A stretch of DNA of 64,000 bases from Panorpa germanica (Eukaryota > Arthropoda > Insecta > Mecoptera > Panorpidae), in the NCBI GenBank assembly GCA_963678705.1, contig OY783222.1, positions 62,001 through 126,000 of the forward strand, in the 5' to 3' direction. The notes under the pieces were generated by a model. The model made no database searches. It was given only the letters and a program-made list of their open reading frames with translations, and had not been told where the DNA came from. Below, piece by piece: positions 1 through 64,000 of this stretch (the stretch's first letter is position 1; the number at the start of each line of letters is the position of its first letter). Made by a program: the position numbers and the translations under genes.

Positions 1-848
1 TATATGAAATATATTTTCAATATCGCTTTCTGTTTTCGAGCTAATAGCGTGTCAAGGGTTTCATAATAGAAATATTCTAAAATGGTTTCTAAATTTAAAA
101 TCAGCAAGAAAAAGTACGTCCAAAAGCATATTTAGAAGTTAAAATAAAACATTTTAATTTTTGAATAGAACAGTAGTTTTACAAGAGGTTAAAATTTAAA
201 ATTTTATAAAAGTTATTGGTCCTGATTGAAAAATTTATTACTGTTCTCAACGTAAAATGTTCTGCTGATGCTATATATGAAATTTATTTTTTAATATGGC
301 ACTCTGTTTTCGAGCTATTAGCGTTTCAAGGGTTACATAATAGAACTATTCTAAAATTGTTTCATGATTTGAAATCAGCAAGAAAAAGTACGTCCATAAG
401 AATATTTAAAAGTTAAAAAATAATTTTTAAATTTTTTGAATAAAACAGGAAATTTGCAAGGGGTTAATTTTTAAAATTTTATAAAAGTTATTGGTCCTGA
501 TTAAAAAATTTATTACTCTTCTTAACGTAATATGTTATGGTGATCCTATATATGCAAATTATTTTTTAATATCGTTTTCTGTTTTCGAGCTATTAGCGTT
601 TTAAGGGTTACATAATTAGAATATTCTAAAATGGTTTCTAGATTTAAAATCAGCAAGAAAAAGTACGTCCAAAAGCATATTTAGAAGTTAAAATTTTTTT
701 TTTATATTTTTTGAATTAAAATGGATATTTGCAAGGGGTAACCTTTAAAATTTTATAAAAGTTATTGGTCCTGATTGAAGAATTTATTACTGTTCTTAAC
801 GTAAAATGATATGCTGATGCTATATATAAAATTTATTTTTCAATATCG
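1..848. repeat. Diverged ~275-bp satellite monomers
   Basis: Three monomers of about 265-282 bp can be followed by the recurring core ctgttttcgagctattagcg (near 30, 305, 570, next at 850). Each monomer carries the same order of landmarks: the core, a cataatagaa-type block, a cagcaagaaaaagtacgtcc block, a poly-A/T tract and tattggtcctgatt. They differ by substitutions and small indels. They form the older edge of the satellite that becomes regular to the right. The open frame at 216-416 is simply a frame of the repeat. Confidence 0.85.
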
Positions 849-3190
849 CTTTCTGTTTTCGAGCTATTAGCGTTTCAAGGGTTACATAATAGAAATATTC
901 TAAAATTGTTTCATGATTTAAAATCAGCAAGAAAAAGTACGTCCAAACACATATTTATAAGTTAAAAAAAAAACATTTAATTTTTTGAATAAAATAGGAA
1001 TTTTACAAGGGGATAACCTTTAAAATTTTATAAATGTTATTGGTCCTGTTTAAAAATTTATTACTTTTCTTAGCGTAAAATGTTATGCTGATGCTATACA
1101 TGCAGTTTATTTTTTAGTACCGCTTTCTGTTTTCGAAATATTAGCGTTTCCGGGGTTACATAATAGAAATATTATAAAATGGTTTCTAGATTTAAAATCA
1201 GCAGGAAAAAGTACGTCCAAAAGCATATTTAAAAGTTGAAATTTTTTTTTTTATATTTTTTGAATAAAACAGGAATTTTACTAGGGGTTAACCTTTAAAA
1301 TTTTAAAAAATTTATTGGTCCTGATTGAAAAATTTATTACTGTTCTTAACGTAAAATGATATGCTGATGCTATATATAAAATTTATTTTTCAATATCGCT
1401 TTCTGTTTTCGAGCTATTAGCGTTTCAAGGGTTACATAATAGAAATATTCTAAAATTGTTTCATGATTTAAAATCAGCAAGAAAAAGTACGTCCAAACAC
1501 ATATTTATAAGTTAAAAAAAAAACATTTAATTTTTTGAATAAAATAGGAATTTTACAAGGGTGATAACCTTTAAAATTTTATAAATGTTATTGGTCCTGT
1601 TTAAAAATTTATTACTTTTCTTAGCGTAAAATGTTATGCTGATGCTATACATGCAGTTTATTTTTTAGTACCGCTTTCTGTTTTCGAAATATTAGCGTTT
1701 CCGGGGTTACATAATAGAAATATTATAAAATGGTTTCTAGATTTAAAATCAGCAGGAAAAAGTACGTCCAAAAGCATATTTAAAAGTTGAAATTTTTTTT
1801 TTTATATTTTTTGAATAAAACAGGAATTTTACTAGGGGTTAACCTTTAAAATTTTAAAAAATTTATTGGTCCTGATTGAAAAATTTATTACTGTTCTTAA
1901 CGTAAAATGATATGCTGATGCTATATATAAAATTTATTTTTCAATATCGCTTTCTGTTTTCGAGCTATTAGCGTTTCAAGGGTTACATAATAGAAATATT
2001 CTAAAATTGTTTCATGATTTAAAATCAGCAAGAAAAAGTACGTCCAAACACATATTTATAAGTTAAAAAAAAAACATTTAATTTTTTGAATAAAATAGGA
2101 ATTTTACAAGGGTGATAACCTTTAAAATTTTATAAATGTTATTGGTCCTGTTTAAAAATTTATTACTTTTCTTAGCGTAAAATGTTATGCTGATGCTATA
2201 CATGCAGTTTATTTTTTAGTACCGCTTTCTGTTTTCGAAATATTAGCGTTTCCGGGGTTACATAATAGAAATATTATAAAATGGTTTCTAGATTTAAAAT
2301 CAGCAGGAAAAAGTACGTCCAAAAGCATATTTAAAAGTTGAAATTTTTTTTTTTATATTTTTTGAATAAAACAGGAATTTTACTAGGGGTTAACCTTTAA
2401 AATTTTAAAAAATTTATTGGTCCTGATTGAAAAATTTATTACTGTTCTTAACGTAAAATGATATGCTGATGCTATATATAAAATTTATTTTTCAATATCG
2501 CTTTCTGTTTTCGAGCTATTAGCGTTTCAAGGGTTACATAATAGAAATATTCTAAAATTGTTTCATGATTTAAAATCAGCAAGAAAAAGTACGTCCAAAC
2601 ACATATTTATAAGTTAAAAAAAAAACATTTAATTTTTTGAATAAAATAGGAATTTTACAAGGGTGATAACCTTTAAAATTTTATAAATGTTATTGGTCCT
2701 GTTTAAAAATTTATTACTTTTCTTAGCGTAAAATGTTATGCTGATGCTATACATGCAGTTTATTTTTTAGTACCGCTTTCTGTTTTCGAAATATTAGCGT
2801 TTCCGGGGTTACATAATAGAAATATTATAAAATGGTTTCTAGATTTAAAATCAGCAGGAAAAAGTACGTCCAAAAGCATATTTAAAAGTTGAAATTTTTT
2901 TTTTTATATTTTTTGAATAAAACAGGAATTTTACTAGGGGTTAACCTTTAAAATTTTAAAAAATTTATTGGTCCTGATTGAAAAATTTATTACTGTTCTT
3001 AACGTAAAATGATATGCTGATGCTATATATAAAATTTATTTTTCAATATCGCTTTCTGTTTTCGAGCTATTAGCGTTTCAAGGGTTACATAATAGAAATA
3101 TTCTAAAATTGTTTCATGATTTAAAATCAGCAAGAAAAAGTACGTCCAAACACATATTTATAAGTTAAAAAAAAAACATTTTATTTTTGG
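849..3190. repeat. 551-bp higher-order satellite (dimers of ~275 bp)
   Basis: Two monomer types alternate, one with the core followed by gctattagcgtttcaagg and one with aatattagcgtttccgggg. The first type recurs at about 849, 1399, 1950, 2501 and 3052, and the second at about 1123, 1674, 2225 and 2776. The spacing is 551 bp, or 550 in the first dimer, which lacks one base in the gggtgataacc block. Copies are almost identical, so this part was homogenised recently. The array stops near 3187, where the sequence changes into a Tc1 transposase fragment. Confidence 0.93.
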
Positions 3191-3208
3191 AACAAAAGAA
3201 AACCTAAC

Positions 3209-3613
3209 ATGGAATTAAATAAAGAAAATTTAGTTCCGATGGTAAAATACGGTGTTGGTTTTGTTTTGGCTTGGGGTTGTATAAGTGGTACAGGAATGAG
3301 AAAACTTGCATTTATTGATGGAATCATGGATCAAAAATTGTATATTCAAAAATTGTATAGTGATATCTTAAAGGAGAATCTTCACGCCAATGTGACAGAA
3401 ATGGGTTTTAATAATGGTTGGATATTTTTACAAAATAACAATCCGAAACACACATCGTGGAATACTAAGATGTGGATCCTTTTCAACCCTCTAAAACACC
3501 TTGTAATGCCTTCTCAATCACCCGATAATAATGTTATAGAGCATGTGTGTGTGTTATTATCTCTACAAAAAAATTCGAACATGATGAGAGACATAACGTT
3601 GAAATTTGGATAA
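3209..3613 (+). pseudogene. Tc1/mariner transposase, C-terminal fragment, inactive
   Basis: The 134-codon frame matches the second half of a Tc1-type (DD34E) transposase, the enzyme that cuts and pastes TIR transposons. Recognisable blocks in order are AWGCISGTGMRKLAFIDG, the region around the second catalytic aspartate, here FLQNNNPKHTS, and the SPDNNVIEH block that contains the glutamate. In active relatives the second block reads QDNDPKHT-like, so the second catalytic Asp is replaced by Asn. The DNA-binding half and the first catalytic Asp are missing because the satellite abuts the fragment at about 3187. The end of the frame also departs from family sequence. It is a dead fragment; no terminal inverted repeat is seen on the left. 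Confidence 0.85.
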
Positions 3614-3781
3614 TGGGCTCTCTATAGACGGTCTTAAAGATAAACTTTAAAAATCTTCTAGTTTCCAGTGGCGGCGGGCGTCGAGGTCCTAAAACGAGAA
3701 ATATAGCAATCATAGCAATTTATTTTGCTCGTACCAAATATTCTCTCTGCCTTTTATACATGACCGTTTATAGAGACTCTC
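3608..3781. repeat. Short inverted repeat pair
   Basis: The block ctctctatagacggtc near 3611-3626 is repeated in inverted orientation as gaccgtttatagagactc near 3762-3779. The pair encloses about 135 bp and overlaps the left end of the next element. It may be the ends of a small non-autonomous transposon or a nested insertion. No transposase is present. Confidence 0.45.
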
Positions 3782-4407
3782 CACATACTAAATTTCAAAA
3801 TTGACCTCTATTGCAAAGCTGTTCTTGCCATCACTTCCCCAAATTCGCGCCGCTGCTGAGGTACTGAGTTATTTTTTTTCGCAATTATGGCAAATATGCA
3901 CATACATAGTTTTTATTTTGTATTTGGAATTATTGACTATCTCTCCTCTACTCCTCTTCCTCCCGTCCGATTTCGGAGCACTTTGCCTACAAACGCACCA
4001 AATATCAATCCAATTCTTCTATTGCATGTAATTTGAATATCTAACATATTGAGAACTATTCTGCTTCTATGTAGTATTCTATATGCAAGTTATCAACAAA
4101 TATGTACCTCTATATTGTTCTTATCATCAGTTTATCACCCCTGCCCTAAAGAACACTTACACTTAAGAAATGTAGTTTCTTTATATTTTTATTGTTATTG
4201 TCACTCTATATCTGCATACTAAATTACATCTTTGTATTAATATTTTACCCCCCACATACTTCCGCTACTGAACAAATTTGTCAAATTTTAGCCCGGGGAT
4301 CTATTTTGTTTGTATCTAACAATATATATTCTAAACTATTTTCTTTCATCTCTATATATTTGATATTTCTGGTTTTTGGCTCTCAGCGCCCGCCGCCTCT
4401 GGAAATT
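3661..4407. mobile_element. Non-autonomous element with GC-rich ~40-bp terminal inverted repeats
   Basis: The left end, tttccagtggcggcgggcg, and the right end read on the other strand, tttccagaggcggcgggcg, match over about 40 bp, including a shared agaaatat block further in. The ends are strikingly GC-rich in AT-rich surroundings. The ~740-bp interior has only short frames (3801-4031, 4192-4422) with no recognisable protein. I see no clear target-site duplication, so the superfamily is open; the CAGTGGCG-like end is compatible with several cut-and-paste families. Confidence 0.55.
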
Positions 4408-4560
4408 TGCAGTTTTCTATAGTTTCTATACATAGGGCCACGTCCAAAATTTCAATGTTCTAGCTCTGTTGCGACATTGCCCTCAAAAATTCACGCCGCT
4501 ACTGAATTAAAATTTTGGTATTCCAATTATTGGCAAACACGCACAATTAGTATCTCAATA
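3781..4560. repeat. Diverged direct repeat of ~130 bp
   Basis: The stretch at about 3781-3915 (landmarks aaatttcaaaattg, cccaaattcgcgccgctgctg, ttatggcaaatatgcacata) recurs in diverged form at about 4440-4560 (aaatttcaatgttc, aaaattcacgccgctactg, attggcaaacacgcaca). The second copy lies just outside the right inverted repeat of the preceding element, so related elements are probably nested or adjacent here. Confidence 0.55.
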
Positions 4561-5159
4561 TATCATACTCCAAGTTTTAATATTATTTTTTCAATATTTC
4601 TGGCTTTTACTGTCTCAAAGTGATGTGATCGAAGTGATGACGTCACATACCAATGACTGAAACGCTGTATATTTAGGCGGCATTGGCTTAATCCGATTGA
4701 ATGATTAAAAATAAGTAATTTCCATATAAATATATCCTAACTTTTAACTAAGAAGAAATGGTAACACCGTTCAAAAAGTACGTGCATTTAAACTATATAT
4801 TGTAATTCTGGAAAATATGTCAAATATTTCCGCAGATAATTTAAAAAGCAGTCAACTAGAGTAAATACCGGTTATGTGCCGGTAACGTTGGAAATGGCAT
4901 ATAGTCAGTGAAATTCAAAATAAAAACAGATCATACTTCAAGAAATGAATAAAGGCAGTTTGACACCTAAATTTTTTTCTTGTCACAGCTTTGTCAAACT
5001 TATTACTTTTTACCAATATTTAATTTGACTTTGAATTAATATGAATTTGACATTAATTACATGTAATTCTTAATTATTAAACTATTATATGCATCAAAAA
5101 ATAATTGCATTAAAATCATTAAATTAGGAATTAAGAAATTCACTTTAAAAAGTACAGTC
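4561..5159. other. AT-rich stretch, nothing assigned
   Basis: No sustained reading frame, structured RNA or clear repeat end is visible. Another atttctggcttttactgtctc block near 4600 echoes one at 4367, suggesting more of the same relic family. Confidence 0.4.
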
Positions 5160-5395
5160 TCGATAAATGTTCATCCTTCCTATATTTCGTGTTTCGCATT
5201 ACCGAGAGTTACACCTTTTGCATTAGCGGTACGTCATGTACCTCCTTAAACAATCGAAAGTCGGTTTTCAACCCGTAGACCTTGCCATCCCTATTAAATC
5301 GTCACTGCCTTATCAAAGATATTGCCGGCCGTTCTATACGCGACTGATGCTCTGGACGCGACGTGGTCAGAATACTTATCAGGTTTATATTATAA
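5160..5395 (-). other. Higher-complexity block, possible exon or relic
   Basis: This ~230-bp block is less AT-rich than its surroundings. On the minus strand it reads in short open stretches, one ending ...PAISLIRQ-stop and, after a change of frame, one containing RDGKVYGLKTDF. Two short frames in different phases suggest a decayed coding or retroelement fragment. I do not recognise the family. It lies about 1.5 kb downstream (minus strand) of the possible signal-peptide exon at 6887-6984, but no joining can be shown. Confidence 0.25.
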
Positions 5396-5947
5396 TTACA
5401 ATACTTTACTTTTATGCATTTGATAGCTATAGGTATCATAAATATCAATGAAGGAATAAAATAATAAATACCCCTCCAGTAAATTATAATCAGAATCCCA
5501 ATGTACATTTATTTACTATACATATTTATATACATTTACAAAATAAACATTTTACAAAAGTAAATACAAGTAAAATATATATTTAAATAATATTTTTTAT
5601 AGCATATAAATCCAGACCCTTCGGTATACAATTCTTTTTATGATGGTTCGTTTCTGTTTTATCGAACCTTTAAGACAAAATATTAAGCGAAAAGCATAAA
5701 AATGTATTACAACTTGTTAACAAAAATCCATATTTCCGAATTATCAATAAATGTGAAACGTATTATTAGTTTTTCATTGTTATTTGACAAAGTTTCCAGT
5801 ACATTATTTCACAACATTTCATATTGAATTTGTGAATTTGAAGCAAAGAAATTAGATTTAAATAAATACGTACACTACAAACGAAGCGAAGATATATTTC
5901 ATACATAGAATAAATTCACAAGAAGAATATTTTATGCACAAGCCGTG

Positions 5948-6067
5948 CTATGAAAGATATTCAACGCATGCGCAGTATTGTAATGGTTTGAATTTCAGTC
6001 TCGTATCAAGAGATGATGCACCAACGACGATTGCAAGTATAACTACAAACAATGAACAGTGAGTCAT
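5948..6067 (-). CDS. Possible small secreted peptide (39 codons)
   Basis: A minus-strand frame starts with Met and runs MTHCSLFVVILAIVVGASS, a textbook signal peptide with a short polar start, a hydrophobic core and small residues at a likely cleavage site. About twenty more residues follow to a stop, including one CAC pair of cysteines. It could be a tiny secreted peptide, the first exon of a larger gene, or chance in AT-rich DNA. No splice donor is obvious before the stop. I do not recognise a family and rate it low. Confidence 0.22.
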   Translation of the reverse strand: MTHCSLFVVILAIVVGASSLDTRLKFKPLQYCACVEYLS

Positions 6068-6470
6068 GAAGTTATTAAGTCAATATTAACAACTTAACAA
6101 AAAGATAAAAATTTTGCGTATAAAAATTATTTGTGTATGTCATAAGATAGGCGTTAAAAAGAATTAGTGTATAAACAAAATATTTTTAGTTTATATAAAA
6201 TACTAAAAATATATTAGTTAATTTTTATTTGGTAAAGGGTCTTTCTTTTATACTTAACAGAAGTAGTACCTAAAAAACTAAATTATTCTGTAGTTCTTAC
6301 ATCCATCAGGAAAAGTTATCTTAAATCAATTTGGTCAGAATAGCAAGAAATTTGTGTGACGTAATTTATGGATGACCTCAAAGCAACTCATCAACACCAT
6401 GAGATTAATTTTTTAATTATTTGAAATGCTTCAGGGTGAATATTTCAATATTTAAATTCATATTAGAATA
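6068..6470. other. AT-rich stretch, nothing assigned
   Basis: No supported gene or repeat boundary is visible between the small minus-strand frame and the SINE-like copy that begins at 6471. Confidence 0.4.
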
Positions 6471-6820
6471 CTAGCTGTCTCGGCCACGCGTTGCTGTGAC
6501 TAACGTTTTTGTCATATTACATTACATAGCGCCATCTATTGAATATTTACTCAATCTAGTCAACAGATTTCGATTTACTCAACAGAATATTTACTCAATT
6601 TAGTCAACAGATGTCGCCATCATCGTCGCCCGATGTCATATGTCATATACAGATAATTAATAGACAAATAATTAGCAATAAGATAAATAAATTGAGATGT
6701 AAGCTATCCTATCTTTCAAGTTGGGTCAAACTGCACACGGTGTACAAATTTCATTAAAATCGGTTAAGTAGTTTAGGAGTCCATAGCGGACAACACAGTG
6801 ACACGTAATTTATATATATT
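6471..6820 (+). mobile_element. SINE-like retroelement, copy 1
   Basis: The element starts ctagctgtctcggccacgcg and ends in acgtaatttatatata. It contains the aaaatcggttaagtagttta block typical of the 3' region of insect RTE-type LINEs and SINEs mobilised by them. Internally a tactcaat...agtcaacagat module is repeated. A sister copy of identical length lies at 9698-10047 with only about three substitutions, so both inserted recently from the same source. Flanks ttagaata and ttaagata may be an imperfect target duplication. No protein is encoded. Confidence 0.75.
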
Positions 6821-6886
6821 AAGATACCAATAAATAATTAATTTGAACAATAATGCTTTAAGAATTTATTTGTAATGTGTACTCAC

Positions 6887-6984
6887 CTGATAACTTCTTG
6901 TTCACGAATTCCCACTGCTGTCTGACTCGATACGATCACAAACCACAGAATTATAATATTACATGGATTGTATTGTGTCGCCAT
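6887..6984 (-). CDS. Possible first coding exon with a signal peptide
   Basis: On the minus strand a Met-started stretch of 32 codons plus two bases, beginning MATQYNPCNIIILWFVIVSS, runs directly into a strong splice donor (cag then gtgagt). The N-terminal hydrophobic core and small residues fit a signal peptide or signal anchor. Nothing downstream on the minus strand can be joined with confidence, and a SINE-like copy sits just beyond the donor. It may be the surviving first exon of a secreted or membrane protein, possibly a relic. Family unknown. Confidence 0.3.
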
Positions 6985-7243
6985 AGCTTAGTTGTGTATT
7001 AGAACCCACGCCGTTCGATTGGAGTGCAAAACAAAATAGATGAAATAATTATATATAATAGTTTTAGTTGTTGAGTTAGATGTTGACATATTTTATTAAA
7101 GTGTGTGAAATTTTTCTCGAAGAATTAATTAGTGCCTCGTACATATAACGTTTGCATAAAATCTTGTGTAAAATTAAATTTGATATGCTTAATGTTAACT
7201 TCTCTGCAATTTTAAAATCACTCAAAGCATTTTATGGCTAATG

Positions 7244-7700
7244 ACGAATAAAAATTACGCGGGAATAAAATCGCATCGGTAATTTGTATCATACTGTATA
7301 TGAAGTCGTGTGAATTTAAAATGACGAGTACGCGTACATTCTTATGCTTCCACGTGTTAGATAATGAATTATTTGTTTTCGCGCGCTTTTTGTTCGTAGC
7401 GCTGGCTTTGAAATATGAGTGCATACGTTATCAAGTAAGTAATATCTTTTCTAAATTTTTGATTTAAGATTAGTTTACTATATGTTTATATATTATCGTA
7501 TATATTCTATTAAATTATTTAAGTACTGATCGGAAAACAGGTTTTTTCCTGTAGTAATACCGCAGTACAAATATAAATCGCGCGGGAATAAGTTCACACC
7601 GCTTATTTACACTAATTTAAAACCGCCTGTGCGCATACATTCTTATGATTTCATGTGTTAGAGAATTGCGTTTCTATTTACAGTGCGGGTTTATTTTTGC
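7244..7700. repeat. Diverged direct repeat, two copies ~330 bp apart
   Basis: Landmarks acgcgggaataaaatcgca and gcgtacattcttatgcttcc in 7244-7370 recur in order as gcgcgggaataagttcaca and gcgcatacattcttatgatt in about 7577-7665. The copies are strongly diverged, so this is an old tandem duplication or two old insertions. Confidence 0.5.
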
Positions 7701-9599
7701 ACATTTTTTTTATAGGTTAATATTATAGCAGGGATGAACGTTTTGCATTATCGCCCTTGAATTTGGCGGGCTTTGGTAGTTATTAGAAAACAAATTAGAA
7801 TACCATCAAACTTGATTTTTTTAATACGCTTAACAAAATAGTACCTTTTATAAACTCTTTTTGACAATTGACCTTTCTTACCACCTGTTATCTATCGAAG
7901 ACCGAGACTCGAGGGTCTAAAAGTTCCAAATAGTATCCAAAAGTTCTTAACTGCTATCAATCGAAGTGTACACCTAAAGAAGAAACTTAGGTAATTATTC
8001 GTTATAGCCACTATTGCTTATAAATAACGACTGCATTCTCATATATTTTATGCCGCTTTTAATTTTAACGTTTTTATACGGTATATTCATTAATAAAAAG
8101 TGGTATAATGAATATTACATAGTAATATGTACAATGTACATGTTTTAAGTCTAGAACAATTCAGCATATATCATGAAAATCACCGAGGACATTTCAAATA
8201 AAATCAATGCCAGAATTAACAAATTAACACGGTTATTTTTTAATAACTTCAAGCAGTGTGGTAATGTAACTAGTTATTGTTTTTATTTAGGTAAATCTAT
8301 TTGTAACTATTGTTCATATTTTTTGGTGTAATTGAATGACTAAATTACGTTTAGTTACAAGATATTTATTTGTATAACCCAGACCGAACGATCCATTGTT
8401 TAGTATTTTTGAAGTTTTACAAGTACATCTATAAATATAATCTGTAAGCAATAAAACCTTTTCACAATAGAGGTATAAATATTTTTTTTTTTATATTTTT
8501 AAATATTTCTACTAAGTAGTATATTAAAAATAGTTTTGTGTTTAAATTACTCGTATTATATTATTTAATTTAAAAGTGGGAAACTTTTGGAACATTATAA
8601 CCATTAAATGAGATTATTTTTTATTGTAAACTTTTTCAATTAAATTATTTGTTATTTGGATTTAAATGAATAAGTACTTCAGGTCAATGTGACCTTTCAA
8701 TAGACCTTTCTAATTAAAGGATTCTAACTTAATAAAAAAAAATCATTTTAACGTAGAAACAGTTACGTTAATGTCGCACTGCGCACTGAAATATACTCAT
8801 ATATGTCATCCGCTGTTTTGAACCATTACTTATTTTTTGTGAAATGCATAATTCATTGTGGTGTAGCTCAGTATCTATCAGATATGCAAAAAAAACTGTT
8901 GTTTGCATAAATTGTAGAAATTTGAGATCTCAGATTAACAATAACTATTTTTATAACTATAGAAAAACTTTGATTTTGAATATTCACGATGCGTGCTCCT
9001 ATTATTAGGTTATTGTTATTACTCTAGGTCTAACTAAAATATTATGCATATACAAAATAAAGCGTCCGCATTGAAGTTAATAGCGCGTCTTTAAAGCTGC
9101 ATGCATCATGTCAAATGATTTTTAATTATTATTTCAATCGATAGTTTCGACAAGTGCTTTCATTTATTCACAATGGATCGATGTATCCTCTGTATTGTAA
9201 CTTTTTATCCTTCATTAGTAACTTTTAGATGTACGTCTATATTTTCCTAATCCCTTTCTCTAATGACAACACACAGTAAGTTTAAAGAATCAAAAATGAT
9301 TATTTTAATTGTAAATTTTATATAATATTACGACTAATTAAAAAATTATTTGACACTTGTTGTATAGTTTTATAAAAATAAAGAAATGGTTCACAACCAC
9401 ATTGATTGCTATGAGACAATGAACACTTATCTACTACTAATCGTCAAAATGTGTGAATTCGTAATTTGAATTGTTTAAAGGTAAATGTCGGAATATTAAA
9501 GTGTATACATATAGTAATACACAAATAAATAATTGATGCAAATGGTTAAAAATTCAATGCGAATGTAAAATAAGTAAATATGAGAATATGTATGCTAAC
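7701..9599. other. AT-rich stretch without recognisable genes
   Basis: About 1.9 kb with short frames only, no clear splice-bounded coding block and no repeat boundary that I can define on either strand. Confidence 0.45.
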
Positions 9600-9697
9600 A
9601 TTCCCCCTACTCCTGAGGGGAATGGTTCGTAAAACCTTTGACATGACGCCGAATGGTTGGTTGATGCAGCACACTCGTATTTCTCGTTTATTAATAA
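9600..9697 (-). mobile_element. Possible LTR-element 3' end (polypurine tract and LTR start)
   Basis: Read on the minus strand, a purine-rich aggagtagggggaa is followed at once by tgttagcatac. This is the arrangement at the polypurine tract and 3' LTR start of an LTR retroelement. Upstream codons (GVMSKVLRTIPL) are open but too short to identify. No second LTR was found, and the SINE-like copy begins at 9698. Weak call. Confidence 0.25.
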
Positions 9698-10047
9698 CTA
9701 GCTGTCCCGGCCACGCGTTGCTGTGCCTAACGTTTTTGTCATATTACATTACATAGCGCCATCTATTGAATATTTACTCAATCTAGTCAACAGATTTCGA
9801 TTTACTCAACAGAATATTTACTCAATCTAGTCAACAGATGTCGCCATCATCGTCGCCCGATGTCATATGTCATATACAGATAATTAATAGACAAATAATT
9901 AGCAATAAGATAAATAAATTGAGATGTAAGCTATCCTATCTTTCAAGTTGGGTCAAACTGCACACGGTGTACAAATTTCATTAAAATCGGTTAAGTAGTT
10001 TAGGAGTCCATAGCGGACAACACAGTGACACGTAATTTATATATATA
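9698..10047 (+). mobile_element. SINE-like retroelement, copy 2
   Basis: Collinear with the copy at 6471-6820 without indels; about three substitutions separate them (for example gctgtcccgg against gctgtctcgg). The copy is flanked by ttaataa on both sides (9691-9697 and near 10050), a good target-site duplication, which supports insertion by target-primed reverse transcription. It is non-coding. Confidence 0.8.
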
Positions 10048-10199
10048 AATTAATAATCTACATGAAAACAAAAAAGTGTTATTATTGTGTAACTAAATAC
10101 TATCCTAAAACAAATAAAGTACCTACTATATAGAAAACAACTACAAAATGAAACTGTGTTTAAAAAGTAATATTACGATGATAATTATATCGCATAAAC

Positions 10200-10897
10200 A
10201 AATTAGCGCTGCATTCAACCGTTCAGTAGGGAGCCGACCGCGCGAGTGAGCCGCGCGGCATGGTATCTCGTTGAGCTACACCCCCCTCCCGGCTTGCCCG
10301 CAAGCACCGCCTCTCTCCCGCCGCGCCGGCCAGCGCAGAGAGCGAGTTGGTTTTGTTTCGGAGTTATTTATCATTGTAATCTTTAAAGTTTTTTGTTGAA
10401 ATTAAGTTATGTCAAAGACAATTTTATTCACAATGAAGTACTCTTAACCAACAACATATTTATTTGAATAAAGATTAATATTATTATGTTGATACAACTT
10501 AAACAAATTATTTCGACCAAATTAGGTACCATAAAAACGGTTTTTGTGAGTTAATCTTAAAAGATAGACATATACTATCGCGGACTGTTTTTTAGATCAT
10601 TAAAAGAGCTATTATTCTTTAATACATATTTTTTGTGTATCTTGAACCGTTTTCACGGCGCACGCAACGGAAGGCTTCAAAGATGAAATAATTTCTCCCG
10701 TTTTTTACACATTTACCACTATATCTTTGCTCCTATTGGTCGTAGCGTGATGTTATATAGCCTATAGCCTTCCTCGATAACTGGACTATCCAACACAAAA
10801 AGAATTATTCAATTCGAACCAGTAGTTTCGGAGATTAGCGCGTTCAAACAAACAAACAAACAAACAAACTCTGCAGCTTTATAATATTAGTATAGAT
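10200..10897 (+). mobile_element. Non-LTR retroelement or SINE-like copy with caaa-repeat tail
   Basis: The left part, about 10200-10350, is unusually GC-rich (gccgaccgcgcgagtgagcc, cgccgcgccggccagcgc). The right part carries tatagcctatagccttcctc, aaccagtagtttcggagatt and a run of caaa units before ctctgcagctttataatatt. Those right-end blocks match what I recall of abundant lepidopteran retroelement 3' ends. No protein frame is present, so it is non-autonomous or 5'-truncated. The left edge is placed at the composition change and is approximate. Confidence 0.5.
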
Positions 10898-11289
10898 TGT
10901 AAATATTTTTCTTATTTTTTTTTCTTATTATTTAACATGTTAAAATGCTTATACTTATAATTAAACATAATCCTGTAATAGTTAGTATTTATATAATAGT
11001 TTTACATATCTATGTTAGATTCTTTTCGAGATTTTAATTCACGATATTGTTTTCTTGAATATCATTGAATTCGTCTAGTTTGATGTTAAAATCTAGATTT
11101 TCGATTTGTTTATATAATTCGTTGTTCTGTAAATAATTCTCATTAGACAACAATAAATATTTCTTAGAAAGGATTATTGTTTGTTGAAGGGAAAGGTGTT
11201 TTACAGGTATAGAGTACTGGTGATAATTTTATAGGTTATCTTTTATTTAAATAGGATTTGTTGTTAAATCGTAGATTCATTATCTTCTG
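10898..11289. other. AT-rich spacer
   Basis: No supported gene. The right part probably belongs to the decayed gypsy element that becomes recognisable at about 11290 on the minus strand. Confidence 0.35.
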
Positions 11290-12130
11290 TAATAGTAAGA
11301 TTTGTTTTAGTTTTTTCTAAGTCTCTAATATGTCTAATTAGTGTTTGGTTGTAGCTGTATTTTTTGATATAAGCTCTTTGCTTATCATCTAATTTGGTTA
11401 TTATATATGGCCCTTCTTTAAGTGGTTGACTTTTCAATCTATTTTAATTTTGATTAAGGTTTTAGTGTTGTTTATTCTGTTTACAGTATCATTCTTTTTT
11501 TTGATTATATTGTTTTGTATTTTATCATGCAATATTTTCATATTACTATGGTAATCTTTTATTTTGTGTTGAACAATTTCAGTGTTGATATTTAGGTCAA
11601 ATATATTTCTTCGAGGTGGTTGTTCTAGGTGGTTCTTAAATTCTAATCAATTATACATAATTATTGTTTGCGGTATACCGTGGTGTTAAAATAGTTTCAG
11701 AATTCCTTCAGTTATTTCTAAGTTTTCTTTGCTTTGATGGGTTCTGCAATTGCAAACTTTGTTAATACATCTAGCATTGTTATAAAATCTTGTTTATCGA
11801 TTGTGAACGTGTCTATATATAATACTTGAAACGGCCTACTGGGTGTTTCAGTTAGATTCATAATAGTATCTAATGGCTTTCTGTTGTATTTATTATTTTT
11901 GCAAAGAGTACAAGTGTCTACATAAACTTCAATTTCTTTTTACATATTATACCAATAATATTTTTCATTTAATCTTTTTATTAAATCTGTATAATAGTAT
12001 TTCAATTTGAATTTGTAGGTTATGAGTTTCAAAAAGTCTTTGGCTTATGGGTATCCCTGACGCATCTTCTTTTCGTATGTTATGTAGAATTGTTTACATT
12101 CATTTCTTCGTTCGATAGAGATTCATTGTG
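11290..12130 (-). pseudogene. Ty3/gypsy integrase remnant
   Basis: Read on the minus strand in several frames, the order of an integrase is visible. The zinc-binding segment ends in VYVDTCTLCKNNKYNRKP (about 11875-11925). A core start follows with a PSRPFQVLYIDTFTIDK block holding the first catalytic aspartate and an MLDVLTKFA block. Near 11350-11420 comes the C-terminal part, GPYIITKLDDKQRAYIKKY. Integrase inserts the cDNA of an LTR retrotransposon into the host genome. Frame changes and stops (for example just before the zinc-binding cysteines and in the middle) show it is dead. No LTRs were found. Sequence further up the minus strand, to about 13080, may be more of the same element but cannot be identified. 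Confidence 0.75.
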
Positions 12131-13192
12131 TAAGCAAGGTTGTTATACAACGCGTCACTCTCTATTTCATAGTCGATCATATTATTTATATGTTTAATAG
12201 TTCAATTCTTCATACGGATTCTAAATCCAAGACGACTTTATTTAGTTATTACTATATTCGTAGATTATTTTAGATTTTTTTTCGATTAATTTGAATTTGG
12301 GTTAAATATTTTAAATTTAAGTTGATTATACGATCAAAAGGTTTTATACTTCTGTATTTTAAGTACAGCTTACTTCTGTATGCTAAGAGTTAAGCGTATG
12401 AAACGTGTTGATATAATTTTACATATATTTAATTGTTTGTTTAATAATGATTTGTGTATGTATTGATTATTTAGTTCAGAATTTTTTTTTGTTTTCTTTA
12501 AACAGTATACCTTATTGTTATTATAGAGTAATTATTTGGTCAGTGTCATAGCTTTTTGTTAACATAATTTTAATTTAATTCTAGATAAAGTGAACTTTAT
12601 TAAGTTTATTAAATTTTATATATTCGAGTGAGTATATAGATATTATTTGAGTAAGGTTTTGGATGTTGGTTTTTACTCTAATTATTTTTATCTGATGGAT
12701 GTTAAAAATCATAGTCTTTGCATTGTTGAGTTTCACCATGCTGTTCGTAATATTTATAATATTCGGCAGGTATTTTCTCAATTTTTCTCGATGTTATAAT
12801 ACCAGGTTGTTTGTGAAGCGGATAAACATACTCTTGTTAAATTTTAGTATTTTTTATTCCAGCTTGTAGTCTGTATGGAATATAAGTACATATATTTTCT
12901 GATACATATTTTATTTTTGGTTGTTGTTCTATGTATTCAAAATATTCTTCTCTTCTGGTGCATCTTTATTGTCCTCTTCTTTTTGTTGTTGAAAATATTC
13001 ATATTGCTCTTTAGATATATTTTCTTTGTCAATATCGGGTTTTTGTTTTCTATAAAAGATATCAGGTAATTTAAACGTGTCACTTGTGAAGTCTTGATGC
13101 GCTCAAAGGTTCAGATATCAAAAATGAAATTTTTATTTTGAGGTTATTAATAAAAACATGTAACAATTTGTAACATATATGTATATGTAATT
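12131..13192. other. AT-rich stretch, possible older part of the gypsy relic
   Basis: Short low-complexity frames occur on both strands (12581-12781 minus, 12875-13069 plus). The minus strand near 12940-13060 reads acidic and glutamine-rich, which could be a linker of the decayed element. No domain is recognisable. Confidence 0.3.
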
Positions 13193-13246
13193 GAAAATGG
13201 CGTTATATATATTTCACATATACATGTAAAATATGACGTCATTTTC
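13193..13246. repeat. Imperfect palindrome (hairpin-forming)
   Basis: The arm gaaaatggcgttatat (13193-13208) pairs with atatgacgtcattttc (13231-13246), matching 14 of 16 positions, with a 22-bp loop. It may be a very short MITE or a simple cruciform-forming site. Confidence 0.5.
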
Positions 13247-13626
13247 ACTATGGTCAACTTTAAACATAAATACTGTTTCTTTTTTAATAAAAAGTCTTTT
13301 ATAAAATATGTAAAAAGTGTATAACAAATATTACTTTGTGCTTTGTACATCTTCTGACTATATTAAAGGCGCCATAAAACATACAAAAGTGCAGTATTTT
13401 TTTTCAACTTTCAAAACAAATGACTAGCTAATCTAAATAATTACCAACACCTTAAATATGTGCGTGTAATATGCAAACATTTTAAGTAAACATTCAAATA
13501 GAAAAACGAATAAATGGGAGATATGTCGAGTCGTTAACATATAAAATAAATAATAAAATTTAAATGGTCGTATGCAACAAAAATATGTGGTAGCGAGATA
13601 AATATCTGCATTTTCCCTAATATATG

Positions 13627-14432
13627 TGTAGACTTTTTATCGTCTACATTAGTAGTTTTTTGAATCTATTACCATCCCGGTACAGACTCCGCTTTGCAGG
13701 TTAGAATTTACAACCACGTGTTGCGATTCTATTATGCAGCCTAGAACTATTCAATCCCTGTTGATAGCTCACACTTTGTAGGTTATATCTCTAACCATCT
13801 GTTGAGATCCTAATTTGTAGGTAATTTCCCACAATCATCAATTACAATTAACATCAGCCCTAGGTTGATGTACAATACAACAATACAGTTTCTTTTAAAA
13901 CGAGTAAACACATAATTTGGCTATTAATAGTTTAATCACTTATCAAAGTCATAAAATTACATCTAAATAAAGTTAATCAATCTTAATTATATTCACAACA
14001 AAATACACTAGATTAAATACAATATAGTTCTTTACAATGTTTATGCTTTACACCCGTAATACGCAGTACAATTGTCCATAGTTAACAACACAATATTCTT
14101 AATGAAAATAGACACTAGTACTAAACATTACATTTGCTGTCTAACTCTATTGTTTACGCTAATCACAATATCAATTAAATTACACCTAGTAATAATTCAA
14201 CTATGATTTTATATTCACAAAATAGCAACCAAATACAACTAGTATTATTCTTTCGCCATTTTCTATTGAACACTTTTGCACACGACACGTTGTACGTGTA
14301 TCCATGAGACAACGCCTTGATGACTCATCATCTGGAACAGCTAGCATACGTCGTTCGGCTGTTTGCTGTAAGCGAACTGCTAAGTATTTACCATTGAACG
14401 GCTATAGTGTCTGTCACTGGTTTATTTATACA
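13627..14432 (-). repeat. 3' LTR of the gypsy-like element
   Basis: Collinear with 17018-17823 without indels. It begins TG and ends CA on the plus strand. The element's ORF stop lies about 130 bp inside its right border. The frame starting at 14304 with Met-Arg-Gln lies in the LTR and is not a gene. Confidence 0.92.
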
Positions 14433-14566
14433 TTTAAATATACCCCGTTCTTATCCAAGATCTCTACCCTAGTTTACAGTTTACTTATTTCTATTTCTTA
14501 AAACTAAATATAATTTAACTTAAAATTACTGCTTAAAAAATAACCCCACATCTCGGCCCTTCCTGA

Positions 14567-16804
14567 CTAGTAACTGTCCTCAGTTGCTACATCCATCCTT
14601 GCCCTTGATGTCATCTTGTCTGCAGATGTAGAAGTCCTGTCTGGCCCTTCACACTCTCCTGCTTCCTCCACGTCATAACGATCATTTCCTTTATTTTTCG
14701 TTATCTTGTATGGTCCTTTGGCCTCTTCTGCTCCTGTTGCTTTAGTAGGTAACAACCAAACAAACTTTGTAAAAGCATTTACTTTAACGAGAATATGTTT
14801 ATACTTTTTGCTTGTTGTTTTACATTTTCTACCGTAGCTAATTCTGTATTCTTGCTGAACTTTTAGAATAATACCTTTATCCTCTTCTCTCAGCTTTTCA
14901 CGTTTTTCTACAAACTCATTTTGTATTTCTTCTGCTTGTATCCTCTTCTTCGGCTTCGGAAAATGCTTAATGGCTTCATCCTTATCCTTCGAGGAACGAA
15001 CAGTGTCTTGATTGGTTTTTATTTTAACCCCAATCATCAATTCATTTTCTGTTATACACTTCCTGGTATAATTCTTTGCTTGTTGCGTCTTCTTCGGCTT
15101 CGGAAAATGCTTGTCTGCTTTGACCTTATCCTTAGAGGGACGAACATTGCCTTGTTTCCTCATCTTCGGCTTCGGAAAATGCTTGGCTGCTTTTACCTTA
15201 CCCTTAGATAGACGAACAATGTCTTGTTTCACTGCACAACCTAGGTCATTCATTTCCTGGGCTGCCTGTATGACATCCTTTTCTAACCCTTCACCCCGCT
15301 GCTCTGCAACAACTAGTCGATCTGCAGGTGGTAGTTTAAGCGGTCTAGAAAATAAAGGAGTATCAATTTTCAACGTAATTGTCTTTTCACTTTCAGAGTT
15401 GCGTAACTCTTTTCGTTTGTCATTGTCCACTGACTCGTGTATTTTATTAACAACAATTTTATCGTTTATATGAGATAAGTCTAGTTCACTTTCTTTATCA
15501 CCATAGTCTATTTTCATTGTCATTAATTGTTTAACCTCACTTTCATCTACATCTTTATCGCTATAAAGTTTATGAAATTTAACACCGGTTTTATCAATAA
15601 CTACTTTAGCTTTAGCTATAATGTCCAATCCTATCACCATGTTCATATGCATTGCATGAGATGGTAACACTTCAAAATAACCCACGTAAGGTTCTGAATC
15701 AATTTCAATGTCCAATTCAATTCTACCTAAAGAATTTACTCTTGAGTTTGATAAACCACGTATTGTTATTTCAGAGTCATATAATTTAACATTCTTTAAT
15801 GTTTTAAAATAATCTTTCCGCACTGCTGACAAATCACTGCCAGTATCTATTAAAGCATTTACATTACTCCTGTTATTAACACAAATTGATTTTATCATTT
15901 CTACTTTCATAACATTATGTTCCGCTTTAACAGTTTTTATTTCAGTATTACAGTTTCGGCTAACATGTCCATAATTACCACAATTAAAACATTTATAACC
16001 CTTGTCTTTATCAGGACACACTTTAGATGAGTGTGATAACGAACCACAATTAAAACATTTAATCTTCTCACCTGTTGTCTCAATTTTAGTTTTTGTACCT
16101 GGCCTAGATCTCCTATCATAGTCCTGGGTATCCATTTTCATTTTTTCATATTGTTCCAGCTTACGTCTAAGTTGTCCAATATTCTCAGCTCCATAAAGTA
16201 TTACCTTGTTGGCTGCACTGTCGCGAATTCCTGCTATGATATAATCCATAATAGCTGCTTCTTCGACGTCTGCTTGTCTAGCTATATCTAAAATATCATA
16301 CACATATTGACGAATAGTTTCCCCTGGCTTCTTCACCCTTTGTTGAAGCATTTTGTGAACCTGTGCGCTATTCAAACTCGTATCGAATTCATCAATCAAA
16401 TACGATTTAAATGTATCCCAATTTATTATCCTGGTTTCAAAATTAACTAATTGTTTTGCTGTATCAGTCAACAATCTCCTGGCATACAAATATCTGTATT
16501 TTGCATCTATTTCTGCCTGGTCGCAGAAATCATCAAATTGTTTAATCCACAATCTGACATTTTTAAGCCCATCATATTTAGGTAAAGCCAATTCTAAATC
16601 TAAAAATGTATAATTAGTTTTATTGACTGTTTCATTGTTTACAGACCTATTATTCTGTTCACCGACACGGCTATTAAATGAGTTCATTCTTGACAATAAT
16701 TCTGCACGATTCCCACGCTGACTAAGTCCAACAAAATTAAGTTCCTGACGTAGCTCTGCCACTGACAAATTGTCTAATTCTTGTGTCATTGTTATAATTT
16801 TCAC
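14567..16804 (-). CDS. Gag-protease polyprotein with integrase scrap (LTR retroelement)
   Basis: A 745-residue uninterrupted frame. Residues ~8-42 look like a SAP-type helix-turn-helix (LSVAELRQELNFVGLSQRG), a DNA-binding fold. Residues ~70-230 are the retrotransposon capsid region (LALPKYDG, then WIKQFDDFC). Two CCHC zinc knuckles follow at ~249-284 (CFNCGSLSHSSKVC and CFNCGNYGHVSRNC), which bind element RNA. ALIDTGSDLSAV at ~315 is an aspartic protease active site. Instead of reverse transcriptase comes a lysine-rich region with three copies of KHFPKPK in a repeated context (~540-620). Then come short integrase pieces, NAFTKFVWLLPTKAT at ~675 and GPYKITKNKGNDRYDVE at ~695. The internal deletion kept the frame open. 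The start was chosen at the first Met; a second Met lies at residue 6. Confidence 0.88.
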   Translation of the reverse strand: MKIITMTQELDNLSVAELRQELNFVGLSQRGNRAELLSRMNSFNSRVGEQNNRSVNNETVNKTNYTFLDLELALPKYDGLKNVRLWIKQFDDFCDQAEIDAKYRYLYARRLLTDTAKQLVNFETRIINWDTFKSYLIDEFDTSLNSAQVHKMLQQRVKKPGETIRQYVYDILDIARQADVEEAAIMDYIIAGIRDSAANKVILYGAENIGQLRRKLEQYEKMKMDTQDYDRRSRPGTKTKIETTGEKIKCFNCGSLSHSSKVCPDKDKGYKCFNCGNYGHVSRNCNTEIKTVKAEHNVMKVEMIKSICVNNRSNVNALIDTGSDLSAVRKDYFKTLKNVKLYDSEITIRGLSNSRVNSLGRIELDIEIDSEPYVGYFEVLPSHAMHMNMVIGLDIIAKAKVVIDKTGVKFHKLYSDKDVDESEVKQLMTMKIDYGDKESELDLSHINDKIVVNKIHESVDNDKRKELRNSESEKTITLKIDTPLFSRPLKLPPADRLVVAEQRGEGLEKDVIQAAQEMNDLGCAVKQDIVRLSKGKVKAAKHFPKPKMRKQGNVRPSKDKVKADKHFPKPKKTQQAKNYTRKCITENELMIGVKIKTNQDTVRSSKDKDEAIKHFPKPKKRIQAEEIQNEFVEKREKLREEDKGIILKVQQEYRISYGRKCKTTSKKYKHILVKVNAFTKFVWLLPTKATGAEEAKGPYKITKNKGNDRYDVEEAGECEGPDRTSTSADKMTSRARMDVATEDSY

Positions 16805-16861
16805 TGCTGTACAATTACTTTAATGAGCAAATTGCACACTAAGTTTTCCTCTTGATTCCGC

Positions 16862-17008
16862 TGATCAATAAGTCTGGATCTAAGGTTAAATATATTTTTG
16901 ACTAAATATACTTGGTTTTGCCTTATCCCGGTTGATCAATTAGTCTGGTTCTAAGGTTAAAAATAATCTTAACTGAATATTTTTGGTTTTGCCCTTATCC
17001 CGGTTGAG
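16862..17008 (-). repeat. Two ~73-bp tandem repeats in the element's 5' leader
   Basis: The unit gatcaataagtctgg...ccttatcccggtt occurs twice between the 5' LTR and the gag start. On the minus strand the leader begins next to the LTR with aattgggttctcaaccgg, where the primer-binding site should lie; I do not assign the tRNA. Confidence 0.7.
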
Positions 17009-17017
17009 AACCCAATT

Positions 17018-17823
17018 TGTAGACTTTTTATCGTCTACATTAGTAGTTTTTTGAATCTATTACCATCCCGGTACAGACTCCGCTTTGCAGGTTAGAATTT
17101 ACAACCACGTGTTGCGATTCTATTATGCAGCCTAGAACTATTCAATCCCTGTTGATAACTCACACTTTGTAGGTTATATCTCTAACCATCTGTTGAGATC
17201 CTAATTTGTAGGTAATTTCCCACAATCATCAATTACAATTAACATCAGCCCTAGGTTGATGTACAATACAACAATACAGTTTCTTTTAAAACGAGTAAAC
17301 ACATAATTTGGCTATTAATAGTTTAATCACTTATCAAAGTCATAAAATTACATCTAAATAAAGTTAATCAATCTTAATTATATTCACAACAAAATACACT
17401 AGATTAAATACAATATAGTTCTTTACAATGTTTATGCGTTACACCCGTAATACGCAGTACAATTGTCCATAGTTAACAACACAATATTCTTAATGAAAAT
17501 ACACACTAGTACTAAACATTACATTTGCTGTCTAACTCTATTGTTTACGCTAATCACAATATCAATTAAATTACACCTAGTAATAATTCAACTATGATTT
17601 TATATTCACAAAATAGCAACCAAATACAACTAGTATTATTCTTTCGCCATTTTCTATTGAACACTTTTGCACACGACACGTTGTACGTGTATCCATGAGA
17701 CAACGCCTTGATGACTCATCATCTGGAACAGCTAGCATACGTCGTTCGGCTGTTTGCTGTAAGCGAACTGCTAAGTATTTACCATTGAACGGCTATAGTG
17801 TCTGTCACTGGTTTATTTATACA
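17018..17823 (-). repeat. 5' LTR of the gypsy-like element
   Basis: Partner of the LTR at 13627-14432 and expected to carry the promoter for minus-strand transcription. Its outer end falls a few bases from exon sequence gtactaaag at 17831, exactly where the homology between the two copies of the large duplication begins. Confidence 0.92.
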
Positions 17824-17830
17824 TTTTATA

Positions 17831-20225
17831 GTACTAAAGGTAAATGTATGGCTGTGTTACTCCTTCTTTCCCACTTTTCCTTTTCCTCACATATCTCTCT
17901 TCCCTTTGTTAAGTTATTTATGTGTTTTTTTCTTTCTTTATACATACATTAAAACTTTTTTTGGTTTAATTATTTTAGCTTGGCTACATGGAGTTCTTTG
18001 GATATTGCTAAAAGTTTGACAAGAACAGAAGTATAAGTAAGTTATTTATTTTCATATTAGTTTTATTTTTGACTCCTTGACATAGATCTCAGCGCTAGTT
18101 TGTAATACTTTTTGTAACTCTTTGTAATACTATTTCATAATTTCAGAATACTATTTGACCGAAAGAGTTACACACATGTTCTACTGAGAATAAATGGAAG
18201 TTATGGTTGTTGACATTTTTACGGGTTGAGGGGCGGTGGATGTAGTAATTTCTGTAGCAGGTTTTGTTCCGGGATTAAGTTAAGTAAAAGAATTAATTTG
18301 GTTTTTTAAAAATGATATTTATATTTTGAGTTTGAAAATATATTCTGGTTTACAGAACCTGCAATTTCCAATAATTAACACATTTACCTTAATTCCGGGA
18401 TGTTGTAAATATTATAACCATTAATAACAACTTTTATAATATACAAATGAAACTAATATAATATCTAAATAATTGTTAACTACATTTAGTCCAGTTAAAA
18501 AAAGATAAGAATACCAACATTTTTAATAATAGTAATGGAATAGCAAAAATGTAAACAATATACTTAAGTGGCAGTGAAAAGTTTTCATTATAAACTTAAT
18601 TACTTCAATTTAATTGTAGTGTGAAAGTGTTTTACTTTTTTTTAACTTTCCAATGGTCCAGTATTTATTTCTAGAAAATCTTTTGCATCATAAAATTCAT
18701 TATCATTATCACTCAATATCTTTTTTGCCTATTATGTATAATAATATTTTAAACTGTTTCAGACATTGATCTACGAATTCGTATATTAGTTATTATTAAG
18801 CCAGAGTTTCGGGGAGTTACTGATAAAGACACAAGATAAGTCAAATTTAAATAAATTATAAAAAAATTCAATTCTCATTAAAAATATTAAATTTAAAATT
18901 ATACCATATTTGTTTTTTAGTATGTACCGACCTGAATATTATTTTGGATAAATTATTTGAAGAAAGTAGCGAATGTGGTGTTCTCTGCTTATCCTTGACT
19001 CGATACCAAAAGTGATTTGATCATCTCCCAAGATAATATTTGATTTTTTTTGTTGTAAACTTCAAGTAAGTAAAATAGCGAATATCTATATTTTGTGTTG
19101 ATTATGTTGATATTTTACAAATATTCTTAGGAATATTTTGTGGAATTACATTTTTCTTTTTAACATTTGCTAATTGTATCTAACATTACCTATATAGCGT
19201 AGCATATATATTTGTGCAAGATAATTAAGAATACAACACTTATAACGAAATTTATTTTTCATTTAAAATCATTTTAATATATTTTCAGTTTGCTACTGTC
19301 TGTGGATTGTACAAAACGTAAAGGCCAGAAAAGATGAAATCTTGAAGTAAATCAGAACAAATTTGGGTTTTAAGGTAAACTTACATGTTTTTACATAAGA
19401 TATATGCATGCATTTACTTTTTAAGTGGTTTATATACTTCAATTACTACTTAAAAATGAATTTATTATGTCGAATATAATAACGTTATTGTTTTTATAAT
19501 TATTAACCAACATATTTATGTATTTCAGAACTCACGCGCAAAACTTTTTTGTTACTTCAGTAATATATCCGCTAAGATGTTGGTTGCTAATTCTGGACCA
19601 GATTACAAATAAGATCTTTTAAGTTATTATTTTTGAAAAGTCTTACTCATCTTGCTGCGGCTGGGATATTATTATCTCGCGTTTGTACAATCACAGCGAT
19701 GTACTAAAGGTAAATGGTATAGCTGTTTTATTCTTCCTCTCCCCCTTTTCTTATTTCTCAAATATCTCTTCCCATTGTTAAGTTATTTATATTTTTCTTT
19801 TCTTTTCAGCTTGGCCGTTTGGAGTTCTTTGGAGAGCAAAACTCGGTAAGTAACTTAATACAATTTCTATTACATGACAATAGTACTAATATTTATTTAA
19901 TGTAGTAGTGTATAGAAACAAAGAAATTACTTAGAGCTACAAATTTGGATTTCTTTTACACTTAAAGCTTAATCATATTAGTTAACCTCTCACCCTCTTA
20001 ACCCTCACAGTTTAATTTTTTACTTTTTGACATAGATAGTTAGCGCTCGTTTGACTATTTGTAATGCTATTTTTTTTTTTTTTTTTTCATAATTTCAGCT
20101 TTCTACTTGACCAAAGGAGTTACACATATGTTCTACTGAGAATAAAAGGGAGTTAAGAGTACTGATTTTAGTAGGGGATGAGTGGTGAGAGGAATGTAGG
20201 ATCTTCTGTTCCGGGATTAAGTCAG
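17831..20225 (+). ncRNA. Putative spliced non-coding transcript, copy 1 (5' truncated)
   Basis: Exon-like blocks are bordered by pyrimidine tract/AG and GT sites. They are: end of A to 17839 (donor gtaaatg); B 17979-18036 (gtaagt); C 18147-18283; possible E 18763-18839; F 18921-19065 (ttttttag to gtaagt); D 19289-19374 (ttttcag to gtaaac); A' 19529-19709 (tatttcag to gtaaatg); B' 19810-19845 (ttttcag to gtaagt); C' 20099-20225 (atttcag to gtaaga). A-B-C is repeated as A'-B'-C', so exons and introns were duplicated together. The blocks contain stops in every joined frame I tried, so no protein is proposed. The LTR element cuts off the 5' part of exon A. A real transcript is inferred from splice sites only; strand follows them. 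Confidence 0.45.
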
Positions 20226-20858
20226 GTAAGAAATTTATTTTACTTTTTTTTATAATATTTCAATTTTTATTTGGAAAATATATTCTGGATTATGAAATCT
20301 GAAATTCTCCAATAATTATACACATATACTTTTGGGCTGTTGTAAATATTATAACAATTAATAACAACTGTTATAATATATAAATAATAATAAAAATAAG
20401 AGAACCAACCTAAATATTTATTAATAATAATAGAATATCAAAATTGAAAACAGTTATTAGTCAATAACAGTGAAAAGTTTTCATCATATAGTTTAAATTA
20501 TGAGAGTTCGACGGTGACTTATTCTTATAACAAGTTTTGTCGTATAAATATTTCTACGAATCAATAAAAAAGCATGAATCGCCAGCGATCGCCCTCTTAA
20601 TTTGAACTATAATAGTTTTGTTCCATTATAAAATACAAGATATGAAATGACATCCGTACAAAACCCCGAACACGTATAGTGTTATTTTTTTTTTTTTATA
20701 AAATTTGTATAAAATAATAGGTTTCATAAATAAAATAAACAAAGTGAAAGTGAAGGTGATTAGCTAGTTTATCCTAAGTCACAAAACTTTAAGCAAAGTC
20801 GCAATAAATAGTAACTTTTTTTTGTATATTGGTTTATATGTTGTTCTATTGTAAACCG
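17831..20858. repeat. Segmental duplication, copy 1 (~3.03 kb)
   Basis: Nearly identical to 24770-27799, about 6.94-6.95 kb away. Differences are few: a longer T run at 20071-20088, a short insertion in the other copy near 25385, and scattered substitutions. Both copies end at gtaaaccgcc, after which they diverge completely. Inside the segment an older duplication is visible: 17831-18600 and 19701-20490 are diverged versions of one module. Confidence 0.93.
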
Positions 20859-21221
20859 CCGTACACCTAAACGAAAGGCGGCTACTTTTTTGTTCGAAAC
20901 ATACAAATACAGAATTTTAAAAAATCAATATTTTTTAAACCAATTTTATGAACTTAATCTCATTTACTTTTTAAGTGCTCATATATCGTCATTCATTGTA
21001 AGTGAATATCCATTGTGCGGGTATCTTTTATCATATTTTTTTTTTAATATTTAGTCATAAATAAAATAATATTAGAATTTAAATCTAACGAATGGACATT
21101 TTAAATGATAACTAGTTTTTAATCAGACTGTTCCGAATATAATAATAAATTCGGACATACATTTAAAATAGTTCTATCTGAACATATGATCGATAAAATT
21201 ATTTTTAGTAAAACATATGAC
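20859..21221. other. AT-rich spacer
   Basis: No gene or clear repeat. Begins just after the right end of the duplicated segment, with cgaaaggcggc near 20873. Confidence 0.4.
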
Positions 21222-21490
21222 TTGCTAAACTGCAAGTTCATTTTTAAGTGACGCTGAAGAATAACAAAATTTGAGTAGTAGTTATTCTTTAGTCAAATTT
21301 AAGCTTGTACTATTTGCAATATGCTAAGTTGAATATTTATATTTCAATGAAATTGAAGAATAACGAAATAAAAGAAGTCTTTCTTTTGTACGAGGCATTA
21401 AAGTTATTAAGATAATTAATAATCTTCATTATTCTCTAGAATATGTTAAGTTGCATATATAACAATGTTTCTGAAGAATTAAAAAGAGAA
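21222..21490. repeat. Three diverged ~105-120-bp tandem units
   Basis: The blocks gctaaactgcaagttc...gctgaagaataacaaaat, gctaagttgaatattt...ttgaagaataacgaaat and gttaagttgcatata...ctgaagaattaaaaag follow one another. They look like old tandem copies ahead of the larger array. Confidence 0.4.
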
Positions 21491-21499
21491 TCTTCCAGA

Positions 21500-24180
21500 T
21501 TCTGCTACTAATATTGGTATTGCTATTACAATATCAAAATATGCACTGAAACAGTGAATGCACTACATTTGCGCAAATTTATAAATGGAATCTCCTACCT
21601 CTGAATTATCCTGGAAGACAAACATATATTTTCTTCTCTAAGATCTGCTGCTTCTATTTGCTATCTACTACTTCATCTAGACAAGGTTATAAATCGAATA
21701 TATCTTTGCTGTTACTCTGGAAAACAAACACAAGTCATCCCGTTTTTGAAGTCCTGCTACTCCTATATTCGGTCAGGATTTCATCTCTAAAGGAAAGGTG
21801 TTCTGCATTTTTGCACTAGGTTATAGATGGAATCTTCTAGCTGTGGATTACTTCGACAGTGAATTCATTTCTAACAAATCTTTTCCATATTTTGCTGTAG
21901 CGAAGCTGCTGTTAGGATATCATCTTTACGGACTAGCAAATTCTTCATCTAGACGAGGTTATAAATCGAATATATCTTTGCTGTTACTCTGGAAGACAAA
22001 CACGAGCATCCCGTTTTTGAAGTCCTGTTACTCTTATCTGCTGTCAGGATTTCATCTCTACTGGAACACTGTATTCTGCGCTTTTGCACTAGGTTATGGA
22101 TGGAATCTTCTAGCTGTGGATTACTTCGACATTTCTTCCAAATCTTTTCCATATTTTGCCGTAACGCAGCTGCTGTTAGAATATCATCTTTTCAGACTAG
22201 CAAAATCTTCATCTGGACAAGGTTACAACTTGAATATATCTTTGCTGTTACACTGGAAATCAAAAAGAAGCCATCCCTGTATTGAAGTTCTGCTACTTCT
22301 ATCTGCTGTTAGGATTCATCTCTACCATAACGGTGTTCTGCACTTTTGCACTAGGATATGAATAGAATCTTCTAGCTGTGGATTACTTCGACAGTGAATT
22401 CATTTCTAACAAATCTTTTCCATATTTTGCTGTAGCGAAGCTGCTGTTAGGATATCATCTTTACGGACTAGCAAATTCTTCATCTAGACGAGGTTATAAA
22501 TCGAATATATCTTTGCTGTTACTCTGGAAGACAAACACGAGCATCCCGTTTTTGAAGTCCTGTTACTCTTATCTGCTGTCAGGATTTCATCTCTACTGGA
22601 ACACTGTATTCTGCGCTTTTGCACTAGGTTATGGATGGAATCTTCTAGCTGTGGATTACTTCGACATTTCTTCCAAATCTTTTCCATATTTTGCCGTAAC
22701 GCAGCTGCTGTTAGAATATCATCTTTTCAGACTAGCAAAATCTTCATCTGGACAAGGTTACAACTTGAATATATCTTTGCTGTTACACTGGAAATCAAAA
22801 AGAAGCCATCCCTGTATTGAAGTTCTGCTACTTCTATCTGCTGTTAGGATTCATCTCTACCATAACGGTGTTCTGCACTTTTGCACTAGGATATGAATAG
22901 AATCTTCTAGCTGTGGATTACTTCGACAGTGAATTCATTTCTCCCAAATCTTTTCCATATTTTGCCGTAACGCAGCTGCTGTTAGGATATTATCTTTACA
23001 GACTAGCAAAATCTCCATCTGGACGAGGTTACAAAACCAATAAATCTTTGCTGTTACTCTGGAAGACAAACAAAAGCATGCTGTTTCTGTAGTCCTGCTA
23101 CTCCTATCAGCTGTCAGGATTTCATCTCTTCTGGAACACTGTATTCTGCACTTTTGCACTAGGTTATGGACGGAATCTTCTAACTGTGGATTACTTCGAC
23201 AGTGAGTTCATTTCTTCCAAATCTTTTCCATATTTTGCCGTAACGCAGCTGCTGTTAGGATATCATCTTTACAGACTAGCAAAATCTCCATCTGGACGAG
23301 GTTACAAATCCAATATATCTTTGCTGACAAACAAAAGCATCCCGTTTCTGAAGTTTTGCTACTCCTATCAGCTGTCAGGGTTTCATCTCTACTGGAACAC
23401 TGTGTTCTGCACTTTTGAACTAGGTTATGGATGGAATCTTCTAGCTGTGGATTACTTCGACAGTGAAGTCATTTCTCCCAAATCTTTTCTATATTTTGCC
23501 GTAACGCAGCTGCTATTAGGATATCATCTTTACGGACTAGCATAATCTTCTTCTGGACGAAGTTATAAATCGAATATATCGTTGCTGTTATTCTGGAAAG
23601 CAAACACAAGCATCCCGTTTTTGAAGTCCTCCTACTCCTATCTGCTGTCAGGATGTCATCTGTACTGGAACGGTGTTCTGCACTTTTGCACTAGGTTATG
23701 GATGGAATCTTCTAACTTTGGTTTACTCTGGAAGTGGAATCATTTCAGATAAATCTTTTCTATGTTGCGCTACAATGTAGCTGCTTTTTGGATATCAGCG
23801 TCACGAAAAAGCACAAACTCCATCTGGACAAGGTTTTAAATCGAATATATCTTTGCTGTTACTCTGGAAAACAAACACAAGTCATCCCGTTTTTGAAGTC
23901 TTGCTACTTCTATCTGCTGTTAGGATTTCATCTGTTCTGGAACGGTGATCTATAATTTTGTACTCGGTTATAGGTGGAATCTTCTAGCTCTGGACTACTC
24001 TGGCAGTAAAATCTTTTCTATATTTTGGCGTAATGCAGCTGCTGTTTGGATGTTATCTGCACGGGAATAATAAAAAATACGTCTGCAGGAGAAGTTTAAT
24101 GGAATTTTCTTGCAGTTACTCTGCAAAGTTGCATAATATTGTTTATATCTGTTTGATTTAAAGTTACTAAGGAAAATAAT
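21500..24180. repeat. Tandem array of ~265-272-bp units
   Basis: About ten units can be followed by the landmark ggaatcttctagctgtggat, near 21829, 22099, 22364, 22634, 22899, 23169, 23434, 23704 and 23973, with a diverged unit near 21588. Other landmarks are ttttccatattttgc, gctgctgttaggatatcat and ctttgctgttactctggaa. Units at the edges are more diverged than those in the middle, the usual pattern of unequal exchange. The array lies between the two copies of the putative non-coding gene. Confidence 0.92.
21826..22896. repeat. 535-bp dimer present twice, apparently identical
   Basis: 21826-22360 and 22361-22895 appear identical, as shown by the same translations in both halves (172 shared codons on the plus strand, 67 on the minus). 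The dimer length is not a multiple of three, so the frames at 21798-22361 and 22378-22896 cannot form one long repeat protein. Confidence 0.9.
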
Positions 24181-24746
24181 CATATGCAGTACTTGATTGT
24201 GTCATAACAGACACTTGTTTAATTTATACCAGAAACCGTGGTATTTTTATCTTCATACTTCATTTAAATCAAAAATATCCATGCCGACTTTAATGTTGTG
24301 CTAATTTCATTGTATAATAATTAATCATGATCAGTTTGGATAGAACATTTATAATTTTTTTGTATTACTTTTTTACATCCAATTGAGTCTTATCCCGGTA
24401 AAAACAGCGGTTGGTTGTTATAGATTTGCAACGGTTAGCTTATCCTTGGATATGTAAGTAGCGTGAGTGTTTGTTAGACAGGCGTTAAATACATCAGTAT
24501 TACGTATGCGGTCATTCGTCAAGCGCTACATAACAGCAATTGACATAGCGACTCAACTGGTACGGTAAGTCTTATGGACTGGCTGTACTACCATTTACTT
24601 ATATTGGTTATTCTCATTAGTGGATTAATCCAGTATAATTCGTCCATGTAGATATTAAGTTGAGGTAATAATGCGAATGAAGAGTAACATTCTTATCTCA
24701 TCCTCTACTTTAGCGCGTTCTAGTCTTGGTGCGTTTGTACAAACCT
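24181..24746. other. Spacer with a possible upstream exon
   Basis: Mostly featureless. The part 24390-24560 is more complex than its surroundings and contains a good donor-like tacggtaagtc near 24561. It could hold the promoter and first exon of the putative non-coding transcript to its right. There is no direct proof. Confidence 0.2.
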
Positions 24747-27168
24747 AGCGTTTGTACAATCACAGCGATGTACTAAAGGTAAATGTATGGCTGTGTTACT
24801 CCTTCTTTCCCCACTTTTCCTTTCCCTAACATATCTCTCTTCCCTTTGTTAAGTTATTTATGTGTTTTTTTCTTTCTTTATACATACATTAAAACTTTTT
24901 TTGGTTTAATTGTTTTAGCTTGGCTACATGGAGTTCTTTGAAAATCGCTAAAAGTTTGACAAGAACAGAAGTATAAGTAAGTTATTTATTTTCATATTAG
25001 TTTTATTTTTGACTCCTTGACATAGATCTCAGAGCTAGTTTGTAATACTTTTTGTAACTCTTTGTAATACTATTTCATAATTTCAGAATACTATTTGACC
25101 GAAAGAGTTACACACATGTTCTACTGAGAATAAATGGAAATTATGGTTGTTGACATTTTTACGGGTTGAGGGGCGGTGGATGTAGTAATTTCTGTAGCAG
25201 GTTTTATTCCGGGATTAAGTTAAGTAAAAAAATTAATTTGGTTTTTTAAAAATGATATTTATATTTTGAGTTTGAAAATATATTCTGGTTTACAGAACCT
25301 GCAATTTCCAATAATTAACACATTTACCTTAATTCCGGGATGTTGTAAATATTATAACCATTAATAACAACTTTTATAATATACAACTAATATAATATGA
25401 AACTAATATAATATCTAAATAATTGTTAACTACATTTAGTCCAGTTAAAAAAAGATAAGAATACCAACATTTTTAATAATAGTAATGGAATAGCAAAAAT
25501 GTAAACAATATACTTAAGTGGCAGTGAAAAGTTTTCATTATAAACTTAATTACTTCAATTTAATTGTAGTGTGAAAGTGTTTTACTTTTTTTTAACTTTC
25601 CAATGGTCCAGTATTTATTTCTAGAAAATCTTTTGCATCATAAAATTCATTATCATTATCACTCAATATCTTTTTTGCCTATTATGTATAATAATATTTT
25701 AAACTGTTTCAGACATTGATCTACGAATTCGTATATTAGTTATTATTAAGCCAGAGTTTCGGGGAGTTACTGATAAAGACACAAGATAAGTCAAATTTAA
25801 ATAAATTATAAAAAAATTCAATTCTCATTAAAAATATTAAATTTAAAATTATACCATATTTGTTTTTTAGTATGTACCGACCTGAATATTATTTTGGATA
25901 AATTATTTGAAGAAAGTAGCGAATGTGGTGTTCTCTGCTTATCCTTGGCTCGATACCAAAAGTGATTTGATCATCTCCCAAGATAATATTTGATTTTTTT
26001 TGTTGTAAACTTCAAGTAAGTAAAATAGCGAATATCTATATTTTGTGTTGATTATGTTGATATTTTACAAATATTCTTAGGAATATTTTGTGGAATTACA
26101 TTTTTCTTTTTAACATTTGCTAATTGTATCTAACATTACCTATATAGCGTAGCATATATATTTGTGCAAGATAATTAAGAATACAACACTTATAACGAAA
26201 TTTATTTTTCATTTAAAATCATTTTAATATATTTTCAGTTTGCTACTGTCTGTGTATTGTACAAAACGTAAAGGCCACAAAAGATGAAATCTTGAAGTAA
26301 ATCAGAAAAAATTTGGGTTTTAAGGTAAACTTACATGTTTTTACATAAGATATATGCATGTATTTACTTTTTAAGTGGTTTATATACTTCAATTACTACT
26401 TAAAAATGAATTTATTATGTCGAATATAATAACGTTATTGTTTTTATAATTATTAACAAACATATTTATGTATTTCAGAACTCACGCGCAAAACTTTTTT
26501 GTTACTTCAGTAATATATCCGCTAAGATGTTGGTTGCTAATTCTGGACCAGATTACAAATAAGATCTTTTAAGTTATTATTTTTGAAAAGTCTTACTCAT
26601 CTTGCTGCGGCTGGGATATTATTATCTCGCGTTTGTACAATCACAGCGATGTACTAAAGGTAAATGGTATGGCTGTTTTATTCTTCCTCTCCCCCTTTTC
26701 TTATTTCTCAAATATCTCTTCCCATTGTTAAGTTATTTATATTTTTCTTTTCTTTTCAGCTTGGCCGTTTGGAGTTCTTTGGAGAGCAAAACTCGGTAAG
26801 TAACTTAATACAATTTCTATTACATGACAATAGTACTAATATTTATTTAATGTAGTAGTGTATAGAAACAAAGAAATTACTTAGAGCTACAAATTTGGAT
26901 TTCTTTTACACTTAAAGCTTAATCATATTAGTTAACCTCTCACCCTCTTAACCCTCACAGTTTAATTTTTTACTTTTTGACATAGATAGTTAGCGCTCGT
27001 TTGACTATTTGTAATGCTATTTTCTTTTTTCATAATTTCAGCTTTCTACTTGACCAAAGGAGTTACACATATGTTCTACTGAGAATAAAAGGGAGTTAAG
27101 AGTACTGATTTTAGTAGGGGATGAGTGGTGAGAGGAATGTAGGATCTTCTGTTCCGGGATTAAGTCAG
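24747..27168 (+). ncRNA. Putative spliced non-coding transcript, copy 2
   Basis: Same block order as copy 1, with all splice borders kept. Exon A ends at 24778 (catgtacaa-type context then actaaag and gtaaatg; its start is uncertain). B is 24919-24976, C 25087-25223, possible E 25713-25789, F 25871-26015, D 26239-26324, A' 26479-26659, B' 26760-26795 and C' 27042-27168. Exon A here retains sequence upstream of actaaag that the LTR element replaces in copy 1. The end of A, gtttgtacaatcacagcg, matches that of A', which confirms the exon family. Frames are closed. Repeated exons and a neighbouring tandem array recall the organisation of W-linked non-coding piRNA precursors such as silkworm Fem, but no sequence match is claimed. 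Confidence 0.45.
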
Positions 27169-27799
27169 GTAAGAAATTTATTTTACTTTTTTTTATAATA
27201 TTTCAATTTTTATTTGGAAAATATGTTCTGGATTATGAAATCTGAAATTCTCCAATAATTATACACATATACTTTTGGGCTGTTGTAAATATTATAACAA
27301 TTAATAACAACTGTTATAATATATAAATAATAATAAAAATAAGAGAACCAACCTAAATATTTATTAATAATAATAGAATATCAAAATTGAAAACAGTTAT
27401 TAGTCAATAACAGTGAAAAGTTTTCATCATATAGTTTAAATTATGAGAGTTCGACGGTGACTTATTCTTATAACAAGTTTTGTCGTATAAATATTTCTAC
27501 GAATCAATAAAAAAGCATGAATCGCCAGCGATCGCCCTCTTAATTTGAACTATAATAGTTTTGTTCCATTATAAAATACAAGATATGAAATGACATCCGT
27601 ACAAAACCCCGAACACGTAGTGTTATTTTTTTTTTTTATAAAATTTGTATAAAATAATAGGTTTCATAAATAAAATAAACAAAGTGAAAGTGAAGGTGAT
27701 TAGCTAGTTTATCCTAAGTCACAAAACTTTAAGTCAAGTCGCAATAAATAGTAACTTTTTTTTGTATATTGGTTTATATGTTGTTCTATTGTAAACCGC
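24770..27799. repeat. Segmental duplication, copy 2 (~3.03 kb)
   Basis: Partner of 17831-20858. The offset drifts from 6940 to 6950 and back to 6943 through a short insertion near 25385 and a shorter T run at 27021. The homology ends at gtaaaccgcc (27790-27799). Confidence 0.93.
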
Positions 27800-28072
27800 C
27801 AAACAAAAAATATTATCAGATGCTAAAAGTTAAAAATCTGAAATCAGCGCATTATCTCTAATTAATACTAAAATAAATTAAGAATACAAAGCCAAAAGAA
27901 AATAAAAGCATAAGTAATTATACATGTAAAAATATTTAATGAACTAAATAAAAGTTATATCAAATATTGAGTGATACTCTACTGTTTACAACAAAATATA
28001 TTTCGTAAAATATATAGATTGTCGGTCTTTTATACATTAGATATGTAACAATTGTGTCCTCCCCATAAGGTA
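27800..28072. other. AT-rich spacer
   Basis: Nothing recognisable between the end of the duplication and the MITE-like element. Confidence 0.4.
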
Positions 28073-28199
28073 TTGAACACACTGCGATTTAAATCGCGTA
28101 GTTTTTTGTAGTACTTTTGTAACACATGGAATCATATGAGCATGCACACACCACGGCCGCCAGAAACGCTCGCTGAGATTTAAATCGCAGTGTGTTCAA
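28073..28199. mobile_element. MITE-like element with perfect 23-bp inverted repeats
   Basis: Left end ttgaacacactgcgatttaa and following bases are repeated exactly in inverted form at the right end (28177-28199). The left arm also contains the palindrome gcgatttaaatcgc. The total length is 127 bp and the interior is non-coding. No certain target-site duplication. It may be a MITE or a strong hairpin. Confidence 0.6.
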
Positions 28200-28715
28200 G
28201 CTCTAGCAGTCGCATTTTTATATCCATTTCAATCAAAATAAAGATACAATGATTCAAAGTGTTCATGATTTTAAACTCATTCAGCAATACGTTCCAACAC
28301 ATAAAGATGAAACTGAACTTGACTTATGAAACCATCTATTGTGTCCATTTCCGTGAAATAACATAACTATAAAACGGTTACGTTGATCCAGTTGTTCTTG
28401 ATCAAATTCATAGAGTTAAACGTAAAGTGCCTTATCAAATAAACAAAGTGCCTTGCAGACCGTGTTCAATTAAGTGTAATGAAGCTGCAATAAATTATTA
28501 TTAAAATAAAAAAACGATTTTATTTAAAAAAAATTCATTTACTCACCAACTTTCATACAATTGCTAATTAATTGAAATAAAAACAGATAAACAGGCAATA
28601 TATCGTAAAATAAAAGTAATACAGGAGACAGAAACGAAAGTCATTCATACAATTAATTAGATATATTTAGTGTTATTCTCTATTAGATCTTTGGATTAGT
28701 TGTTGTCCAATGAAT
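28200..28715. other. AT-rich stretch, nothing assigned
   Basis: Short frames only; no repeat boundary or structured RNA is seen. Confidence 0.4.
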
Positions 28716-28786
28716 TCATTCTTTAACTGTTAAAGCAACCACGCGTTCTTCATCATGAAATATCAGCAAAAACTTGTTCAATTTGG
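28716..28786 (-). CDS. Possible terminal coding exon
   Basis: On the minus strand a good acceptor (tttatatttcag) is followed by a frame reading KLNKFLLIFHDEERVVALTV and two more residues before a stop. The mixed charged/hydrophobic composition looks more like protein than AT-rich noise. It may belong with the exon-like block at 29085-29277 on the same strand. I do not recognise the family. Confidence 0.25.
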
Positions 28787-29084
28787 CTGAAATATAAAAA
28801 ATCAAATTATTAAAATACTTTTCTGCAAGTAGACAATAACTAGTTATTTCTATTACTTACATTTGAATTTCACATGCCTTTAGAGTAAGATATATGTAGT
28901 ATACTCGCATACTAATATAATTACTATCTTGATATGATCCATTTTAACAAGATACTAGAACGGTATTAAAAATGCGTTCATAATGCCAAGAGCAAAGTAA
29001 AACAAAAACTTGCACTAGAATTTACGAAATGATTACATTATTTTGAGTTCTAGTCACTCAACATTGACGATATTGATTTATAAT

Positions 29085-29277
29085 TTAAGCAGCTCTAGCC
29101 TGAGCAATACTGAGGTACATAAGTATAGCATCGATAAAATACGAAACTAAATTCGTAGACCATATTAATTTAACGATAAATAACGTTAACTGCAATACCG
29201 CTTTAAAAGTGAGCAGATAGTTTTTCCATATGTTCTTAGTTTGAATCATCTGGTAATGGTCAACCACTACGAAGACA
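29085..29277 (-). CDS. Possible coding exon of a membrane protein, or relic
   Basis: After an acceptor (tatttatttcag) the minus strand is open for about 63 codons. It starts VFVVVDHYQMIQTKNIWKNY and contains two hydrophobic stretches that could be membrane segments, then a stop after AQARAA. An insect chemoreceptor or other multi-pass protein is conceivable, but no diagnostic motif is visible. No upstream exon was found before the THAP element. Confidence 0.25.
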
Positions 29278-29478
29278 CTGAAATAAATATCGCAAATGAT
29301 TATACGTAACATAAAAAATGTATATAATAATTTACTTTGTCATTCTTACTCGTTGCATAATGTCTTTAACAGTGGATGTGTTGCAAGGAAACATTTAAAC
29401 TGTATTGTGCTGTATTGCAACCAGATAATGTTAACAACAGTTAACCACAACTTTAACAGCAGTTAAACAACATTTATA

Positions 29479-30648
29479 GGGATTGAGAAAGAACTGTAGA
29501 GGCAGCACTACTGCTGAAAGTGGAGCGCTCTGGTGTCATAAATGTAAAGGATTGTGATGTAAACAGCGTAGAAATAGTATTAATTAAAATAAATAATGCA
29601 AAAAATAATTAAATTCGGGTTCTTGATAATCTTGAACCTTGATAATCAGATTTAATAGGATCTGGAGTAATTGGATCACACCCAACATCTTCAACATTCT
29701 TTCGTAAAAGCGGCAAATTAACATCACACATTTTTTCGGCTGTCCTTTTAATTGGAATGTTTACTTGCACTTCTGCAGTAGTTACACCATCACGGGAATT
29801 TATGTTACAAAAAAAATACTTATGTTCATCTAAAACACTTTCATCAATAATTTCATCAGTTTGACATGTTATACTACGAGTTGTTTTTTGTGGAGTAGCA
29901 TCAGAAGCATAATGATCTTCAACGCTCTGTGTTTCAATATCTACATAATTATCCTCTTGAATTTCAATTTCATTATTATTATTATTATTAATGATATTCA
30001 TTTCACTTCGTACATTCCGTTGCCGTAATCGTTCGAAACGTTCAAATGACTGAGTGGATTTTTTGGTATTTACTTTACCAGGAAAAATTGTTGGTGTATG
30101 AAGGATGTCGAGGATGTTCTGACTTTTGATTATTCACAAAATGATCACTACAAATGCGTGTATTTTTAGTTGGTTCCCAATCCTTTGGATATTTTCTGAA
30201 ACACAAATTTTTTAAATTTTACTTTTACTTATTACTATTTTATTCATTTCATAAAATAATTATTATATAGTTTAATATTCTATTTTATAATACTTAGCTT
30301 TTCAAATTTGATTGTGATTAATTAAATTTTTTTATTAAAATAATTTACTTACACATAGTTTTTCACTGCATTTATCCATTGTTGACGTTTAAGGGTTATC
30401 CATTCAGAGTACTCGCAGGGAAACGATAAAATTTCACACTTGTATTTTGGTTTTTGTTTTTATATGGCATATTGAAACAGCCACATATACAGCACGATAC
30501 TTTTGAAGAAGACATTACTTAAATTATTTCGATTAGATTAAATAAATTATTAATTTAACAAATTCGTTAATGTTTTGTATACCACTTGCCACCACTTTGC
30601 TTTACATTTTTCTCGGCAGTTGGCGTCAAGATCATCTTTCTCAATCCC
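29479..30648 (-). mobile_element. 1.17-kb TIR element carrying a THAP-domain gene
   Basis: The element begins gggattgagaaaga (29479-29492) and ends with the exact inverse tctttctcaatccc (30635-30648). It is flanked by ttata on both sides (29474-29478 and 30649-30653), a plausible 5-bp target duplication. Inside is a broken minus-strand THAP-domain gene. THAP domains occur in P-element-type transposases and in host genes derived from them, so this may be a cut-down DNA transposon that lost its catalytic part. The right end lies only eight bases from the start of the 3298-bp array. Confidence 0.6.
29609..30515 (-). pseudogene. THAP-domain protein, frameshifted
   Basis: THAP domains are C2CH zinc modules that bind DNA. 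Exon 1 (30353-30515) starts MSSSKVSCCICGCFN and reaches VKFYRFP, then loses frame; in another frame it continues WITLKRQQWINAVKNY up to a donor (gtaagt). After a 157-bp intron, exon 2 (from 30195) reads YPKDWEPTKNTRICSDHFVN and SEHPRHPSYT, then needs another frame change before a PTIFPG block and a 130-codon open stretch (29609-30001) that is acidic and has no known domain. Cysteines, WIN/AV core, C-x2-H (CSDH) and the terminal PxIFP are all recognisable. Two frame breaks make it a pseudogene unless the assembly is wrong. Confidence 0.75.
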
Positions 30649-30656
30649 TTATAGGG

Positions 30657-31076
30657 ATATATTCAACTGGAAAACCGCCAGATGTTAAAAATAATTAATG
30701 TTTAATACAAACTAAATGAATTAGTTTATTATATAGATATGTTAATTTATGTACTAATAAAATATTGTGTTATTATAAGAAAATGTTATTTAATTCATTA
30801 CAAGTAATTTAAAGTTTATAATTTATAATATTGTTTTGATTTTGATTAACGCAGTTTGCTACGTTCCGCTACATCTAGCGGTAACTTTTAACAATAGTTT
30901 CTATTTCCGCTGTCTACTACACAATCGCTTATTTGACGTTTGAACAAGTTTGAACCTGCACTGCACTTCTCATATTTGAATTAATTCTTTATTACACAAA
31001 AACTACAAACATTAAAAAGAATAATATAAAATATAACAAATAAACACAGGTTTTTAAAAACGGAACACTAAAAAAT
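30657..31076 (+). promoter_or_regulatory. Upstream region of the array gene (unit 1; same in all units)
   Basis: About 420 bp lie between the unit start and the first Met codon. A TATA-like tataaaatataa sits near 31024-31035, about 45 bp before the start codon, in AT-rich sequence, so it is weak evidence. The block gctacatctagcggtaac and the following pyrimidine/purine stretch are conserved. Two substitutions (cgcttatttgacg or cgcttgtttcacg, near 30930) always travel together and define two promoter haplotypes. No known regulatory motif is assigned. Confidence 0.3.
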
Positions 31077-33873
31077 ATGGAGCACGAATCTGCAGCTAAC
31101 TTTGAGTCTCAAGTAAATATATTATTTGAATATTCGTACATAAAGAAACCTTTGATAAGATTTGACATAAATGTTTTAGAGTATGGACTATCTAATACCA
31201 AATGAAAATGTAGATAATATGCCATATTCACCTGCATCTACATTTCATGTATCTAATGAAGGTGACTTTTTGTCTGAACCTTTTGAGGATACTAGATTTG
31301 ACGATCTTAATATGGTACCGAGCTCCGTTGCTGAGAAGATGAAAAAATTGTATTCTGACTTTCATAAAGTCGAAAATAATGTTGATAATGAGTTTAAACA
31401 ATTACTTACTCAAAAGGTAATTGACTTTTTAATATATTTCATGTTGTTTTATGTAATTCATGACATTATATTTGTTTAGACTAAAATGGATAATCACCTA
31501 CATCAGTTAACTCGAAAGCTTCAAGAGTCTGAGGATCTCAGACAACGACAACATGAAAATTTAATCTCTGCCCAAATGACGTGTGAGACTTTAACTGTAA
31601 AGTTGCAGAGAGAGGAAGAACAACGGTCTGACATAATAAAACAGTATGTAAATAATGTAATAATAGCAGGTGCGGTGTGTTTGCGCTTATTCATATTTCT
31701 GCTGTTTTCAGTGTTGCAGAACTAAAAATGAATTTCCAAGCTCTAGAGGAACATTATGTAGCCGTTTCTGACAAATGCAATCAACTCGAACAGCATATTG
31801 CTTTTGTTACTGTAAATATATCAACAGTTAACGCAGAAAATACACAGCTTACTGAGAAAAATACAGGCCTAAAAGAGCAAAGTATTCTACAAAGATTTAA
31901 TAAGATATATAAATAACTTATAATATAATTAAAGTGTTATTCTTGTTATAATTTTAGTTAATTCATTGAAATATGCTGCTGAACTTCTAAAAAAGGAAAA
32001 GGATGAGATGCGAAGTAATTCTGAAAAACAAATTACACACTTTCAAGAAATATTGGAACATAGAGATGAAATAATAAAGAAAACTGAAAAAGTTCTTGAA
32101 ACTACTCAAAAAGAACATAATATAATCGCTGAATCTAATAAAACGTTTCAAAACTTGAATAACGAGGTATTATTTAAATATAGTTGAACCTCCATACATA
32201 ATGGTGTTGATACATATTTTTTGTTACAGTATTATTGTAAGATAAAGGATCTTGAAAATCAATTAGAGTCTGTTAAGAAGTCTCTAGAATTGAAAACTAA
32301 AGAGTAAGTATTGACCCATGATATAAAACCTGCATGTAATTTATTTTAAAAGACTTGTTATGGTTCTAACCGTTCTAACTTATATACTCAGCATAAAATC
32401 ATTGTCTTCCGAGCTTCAAGCCACGAAAGAAGATTTATTAACATATGCGGAAAGAAATGACCGCGAACACAGTCAATTTATGACACTAAAAGAAGAAAAG
32501 GTCAGTTGGTTTTACATATGTGTTATTATTGCAAGTATTGTAATGTAGATTGTATTTTAATTGCTCGTGTAGTTAGCAGTGCAACGACAATTAGAAGAAA
32601 TAAAGCAACAATCAGCTAAAGAAATTGAAAATTGGCAGAAAACAGTAAATGACATGTTGGCTGAAAAAGAAAATAATAATAAAGATACAAAAAACTTCAT
32701 TAAGGTAATGATTATTTTAAATACATTTATATTAAAATGCTTCATTAAAAAAAATATTTTAAGATGTTGGAAAATACTAAAGCAGAGCTGAACAATGAAA
32801 TTGTAAAACAATCAAAGAAAATAGAAAAACTAACAAAAGAACTTGAAAATTCTAATGAAGAAGTTGCACAGAAAGAAAATTGGGTAAAGGTATGTATATA
32901 TTATTATTGTCATCAAATTGTTTGTTAATCATTTGTAATTTAATAAAATAATACATTTTAGAGTATGGCAAAGGAATTGGAAAATTATAAAATTGAATGC
33001 GAGAGAAAAGTTAAAGAGACACAAGAAATATCTTCATCTAAATTACAAGAACTGGAAATGGTTAATAAAAATTTGATGAACCAGATAAACTCAACTGAAA
33101 CAAAATGTCAAAAATCTCTAACTGAAAAGGAATCAGAATTATCTGCTCTGCAAATATCTTTAAAGGAACAAAACGAAACTATAGTTAGAGCATTTATTTG
33201 TATTTTAAACTGTTTATATTATTTTACCATATTTTTAATCATTATTTCTTTAAAGGTTAACACAAATAATAAACTACAAGAAAAAACTGAGGCATTGAAT
33301 AAAAGTTCATTGATGATATCGTCTAAACAATCTGAGTTGGATACTCAATTAAAACTTACGGAAGAATTGAAAAAGAAAATAGCTGATATGAAACTATTTC
33401 CCACACCATCACCAATGTTTAATTACCCTAGAATTAGACCTAGTGCAACCCCTGTGACAAGCAATACCTCTTCGGAAGAACATAACATAAAAGGAATAAA
33501 TGACAATGTCCTTAAGATGCGTTTACTAAAAGCACAAGGACTCTATGAGTCACTTTCAAATGATTCCATGTCTGACAGCAGCTTGGAATGCACACCAGTA
33601 ATAAATTAATAATTTATTTATCAGTTTTAATTATTAACAATGTTTAATACTTTTATTCTTTAGGTTTTACAAAAGAGTTATCCATCCCAAACTAGAATGC
33701 CCCATTTCTCAGAAAGTGTGTCACGACTACGATCAATTCCAAAAAGGAAACTGAAAGCTATTACAGGGCAGCCTGAATCAGCACCGGCTAAGTTGGATAT
33801 AGAACCATCTCCGGGAGTTCCGAAAGTACCCAAACTTAAGAACATGTGGTACGATGGTCCAAAAGGCGATTAA
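31077..33873 (+). CDS. Array gene copy 1: 676-aa coiled-coil protein, SYCP1-like candidate
   Basis: Exons joined by GT/AG borders: 31077-31112, 31180-31416, 31480-31643, 31712-31881, 31958-32166, 32230-32303, 32392-32500, 32573-32704, 32764-32889, 32962-33183, 33256-33597, 33664-33873. Phases agree throughout and sum to 2031 bases. Residues 1-60 are polar and acidic (start MEHESAANFESQ). About 60-538 is nearly continuous coiled coil, starting near VAEKMKKLYSDFHKV. The tail (539-676) is Ser/Pro-rich (KLFPTPSPMF, LECTPVL, EPSPGVP) and basic, ending KNMWYDGPKGD. A flexible N-terminus, long coil and SP/TP-rich basic tail with a terminal SPG...K..KM-type block resemble SYCP1, the transverse filament joining paired meiotic chromosomes. 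Coiled coils mislead, so the family is unproven. Alleles: R51, M152, K215, Q413. Confidence 0.85.
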
Positions 33874-33901
33874 TTCGTTATTCATAAATTTATTTGAATT
33901 A

Positions 33902-33992
33902 TTTCCAGTTGGGACAACATTATTTTTAACATCATATCTGGCGGGTATATTCGAATATATTCAACTGGAAAACCGCCAGATGTTAAAAATAA
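33902..33992. repeat. Unit-junction interleaved inverted repeats (unit 1/2; same at each junction)
   Basis: Arm tttccagttg (33902-33911) is inverse to caactggaaa (33962-33971), and arm ttatttttaacatc..tctggcgg (33920-33944) is inverse to ccgccagatgttaaaaataa (33973-33992). The order is A, B, A', B', so the two pairings interleave rather than nest. A self-complementary tattcgaata lies between them (33949-33958). It lies in the presumed 3' UTR and marks the border between units. Confidence 0.75.
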
Positions 33993-34053
33993 TTAATGTT
34001 TAATACAAACTAAATGAATTAGTTTATTATATAGATATGTTAATTTATGTACT

Positions 34054-34059
34054 AATAAA
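34054..34059 (+). terminator. Candidate polyadenylation signal of the array gene
   Basis: aataaa occurs 181 bases after the stop codon, already inside the next unit; the same spacing holds in every unit. No closer canonical signal is present. If it is used, each 3' UTR spans the unit junction, and only about 315 bp remain before the next start codon. Confidence 0.4.
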
Positions 34060-34374
34060 ATATTGTGTTATTATAAGAAAATGTTATTTAATTCATTACA
34101 AGTAATTTAAAGTTTATAATTTATAATATTGTTTTGATTTTGATTAACGCAGTTTGCTACGTTCTGCTACATCTAGCGGTAACTTTTAACAATAGTTTCT
34201 ATTTCCGCTGTCTACTACACAATCGCTTGTTTCACGTTTGAACAAGTTTGAACCTGCACTGCACTTCTCATATTTGAATTAATTCTTTATTACACAAAAA
34301 CTACAAACATTAAAAAGAATAATATAAAATATAACAAATAAACACAGGTTTTTAAAAACGGAACACTAAAAAAT

Positions 34375-37171
34375 ATGGAGCACGAATCTGCAGCTAACTT
34401 TGAGTCTCAAGTAAATATATTATTTGAATATTCGTACATAAAGAAACCTTTGATAAGATTTGACATAAATGTTTTAGAGTATGGACTATCTAATACCAAA
34501 TGAAAATGTAGATAATATGCCATATTCACCTGCATCTACATTTCATGTATCTAATGAAGGTGACTTTTTGTCTGAACCTTTTGAGGATACTAGATTTGAC
34601 GATCTTAATATGGTACCGAGCTCCGTTGCTGAGAAGATGAAAAAATTGTATTCTGACTTTCATAAAGTCGAAAATAATGTTGATAATGAGTTTAAACAAT
34701 TACTTACTCAAAAGGTAATTGACTTTTTAATATATTTCATGTTGTTTTATGTAATTCATGACATTATATTTGTTTAGACTAAAATGGATAATCACCTACA
34801 TCAGTTAACTCGAAAGCTTCAAGAGTCTGAGGATCTCAGACAACGACAACATGAAAATTTAATCTCTGCCCAAATGACGTGTGAGACTTTAACTGTAAAG
34901 TTGCAGAGAGAGGAAGAACAACGGTCTGACATAATAAAACAGTATGTAAATAATGTAATAATAGCAGGTGCGGTGTGTTTGCGCTTATTCATATTTCTGC
35001 TGTTTTCAGTGTTGCAGAACTAAAAATGAATTTCCAAGCTCTAGAGGAACATTATGTAGCCGTTTCTGACAAATGCAATCAACTCGAACAGCATATTGCT
35101 TTTGTTACTGTAAATATATCAACAGTTAACGCAGAAAATACACAGCTTACTGAGAAAAATACAGGCCTAAAAGAGCAAAGTATTCTACAAAGATTTAATA
35201 AGATATATAAATAACTTATAATATAATTAAAGTGTTATTCTTGTTATAATTTTAGTTAATTCATTGAAATATGCTGCTGAACTTCTAAAAAAGGAAAAGG
35301 ATGAGATGCGAAGTAATTCTGAAAAACAAATTACACACTTTCAAGAAATATTGGAACATAGAGATGAAATAATAAAGAAAACTGAAAAAGTTCTTGAAAC
35401 TACTCAAAAAGAACATAATATAATCGCTGAATCTAATAAAACGTTTCAAAACTTGAATAACGAGGTATTATTTAAATATAGTTGAACCTCCATACATAAT
35501 GGTGTTGATACATATTTTTTGTTACAGTATTATTGTAAGATAAAGGATCTTGAAAATCAATTAGAGTCTGTTAAGAAGTCTCTAGAATTGAAAACTAAAG
35601 AGTAAGTATTGACCCATGATATAAAACCTGCATGTAATTTATTTTAAAAGACTTGTTATGGTTCTAACCGTTCTAACTTATATACTCAGCATAAAATCAT
35701 TGTCTTCCGAGCTTCAAGCCACGAAAGAAGATTTATTAACATATGCGGAAAGAAATGACCGCGAACACAGTCAATTTATGACACTAAAAGAAGAAAAGGT
35801 CAGTTGGTTTTACATATGTGTTATTATTGCAAGTATTGTAATGTAGATTGTATTTTAATTGCTCGTGTAGTTAGCAGTGCAACGACAATTAGAAGAAATA
35901 AAGCAACAATCAGCTAAAGAAATTGAAAATTGGCAGAAAACAGTAAATGACATGTTGGCTGAAAAAGAAAATAATAATAAAGATACAAAAAACTTCATTA
36001 AGGTAATGATTATTTTAAATACATTTATATTAAAATGCTTCATTAAAAAAAATATTTTAAGATGTTGGAAAATACTAAAGCAGAGCTGAACAATGAAATT
36101 GTAAAACAATCAAAGAAAATAGAAAAACTAACAAAAGAACTTGAAAATTCTAATGAAGAAGTTGCACAGAAAGAAAATTGGGTAAAGGTATGTATATATT
36201 ATTATTGTCATCAAATTGTTTGTTAATCATTTGTAATTTAATAAAATAATACATTTTAGAGTATGGCAAAGGAATTGGAAAATTATAAAATTGAATGCGA
36301 GAGAAAAGTTAAAGAGACACAAGAAATATCTTCATCTAAATTACAAGAACTGGAAATGGTTAATAAAAATTTGATGAACCAGATAAACTCAACTGAAACA
36401 AAATGTCAAAAATCTCTAACTGAAAAGGAATCAGAATTATCTGCTCTGCAAATATCTTTAAAGGAACAAAACGAAACTATAGTTAGAGCATTTATTTGTA
36501 TTTTAAACTGTTTATATTATTTTACCATATTTTTAATCATTATTTCTTTAAAGGTTAACACAAATAATAAACTACAAGAAAAAACTGAGGCATTGAATAA
36601 AAGTTCATTGATGATATCGTCTAAACAATCTGAGTTGGATACTCAATTAAAACTTACGGAAGAATTGAAAAAGAAAATAGCTGATATGAAACTATTTCCC
36701 ACACCATCACCAATGTTTAATTACCCTAGAATTAGACCTAGTGCAACCCCTGTGACAAGCAATACCTCTTCGGAAGAACATAACATAAAAGGAATAAATG
36801 ACAATGTCCTTAAGATGCGTTTACTAAAAGCACAAGGACTCTATGAGTCACTTTCAAATGATTCCATGTCTGACAGCAGCTTGGAATGCACACCAGTAAT
36901 AAATTAATAATTTATTTATCAGTTTTAATTATTAACAATGTTTAATACTTTTATTCTTTAGGTTTTACAAAAGAGTTATCCATCCCAAACTAGAATGCCC
37001 CATTTCTCAGAAAGTGTGTCACGACTACGATCAATTCCAAAAAGGAAACTGAAAGCTATTACAGGGCAGCCTGAATCAGCACCGGCTAAGTTGGATATAG
37101 AACCATCTCCGGGAGTTCCGAAAGTACCCAAACTTAAGAACATGTGGTACGATGGTCCAAAAGGCGATTAA
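34375..37171 (+). CDS. Array gene copy 2
   Basis: All twelve exons are at copy-1 positions plus 3298, with all splice sites intact and no stop or frameshift seen. It encodes the same protein alleles as copy 1 (R51, M152, K215, Q413); these are the only two copies with Gln413. It differs upstream: it carries the gcttgtttcacg promoter haplotype and gttctgc where copy 1 has gttccgc. Function as proposed for copy 1. Confidence 0.85.
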
Positions 37172-37672
37172 TTCGTTATTCATAAATTTATTTGAATTAT
37201 TTCCAGTTGGGACAACATTATTTTTAACATCATATCTGGCGGGTATATTCGAATATATTCAACTGGAAAACCGCCAGATGTTAAAAATAATTAATGTTTA
37301 ATACAAACTAAATGAATTAGTTTATTATATAGATATGTTAATTTATGTACTAATAAAATATTGTGTTATTATAAGAAAATGTTATTTAATTCATTACAAG
37401 TAATTTAAAGTTTATAATTTATAATATTGTTTTGATTTTGATTAACGCAGTTTGCTACGTTCCGCTACATCTAGCGGTAACTTTTAACAATAGTTTCTAT
37501 TTCCGCTGTCTACTACACAATCGCTTATTTGACGTTTGAACAAGTTTGAACCTGCACTGCACTTCTCATATTTGAATTAATTCTTTATTACACAAAAACT
37601 ACAAACATTAAAAAGAATAATATAAAATATAACAAATAAACACAGGTTTTTAAAAACGGAACACTAAAAAAT

Positions 37673-40469
37673 ATGGAGCACGAATCTGCAGCTAACTTTG
37701 AGTCTCAAGTAAATATATTATTTGAATATTCGTACATAAAGAAACCTTTGATAAGATTTGACATAAATGTTTTAGAGTATGGACTATCTAATACCAAATG
37801 AAAATGTAGATAATATGCCATATTCACCTGCATCTACATTTCATGTATCTAATGAAGGTGACTTTTTGTCTGAACCTTTTGAGGATACTGGATTTGACGA
37901 TCTTAATATGGTACCGAGCTCCGTTGCTGAGAAGATGAAAAAATTGTATTCTGACTTTCATAAAGTCGAAAATAATGTTGATAATGAGTTTAAACAATTA
38001 CTTACTCAAAAGGTAATTGACTTTTTAATATATTTCATGTTGTTTTATGTAATTCATGACATTATATTTGTTTAGACTAAAATGGATAATCACCTACATC
38101 AGTTAACTCGAAAGCTTCAAGAGTCTGAGGATCTCAGACAACGACAACATGAAAATTTAATCTCTGCCCAAATGACGTGTGAGACTTTAACTGTAAAGTT
38201 GCAGAGAGAGGAAGAACAACGGTCTGACATAATAAAACAGTATGTAAATAATGTAATAATAGCAGGTGCGGTGTGTTTGCGCTTATTCATATTTCTGCTG
38301 TTTTCAGTGTTGCAGAACTAAAAGTGAATTTCCAAGCTCTAGAGGAACATTATGTAGCCGTTTCTGACAAATGCAATCAACTCGAACAGCATATTGCTTT
38401 TGTTACTGTAAATATATCAACAGTTAACGCAGAAAATACACAGCTTACTGAGAAAAATACAGGCCTAAAAGAGCAAAGTATTCTACAAAGATTTAATAAG
38501 ATATATAAATAACTTATAATATAATTAAAGTGTTATTCTTGTTATAATTTTAGTTAATTCATTGAAATATGCTGCTGAACTTCTAAAAAGGGAAAAGGAT
38601 GAGATGCGAAGTAATTCTGAAAAACAAATTACACACTTTCAAGAAATATTGGAACATAGAGATGAAATAATAAAGAAAACTGAAAAAGTTCTTGAAACTA
38701 CTCAAAAAGAACATAATATAATCGCTGAATCTAATAAAACGTTTCAAAACTTGAATAACGAGGTATTATTTAAATATAGTTGAACCTCCATACATAATGG
38801 TGTTGATACATATTTTTTGTTACAGTATTATTGTAAGATAAAGGATCTTGAAAATCAATTAGAGTCTGTTAAGAAGTCTCTAGAATTGAAAACTAAAGAG
38901 TAAGTATTGACCCATGATATAAAACCTGCATGTAATTTATTTTAAAAGACTTGTTATGGTTCTAACCGTTCTAACTTATATACTCAGCATAAAATCATTG
39001 TCTTCCGAGCTTCAAGCCACGAAAGAAGATTTATTAACATATGCGGAAAGAAATGACCGCGAACACAGTCAATTTATGACACTAAAAGAAGAAAAGGTCA
39101 GTTGGTTTTACATATGTGTTATTATTGCAAGTATTGTAATGTAGATTGTATTTTAATTGCTCGTGTAGTTAGCAGTGCAACGACAATTAGAAGAAATAAA
39201 GCAACAATCAGCTAAAGAAATTGAAAATTGGCAGAAAACAGTAAATGACATGTTGGCTGAAAAAGAAAATAATAATAAAGATACAAAAAACTTCATTAAG
39301 GTAATGATTATTTTAAATACATTTATATTAAAATGCTTCATTAAAAAAAATATTTTAAGATGTTGGAAAATACTAAAGCAGAGCTGAACAATGAAATTGT
39401 AAAACAATCAAAGAAAATAGAAAAACTAACAAAAGAACTTGAAAATTCTAATGAAGAAGTTGCAAAGAAAGAAAATTGGGTAAAGGTATGTATATATTAT
39501 TATTGTCATCAAATTGTTTGTTAATCATTTGTAATTTAATAAAATAATACATTTTAGAGTATGGCAAAGGAATTGGAAAATTATAAAATTGAATGCGAGA
39601 GAAAAGTTAAAGAGACACAAGAAATATCTTCATCTAAATTACAAGAACTGGAAATGGTTAATAAAAATTTGATGAACCAGATAAACTCAACTGAAACAAA
39701 ATGTCAAAAATCTCTAACTGAAAAGGAATCAGAATTATCTGCTCTGCAAATATCTTTAAAGGAACAAAACGAAACTATAGTTAGAGCATTTATTTGTATT
39801 TTAAACTGTTTATATTATTTTACCATATTTTTAATCATTATTTCTTTAAAGGTTAACACAAATAATAAACTACAAGAAAAAACTGAGGCATTGAATAAAA
39901 GTTCATTGATGATATCGTCTAAACAATCTGAGTTGGATACTCAATTAAAACTTACGGAAGAATTGAAAAAGAAAATAGCTGATATGAAACTATTTCCCAC
40001 ACCATCACCAATGTTTAATTACCCTAGAATTAGACCTAGTGCAACCCCTGTGACAAGCAATACCTCTTCGGAAGAACATAACATAAAAGGAATAAATGAC
40101 AATGTCCTTAAGATGCGTTTACTAAAGGCACAAGGACTCTATGAGTCACTTTCAAATGATTCCATGTCTGACAGCAGCTTGGAATGCACACCAGTAATAA
40201 ATTAATAATTTATTTATCAGTTTTAATTATTAACAATGTTTAATACTTTTATTCTTTAGGTTTTACAAAAGAGTTATCCATCCCAAACTAGAATGCCCCA
40301 TTTCTCAGAAAGTGTGTCACGACTACGATCAATTCCAAAAAGGAAACTGAAAGCTATTACAGGGCAGCCTGAATCAGCACCGGCTAAGTTGGATATAGAA
40401 CCATCTCCGGGAGTTCCGAAAGTACCCAAACTTAAGAACATGTGGTACGATGGTCCAAAAGGCGATTAA
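37673..40469 (+). CDS. Array gene copy 3 (most divergent protein)
   Basis: Intact, exons at copy-1 positions plus 6596. It carries two private changes: R51G in the acidic N-terminal region (gatactgga) and K215R in the coiled coil (aaaaaggga). It also has V152 and K413. Upstream it has the gcttatttgacg haplotype. A silent aaggcac variant in exon 11 is shared with copies 4, 7 and 10. Both private changes are conservative for solubility and coil formation, except that Gly51 may loosen the N-terminal segment. Confidence 0.85.
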
Positions 40470-40970
40470 TTCGTTATTCATAAATTTATTTGAATTATTT
40501 CCAGTTGGGACAACATTATTTTTAACATCATATCTGGCGGGTATATTCGAATATATTCAACTGGAAAACCGCCAGATGTTAAAAATAATTAATGTTTAAT
40601 ACAAACTAAATGAATTAGTTGATTATATAGATATGTTAATTTATGTACTAATAAAATATTGTGTTATTATAAGAAAATGTTATTTAATTCATTACAAGTA
40701 ATTTAAAGTTTATAATTTATAATATTGTTTTGATTTTGATTAACGCAGTTTGCTACGTTCTGCTACATCTAGCGGTAACTTTTAACAATAGTTTCTATTT
40801 CCGCTGTCTACTACACAATCGCTTGTTTCACGTTTGAACAAGTTTGAACCTGCACTGCACTTCTCATATTTGAATTAATTCTTTATTACACAAAAACTAC
40901 AAACATTAAAAAGAATAATATAAAATATAACAAATAAACACAGGTTTTTAAAAACGGAACACTAAAAAAT

Positions 40971-43767
40971 ATGGAGCACGAATCTGCAGCTAACTTTGAG
41001 TCTCAAGTAAATATATTATTTGAATATTCGTACATAAAGAAACCTTTGATAAGATTTGACATAAATGTTTTAGAGTATGGACTATCTAATACCAAATGAA
41101 AATGTAGATAATATGCCATATTCACCTGCATCTACATTTCATGTATCTAATGAAGGTGACTTTTTGTCTGAACCTTTTGAGGATACTAGATTTGACGATC
41201 TTAATATGGTACCGAGCTCCGTTGCTGAGAAGATGAAAAAATTGTATTCTGACTTTCATAAAGTCGAAAATAATGTTGATAATGAGTTTAAACAATTACT
41301 TACTCAAAAGGTAATTGACTTTTTAATATATTTCATGTTGTTTTATGTAATTCATGACATTATATTTGTTTAGACTAAAATGGATAATCACCTACATCAG
41401 TTAACTCGAAAGCTTCAAGAGTCTGAGGATCTCAGACAACGACAACATGAAAATTTAATCTCTGCCCAAATGACGTGTGAGACTTTAACTGTAAAGTTGC
41501 AGAGAGAGGAAGAACAACGGTCTGACATAATAAAACAGTATGTAAATAATGTAATAATAGCAGGTGCGGTGTGTTTGCGCTTATTCATATTTCTGCTGTT
41601 TTCAGTGTTGCAGAACTAAAAGTGAATTTCCAAGCTCTAGAGGAACATTATGTAGCCGTTTCTGACAAATGCAATCAACTCGAACAGCATATTGCTTTTG
41701 TTACTGTAAATATATCAACAGTTAACGCAGAAAATACACAGCTTACTGAGAAAAATACAGGCCTAAAAGAGCAAAGTATTCTACAAAGATTTAATAAGAT
41801 ATATAAATAACTTATAATATAATTAAAGTGTTATTCTTGTTATAATTTTAGTTAATTCATTGAAATATGCTGCTGAACTTCTAAAAAAGGAAAAGGATGA
41901 GATGCGAAGTAATTCTGAAAAACAAATTACACACTTTCAAGAAATATTGGAACATAGAGATGAAATAATAAAGAAAACTGAAAAAGTTCTTGAAACTACT
42001 CAAAAAGAACATAATATAATCGCTGAATCTAATAAAACGTTTCAAAACTTGAATAACGAGGTATTATTTAAATATAGTTGAACCTCCATACATAATGGTG
42101 TTGATACATATTTTTTGTTACAGTATTATTGTAAGATAAAGGATCTTGAAAATCAATTAGAGTCTGTTAAGAAGTCTCTAGAATTGAAAACTAAAGAGTA
42201 AGTATTGACCCATGATATAAAACCTGCATGTAATTTATTTTAAAAGACTTGTTATGGTTCTAACCGTTCTAACTTATATACTCAGCATAAAATCATTGTC
42301 TTCCGAGCTTCAAGCCACGAAAGAAGATTTATTAACATATGCGGAAAGAAATGACCGCGAACACAGTCAATTTATGACACTAAAAGAAGAAAAGGTCAGT
42401 TGGTTTTACATATGTGTTATTATTGCAAGTATTGTAATGTAGATTGTATTTTAATTGCTCGTGTAGTTAGCAGTGCAACGACAATTAGAAGAAATAAAGC
42501 AACAATCAGCTAAAGAAATTGAAAATTGGCAGAAAACAGTAAATGACATGTTGGCTGAAAAAGAAAATAATAATAAAGATACAAAAAACTTCATTAAGGT
42601 AATGATTATTTTAAATACATTTATATTAAAATGCTTCATTAAAAAAAATATTTTAAGATGTTGGAAAATACTAAAGCAGAGCTGAACAATGAAATTGTAA
42701 AACAATCAAAGAAAATAGAAAAACTAACAAAAGAACTTGAAAATTCTAATGAAGAAGTTGCAAAGAAAGAAAATTGGGTAAAGGTATGTATATATTATTA
42801 TTGTCATCAAATTGTTTGTTAATCATTTGTAATTTAATAAAATAATACATTTTAGAGTATGGCAAAGGAATTGGAAAATTATAAAATTGAATGCGAGAGA
42901 AAAGTTAAAGAGACACAAGAAATATCTTCATCTAAATTACAAGAACTGGAAATGGTTAATAAAAATTTGATGAACCAGATAAACTCAACTGAAACAAAAT
43001 GTCAAAAATCTCTAACTGAAAAGGAATCAGAATTATCTGCTCTGCAAATATCTTTAAAGGAACAAAACGAAACTATAGTTAGAGCATTTATTTGTATTTT
43101 AAACTGTTTATATTATTTTACCATATTTTTAATCATTATTTCTTTAAAGGTTAACACAAATAATAAACTACAAGAAAAAACTGAGGCATTGAATAAAAGT
43201 TCATTGATGATATCGTCTAAACAATCTGAGTTGGATACTCAATTAAAACTTACGGAAGAATTGAAAAAGAAAATAGCTGATATGAAACTATTTCCCACAC
43301 CATCACCAATGTTTAATTACCCTAGAATTAGACCTAGTGCAACCCCTGTGACAAGCAATACCTCTTCGGAAGAACATAACATAAAAGGAATAAATGACAA
43401 TGTCCTTAAGATGCGTTTACTAAAGGCACAAGGACTCTATGAGTCACTTTCAAATGATTCCATGTCTGACAGCAGCTTGGAATGCACACCAGTAATAAAT
43501 TAATAATTTACTTATCAGTTTTAATTATTAACAATGTTTAATACTTTTATTCTTTAGGTTTTACAAAAGAGTTATCCATCCCAAACTAGAATGCCCCATT
43601 TCTCAGAAAGTGTGTCACGACTACGATCAATTCCAAAAAGGAAACTGAAAGCTATTACAGGGCAGCCTGAATCAGCACCGGCTAAGTTGGATATAGAACC
43701 ATCTCCGGGAGTTCCGAAAGTACCCAAACTTAAGAACATGTGGTACGATGGTCCAAAAGGCGATTAA
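40971..43767 (+). CDS. Array gene copy 4
   Basis: Intact, exons at copy-1 positions plus 9894. Protein alleles R51, V152, K215, K413, which is the majority form. Upstream gcttgtttcacg haplotype with agttgatt. Exon 11 has the silent aaggcac variant and intron 11 has atttactta, a combination not found in any other copy. Confidence 0.85.
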
Positions 43768-44268
43768 TTCGTTATTCATAAATTTATTTGAATTATTTCC
43801 AGTTGGGACAACATTATTTTTAACATCATATCTGGCGGGTATATTCGAATATATTCAACTGGAAAACCGCCAGATGTTAAAAATAATTAATGTTTAATAC
43901 AAACTAAATGAATTAGTTGATTATATAGATATGTTAATTTATGTACTAATAAAATATTGTGTTATTATAAGAAAATGTTATTTAATTCATTACAAGTAAT
44001 TTAAAGTTTATAATTTATAATATTGTTTTGATTTTGATTAACGCAGTTTGCTACGTTCCGCTACATCTAGCGGTAACTTTTAACAATAGTTTCTATTTCC
44101 GCTGTCTACTACACAATCGCTTATTTGACGTTTGAACAAGTTTGAACCTGCACTGCACTTCTCATATTTGAATTAATTCTTTATTACACAAAAACTACAA
44201 ACATTAAAAAGAATAATATAAAATATAACAAATAAACACAGGTTTTTAAAAACGGAACACTAAAAAAT

Positions 44269-47065
44269 ATGGAGCACGAATCTGCAGCTAACTTTGAGTC
44301 TCAAGTAAATATATTATTTGAATATTCGTACATAAAGAAACCTTTGATAAGATTTGACATAAATGTTTTAGAGTATGGACTATCTAATACCAAATGAAAA
44401 TGTAGATAATATGCCATATTCACCTGCATCTACATTTCATGTATCTAATGAAGGTGACTTTTTGTCTGAACCTTTTGAGGATACTAGATTTGACGATCTT
44501 AATATGGTACCGAGCTCCGTTGCTGAGAAGATGAAAAAATTGTATTCTGACTTTCATAAAGTCGAAAATAATGTTGATAATGAGTTTAAACAATTACTTA
44601 CTCAAAAGGTAATTGACTTTTTAATATATTTCATGTTGTTTTATGTAATTCATGACATTATATTTGTTTAGACTAAAATGGATAATCACCTACATCAGTT
44701 AACTCGAAAGCTTCAAGAGTCTGAGGATCTCAGACAACGACAACATGAAAATTTAATCTCTGCCCAAATGACGTGTGAGACTTTAACTGTAAAGTTGCAG
44801 AGAGAGGAAGAACAACGGTCTGACATAATAAAACAGTATGTAAATAATGTAATAATAGCAGGTGCGGTGTGTTTGCGCTTATTCATATTTCTGCTGTTTT
44901 CAGTGTTGCAGAACTAAAAGTGAATTTCCAAGCTCTAGAGGAACATTATGTAGCCGTTTCTGACAAATGCAATCAACTCGAACAGCATATTGCTTTTGTT
45001 ACTGTAAATATATCAACAGTTAACGCAGAAAATACACAGCTTACTGAGAAAAATACAGGCCTAAAAGAGCAAAGTATTCTACAAAGATTTAATAAGATAT
45101 ATAAATAACTTATAATATAATTAAAGTGTTATTCTTGTTATAATTTTAGTTAATTCATTGAAATATGCTGCTGAACTTCTAAAAAAGGAAAAGGATGAGA
45201 TGCGAAGTAATTCTGAAAAACAAATTACACACTTTCAAGAAATATTGGAACATAGAGATGAAATAATAAAGAAAACTGAAAAAGTTCTTGAAACTACTCA
45301 AAAAGAACATAATATAATCGCTGAATCTAATAAAACGTTTCAAAACTTGAATAACGAGGTATTATTTAAATATAGTTGAACCTCCATACATAATGGTGTT
45401 GATACATATTTTTTGTTACAGTATTATTGTAAGATAAAAGATCTTGAAAATCAATTAGAGTCTGTTAAGAAGTCTCTAGAATTGAAAACTAAAGAGTAAG
45501 TATTGACCCATGATATAAAACCTGCATGTAATTTATTTTAAAAGACTTGTTATGGTTCTAACCGTTCTAACTTATATACTCAGCATAAAATCATTGTCTT
45601 CCGAGCTTCAAGCCACGAAAGAAGATTTATTAACATATGCGGAAAGAAATGACCGCGAACACAGTCAATTTATGACACTAAAAGAAGAAAAGGTCAGTTG
45701 GTTTTACATATGTGTTATTATTGCAAGTATTGTAATGTAGATTGTATTTTAATTGCTCGTGTAGTTAGCAGTGCAACGACAATTAGAAGAAATAAAGCAA
45801 CAATCAGCTAAAGAAATTGAAAATTGGCAGAAAACAGTAAATGACATGTTGGCTGAAAAAGAAAATAATAATAAAGATACAAAAAACTTCATTAAGGTAA
45901 TGATTATTTTAAATACATTTATATTAAAATGCTTCATTAAAAAAAATATTTTAAGATGTTGGAAAATACTAAAGCAGAGCTGAACAATGAAATTGTAAAA
46001 CAATCAAAGAAAATAGAAAAACTAACAAAAGAACTTGAAAATTCTAATGAAGAAGTTGCAAAGAAAGAAAATTGGGTAAAGGTATGTATATATTATTATT
46101 GTCATCAAATTGTTTGTTAATCATTTGTAACTTAATAAAATAATACATTTTAGAGTATGGCAAAGGAATTGGAAAATTATAAAATTGAATGCGAGAGAAA
46201 AGTTAAAGAGACACAAGAAATATCTTCATCTAAATTACAAGAACTGGAAATGGTTAATAAAAATTTGATGAACCAGATAAACTCAACTGAAACAAAATGT
46301 CAAAAATCTCTAACTGAAAAGGAATCAGAATTATCTGCTCTGCAAATATCTTTAAAGGAACAAAACGAAACTATAGTTAGAGCATTTATTTGTATTTTAA
46401 ACTGTTTATATTATTTTACCATATTTTTAATCATTATTTCTTTAAAGGTTAACACAAATAATAAACTACAAGAAAAAACTGAGGCATTGAATAAAAGTTC
46501 ATTGATGATATCGTCTAAACAATCTGAGTTGGATACTCAATTAAAACTTACGGAAGAATTGAAAAAGAAAATAGCTGATATGAAACTATTTCCCACACCA
46601 TCACCAATGTTTAATTACCCTAGAATTAGACCTAGTGCAACCCCTGTGACAAGCAATACCTCTTCGGAAGAACATAACATAAAAGGAATAAATGACAATG
46701 TCCTTAAGATGCGTTTACTAAAAGCACAAGGACTCTATGAGTCACTTTCAAATGATTCCATGTCTGACAGCAGCTTGGAATGCACACCAGTAATAAATTA
46801 ATAATTTATTTATCAGTTTTAATTATTAACAATGTTTAATACTTTTATTCTTTAGGTTTTACAAAAGAGTTATCCATCCCAAACTAGAATGCCCCATTTC
46901 TCAGAAAGTGTGTCACGACTACGATCAATTCCAAAAAGGAAACTGAAAGCTATTACAGGGCAGCCTGAATCAGCACCGGCTAAGTTGGATATAGAACCAT
47001 CTCCGGGAGTTCCGAAAGTACCCAAACTTAAGAACATGTGGTACGATGGTCCAAAAGGCGATTAA
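44269..47065 (+). CDS. Array gene copy 5
   Basis: Intact, exons at copy-1 positions plus 13192. Majority protein form (R51, V152, K215, K413). It combines agttgatt with gttccgc upstream, a pairing not seen in the other units, and the gcttatttgacg haplotype. Exon 6 has the silent aaaagatc variant shared only with copy 8; intron 9 has gtaactta, shared with copies 6 and 8. Confidence 0.85.
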
Positions 47066-47566
47066 TTCGTTATTCATAAATTTATTTGAATTATTTCCAG
47101 TTGGGACAACATTATTTTTAACATCATATCTGGCGGGTATATTCGAATATATTCAACTGGAAAACCGCCAGATGTTAAAAATAATTAATGTTTAATACAA
47201 ACTAAATGAATTAGTTGATTATATAGATATGTTAATTTATGTACTAATAAAATATTGTGTTATTATAAGAAAATGTTATTTAATTCATTACAAGTAATTT
47301 AAAGTTTATAATTTATAATATTGTTTTGATTTTGATTAACGCAGTTTGCTACGTTCTGCTACATCTAGCGGTAACTTTTAACAATAGTTTCTATTTCCGC
47401 TGTCTACTACACAATCGCTTGTTTCACGTTTGAACAAGTTTGAACCTGCACTGCACTTCTCATATTTGAATTAATTCTTTATTACACAAAAACTACAAAC
47501 ATTAAAAAGAATAATATAAAATATAACAAATAAACACAGGTTTTTAAAAACGGAACACTAAAAAAT

Positions 47567-50363
47567 ATGGAGCACGAATCTGCAGCTAACTTTGAGTCTC
47601 AAGTAAATATATTATTTGAATATTCGTACATAAAGAAACCTTTGATAAGATTTGACATAAATGTTTTAGAGTATGGACTATCTAATACCAAATGAAAATG
47701 TAGATAATATGCCATATTCACCTGCATCTACATTTCATGTATCTAATGAAGGTGACTTTTTGTCTGAACCTTTTGAGGATACTAGATTTGACGATCTTAA
47801 TATGGTACCGAGCTCCGTTGCTGAGAAGATGAAAAAATTGTATTCTGACTTTCATAAAGTCGAAAATAATGTTGATAATGAGTTTAAACAATTACTTACT
47901 CAAAAGGTAATTGACTTTTTAATATATTTCATGTTGTTTTATGTAATTCATGACATTATATTTGTTTAGACTAAAATGGATAATCACCTACATCAGTTAA
48001 CTCGAAAGCTTCAAGAGTCTGAGGATCTCAGACAACGACAACATGAAAATTTAATCTCTGCCCAAATGACGTGTGAGACTTTAACTGTAAAGTTGCAGAG
48101 AGAGGAAGAACAACGGTCTGACATAATAAAACAGTATGTAAATAATGTAATAATAGCAGGTGCGGTGTGTTTGCGCTTATTCATATTTCTGCTGTTTTCA
48201 GTGTTGCAGAACTAAAAGTGAATTTCCAAGCTCTAGAGGAACATTATGTAGCCGTTTCTGACAAATGCAATCAACTCGAACAGCATATTGCTTTTGTTAC
48301 TGTAAATATATCAACAGTTAACGCAGAAAATACACAGCTTACTGAGAAAAATACAGGCCTAAAAGAGCAAAGTATTCTACAAAGATTTAATAAGATATAT
48401 AAATAACTTATAATATAATTAAAGTGTTATTCTTGTTATAATTTTAGTTAATTCATTGAAATATGCTGCTGAACTTCTAAAAAAGGAAAAGGATGAGATG
48501 CGAAGTAATTCTGAAAAACAAATTACACACTTTCAAGAAATATTGGAACATAGAGATGAAATAATAAAGAAAACTGAAAAAGTTCTTGAAACTACTCAAA
48601 AAGAACATAATATAATCGCTGAATCTAATAAAACGTTTCAAAACTTGAATAACGAGGTATTATTTAAATATAGTTGAACCTCCATACATAATGGTGTTGA
48701 TACATATTTTTTGTTACAGTATTATTGTAAGATAAAGGATCTTGAAAATCAATTAGAGTCTGTTAAGAAGTCTCTAGAATTGAAAACTAAAGAGTAAGTA
48801 TTGACCCATGATATAAAACCTGCATGTAATTTATTTTAAAAGACTTGTTATGGTTCTAACCGTTCTAACTTATATACTCAGCATAAAATCATTGTCTTCC
48901 GAGCTTCAAGCCACGAAAGAAGATTTATTAACATATGCGGAAAGAAATGACCGCGAACACAGTCAATTTATGACACTAAAAGAAGAAAAGGTCAGTTGGT
49001 TTTACATATGTGTTATTATTGCAAGTATTGTAATGTAGATTGTATTTTAATTGCTCGTGTAGTTAGCAGTGCAACGACAATTAGAAGAAATAAAGCAACA
49101 ATCAGCTAAAGAAATTGAAAATTGGCAGAAAACAGTAAATGACATGTTGGCTGAAAAAGAAAATAATAATAAAGATACAAAAAACTTCATTAAGGTAATG
49201 ATTATTTTAAATACATTTATATTAAAATGCTTCATTAAAAAAAATATTTTAAGATGTTGGAAAATACTAAAGCAGAGCTGAACAATGAAATTGTAAAACA
49301 ATCAAAGAAAATAGAAAAACTAACAAAAGAACTTGAAAATTCTAATGAAGAAGTTGCAAAGAAAGAAAATTGGGTAAAGGTATGTATATATTATTATTGT
49401 CATCAAATTGTTTGTTAATCATTTGTAACTTAATAAAATAATACATTTTAGAGTATGGCAAAGGAATTGGAAAATTATAAAATTGAATGCGAGAGAAAAG
49501 TTAAAGAGACACAAGAAATATCTTCATCTAAATTACAAGAACTGGAAATGGTTAATAAAAATTTGATGAACCAGATAAACTCAACTGAAACAAAATGTCA
49601 AAAATCTCTAACTGAAAAGGAATCAGAATTATCTGCTCTGCAAATATCTTTAAAGGAACAAAACGAAACTATAGTTAGAGCATTTATTTGTATTTTAAAC
49701 TGTTTATATTATTTTACCATATTTTTAATCATTATTTCTTTAAAGGTTAACACAAATAATAAACTACAAGAAAAAACTGAGGCATTGAATAAAAGTTCAT
49801 TGATGATATCGTCTAAACAATCTGAGTTGGATACTCAATTAAAACTTACGGAAGAATTGAAAAAGAAAATAGCTGATATGAAACTATTTCCCACACCATC
49901 ACCAATGTTTAATTACCCTAGAATTAGACCTAGTGCAACCCCTGTGACAAGCAATACCTCTTCGGAAGAACATAACATAAAAGGAATAAATGACAATGTC
50001 CTTAAGATGCGTTTACTAAAAGCACAAGGACTCTATGAGTCACTTTCAAATGATTCCATGTCTGACAGCAGCTTGGAATGCACACCAGTAATAAATTAAT
50101 AATTTACTTATCAGTTTTAATTATTAACAATGTTTAATACTTTTATTCTTTAGGTTTTACAAAAGAGTTATCCATCCCAAACTAGAATGCCCCATTTCTC
50201 AGAAAGTGTGTCACGACTACGATCAATTCCAAAAAGGAAACTGAAAGCTATTACAGGGCAGCCTGAATCAGCACCGGCTAAGTTGGATATAGAACCATCT
50301 CCGGGAGTTCCGAAAGTACCCAAACTTAAGAACATGTGGTACGATGGTCCAAAAGGCGATTAA
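47567..50363 (+). CDS. Array gene copy 6
   Basis: Intact, exons at copy-1 positions plus 16490. Majority protein form. Upstream gcttgtttcacg haplotype with gttctgc. Intron 9 has gtaactta and intron 11 has atttactta, a pair shared only with copy 8. Confidence 0.85.
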
Positions 50364-50864
50364 TTCGTTATTCATAAATTTATTTGAATTATTTCCAGTT
50401 GGGACAACATTATTTTTAACATCATATCTGGCGGGTATATTCGAATATATTCAACTGGAAAACCGCCAGATGTTAAAAATAATTAATGTTTAATACAAAC
50501 TAAATGAATTAGTTGATTATATAGATATGTTAATTTATGTACTAATAAAATATTGTGTTATTATAAGAAAATGTTATTTAATTCATTACAAGTAATTTAA
50601 AGTTTATAATTTATAATATTGTTTTGATTTTGATTAACGCAGTTTGCTACGTTCTGCTACATCTAGCGGTAACTTTTAACAATAGTTTCTATTTCCGCTG
50701 TCTACTACACAATCGCTTGTTTCACGTTTGAACAAGTTTGAACCTGCACTGCACTTCTCATATTTGAATTAATTCTTTATTACACAAAAACTACAAACAT
50801 TAAAAAGAATAATATAAAATATAACAAATAAACACAGGTTTTTAAAAACGGAACACTAAAAAAT

Positions 50865-53661
50865 ATGGAGCACGAATCTGCAGCTAACTTTGAGTCTCAA
50901 GTAAATATATTATTTGAATATTCGTACATAAAGAAACCTTTGATAAGATTTGACATAAATGTTTTAGAGTATGGACTATCTAATACCAAATGAAAATGTA
51001 GATAATATGCCATATTCACCTGCATCTACATTTCATGTATCTAATGAAGGTGACTTTTTGTCTGAACCTTTTGAGGATACTAGATTTGACGATCTTAATA
51101 TGGTACCGAGCTCCGTTGCTGAGAAGATGAAAAAATTGTATTCTGACTTTCATAAAGTCGAAAATAATGTTGATAATGAGTTTAAACAATTACTTACTCA
51201 AAAGGTAATTGACTTTTTAATATATTTCATGTTGTTTTATGTAATTCATGACATTATATTTGTTTAGACTAAAATGGATAATCACCTACATCAGTTAACT
51301 CGAAAGCTTCAAGAGTCTGAGGATCTCAGACAACGACAACATGAAAATTTAATCTCTGCCCAAATGACGTGTGAGACTTTAACTGTAAAGTTGCAGAGAG
51401 AGGAAGAACAACGGTCTGACATAATAAAACAGTATGTAAATAATGTAATAATAGCAGGTGCGGTGTGTTTGCGCTTATTCATATTTCTGCTGTTTTCAGT
51501 GTTGCAGAACTAAAAATGAATTTCCAAGCTCTAGAGGAACATTATGTAGCCGTTTCTGACAAATGCAATCAACTCGAACAGCATATTGCTTTTGTTACTG
51601 TAAATATATCAACAGTTAACGCAGAAAATACACAGCTTACTGAGAAAAATACAGGCCTAAAAGAGCAAAGTATTCTACAAAGATTTAATAAGATATATAA
51701 ATAACTTATAATATAATTAAAGTGTTATTCTTGTTATAATTTTAGTTAATTCATTGAAATATGCTGCTGAACTTCTAAAAAAGGAAAAGGATGAGATGCG
51801 AAGTAATTCTGAAAAACAAATTACACACTTTCAAGAAATATTGGAACATAGAGATGAAATAATAAAGAAAACTGAAAAAGTTCTTGAAACTACTCAAAAA
51901 GAACATAATATAATCGCTGAATCTAATAAAACGTTTCAAAACTTGAATAACGAGGTATTATTTAAATATAGTTGAACCTCCATACATAATGGTGTTGATA
52001 CATATTTTTTGTTACAGTATTATTGTAAGATAAAGGATCTTGAAAATCAATTAGAGTCTGTTAAGAAGTCTCTAGAATTGAAAACTAAAGAGTAAGTATT
52101 GACCCATGATATAAAACCTGCATGTAATTTATTTTAAAAGACTTGTTATGGTTCTAACCGTTCTAACTTATATACTCAGCATAAAATCATTGTCTTCCGA
52201 GCTTCAAGCCACGAAAGAAGATTTATTAACATATGCGGAAAGAAATGACCGCGAACACAGTCAATTTATGACACTAAAAGAAGAAAAGGTCAGTTGGTTT
52301 TACATATGTGTTATTATTGCAAGTATTGTAATGTAGATTGTATTTTAATTGCTCGTGTAGTTAGCAGTGCAACGACAATTAGAAGAAATAAAGCAACAAT
52401 CAGCTAAAGAAATTGAAAATTGGCAGAAAACAGTAAATGACATGTTGGCTGAAAAAGAAAATAATAATAAAGATACAAAAAACTTCATTAAGGTAATGAT
52501 TATTTTAAATACATTTATATTAAAATGCTTCATTAAAAAAAATATTTTAAGATGTTGGAAAATACTAAAGCAGAGCTGAACAATGAAATTGTAAAACAAT
52601 CAAAGAAAATAGAAAAACTAACAAAAGAACTTGAAAATTCTAATGAAGAAGTTGCAAAGAAAGAAAATTGGGTAAAGGTATGTATATATTATTATTGTCA
52701 TCAAATTGTTTGTTAATCATTTGTAATTTAATAAAATAATACATTTTAGAGTATGGCAAAGGAATTGGAAAATTATAAAATTGAATGCGAGAGAAAAGTT
52801 AAAGAGACACAAGAAATATCTTCATCTAAATTACAAGAACTGGAAATGGTTAATAAAAATTTGATGAACCAGATAAACTCAACTGAAACAAAATGTCAAA
52901 AATCTCTAACTGAAAAGGAATCAGAATTATCTGCTCTGCAAATATCTTTAAAGGAACAAAACGAAACTATAGTTAGAGCATTTATTTGTATTTTAAACTG
53001 TTTATATTATTTTACCATATTTTTAATCATTATTTCTTTAAAGGTTAACACAAATAATAAACTACAAGAAAAAACTGAGGCATTGAATAAAAGTTCATTG
53101 ATGATATCGTCTAAACAATCTGAGTTGGATACTCAATTAAAACTTACGGAAGAATTGAAAAAGAAAATAGCTGATATGAAACTATTTCCCACACCATCAC
53201 CAATGTTTAATTACCCTAGAATTAGACCTAGTGCAACCCCTGTGACAAGCAATACCTCTTCGGAAGAACATAACATAAAAGGAATAAATGACAATGTCCT
53301 TAAGATGCGTTTACTAAAGGCACAAGGACTCTATGAGTCACTTTCAAATGATTCCATGTCTGACAGCAGCTTGGAATGCACACCAGTAATAAATTAATAA
53401 TTTATTTATCAGTTTTAATTATTAACAATGTTTAATACTTTTATTCTTTAGGTTTTACAAAAGAGTTATCCATCCCAAACTAGAATGCCCCATTTCTCAG
53501 AAAGTGTGTCACGACTACGATCAATTCCAAAAAGGAAACTGAAAGCTATTACAGGGCAGCCTGAATCAGCACCGGCTAAGTTGGATATAGAACCATCTCC
53601 GGGAGTTCCGAAAGTACCCAAACTTAAGAACATGTGGTACGATGGTCCAAAAGGCGATTAA
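50865..53661 (+). CDS. Array gene copy 7
   Basis: Intact, exons at copy-1 positions plus 19788. It has M152 as in copies 1 and 2, but K413 as in copies 3-10, so it is a protein-level recombinant. Upstream gcttgtttcacg haplotype; exon 11 has the silent aaggcac variant. Confidence 0.85.
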
Positions 53662-54162
53662 TTCGTTATTCATAAATTTATTTGAATTATTTCCAGTTGG
53701 GACAACATTATTTTTAACATCATATCTGGCGGGTATATTCGAATATATTCAACTGGAAAACCGCCAGATGTTAAAAATAATTAATGTTTAATACAAACTA
53801 AATGAATTAGTTGATTATATAGATATGTTAATTTATGTACTAATAAAATATTGTGTTATTATAAGAAAATGTTATTTAATTCATTACAAGTAATTTAAAG
53901 TTTATAATTTATAATATTGTTTTGATTTTGATTAACGCAGTTTGCTACGTTCTGCTACATCTAGCGGTAACTTTTAACAATAGTTTCTATTTCCGCTGTC
54001 TACTACACAATCGCTTATTTGACGTTTGAACAAGTTTGAACCTGCACTGCACTTCTCATATTTGAATTAATTCTTTATTACACAAAAACTACAAACATTA
54101 AAAAGAATAATATAAAATATAACAAATAAACACAGGTTTTTAAAAACGGAACACTAAAAAAT

Positions 54163-56959
54163 ATGGAGCACGAATCTGCAGCTAACTTTGAGTCTCAAGT
54201 AAATATATTATTTGAATATTCGTACATAAAGAAACCTTTGATAAGATTTGACATAAATGTTTTAGAGTATGGACTATCTAATACCAAATGAAAATGTAGA
54301 TAATATGCCATATTCACCTGCATCTACATTTCATGTATCTAATGAAGGTGACTTTTTGTCTGAACCTTTTGAGGATACTAGATTTGACGATCTTAATATG
54401 GTACCGAGCTCCGTTGCTGAGAAGATGAAAAAATTGTATTCTGACTTTCATAAAGTCGAAAATAATGTTGATAATGAGTTTAAACAATTACTTACTCAAA
54501 AGGTAATTGACTTTTTAATATATTTCATGTTGTTTTATGTAATTCATGACATTATATTTGTTTAGACTAAAATGGATAATCACCTACATCAGTTAACTCG
54601 AAAGCTTCAAGAGTCTGAGGATCTCAGACAACGACAACATGAAAATTTAATCTCTGCCCAAATGACGTGTGAGACTTTAACTGTAAAGTTGCAGAGAGAG
54701 GAAGAACAACGGTCTGACATAATAAAACAGTATGTAAATAATGTAATAATAGCAGGTGCGGTGTGTTTGCGCTTATTCATATTTCTGCTGTTTTCAGTGT
54801 TGCAGAACTAAAAGTGAATTTCCAAGCTCTAGAGGAACATTATGTAGCCGTTTCTGACAAATGCAATCAACTCGAACAGCATATTGCTTTTGTTACTGTA
54901 AATATATCAACAGTTAACGCAGAAAATACACAGCTTACTGAGAAAAATACAGGCCTAAAAGAGCAAAGTATTCTACAAAGATTTAATAAGATATATAAAT
55001 AACTTATAATATAATTAAAGTGTTATTCTTGTTATAATTTTAGTTAATTCATTGAAATATGCTGCTGAACTTCTAAAAAAGGAAAAGGATGAGATGCGAA
55101 GTAATTCTGAAAAACAAATTACACACTTTCAAGAAATATTGGAACATAGAGATGAAATAATAAAGAAAACTGAAAAAGTTCTTGAAACTACTCAAAAAGA
55201 ACATAATATAATCGCTGAATCTAATAAAACGTTTCAAAACTTGAATAACGAGGTATTATTTAAATATAGTTGAACCTCCATACATAATGGTGTTGATACA
55301 TATTTTTTGTTACAGTATTATTGTAAGATAAAAGATCTTGAAAATCAATTAGAGTCTGTTAAGAAGTCTCTAGAATTGAAAACTAAAGAGTAAGTATTGA
55401 CCCATGATATAAAACCTGCATGTAATTTATTTTAAAAGACTTGTTATGGTTCTAACCGTTCTAACTTATATACTCAGCATAAAATCATTGTCTTCCGAGC
55501 TTCAAGCCACGAAAGAAGATTTATTAACATATGCGGAAAGAAATGACCGCGAACACAGTCAATTTATGACACTAAAAGAAGAAAAGGTCAGTTGGTTTTA
55601 CATATGTGTTATTATTGCAAGTATTGTAATGTAGATTGTATTTTAATTGCTCGTGTAGTTAGCAGTGCAACGACAATTAGAAGAAATAAAGCAACAATCA
55701 GCTAAAGAAATTGAAAATTGGCAGAAAACAGTAAATGACATGTTGGCTGAAAAAGAAAATAATAATAAAGATACAAAAAACTTCATTAAGGTAATGATTA
55801 TTTTAAATACATTTATATTAAAATGCTTCATTAAAAAAAATATTTTAAGATGTTGGAAAATACTAAAGCAGAGCTGAACAATGAAATTGTAAAACAATCA
55901 AAGAAAATAGAAAAACTAACAAAAGAACTTGAAAATTCTAATGAAGAAGTTGCAAAGAAAGAAAATTGGGTAAAGGTATGTATATATTATTATTGTCATC
56001 AAATTGTTTGTTAATCATTTGTAACTTAATAAAATAATACATTTTAGAGTATGGCAAAGGAATTGGAAAATTATAAAATTGAATGCGAGAGAAAAGTTAA
56101 AGAGACACAAGAAATATCTTCATCTAAATTACAAGAACTGGAAATGGTTAATAAAAATTTGATGAACCAGATAAACTCAACTGAAACAAAATGTCAAAAA
56201 TCTCTAACTGAAAAGGAATCAGAATTATCTGCTCTGCAAATATCTTTAAAGGAACAAAACGAAACTATAGTTAGAGCATTTATTTGTATTTTAAACTGTT
56301 TATATTATTTTACCATATTTTTAATCATTATTTCTTTAAAGGTTAACACAAATAATAAACTACAAGAAAAAACTGAGGCATTGAATAAAAGTTCATTGAT
56401 GATATCGTCTAAACAATCTGAGTTGGATACTCAATTAAAACTTACGGAAGAATTGAAAAAGAAAATAGCTGATATGAAACTATTTCCCACACCATCACCA
56501 ATGTTTAATTACCCTAGAATTAGACCTAGTGCAACCCCTGTGACAAGCAATACCTCTTCGGAAGAACATAACATAAAAGGAATAAATGACAATGTCCTTA
56601 AGATGCGTTTACTAAAAGCACAAGGACTCTATGAGTCACTTTCAAATGATTCCATGTCTGACAGCAGCTTGGAATGCACACCAGTAATAAATTAATAATT
56701 TACTTATCAGTTTTAATTATTAACAATGTTTAATACTTTTATTCTTTAGGTTTTACAAAAGAGTTATCCATCCCAAACTAGAATGCCCCATTTCTCAGAA
56801 AGTGTGTCACGACTACGATCAATTCCAAAAAGGAAACTGAAAGCTATTACAGGGCAGCCTGAATCAGCACCGGCTAAGTTGGATATAGAACCATCTCCGG
56901 GAGTACCGAAAGTACCCAAACTTAAGAACATGTGGTACGATGGTCCAAAAGGCGATTAA
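54163..56959 (+). CDS. Array gene copy 8
   Basis: Intact, exons at copy-1 positions plus 23086. Majority protein form. Upstream it pairs gttctgc with the gcttatttgacg haplotype, a recombinant shared only with copy 9. Exon 6 aaaagatc, intron 9 gtaactta and intron 11 atttactta variants are present, and exon 12 has the silent ggagtaccg variant shared only with copy 9. Confidence 0.85.
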
Positions 56960-57460
56960 TTCGTTATTCATAAATTTATTTGAATTATTTCCAGTTGGGA
57001 CAACATTATTTTTAACATCATATCTGGCGGGTATATTCGAATATATTCAACTGGAAAACCGCCAGATGTTAAAAATAATTAATGTTTAATACAAACTAAA
57101 TGAATTAGTTGATTATATAGATATGTTAATTTATGTACTAATAAAATATTGTGTTATTATAAGAAAATGTTATTTAATTCATTACAAGTAATTTAAAGTT
57201 TATAATTTATAATATTGTTTTGATTTTGATTAACGCAGTTTGCTACGTTCTGCTACATCTAGCGGTAACTTTTAACAATAGTTTCTATTTCCGCTGTCTA
57301 CTACACAATCGCTTATTTGACGTTTGAACAAGTTTGAACCTGCACTGCACTTCTCATATTTGAATTAATTCTTTATTACACAAAAACTACAAACATTAAA
57401 AAGAATAATATAAAATATAACAAATAAACACAGGTTTTTAAAAACGGAACACTAAAAAAT

Positions 57461-60257
57461 ATGGAGCACGAATCTGCAGCTAACTTTGAGTCTCAAGTAA
57501 ATATATTATTTGAATATTCGTACATAAAGAAACCTTTGATAAGATTTGACATAAATGTTTTAGAGTATGGACTATCTAATACCAAATGAAAATGTAGATA
57601 ATATGCCATATTCACCTGCATCTACATTTCATGTATCTAATGAAGGTGACTTTTTGTCTGAACCTTTTGAGGATACTAGATTTGACGATCTTAATATGGT
57701 ACCGAGCTCCGTTGCTGAGAAGATGAAAAAATTGTATTCTGACTTTCATAAAGTCGAAAATAATGTTGATAATGAGTTTAAACAATTACTTACTCAAAAG
57801 GTAATTGACTTTTTAATATATTTCATGTTGTTTTATGTAATTCATGACATTATATTTGTTTAGACTAAAATGGATAATCACCTACATCAGTTAACTCGAA
57901 AGCTTCAAGAGTCTGAGGATCTCAGACAACGACAACATGAAAATTTAATCTCTGCCCAAATGACGTGTGAGACTTTAACTGTAAAGTTGCAGAGAGAGGA
58001 AGAACAACGGTCTGACATAATAAAACAGTATGTAAATAATGTAATAATAGCAGGTGCGGTGTGTTTGCGCTTATTCATATTTCTGCTGTTTTCAGTGTTG
58101 CAGAACTAAAAGTGAATTTCCAAGCTCTAGAGGAACATTATGTAGCCGTTTCTGACAAATGCAATCAACTCGAACAGCATATTGCTTTTGTTACTGTAAA
58201 TATATCAACAGTTAACGCAGAAAATACACAGCTTACTGAGAAAAATACAGGCCTAAAAGAGCAAAGTATTCTACAAAGATTTAATAAGATATATAAATAA
58301 CTTATAATATAATTAAAGTGTTATTCTTGTTATAATTTTAGTTAATTCATTGAAATATGCTGCTGAACTTCTAAAAAAGGAAAAGGATGAGATGCGAAGT
58401 AATTCTGAAAAACAAATTACACACTTTCAAGAAATATTGGAACATAGAGATGAAATAATAAAGAAAACTGAAAAAGTTCTTGAAACTACTCAAAAAGAAC
58501 ATAATATAATCGCTGAATCTAATAAAACGTTTCAAAACTTGAATAACGAGGTATTATTTAAATATAGTTGAACCTCCATACATAATGGTGTTGATACATA
58601 TTTTTTGTTACAGTATTATTGTAAGATAAAGGATCTTGAAAATCAATTAGAGTCTGTTAAGAAGTCTCTAGAATTGAAAACTAAAGAGTAAGTATTGACC
58701 CATGATATAAAACCTGCATGTAATTTATTTTAAAAGACTTGTTATGGTTCTAACCGTTCTAACTTATATACTCAGCATAAAATCATTGTCTTCCGAGCTT
58801 CAAGCCACGAAAGAAGATTTATTAACATATGCGGAAAGAAATGACCGCGAACACAGTCAATTTATGACACTAAAAGAAGAAAAGGTCAGTTGGTTTTACA
58901 TATGTGTTATTATTGCAAGTATTGTAATGTAGATTGTATTTTAATTGCTCGTGTAGTTAGCAGTGCAACGACAATTAGAAGAAATAAAGCAACAATCAGC
59001 TAAAGAAATTGAAAATTGGCAGAAAACAGTAAATGACATGTTGGCTGAAAAAGAAAATAATAATAAAGATACAAAAAACTTCATTAAGGTAATGATTATT
59101 TTAAATACATTTATATTAAAATGCTTCATTAAAAAAAATATTTTAAGATGTTGGAAAATACTAAAGCAGAGCTGAACAATGAAATTGTAAAACAATCAAA
59201 GAAAATAGAAAAACTAACAAAAGAACTTGAAAATTCTAATGAAGAAGTTGCAAAGAAAGAAAATTGGGTAAAGGTATGTATATATTATTATTGTCATCAA
59301 ATTGTTTGTTAATCATTTGTAATTTAATAAAATAATACATTTTAGAGTATGGCAAAGGAATTGGAAAATTATAAAATTGAATGCGAGAGAAAAGTTAAAG
59401 AGACACAAGAAATATCTTCATCTAAATTACAAGAACTGGAAATGGTTAATAAAAATTTGATGAACCAGATAAACTCAACTGAAACAAAATGTCAAAAATC
59501 TCTAACTGAAAAGGAATCAGAATTATCTGCTCTGCAAATATCTTTAAAGGAACAAAACGAAACTATAGTTAGAGCATTTATTTGTATTTTAAACTGTTTA
59601 TATTATTTTACCATATTTTTAATCATTATTTCTTTAAAGGTTAACACAAATAATAAACTACAAGAAAAAACTGAGGCATTGAATAAAAGTTCATTGATGA
59701 TATCGTCTAAACAATCTGAGTTGGATACTCAATTAAAACTTACGGAAGAATTGAAAAAGAAAATAGCTGATATGAAACTATTTCCCACACCATCACCAAT
59801 GTTTAATTACCCTAGAATTAGACCTAGTGCAACCCCTGTGACAAGCAATACCTCTTCGGAAGAACATAACATAAAAGGAATAAATGACAATGTCCTTAAG
59901 ATGCGTTTACTAAAAGCACAAGGACTCTATGAGTCACTTTCAAATGATTCCATGTCTGACAGCAGCTTGGAATGCACACCAGTAATAAATTAATAATTTA
60001 TTTATCAGTTTTAATTATTAACAATGTTTAATACTTTTATTCTTTAGGTTTTACAAAAGAGTTATCCATCCCAAACTAGAATGCCCCATTTCTCAGAAAG
60101 TGTGTCACGACTACGATCAATTCCAAAAAGGAAACTGAAAGCTATTACAGGGCAGCCTGAATCAGCACCGGCTAAGTTGGATATAGAACCATCTCCGGGA
60201 GTACCGAAAGTACCCAAACTTAAGAACATGTGGTACGATGGTCCAAAAGGCGATTAA
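57461..60257 (+). CDS. Array gene copy 9
   Basis: Intact, exons at copy-1 positions plus 26384. Majority protein form. It shares the upstream recombinant haplotype and the exon 12 ggagtaccg variant with copy 8, but not its exon 6, intron 9 or intron 11 variants. Similarity to the neighbour is therefore patchy rather than unit-wide. Confidence 0.85.
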
Positions 60258-60758
60258 TTCGTTATTCATAAATTTATTTGAATTATTTCCAGTTGGGACA
60301 ACATTATTTTTAACATCATATCTGGCGGGTATATTCGAATATATTCAACTGGAAAACCGCCAGATGTTAAAAATAATTAATGTTTAATACAAACTAAATG
60401 AATTAGTTTATTATATAGATATGTTAATTTATGTACTAATAAAATATTGTGTTATTATAAGAAAATGTTATTTAATTCATTACAAGTAATTTAAAGTTTA
60501 TAATTTATAATATTGTTTTGATTTTGATTAACGCAGTTTGCTACGTTCCGCTACATCTAGCGGTAACTTTTAACAATAGTTTCTATTTCCGCTGTCTACT
60601 ACACAATCGCTTATTTGACGTTTGAACAAGTTTGAACCTGCACTGCACTTCTCATATTTGAATTAATTCTTTATTACACAAAAACTACAAACATTAAAAA
60701 GAATAATATAAAATATAACAAATAAACACAGGTTTTTAAAAACGGAACACTAAAAAAT

Positions 60759-63555
60759 ATGGAGCACGAATCTGCAGCTAACTTTGAGTCTCAAGTAAAT
60801 ATATTATTTGAATATTCGTACATAAAGAAACCTTTGATAAGATTTGACATAAATGTTTTAGAGTATGGACTATCTAATACCAAATGAAAATGTAGATAAT
60901 ATGCCATATTCACCTGCATCTACATTTCATGTATCTAATGAAGGTGACTTTTTGTCTGAACCTTTTGAGGATACTAGATTTGACGATCTTAATATGGTAC
61001 CGAGCTCCGTTGCTGAGAAGATGAAAAAATTGTATTCTGACTTTCATAAAGTCGAAAATAATGTTGATAATGAGTTTAAACAATTACTTACTCAAAAGGT
61101 AATTGACTTTTTAATATATTTCATGTTGTTTTATGTAATTCATGACATTATATTTGTTTAGACTAAAATGGATAATCACCTACATCAGTTAACTCGAAAG
61201 CTTCAAGAGTCTGAGGATCTCAGACAACGACAACATGAAAATTTAATCTCTGCCCAAATGACGTGTGAGACTTTAACTGTAAAGTTGCAGAGAGAGGAAG
61301 AACAACGGTCTGACATAATAAAACAGTATGTAAATAATGTAATAATAGCAGGTGCGGTGTGTTTGCGCTTATTCATATTTCTGCTGTTTTCAGTGTTGCA
61401 GAACTAAAAGTGAATTTCCAAGCTCTAGAGGAACATTATGTAGCCGTTTCTGACAAATGCAATCAACTCGAACAGCATATTGCTTTTGTTACTGTAAATA
61501 TATCAACAGTTAACGCAGAAAATACACAGCTTACTGAGAAAAATACAGGCCTAAAAGAGCAAAGTATTCTACAAAGATTTAATAAGATATATAAATAACT
61601 TATAATATAATTAAAGTGTTATTCTTGTTATAATTTTAGTTAATTCATTGAAATATGCTGCTGAACTTCTAAAAAAGGAAAAGGATGAGATGCGAAGTAA
61701 TTCTGAAAAACAAATTACACACTTTCAAGAAATATTGGAACATAGAGATGAAATAATAAAGAAAACTGAAAAAGTTCTTGAAACTACTCAAAAAGAACAT
61801 AATATAATCGCTGAATCTAATAAAACGTTTCAAAACTTGAATAACGAGGTATTATTTAAATATAGTTGAACCTCCATACATAATGGTGTTGATACATATT
61901 TTTTGTTACAGTATTATTGTAAGATAAAGGATCTTGAAAATCAATTAGAGTCTGTTAAGAAGTCTCTAGAATTGAAAACTAAAGAGTAAGTATTGACCCA
62001 TGATATAAAACCTGCATGTAATTTATTTTAAAAGACTTGTTATGGTTCTAACCGTTCTAACTTATATACTCAGCATAAAATCATTGTCTTCCGAGCTTCA
62101 AGCCACGAAAGAAGATTTATTAACATATGCGGAAAGAAATGACCGCGAACACAGTCAATTTATGACACTAAAAGAAGAAAAGGTCAGTTGGTTTTACATA
62201 TGTGTTATTATTGCAAGTATTGTAATGTAGATTGTATTTTAATTGCTCGTGTAGTTAGCAGTGCAACGACAATTAGAAGAAATAAAGCAACAATCAGCTA
62301 AAGAAATTGAAAATTGGCAGAAAACAGTAAATGACATGTTGGCTGAAAAAGAAAATAATAATAAAGATACAAAAAACTTCATTAAGGTAATGATTATTTT
62401 AAATACATTTATATTAAAATGCTTCATTAAAAAAAATATTTTAAGATGTTGGAAAATACTAAAGCAGAGCTGAACAATGAAATTGTAAAACAATCAAAGA
62501 AAATAGAAAAACTAACAAAAGAACTTGAAAATTCTAATGAAGAAGTTGCAAAGAAAGAAAATTGGGTAAAGGTATGTATATATTATTATTGTCATCAAAT
62601 TGTTTGTTAATCATTTGTAATTTAATAAAATAATACATTTTAGAGTATGGCAAAGGAATTGGAAAATTATAAAATTGAATGCGAGAGAAAAGTTAAAGAG
62701 ACACAAGAAATATCTTCATCTAAATTACAAGAACTGGAAATGGTTAATAAAAATTTGATGAACCAGATAAACTCAACTGAAACAAAATGTCAAAAATCTC
62801 TAACTGAAAAGGAATCAGAATTATCTGCTCTGCAAATATCTTTAAAGGAACAAAACGAAACTATAGTTAGAGCATTTATTTGTATTTTAAACTGTTTATA
62901 TTATTTTACCATATTTTTAATCATTATTTCTTTAAAGGTTAACACAAATAATAAACTACAAGAAAAAACTGAGGCATTGAATAAAAGTTCATTGATGATA
63001 TCGTCTAAACAATCTGAGTTGGATACTCAATTAAAACTTACGGAAGAATTGAAAAAGAAAATAGCTGATATGAAACTATTTCCCACACCATCACCAATGT
63101 TTAATTACCCTAGAATTAGACCTAGTGCAACCCCTGTGACAAGCAATACCTCTTCGGAAGAACATAACATAAAAGGAATAAATGACAATGTCCTTAAGAT
63201 GCGTTTACTAAAGGCACAAGGACTCTATGAGTCACTTTCAAATGATTCCATGTCTGACAGCAGCTTGGAATGCACACCAGTAATAAATTAATAATTTATT
63301 TATCAGTTTTAATTATTAACAATGTTTAATACTTTTATTCTTTAGGTTTTACAAAAGAGTTATCCATCCCAAACTAGAATGCCCCATTTCTCAGAAAGTG
63401 TGTCACGACTACGATCAATTCCAAAAAGGAAACTGAAAGCTATTACAGGGCAGCCTGAATCAGCACCGGCTAAGTTGGATATAGAACCATCTCCGGGAGT
63501 TCCGAAAGTACCCAAACTTAAGAACATGTGGTACGATGGTCCAAAAGGCGATTAA
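60759..63555 (+). CDS. Array gene copy 10
   Basis: Intact, exons at copy-1 positions plus 29682. Majority protein form (V152, K413) but with the upstream sequence of copies 1 and 3 (agtttatt, gttccgc, gcttatttgacg). Exon 11 has the silent aaggcac variant. It is the last complete copy in the window. Confidence 0.85.
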
Positions 63556-63636
63556 TTCGTTATTCATAAATTTATTTGAATTATTTCCAGTTGGGACAAC
63601 ATTATTTTTAACATCATATCTGGCGGGTATATTCGA

Positions 63637-64000
63637 ATATATTCAACTGGAAAACCGCCAGATGTTAAAAATAATTAATGTTTAATACAAACTAAATGAA
63701 TTAGTTGATTATATAGATATGTTAATTTATGTACTAATAAAATATTGTGTTATTATAAGAAAATGTTATTTAATTCATTACAAGTAATTTAAAGTTTATA
63801 ATTTATAATATTGTTTTGATTTTGATTAACGCAGTTTGCTACGTTCTGCTACATCTAGCGGTAACTTTTAACAATAGTTTCTATTTCCGCTGTCTACTAC
63901 ACAATCGCTTGTTTCACGTTTGAACAAGTTTGAACCTGCACTGCACTTCTCATATTTGAATTAATTCTTTATTACACAAAAACTACAAACATTAAAAAGA
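63637..64000 (+). repeat. Partial unit 11 (upstream region only)
   Basis: Follows copy 10 without interruption and carries agttgatt, gttctgc and the gcttgtttcacg haplotype, as in copies 4, 6 and 7. The start codon would fall at about 64057, beyond the window, so the gene itself is not seen. Confidence 0.95.

Follow-up and report, generated by a model that had tools for sequence, protein, structure and literature searches.

The window, by which we mean the whole stretch of 64,000 nucleotides analysed here, contains a tandem array of a 3298-bp unit that runs from position 30657 to the window end, and offset self-comparison yields 10.11 units, ten of them complete and the eleventh cut off after 364 bp (Table 1). 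A spacing of 3298 is the commonest in the window (28,891 matching 24-mers in the self-comparison), and from 30657 to the window end no indel was met at this offset. The onset of the array is abrupt, as the identity at offset 3298 is sharp from 30657. Each unit comprises one entire gene, with intergenic DNA making up about 0.5 kb. We had looked for at least three complete gene copies lying head to tail, and found ten full units, all ten with an open 12-exon gene. The window ends within the array, of which one end is in view, and every unit as far as the edge copy is whole, none being truncated. A unit of 3298 bp repeated ten times and continuing had been described in a first-pass annotation of this DNA, and the self-comparison bears this out. 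To the extent that the assembly is reliable the array is real, and its copy number likewise rests on the assembly.

Table 1. Positions of the array, its genes and neighbouring features in the window.
Feature	Position	Strand	Remarks
LTR element	13624-17826		LTRs with 4 mismatches in 812 bp
Broken THAP-like relic	29478..30649	-	15-bp perfect inverted repeats at its ends (29478-29492, 30635-30649)
Tandem array	30657..64000	+	Ten full 3298-bp units and 364 bp of an eleventh; offset self-comparison
Copy k of the unit	30657+3298(k-1) to 33954+3298(k-1)	+	Offset self-comparison
First unit	30657..33954	+	3-8 differences from the other nine; not more divergent than inner units
Left arm of junction inverted repeat, outer array edge	30675..30695	.	
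Gene of copy 1, 676 aa	31077..33873	+	Same frame open in all 10 copies
Copy 1, exons 1-6	31077-31112, 31180-31416, 31480-31643, 31712-31881, 31958-32166, 32230-32303	+	
Copy 1, exons 7-12	32392-32500, 32573-32704, 32764-32889, 32962-33183, 33256-33597, 33664-33873	+	
Hairpin, junction of copies 1 and 2	33919..33993	.	Arms 33919-33944 and 33973-33993; boundary 33954/33955 in the loop
Gene of copy 10, last complete one in the window	60759..63555	+	Copy 1 coordinates + 9 x 3298

The same 12 exons are found in all ten full copies, where they join into 2031 nt including the stop, or 676 aa with a single terminal stop. Every copy has 11 GT and 11 AG splice dinucleotides, so all introns (59–88 bp) are GT-AG, and the intact 12-exon gene of 676 codons that had been proposed for each copy is confirmed. 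The 12-exon frame is not a chance ORF and resembles coding sequence, because shuffles of the CDS contain 54 stops on average and never fewer than 26 (n=2000), and there are 58 and 91 stops in the two alternative frames of the spliced CDS. The exons have a GC content of 33%, versus 21% in the introns. A retrocopy origin of the gene was considered and rejected, since introns are present in every copy, and for the same reason the duplication is placed at the DNA level. From the stop codon to the next ATG is 501 bp, and past the stop an AATAAA or ATTAAA is first encountered in the following unit, in every one of the ten copies. As this polyadenylation-type signal is met only in the next unit, the transcript 3′-end of each copy may be supplied by its neighbour.

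The encoded protein has an acidic head (pI 4.05), a proline-free coiled-coil rod of 482 residues (60–541; pI 5.95) and a basic tail (pI 9.56), and its prolines are confined to residues 19–59 and 542–673. Six of 11 protein windows show a periodicity of 3.5 residues (P ≤ 0.002); in the other five the heptad signal was not significant, and two of these lie within the rod (113–196 and 449–532). No Pfam family exceeded its cut-off for this protein, the best being ERM_helical with 20 bits versus 40 required, and sub-threshold scores of the ERM_helical type are common for coiled coils. In a protein database that is largely microbial and viral by its description, the whole protein had no homologue at E 0.001 among the 7994 candidates listed, and none was found at E 1 for residues 545–676 (81 candidates) or residues 14–180 (186 candidates). 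Pattern matches to the protein numbered 4 in viral contigs and 39 in genome contigs from collections that are largely microbial and viral by description, none of which was confirmed. RNA genes were found neither by Rfam at the gathering threshold nor by ARAGORN with the bacterial code. Our best guess is that the gene product is a coiled-coil rod with a structural role, perhaps in the germline or on the chromosome.

SYCP1 has a basic C-terminal tail. The array protein likewise combines a basic tail with a long central coiled coil between end domains, the general architecture of a synaptonemal-complex transverse filament, but one that many unrelated coiled-coil proteins would share. The array protein shares its long coiled coil with SYCP1, including the SYCP1 of Bombyx mori (PMC10151401). 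The array protein aligned with the human CM1 no better than shuffles did (the score was reached by 54/500 and 59/500 of them), and the best local CM1 alignment was at residues 346–441, outside the N-terminal part. It gave no Pfam SCP-1 row at E 10, in a search where HMMER filters drop weak matches, and its PDB matches, taken at E 1 and at E 10, included no SYCP1 chain. An SYCP1 identity therefore has no support by sequence, and we keep it solely as an architectural likeness. The Bombyx paper reports that SYCP1 orthologues have little overall similarity and that synaptonemal-complex proteins are hard to recognise across species (PMC10151401), which means that a true member could fail these tests and leaves the idea unsupported rather than excluded. 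We regard it as a long shot that the array carries a rapidly evolved transverse-filament gene of the SYCP1 type from a moth or butterfly, amplified and homogenised on a chromosome that is sex-limited or driving, with the dosage of a synapsis protein as a target of meiotic conflict.

Among the ten full units we find 13 variable sites, corresponding to a pi of 0.0017 (0.00168). The 45 copy pairs differ at 2–9 of 3298 positions, with a mean of 5.5, which is a divergence of 0.06–0.27%; their identity of 99.73–99.94% lies above the 99% that characterises ampliconic sex-chromosome genes. Seven of the 13 substitutions are coding (4 nonsynonymous, 3 synonymous), 2 are intronic and 4 intergenic. Two sites are singletons, and the 11 informative sites form 55 pairs, of which 27 fail the four-gamete test, with a minimum number of recombination intervals (Rm) of 5. 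Such failures require recombination or conversion (or repeated mutation) and point to exchange between copies, that is, concerted evolution, although an assembly mosaic could mimic the pattern. Copies lying far apart in the array are no more divergent than neighbouring ones (Mantel r 0.01, P 0.44, ten copies), nor does the edge copy diverge more than the inner copies do. The view that the copies are either very young or homogenised, already put forward in the first-pass annotation, agrees with the low pi, the four-gamete failures and the flat relation to distance, and we find it supported that the copies are young or recently homogenised; they seem to have exchanged DNA recently. With an insect mutation rate near 3e-9 per generation, the observed pi would correspond to about 0.3 million generations, a very rough figure that ignores conversion. 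Sites 211, 275 and 279 switch between two states across copies 1–6, and from this alternation we infer that the array may have grown partly via two-unit steps.

These variants also bear on whether the array could be an artefact, in which fewer true copies exist and the assembler either went round a shorter array repeatedly or conflated two haplotypes. The mosaic nature of the variant patterns, and the fact that the window ends inside the array, would fit such an error, but at 11 of the 13 variable sites each state is carried by at least two copies, and the copies combine these states in differing ways; the units are therefore not a verbatim repetition of one path. We consider an artefact of this kind improbable.

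The unit junctions are marked by an inverted repeat of 21 matched bases with one 5-base gap, which lies within the last 36 and the first 39 bases of the unit and has its arms 10 and 18 bp from the unit boundary. These 75 bases are identical at 10 of 10 junctions in the window, and the left arm also opens the array at its outer edge. The junction fold has a z of -5.3, with 0/200 shuffles as good, and none of 1646 pairs of segments drawn at random from the unit reached the inverted-repeat alignment score of 32. The breakpoints of the duplication lie at the inverted-repeat arms, and to judge from this position the inverted repeat could have caused the duplication. Alternatively, the unit could be a gene-carrying mobile element with inverted repeats at its ends, inserted in tandem from a circle. 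The arms at both unit ends, the boundary placed in a hairpin loop and a 7-bp direct repeat with a three-base spacer, seen by eye to span the junction, would all suit such an element, but no transposase was seen in the unit, the inverted repeat is subterminal rather than strictly terminal, and elsewhere in the window only 12 short matches to the unit occur, of at most 46 bp (best E 0.002). We consider a mobile element very improbable.

We favor the explanation, which we think likely, that a real nuclear gene with introns was recently amplified head to tail and that its copies undergo homogenisation. The gene would be that of an animal, probably an insect, and signatures in the repeats of the window would point to a moth or butterfly. 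The first tandem pair would have arisen by a DNA-level duplication with breakpoints beside the two inverted-repeat arms that flank the gene, and unequal exchange between sisters or homologues could then have enlarged the array, in part perhaps by two units at a time. Gene conversion or unequal exchange may since have gone on mixing variants, up to and including the edge copy, and the copies would owe their intactness to a functional founder gene and to the small number of mutations since. The event is of a known kind, notable for its length and perfection; in our judgement, arrays of at least 10 complete, multi-exon, near-identical genes are uncommon, and the present one retains enough variants to reveal exchange between its copies.

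In the first-pass annotation the intactness of the copies was partly ascribed to selection keeping them functional. However, only 4.0–4.5% of all possible substitutions in the unit are disabling, in the sense that a start, stop, frame or splice dinucleotide is lost, and the probability of finding no disabling change among 13 substitutions under no constraint at all is 0.55–0.59; about 73 substitutions would be required for a P of 0.05. The lack of indels carries no more weight, since for assumed indel:substitution ratios of 0.1 and 0.2 the probability of zero indels is 0.27 and 0.07, respectively. The ratio of 4 nonsynonymous to 3 synonymous changes is within the neutral expectation (P(<=4 missense) 0.16–0.37), and coding sequence is not poorer in variable sites (7/2031) than non-coding sequence (6/1267, P 0.58). 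As 13 substitutions are too few to give intactness any power to reveal selection, we reject selection as a deduction from intactness and find no support there for the earlier claim.

A reading in which copy number itself was favored, for dosage, as a sex-linked ampliconic gene or through meiotic conflict, and in which purifying selection has preserved every copy, is consistent with ten intact copies out of ten, with precedents in Drosophila discussed below, and with a rod-shaped protein whose basic tail would fit a role in chromosome structure. Against it stand the weightlessness of intactness at 13 substitutions, the neutral-like ratio of coding changes and the undiminished variability of coding sites, and we judge it rather unlikely. 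The array could also be a neutral transient, a tandem duplication that arose by chance in a region rich in repeats and bearing satellites and has been turned over by unequal exchange with no benefit from copy number; to this reading we give slightly less than an even chance. Its youth and the absence of a selection signal would be expected on this account, and besides two satellite arrays and a young LTR element the window contains a 3-kb segment in two copies that are 98.6% identical; on the other hand, the absence of a selection signal is equally an absence of power, and ten whole units reach the edge copy with none truncated, at the one array end in view.

As for known systems, ord has been amplified to over 20 copies on the neo-sex chromosomes of Drosophila miranda, for which meiotic conflict was hypothesised (PMC11761671). 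The ord array resembles the present one as a tandem amplification to many copies, but is linked to neo-sex chromosomes, whereas sex linkage and a meiotic role would be hypothetical for the array described here. The same paper states that synaptonemal-complex genes duplicate often in Drosophila, and that tandem duplicates of c(3)G, which encodes the transverse filament, reach up to five copies (PMC11761671). With c(3)G our gene shares tandem duplication and a long coiled coil between two end domains, a likeness of build alone, and its copy number is higher than the five given there. On the W chromosome of Pieris mannii, a copied segment was expanded by tandem repeats from an 81.6-kb region to 200 kb (PMC10306273). 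That is a tandem expansion of a copied segment, as here, but involves an 81.6-kb region of the W, whereas the present unit holds one gene. The overall copy number of W genes in Ostrinia furnacalis is below that of their paralogues (PMC11064298), and this weighs against presuming that an amplified gene is W-linked. In a literature search by titles and the starts of abstracts, using terms other than species, we noticed no description of such an array. If the array is sex-linked or germline-expressed, it would be a ready case for testing copy-number conflict; if it is neither, it is a clear warning that finding all copies intact is uninformative on selection in copies this young.

The intact copies had also been contrasted with neighbouring relics that were all described as broken. 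All copies are indeed intact, but the LTR element of the window is young and has an open gag-like frame of 750 aa, which makes the contrast weaker than was held. In this frame gag, zinc-knuckle and SAP exceed their Pfam cut-offs and a protease falls under its own; no reverse transcriptase family matched it at E 0.01. The THAP-like relic, separated from the array by 7 bases, has two separate pieces that match Pfam THAP (E 0.023 and 0.0022), both under the curated cut-off, so its earlier label is weakly borne out. The Tc1-like open piece at 3164–3610 has no Pfam match at E 0.01.

Several further repeats were observed in the window. A 275-bp satellite with a higher-order spacing of 551 bp occupies positions 1–3197 and extends off the window start, and a second satellite-like array, of a 271-bp unit, lies at 21671–23999. 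The 3-kb segment is found at 17831–20860 and again at 24770–27800 (98.6% identity); by eye it contains repeated exon-like blocks with splice-like dinucleotides at their edges, and it is possibly a repeated non-coding transcription unit. Finally, a 353-bp repeat is present at 6470–6822 and 9697–10049 with 98.9% identity. One motif of its tail had no occurrence in viral contigs, and five strings had none in papers; by its end the repeat resembles what we take to be a lepidopteran retroposon tail.
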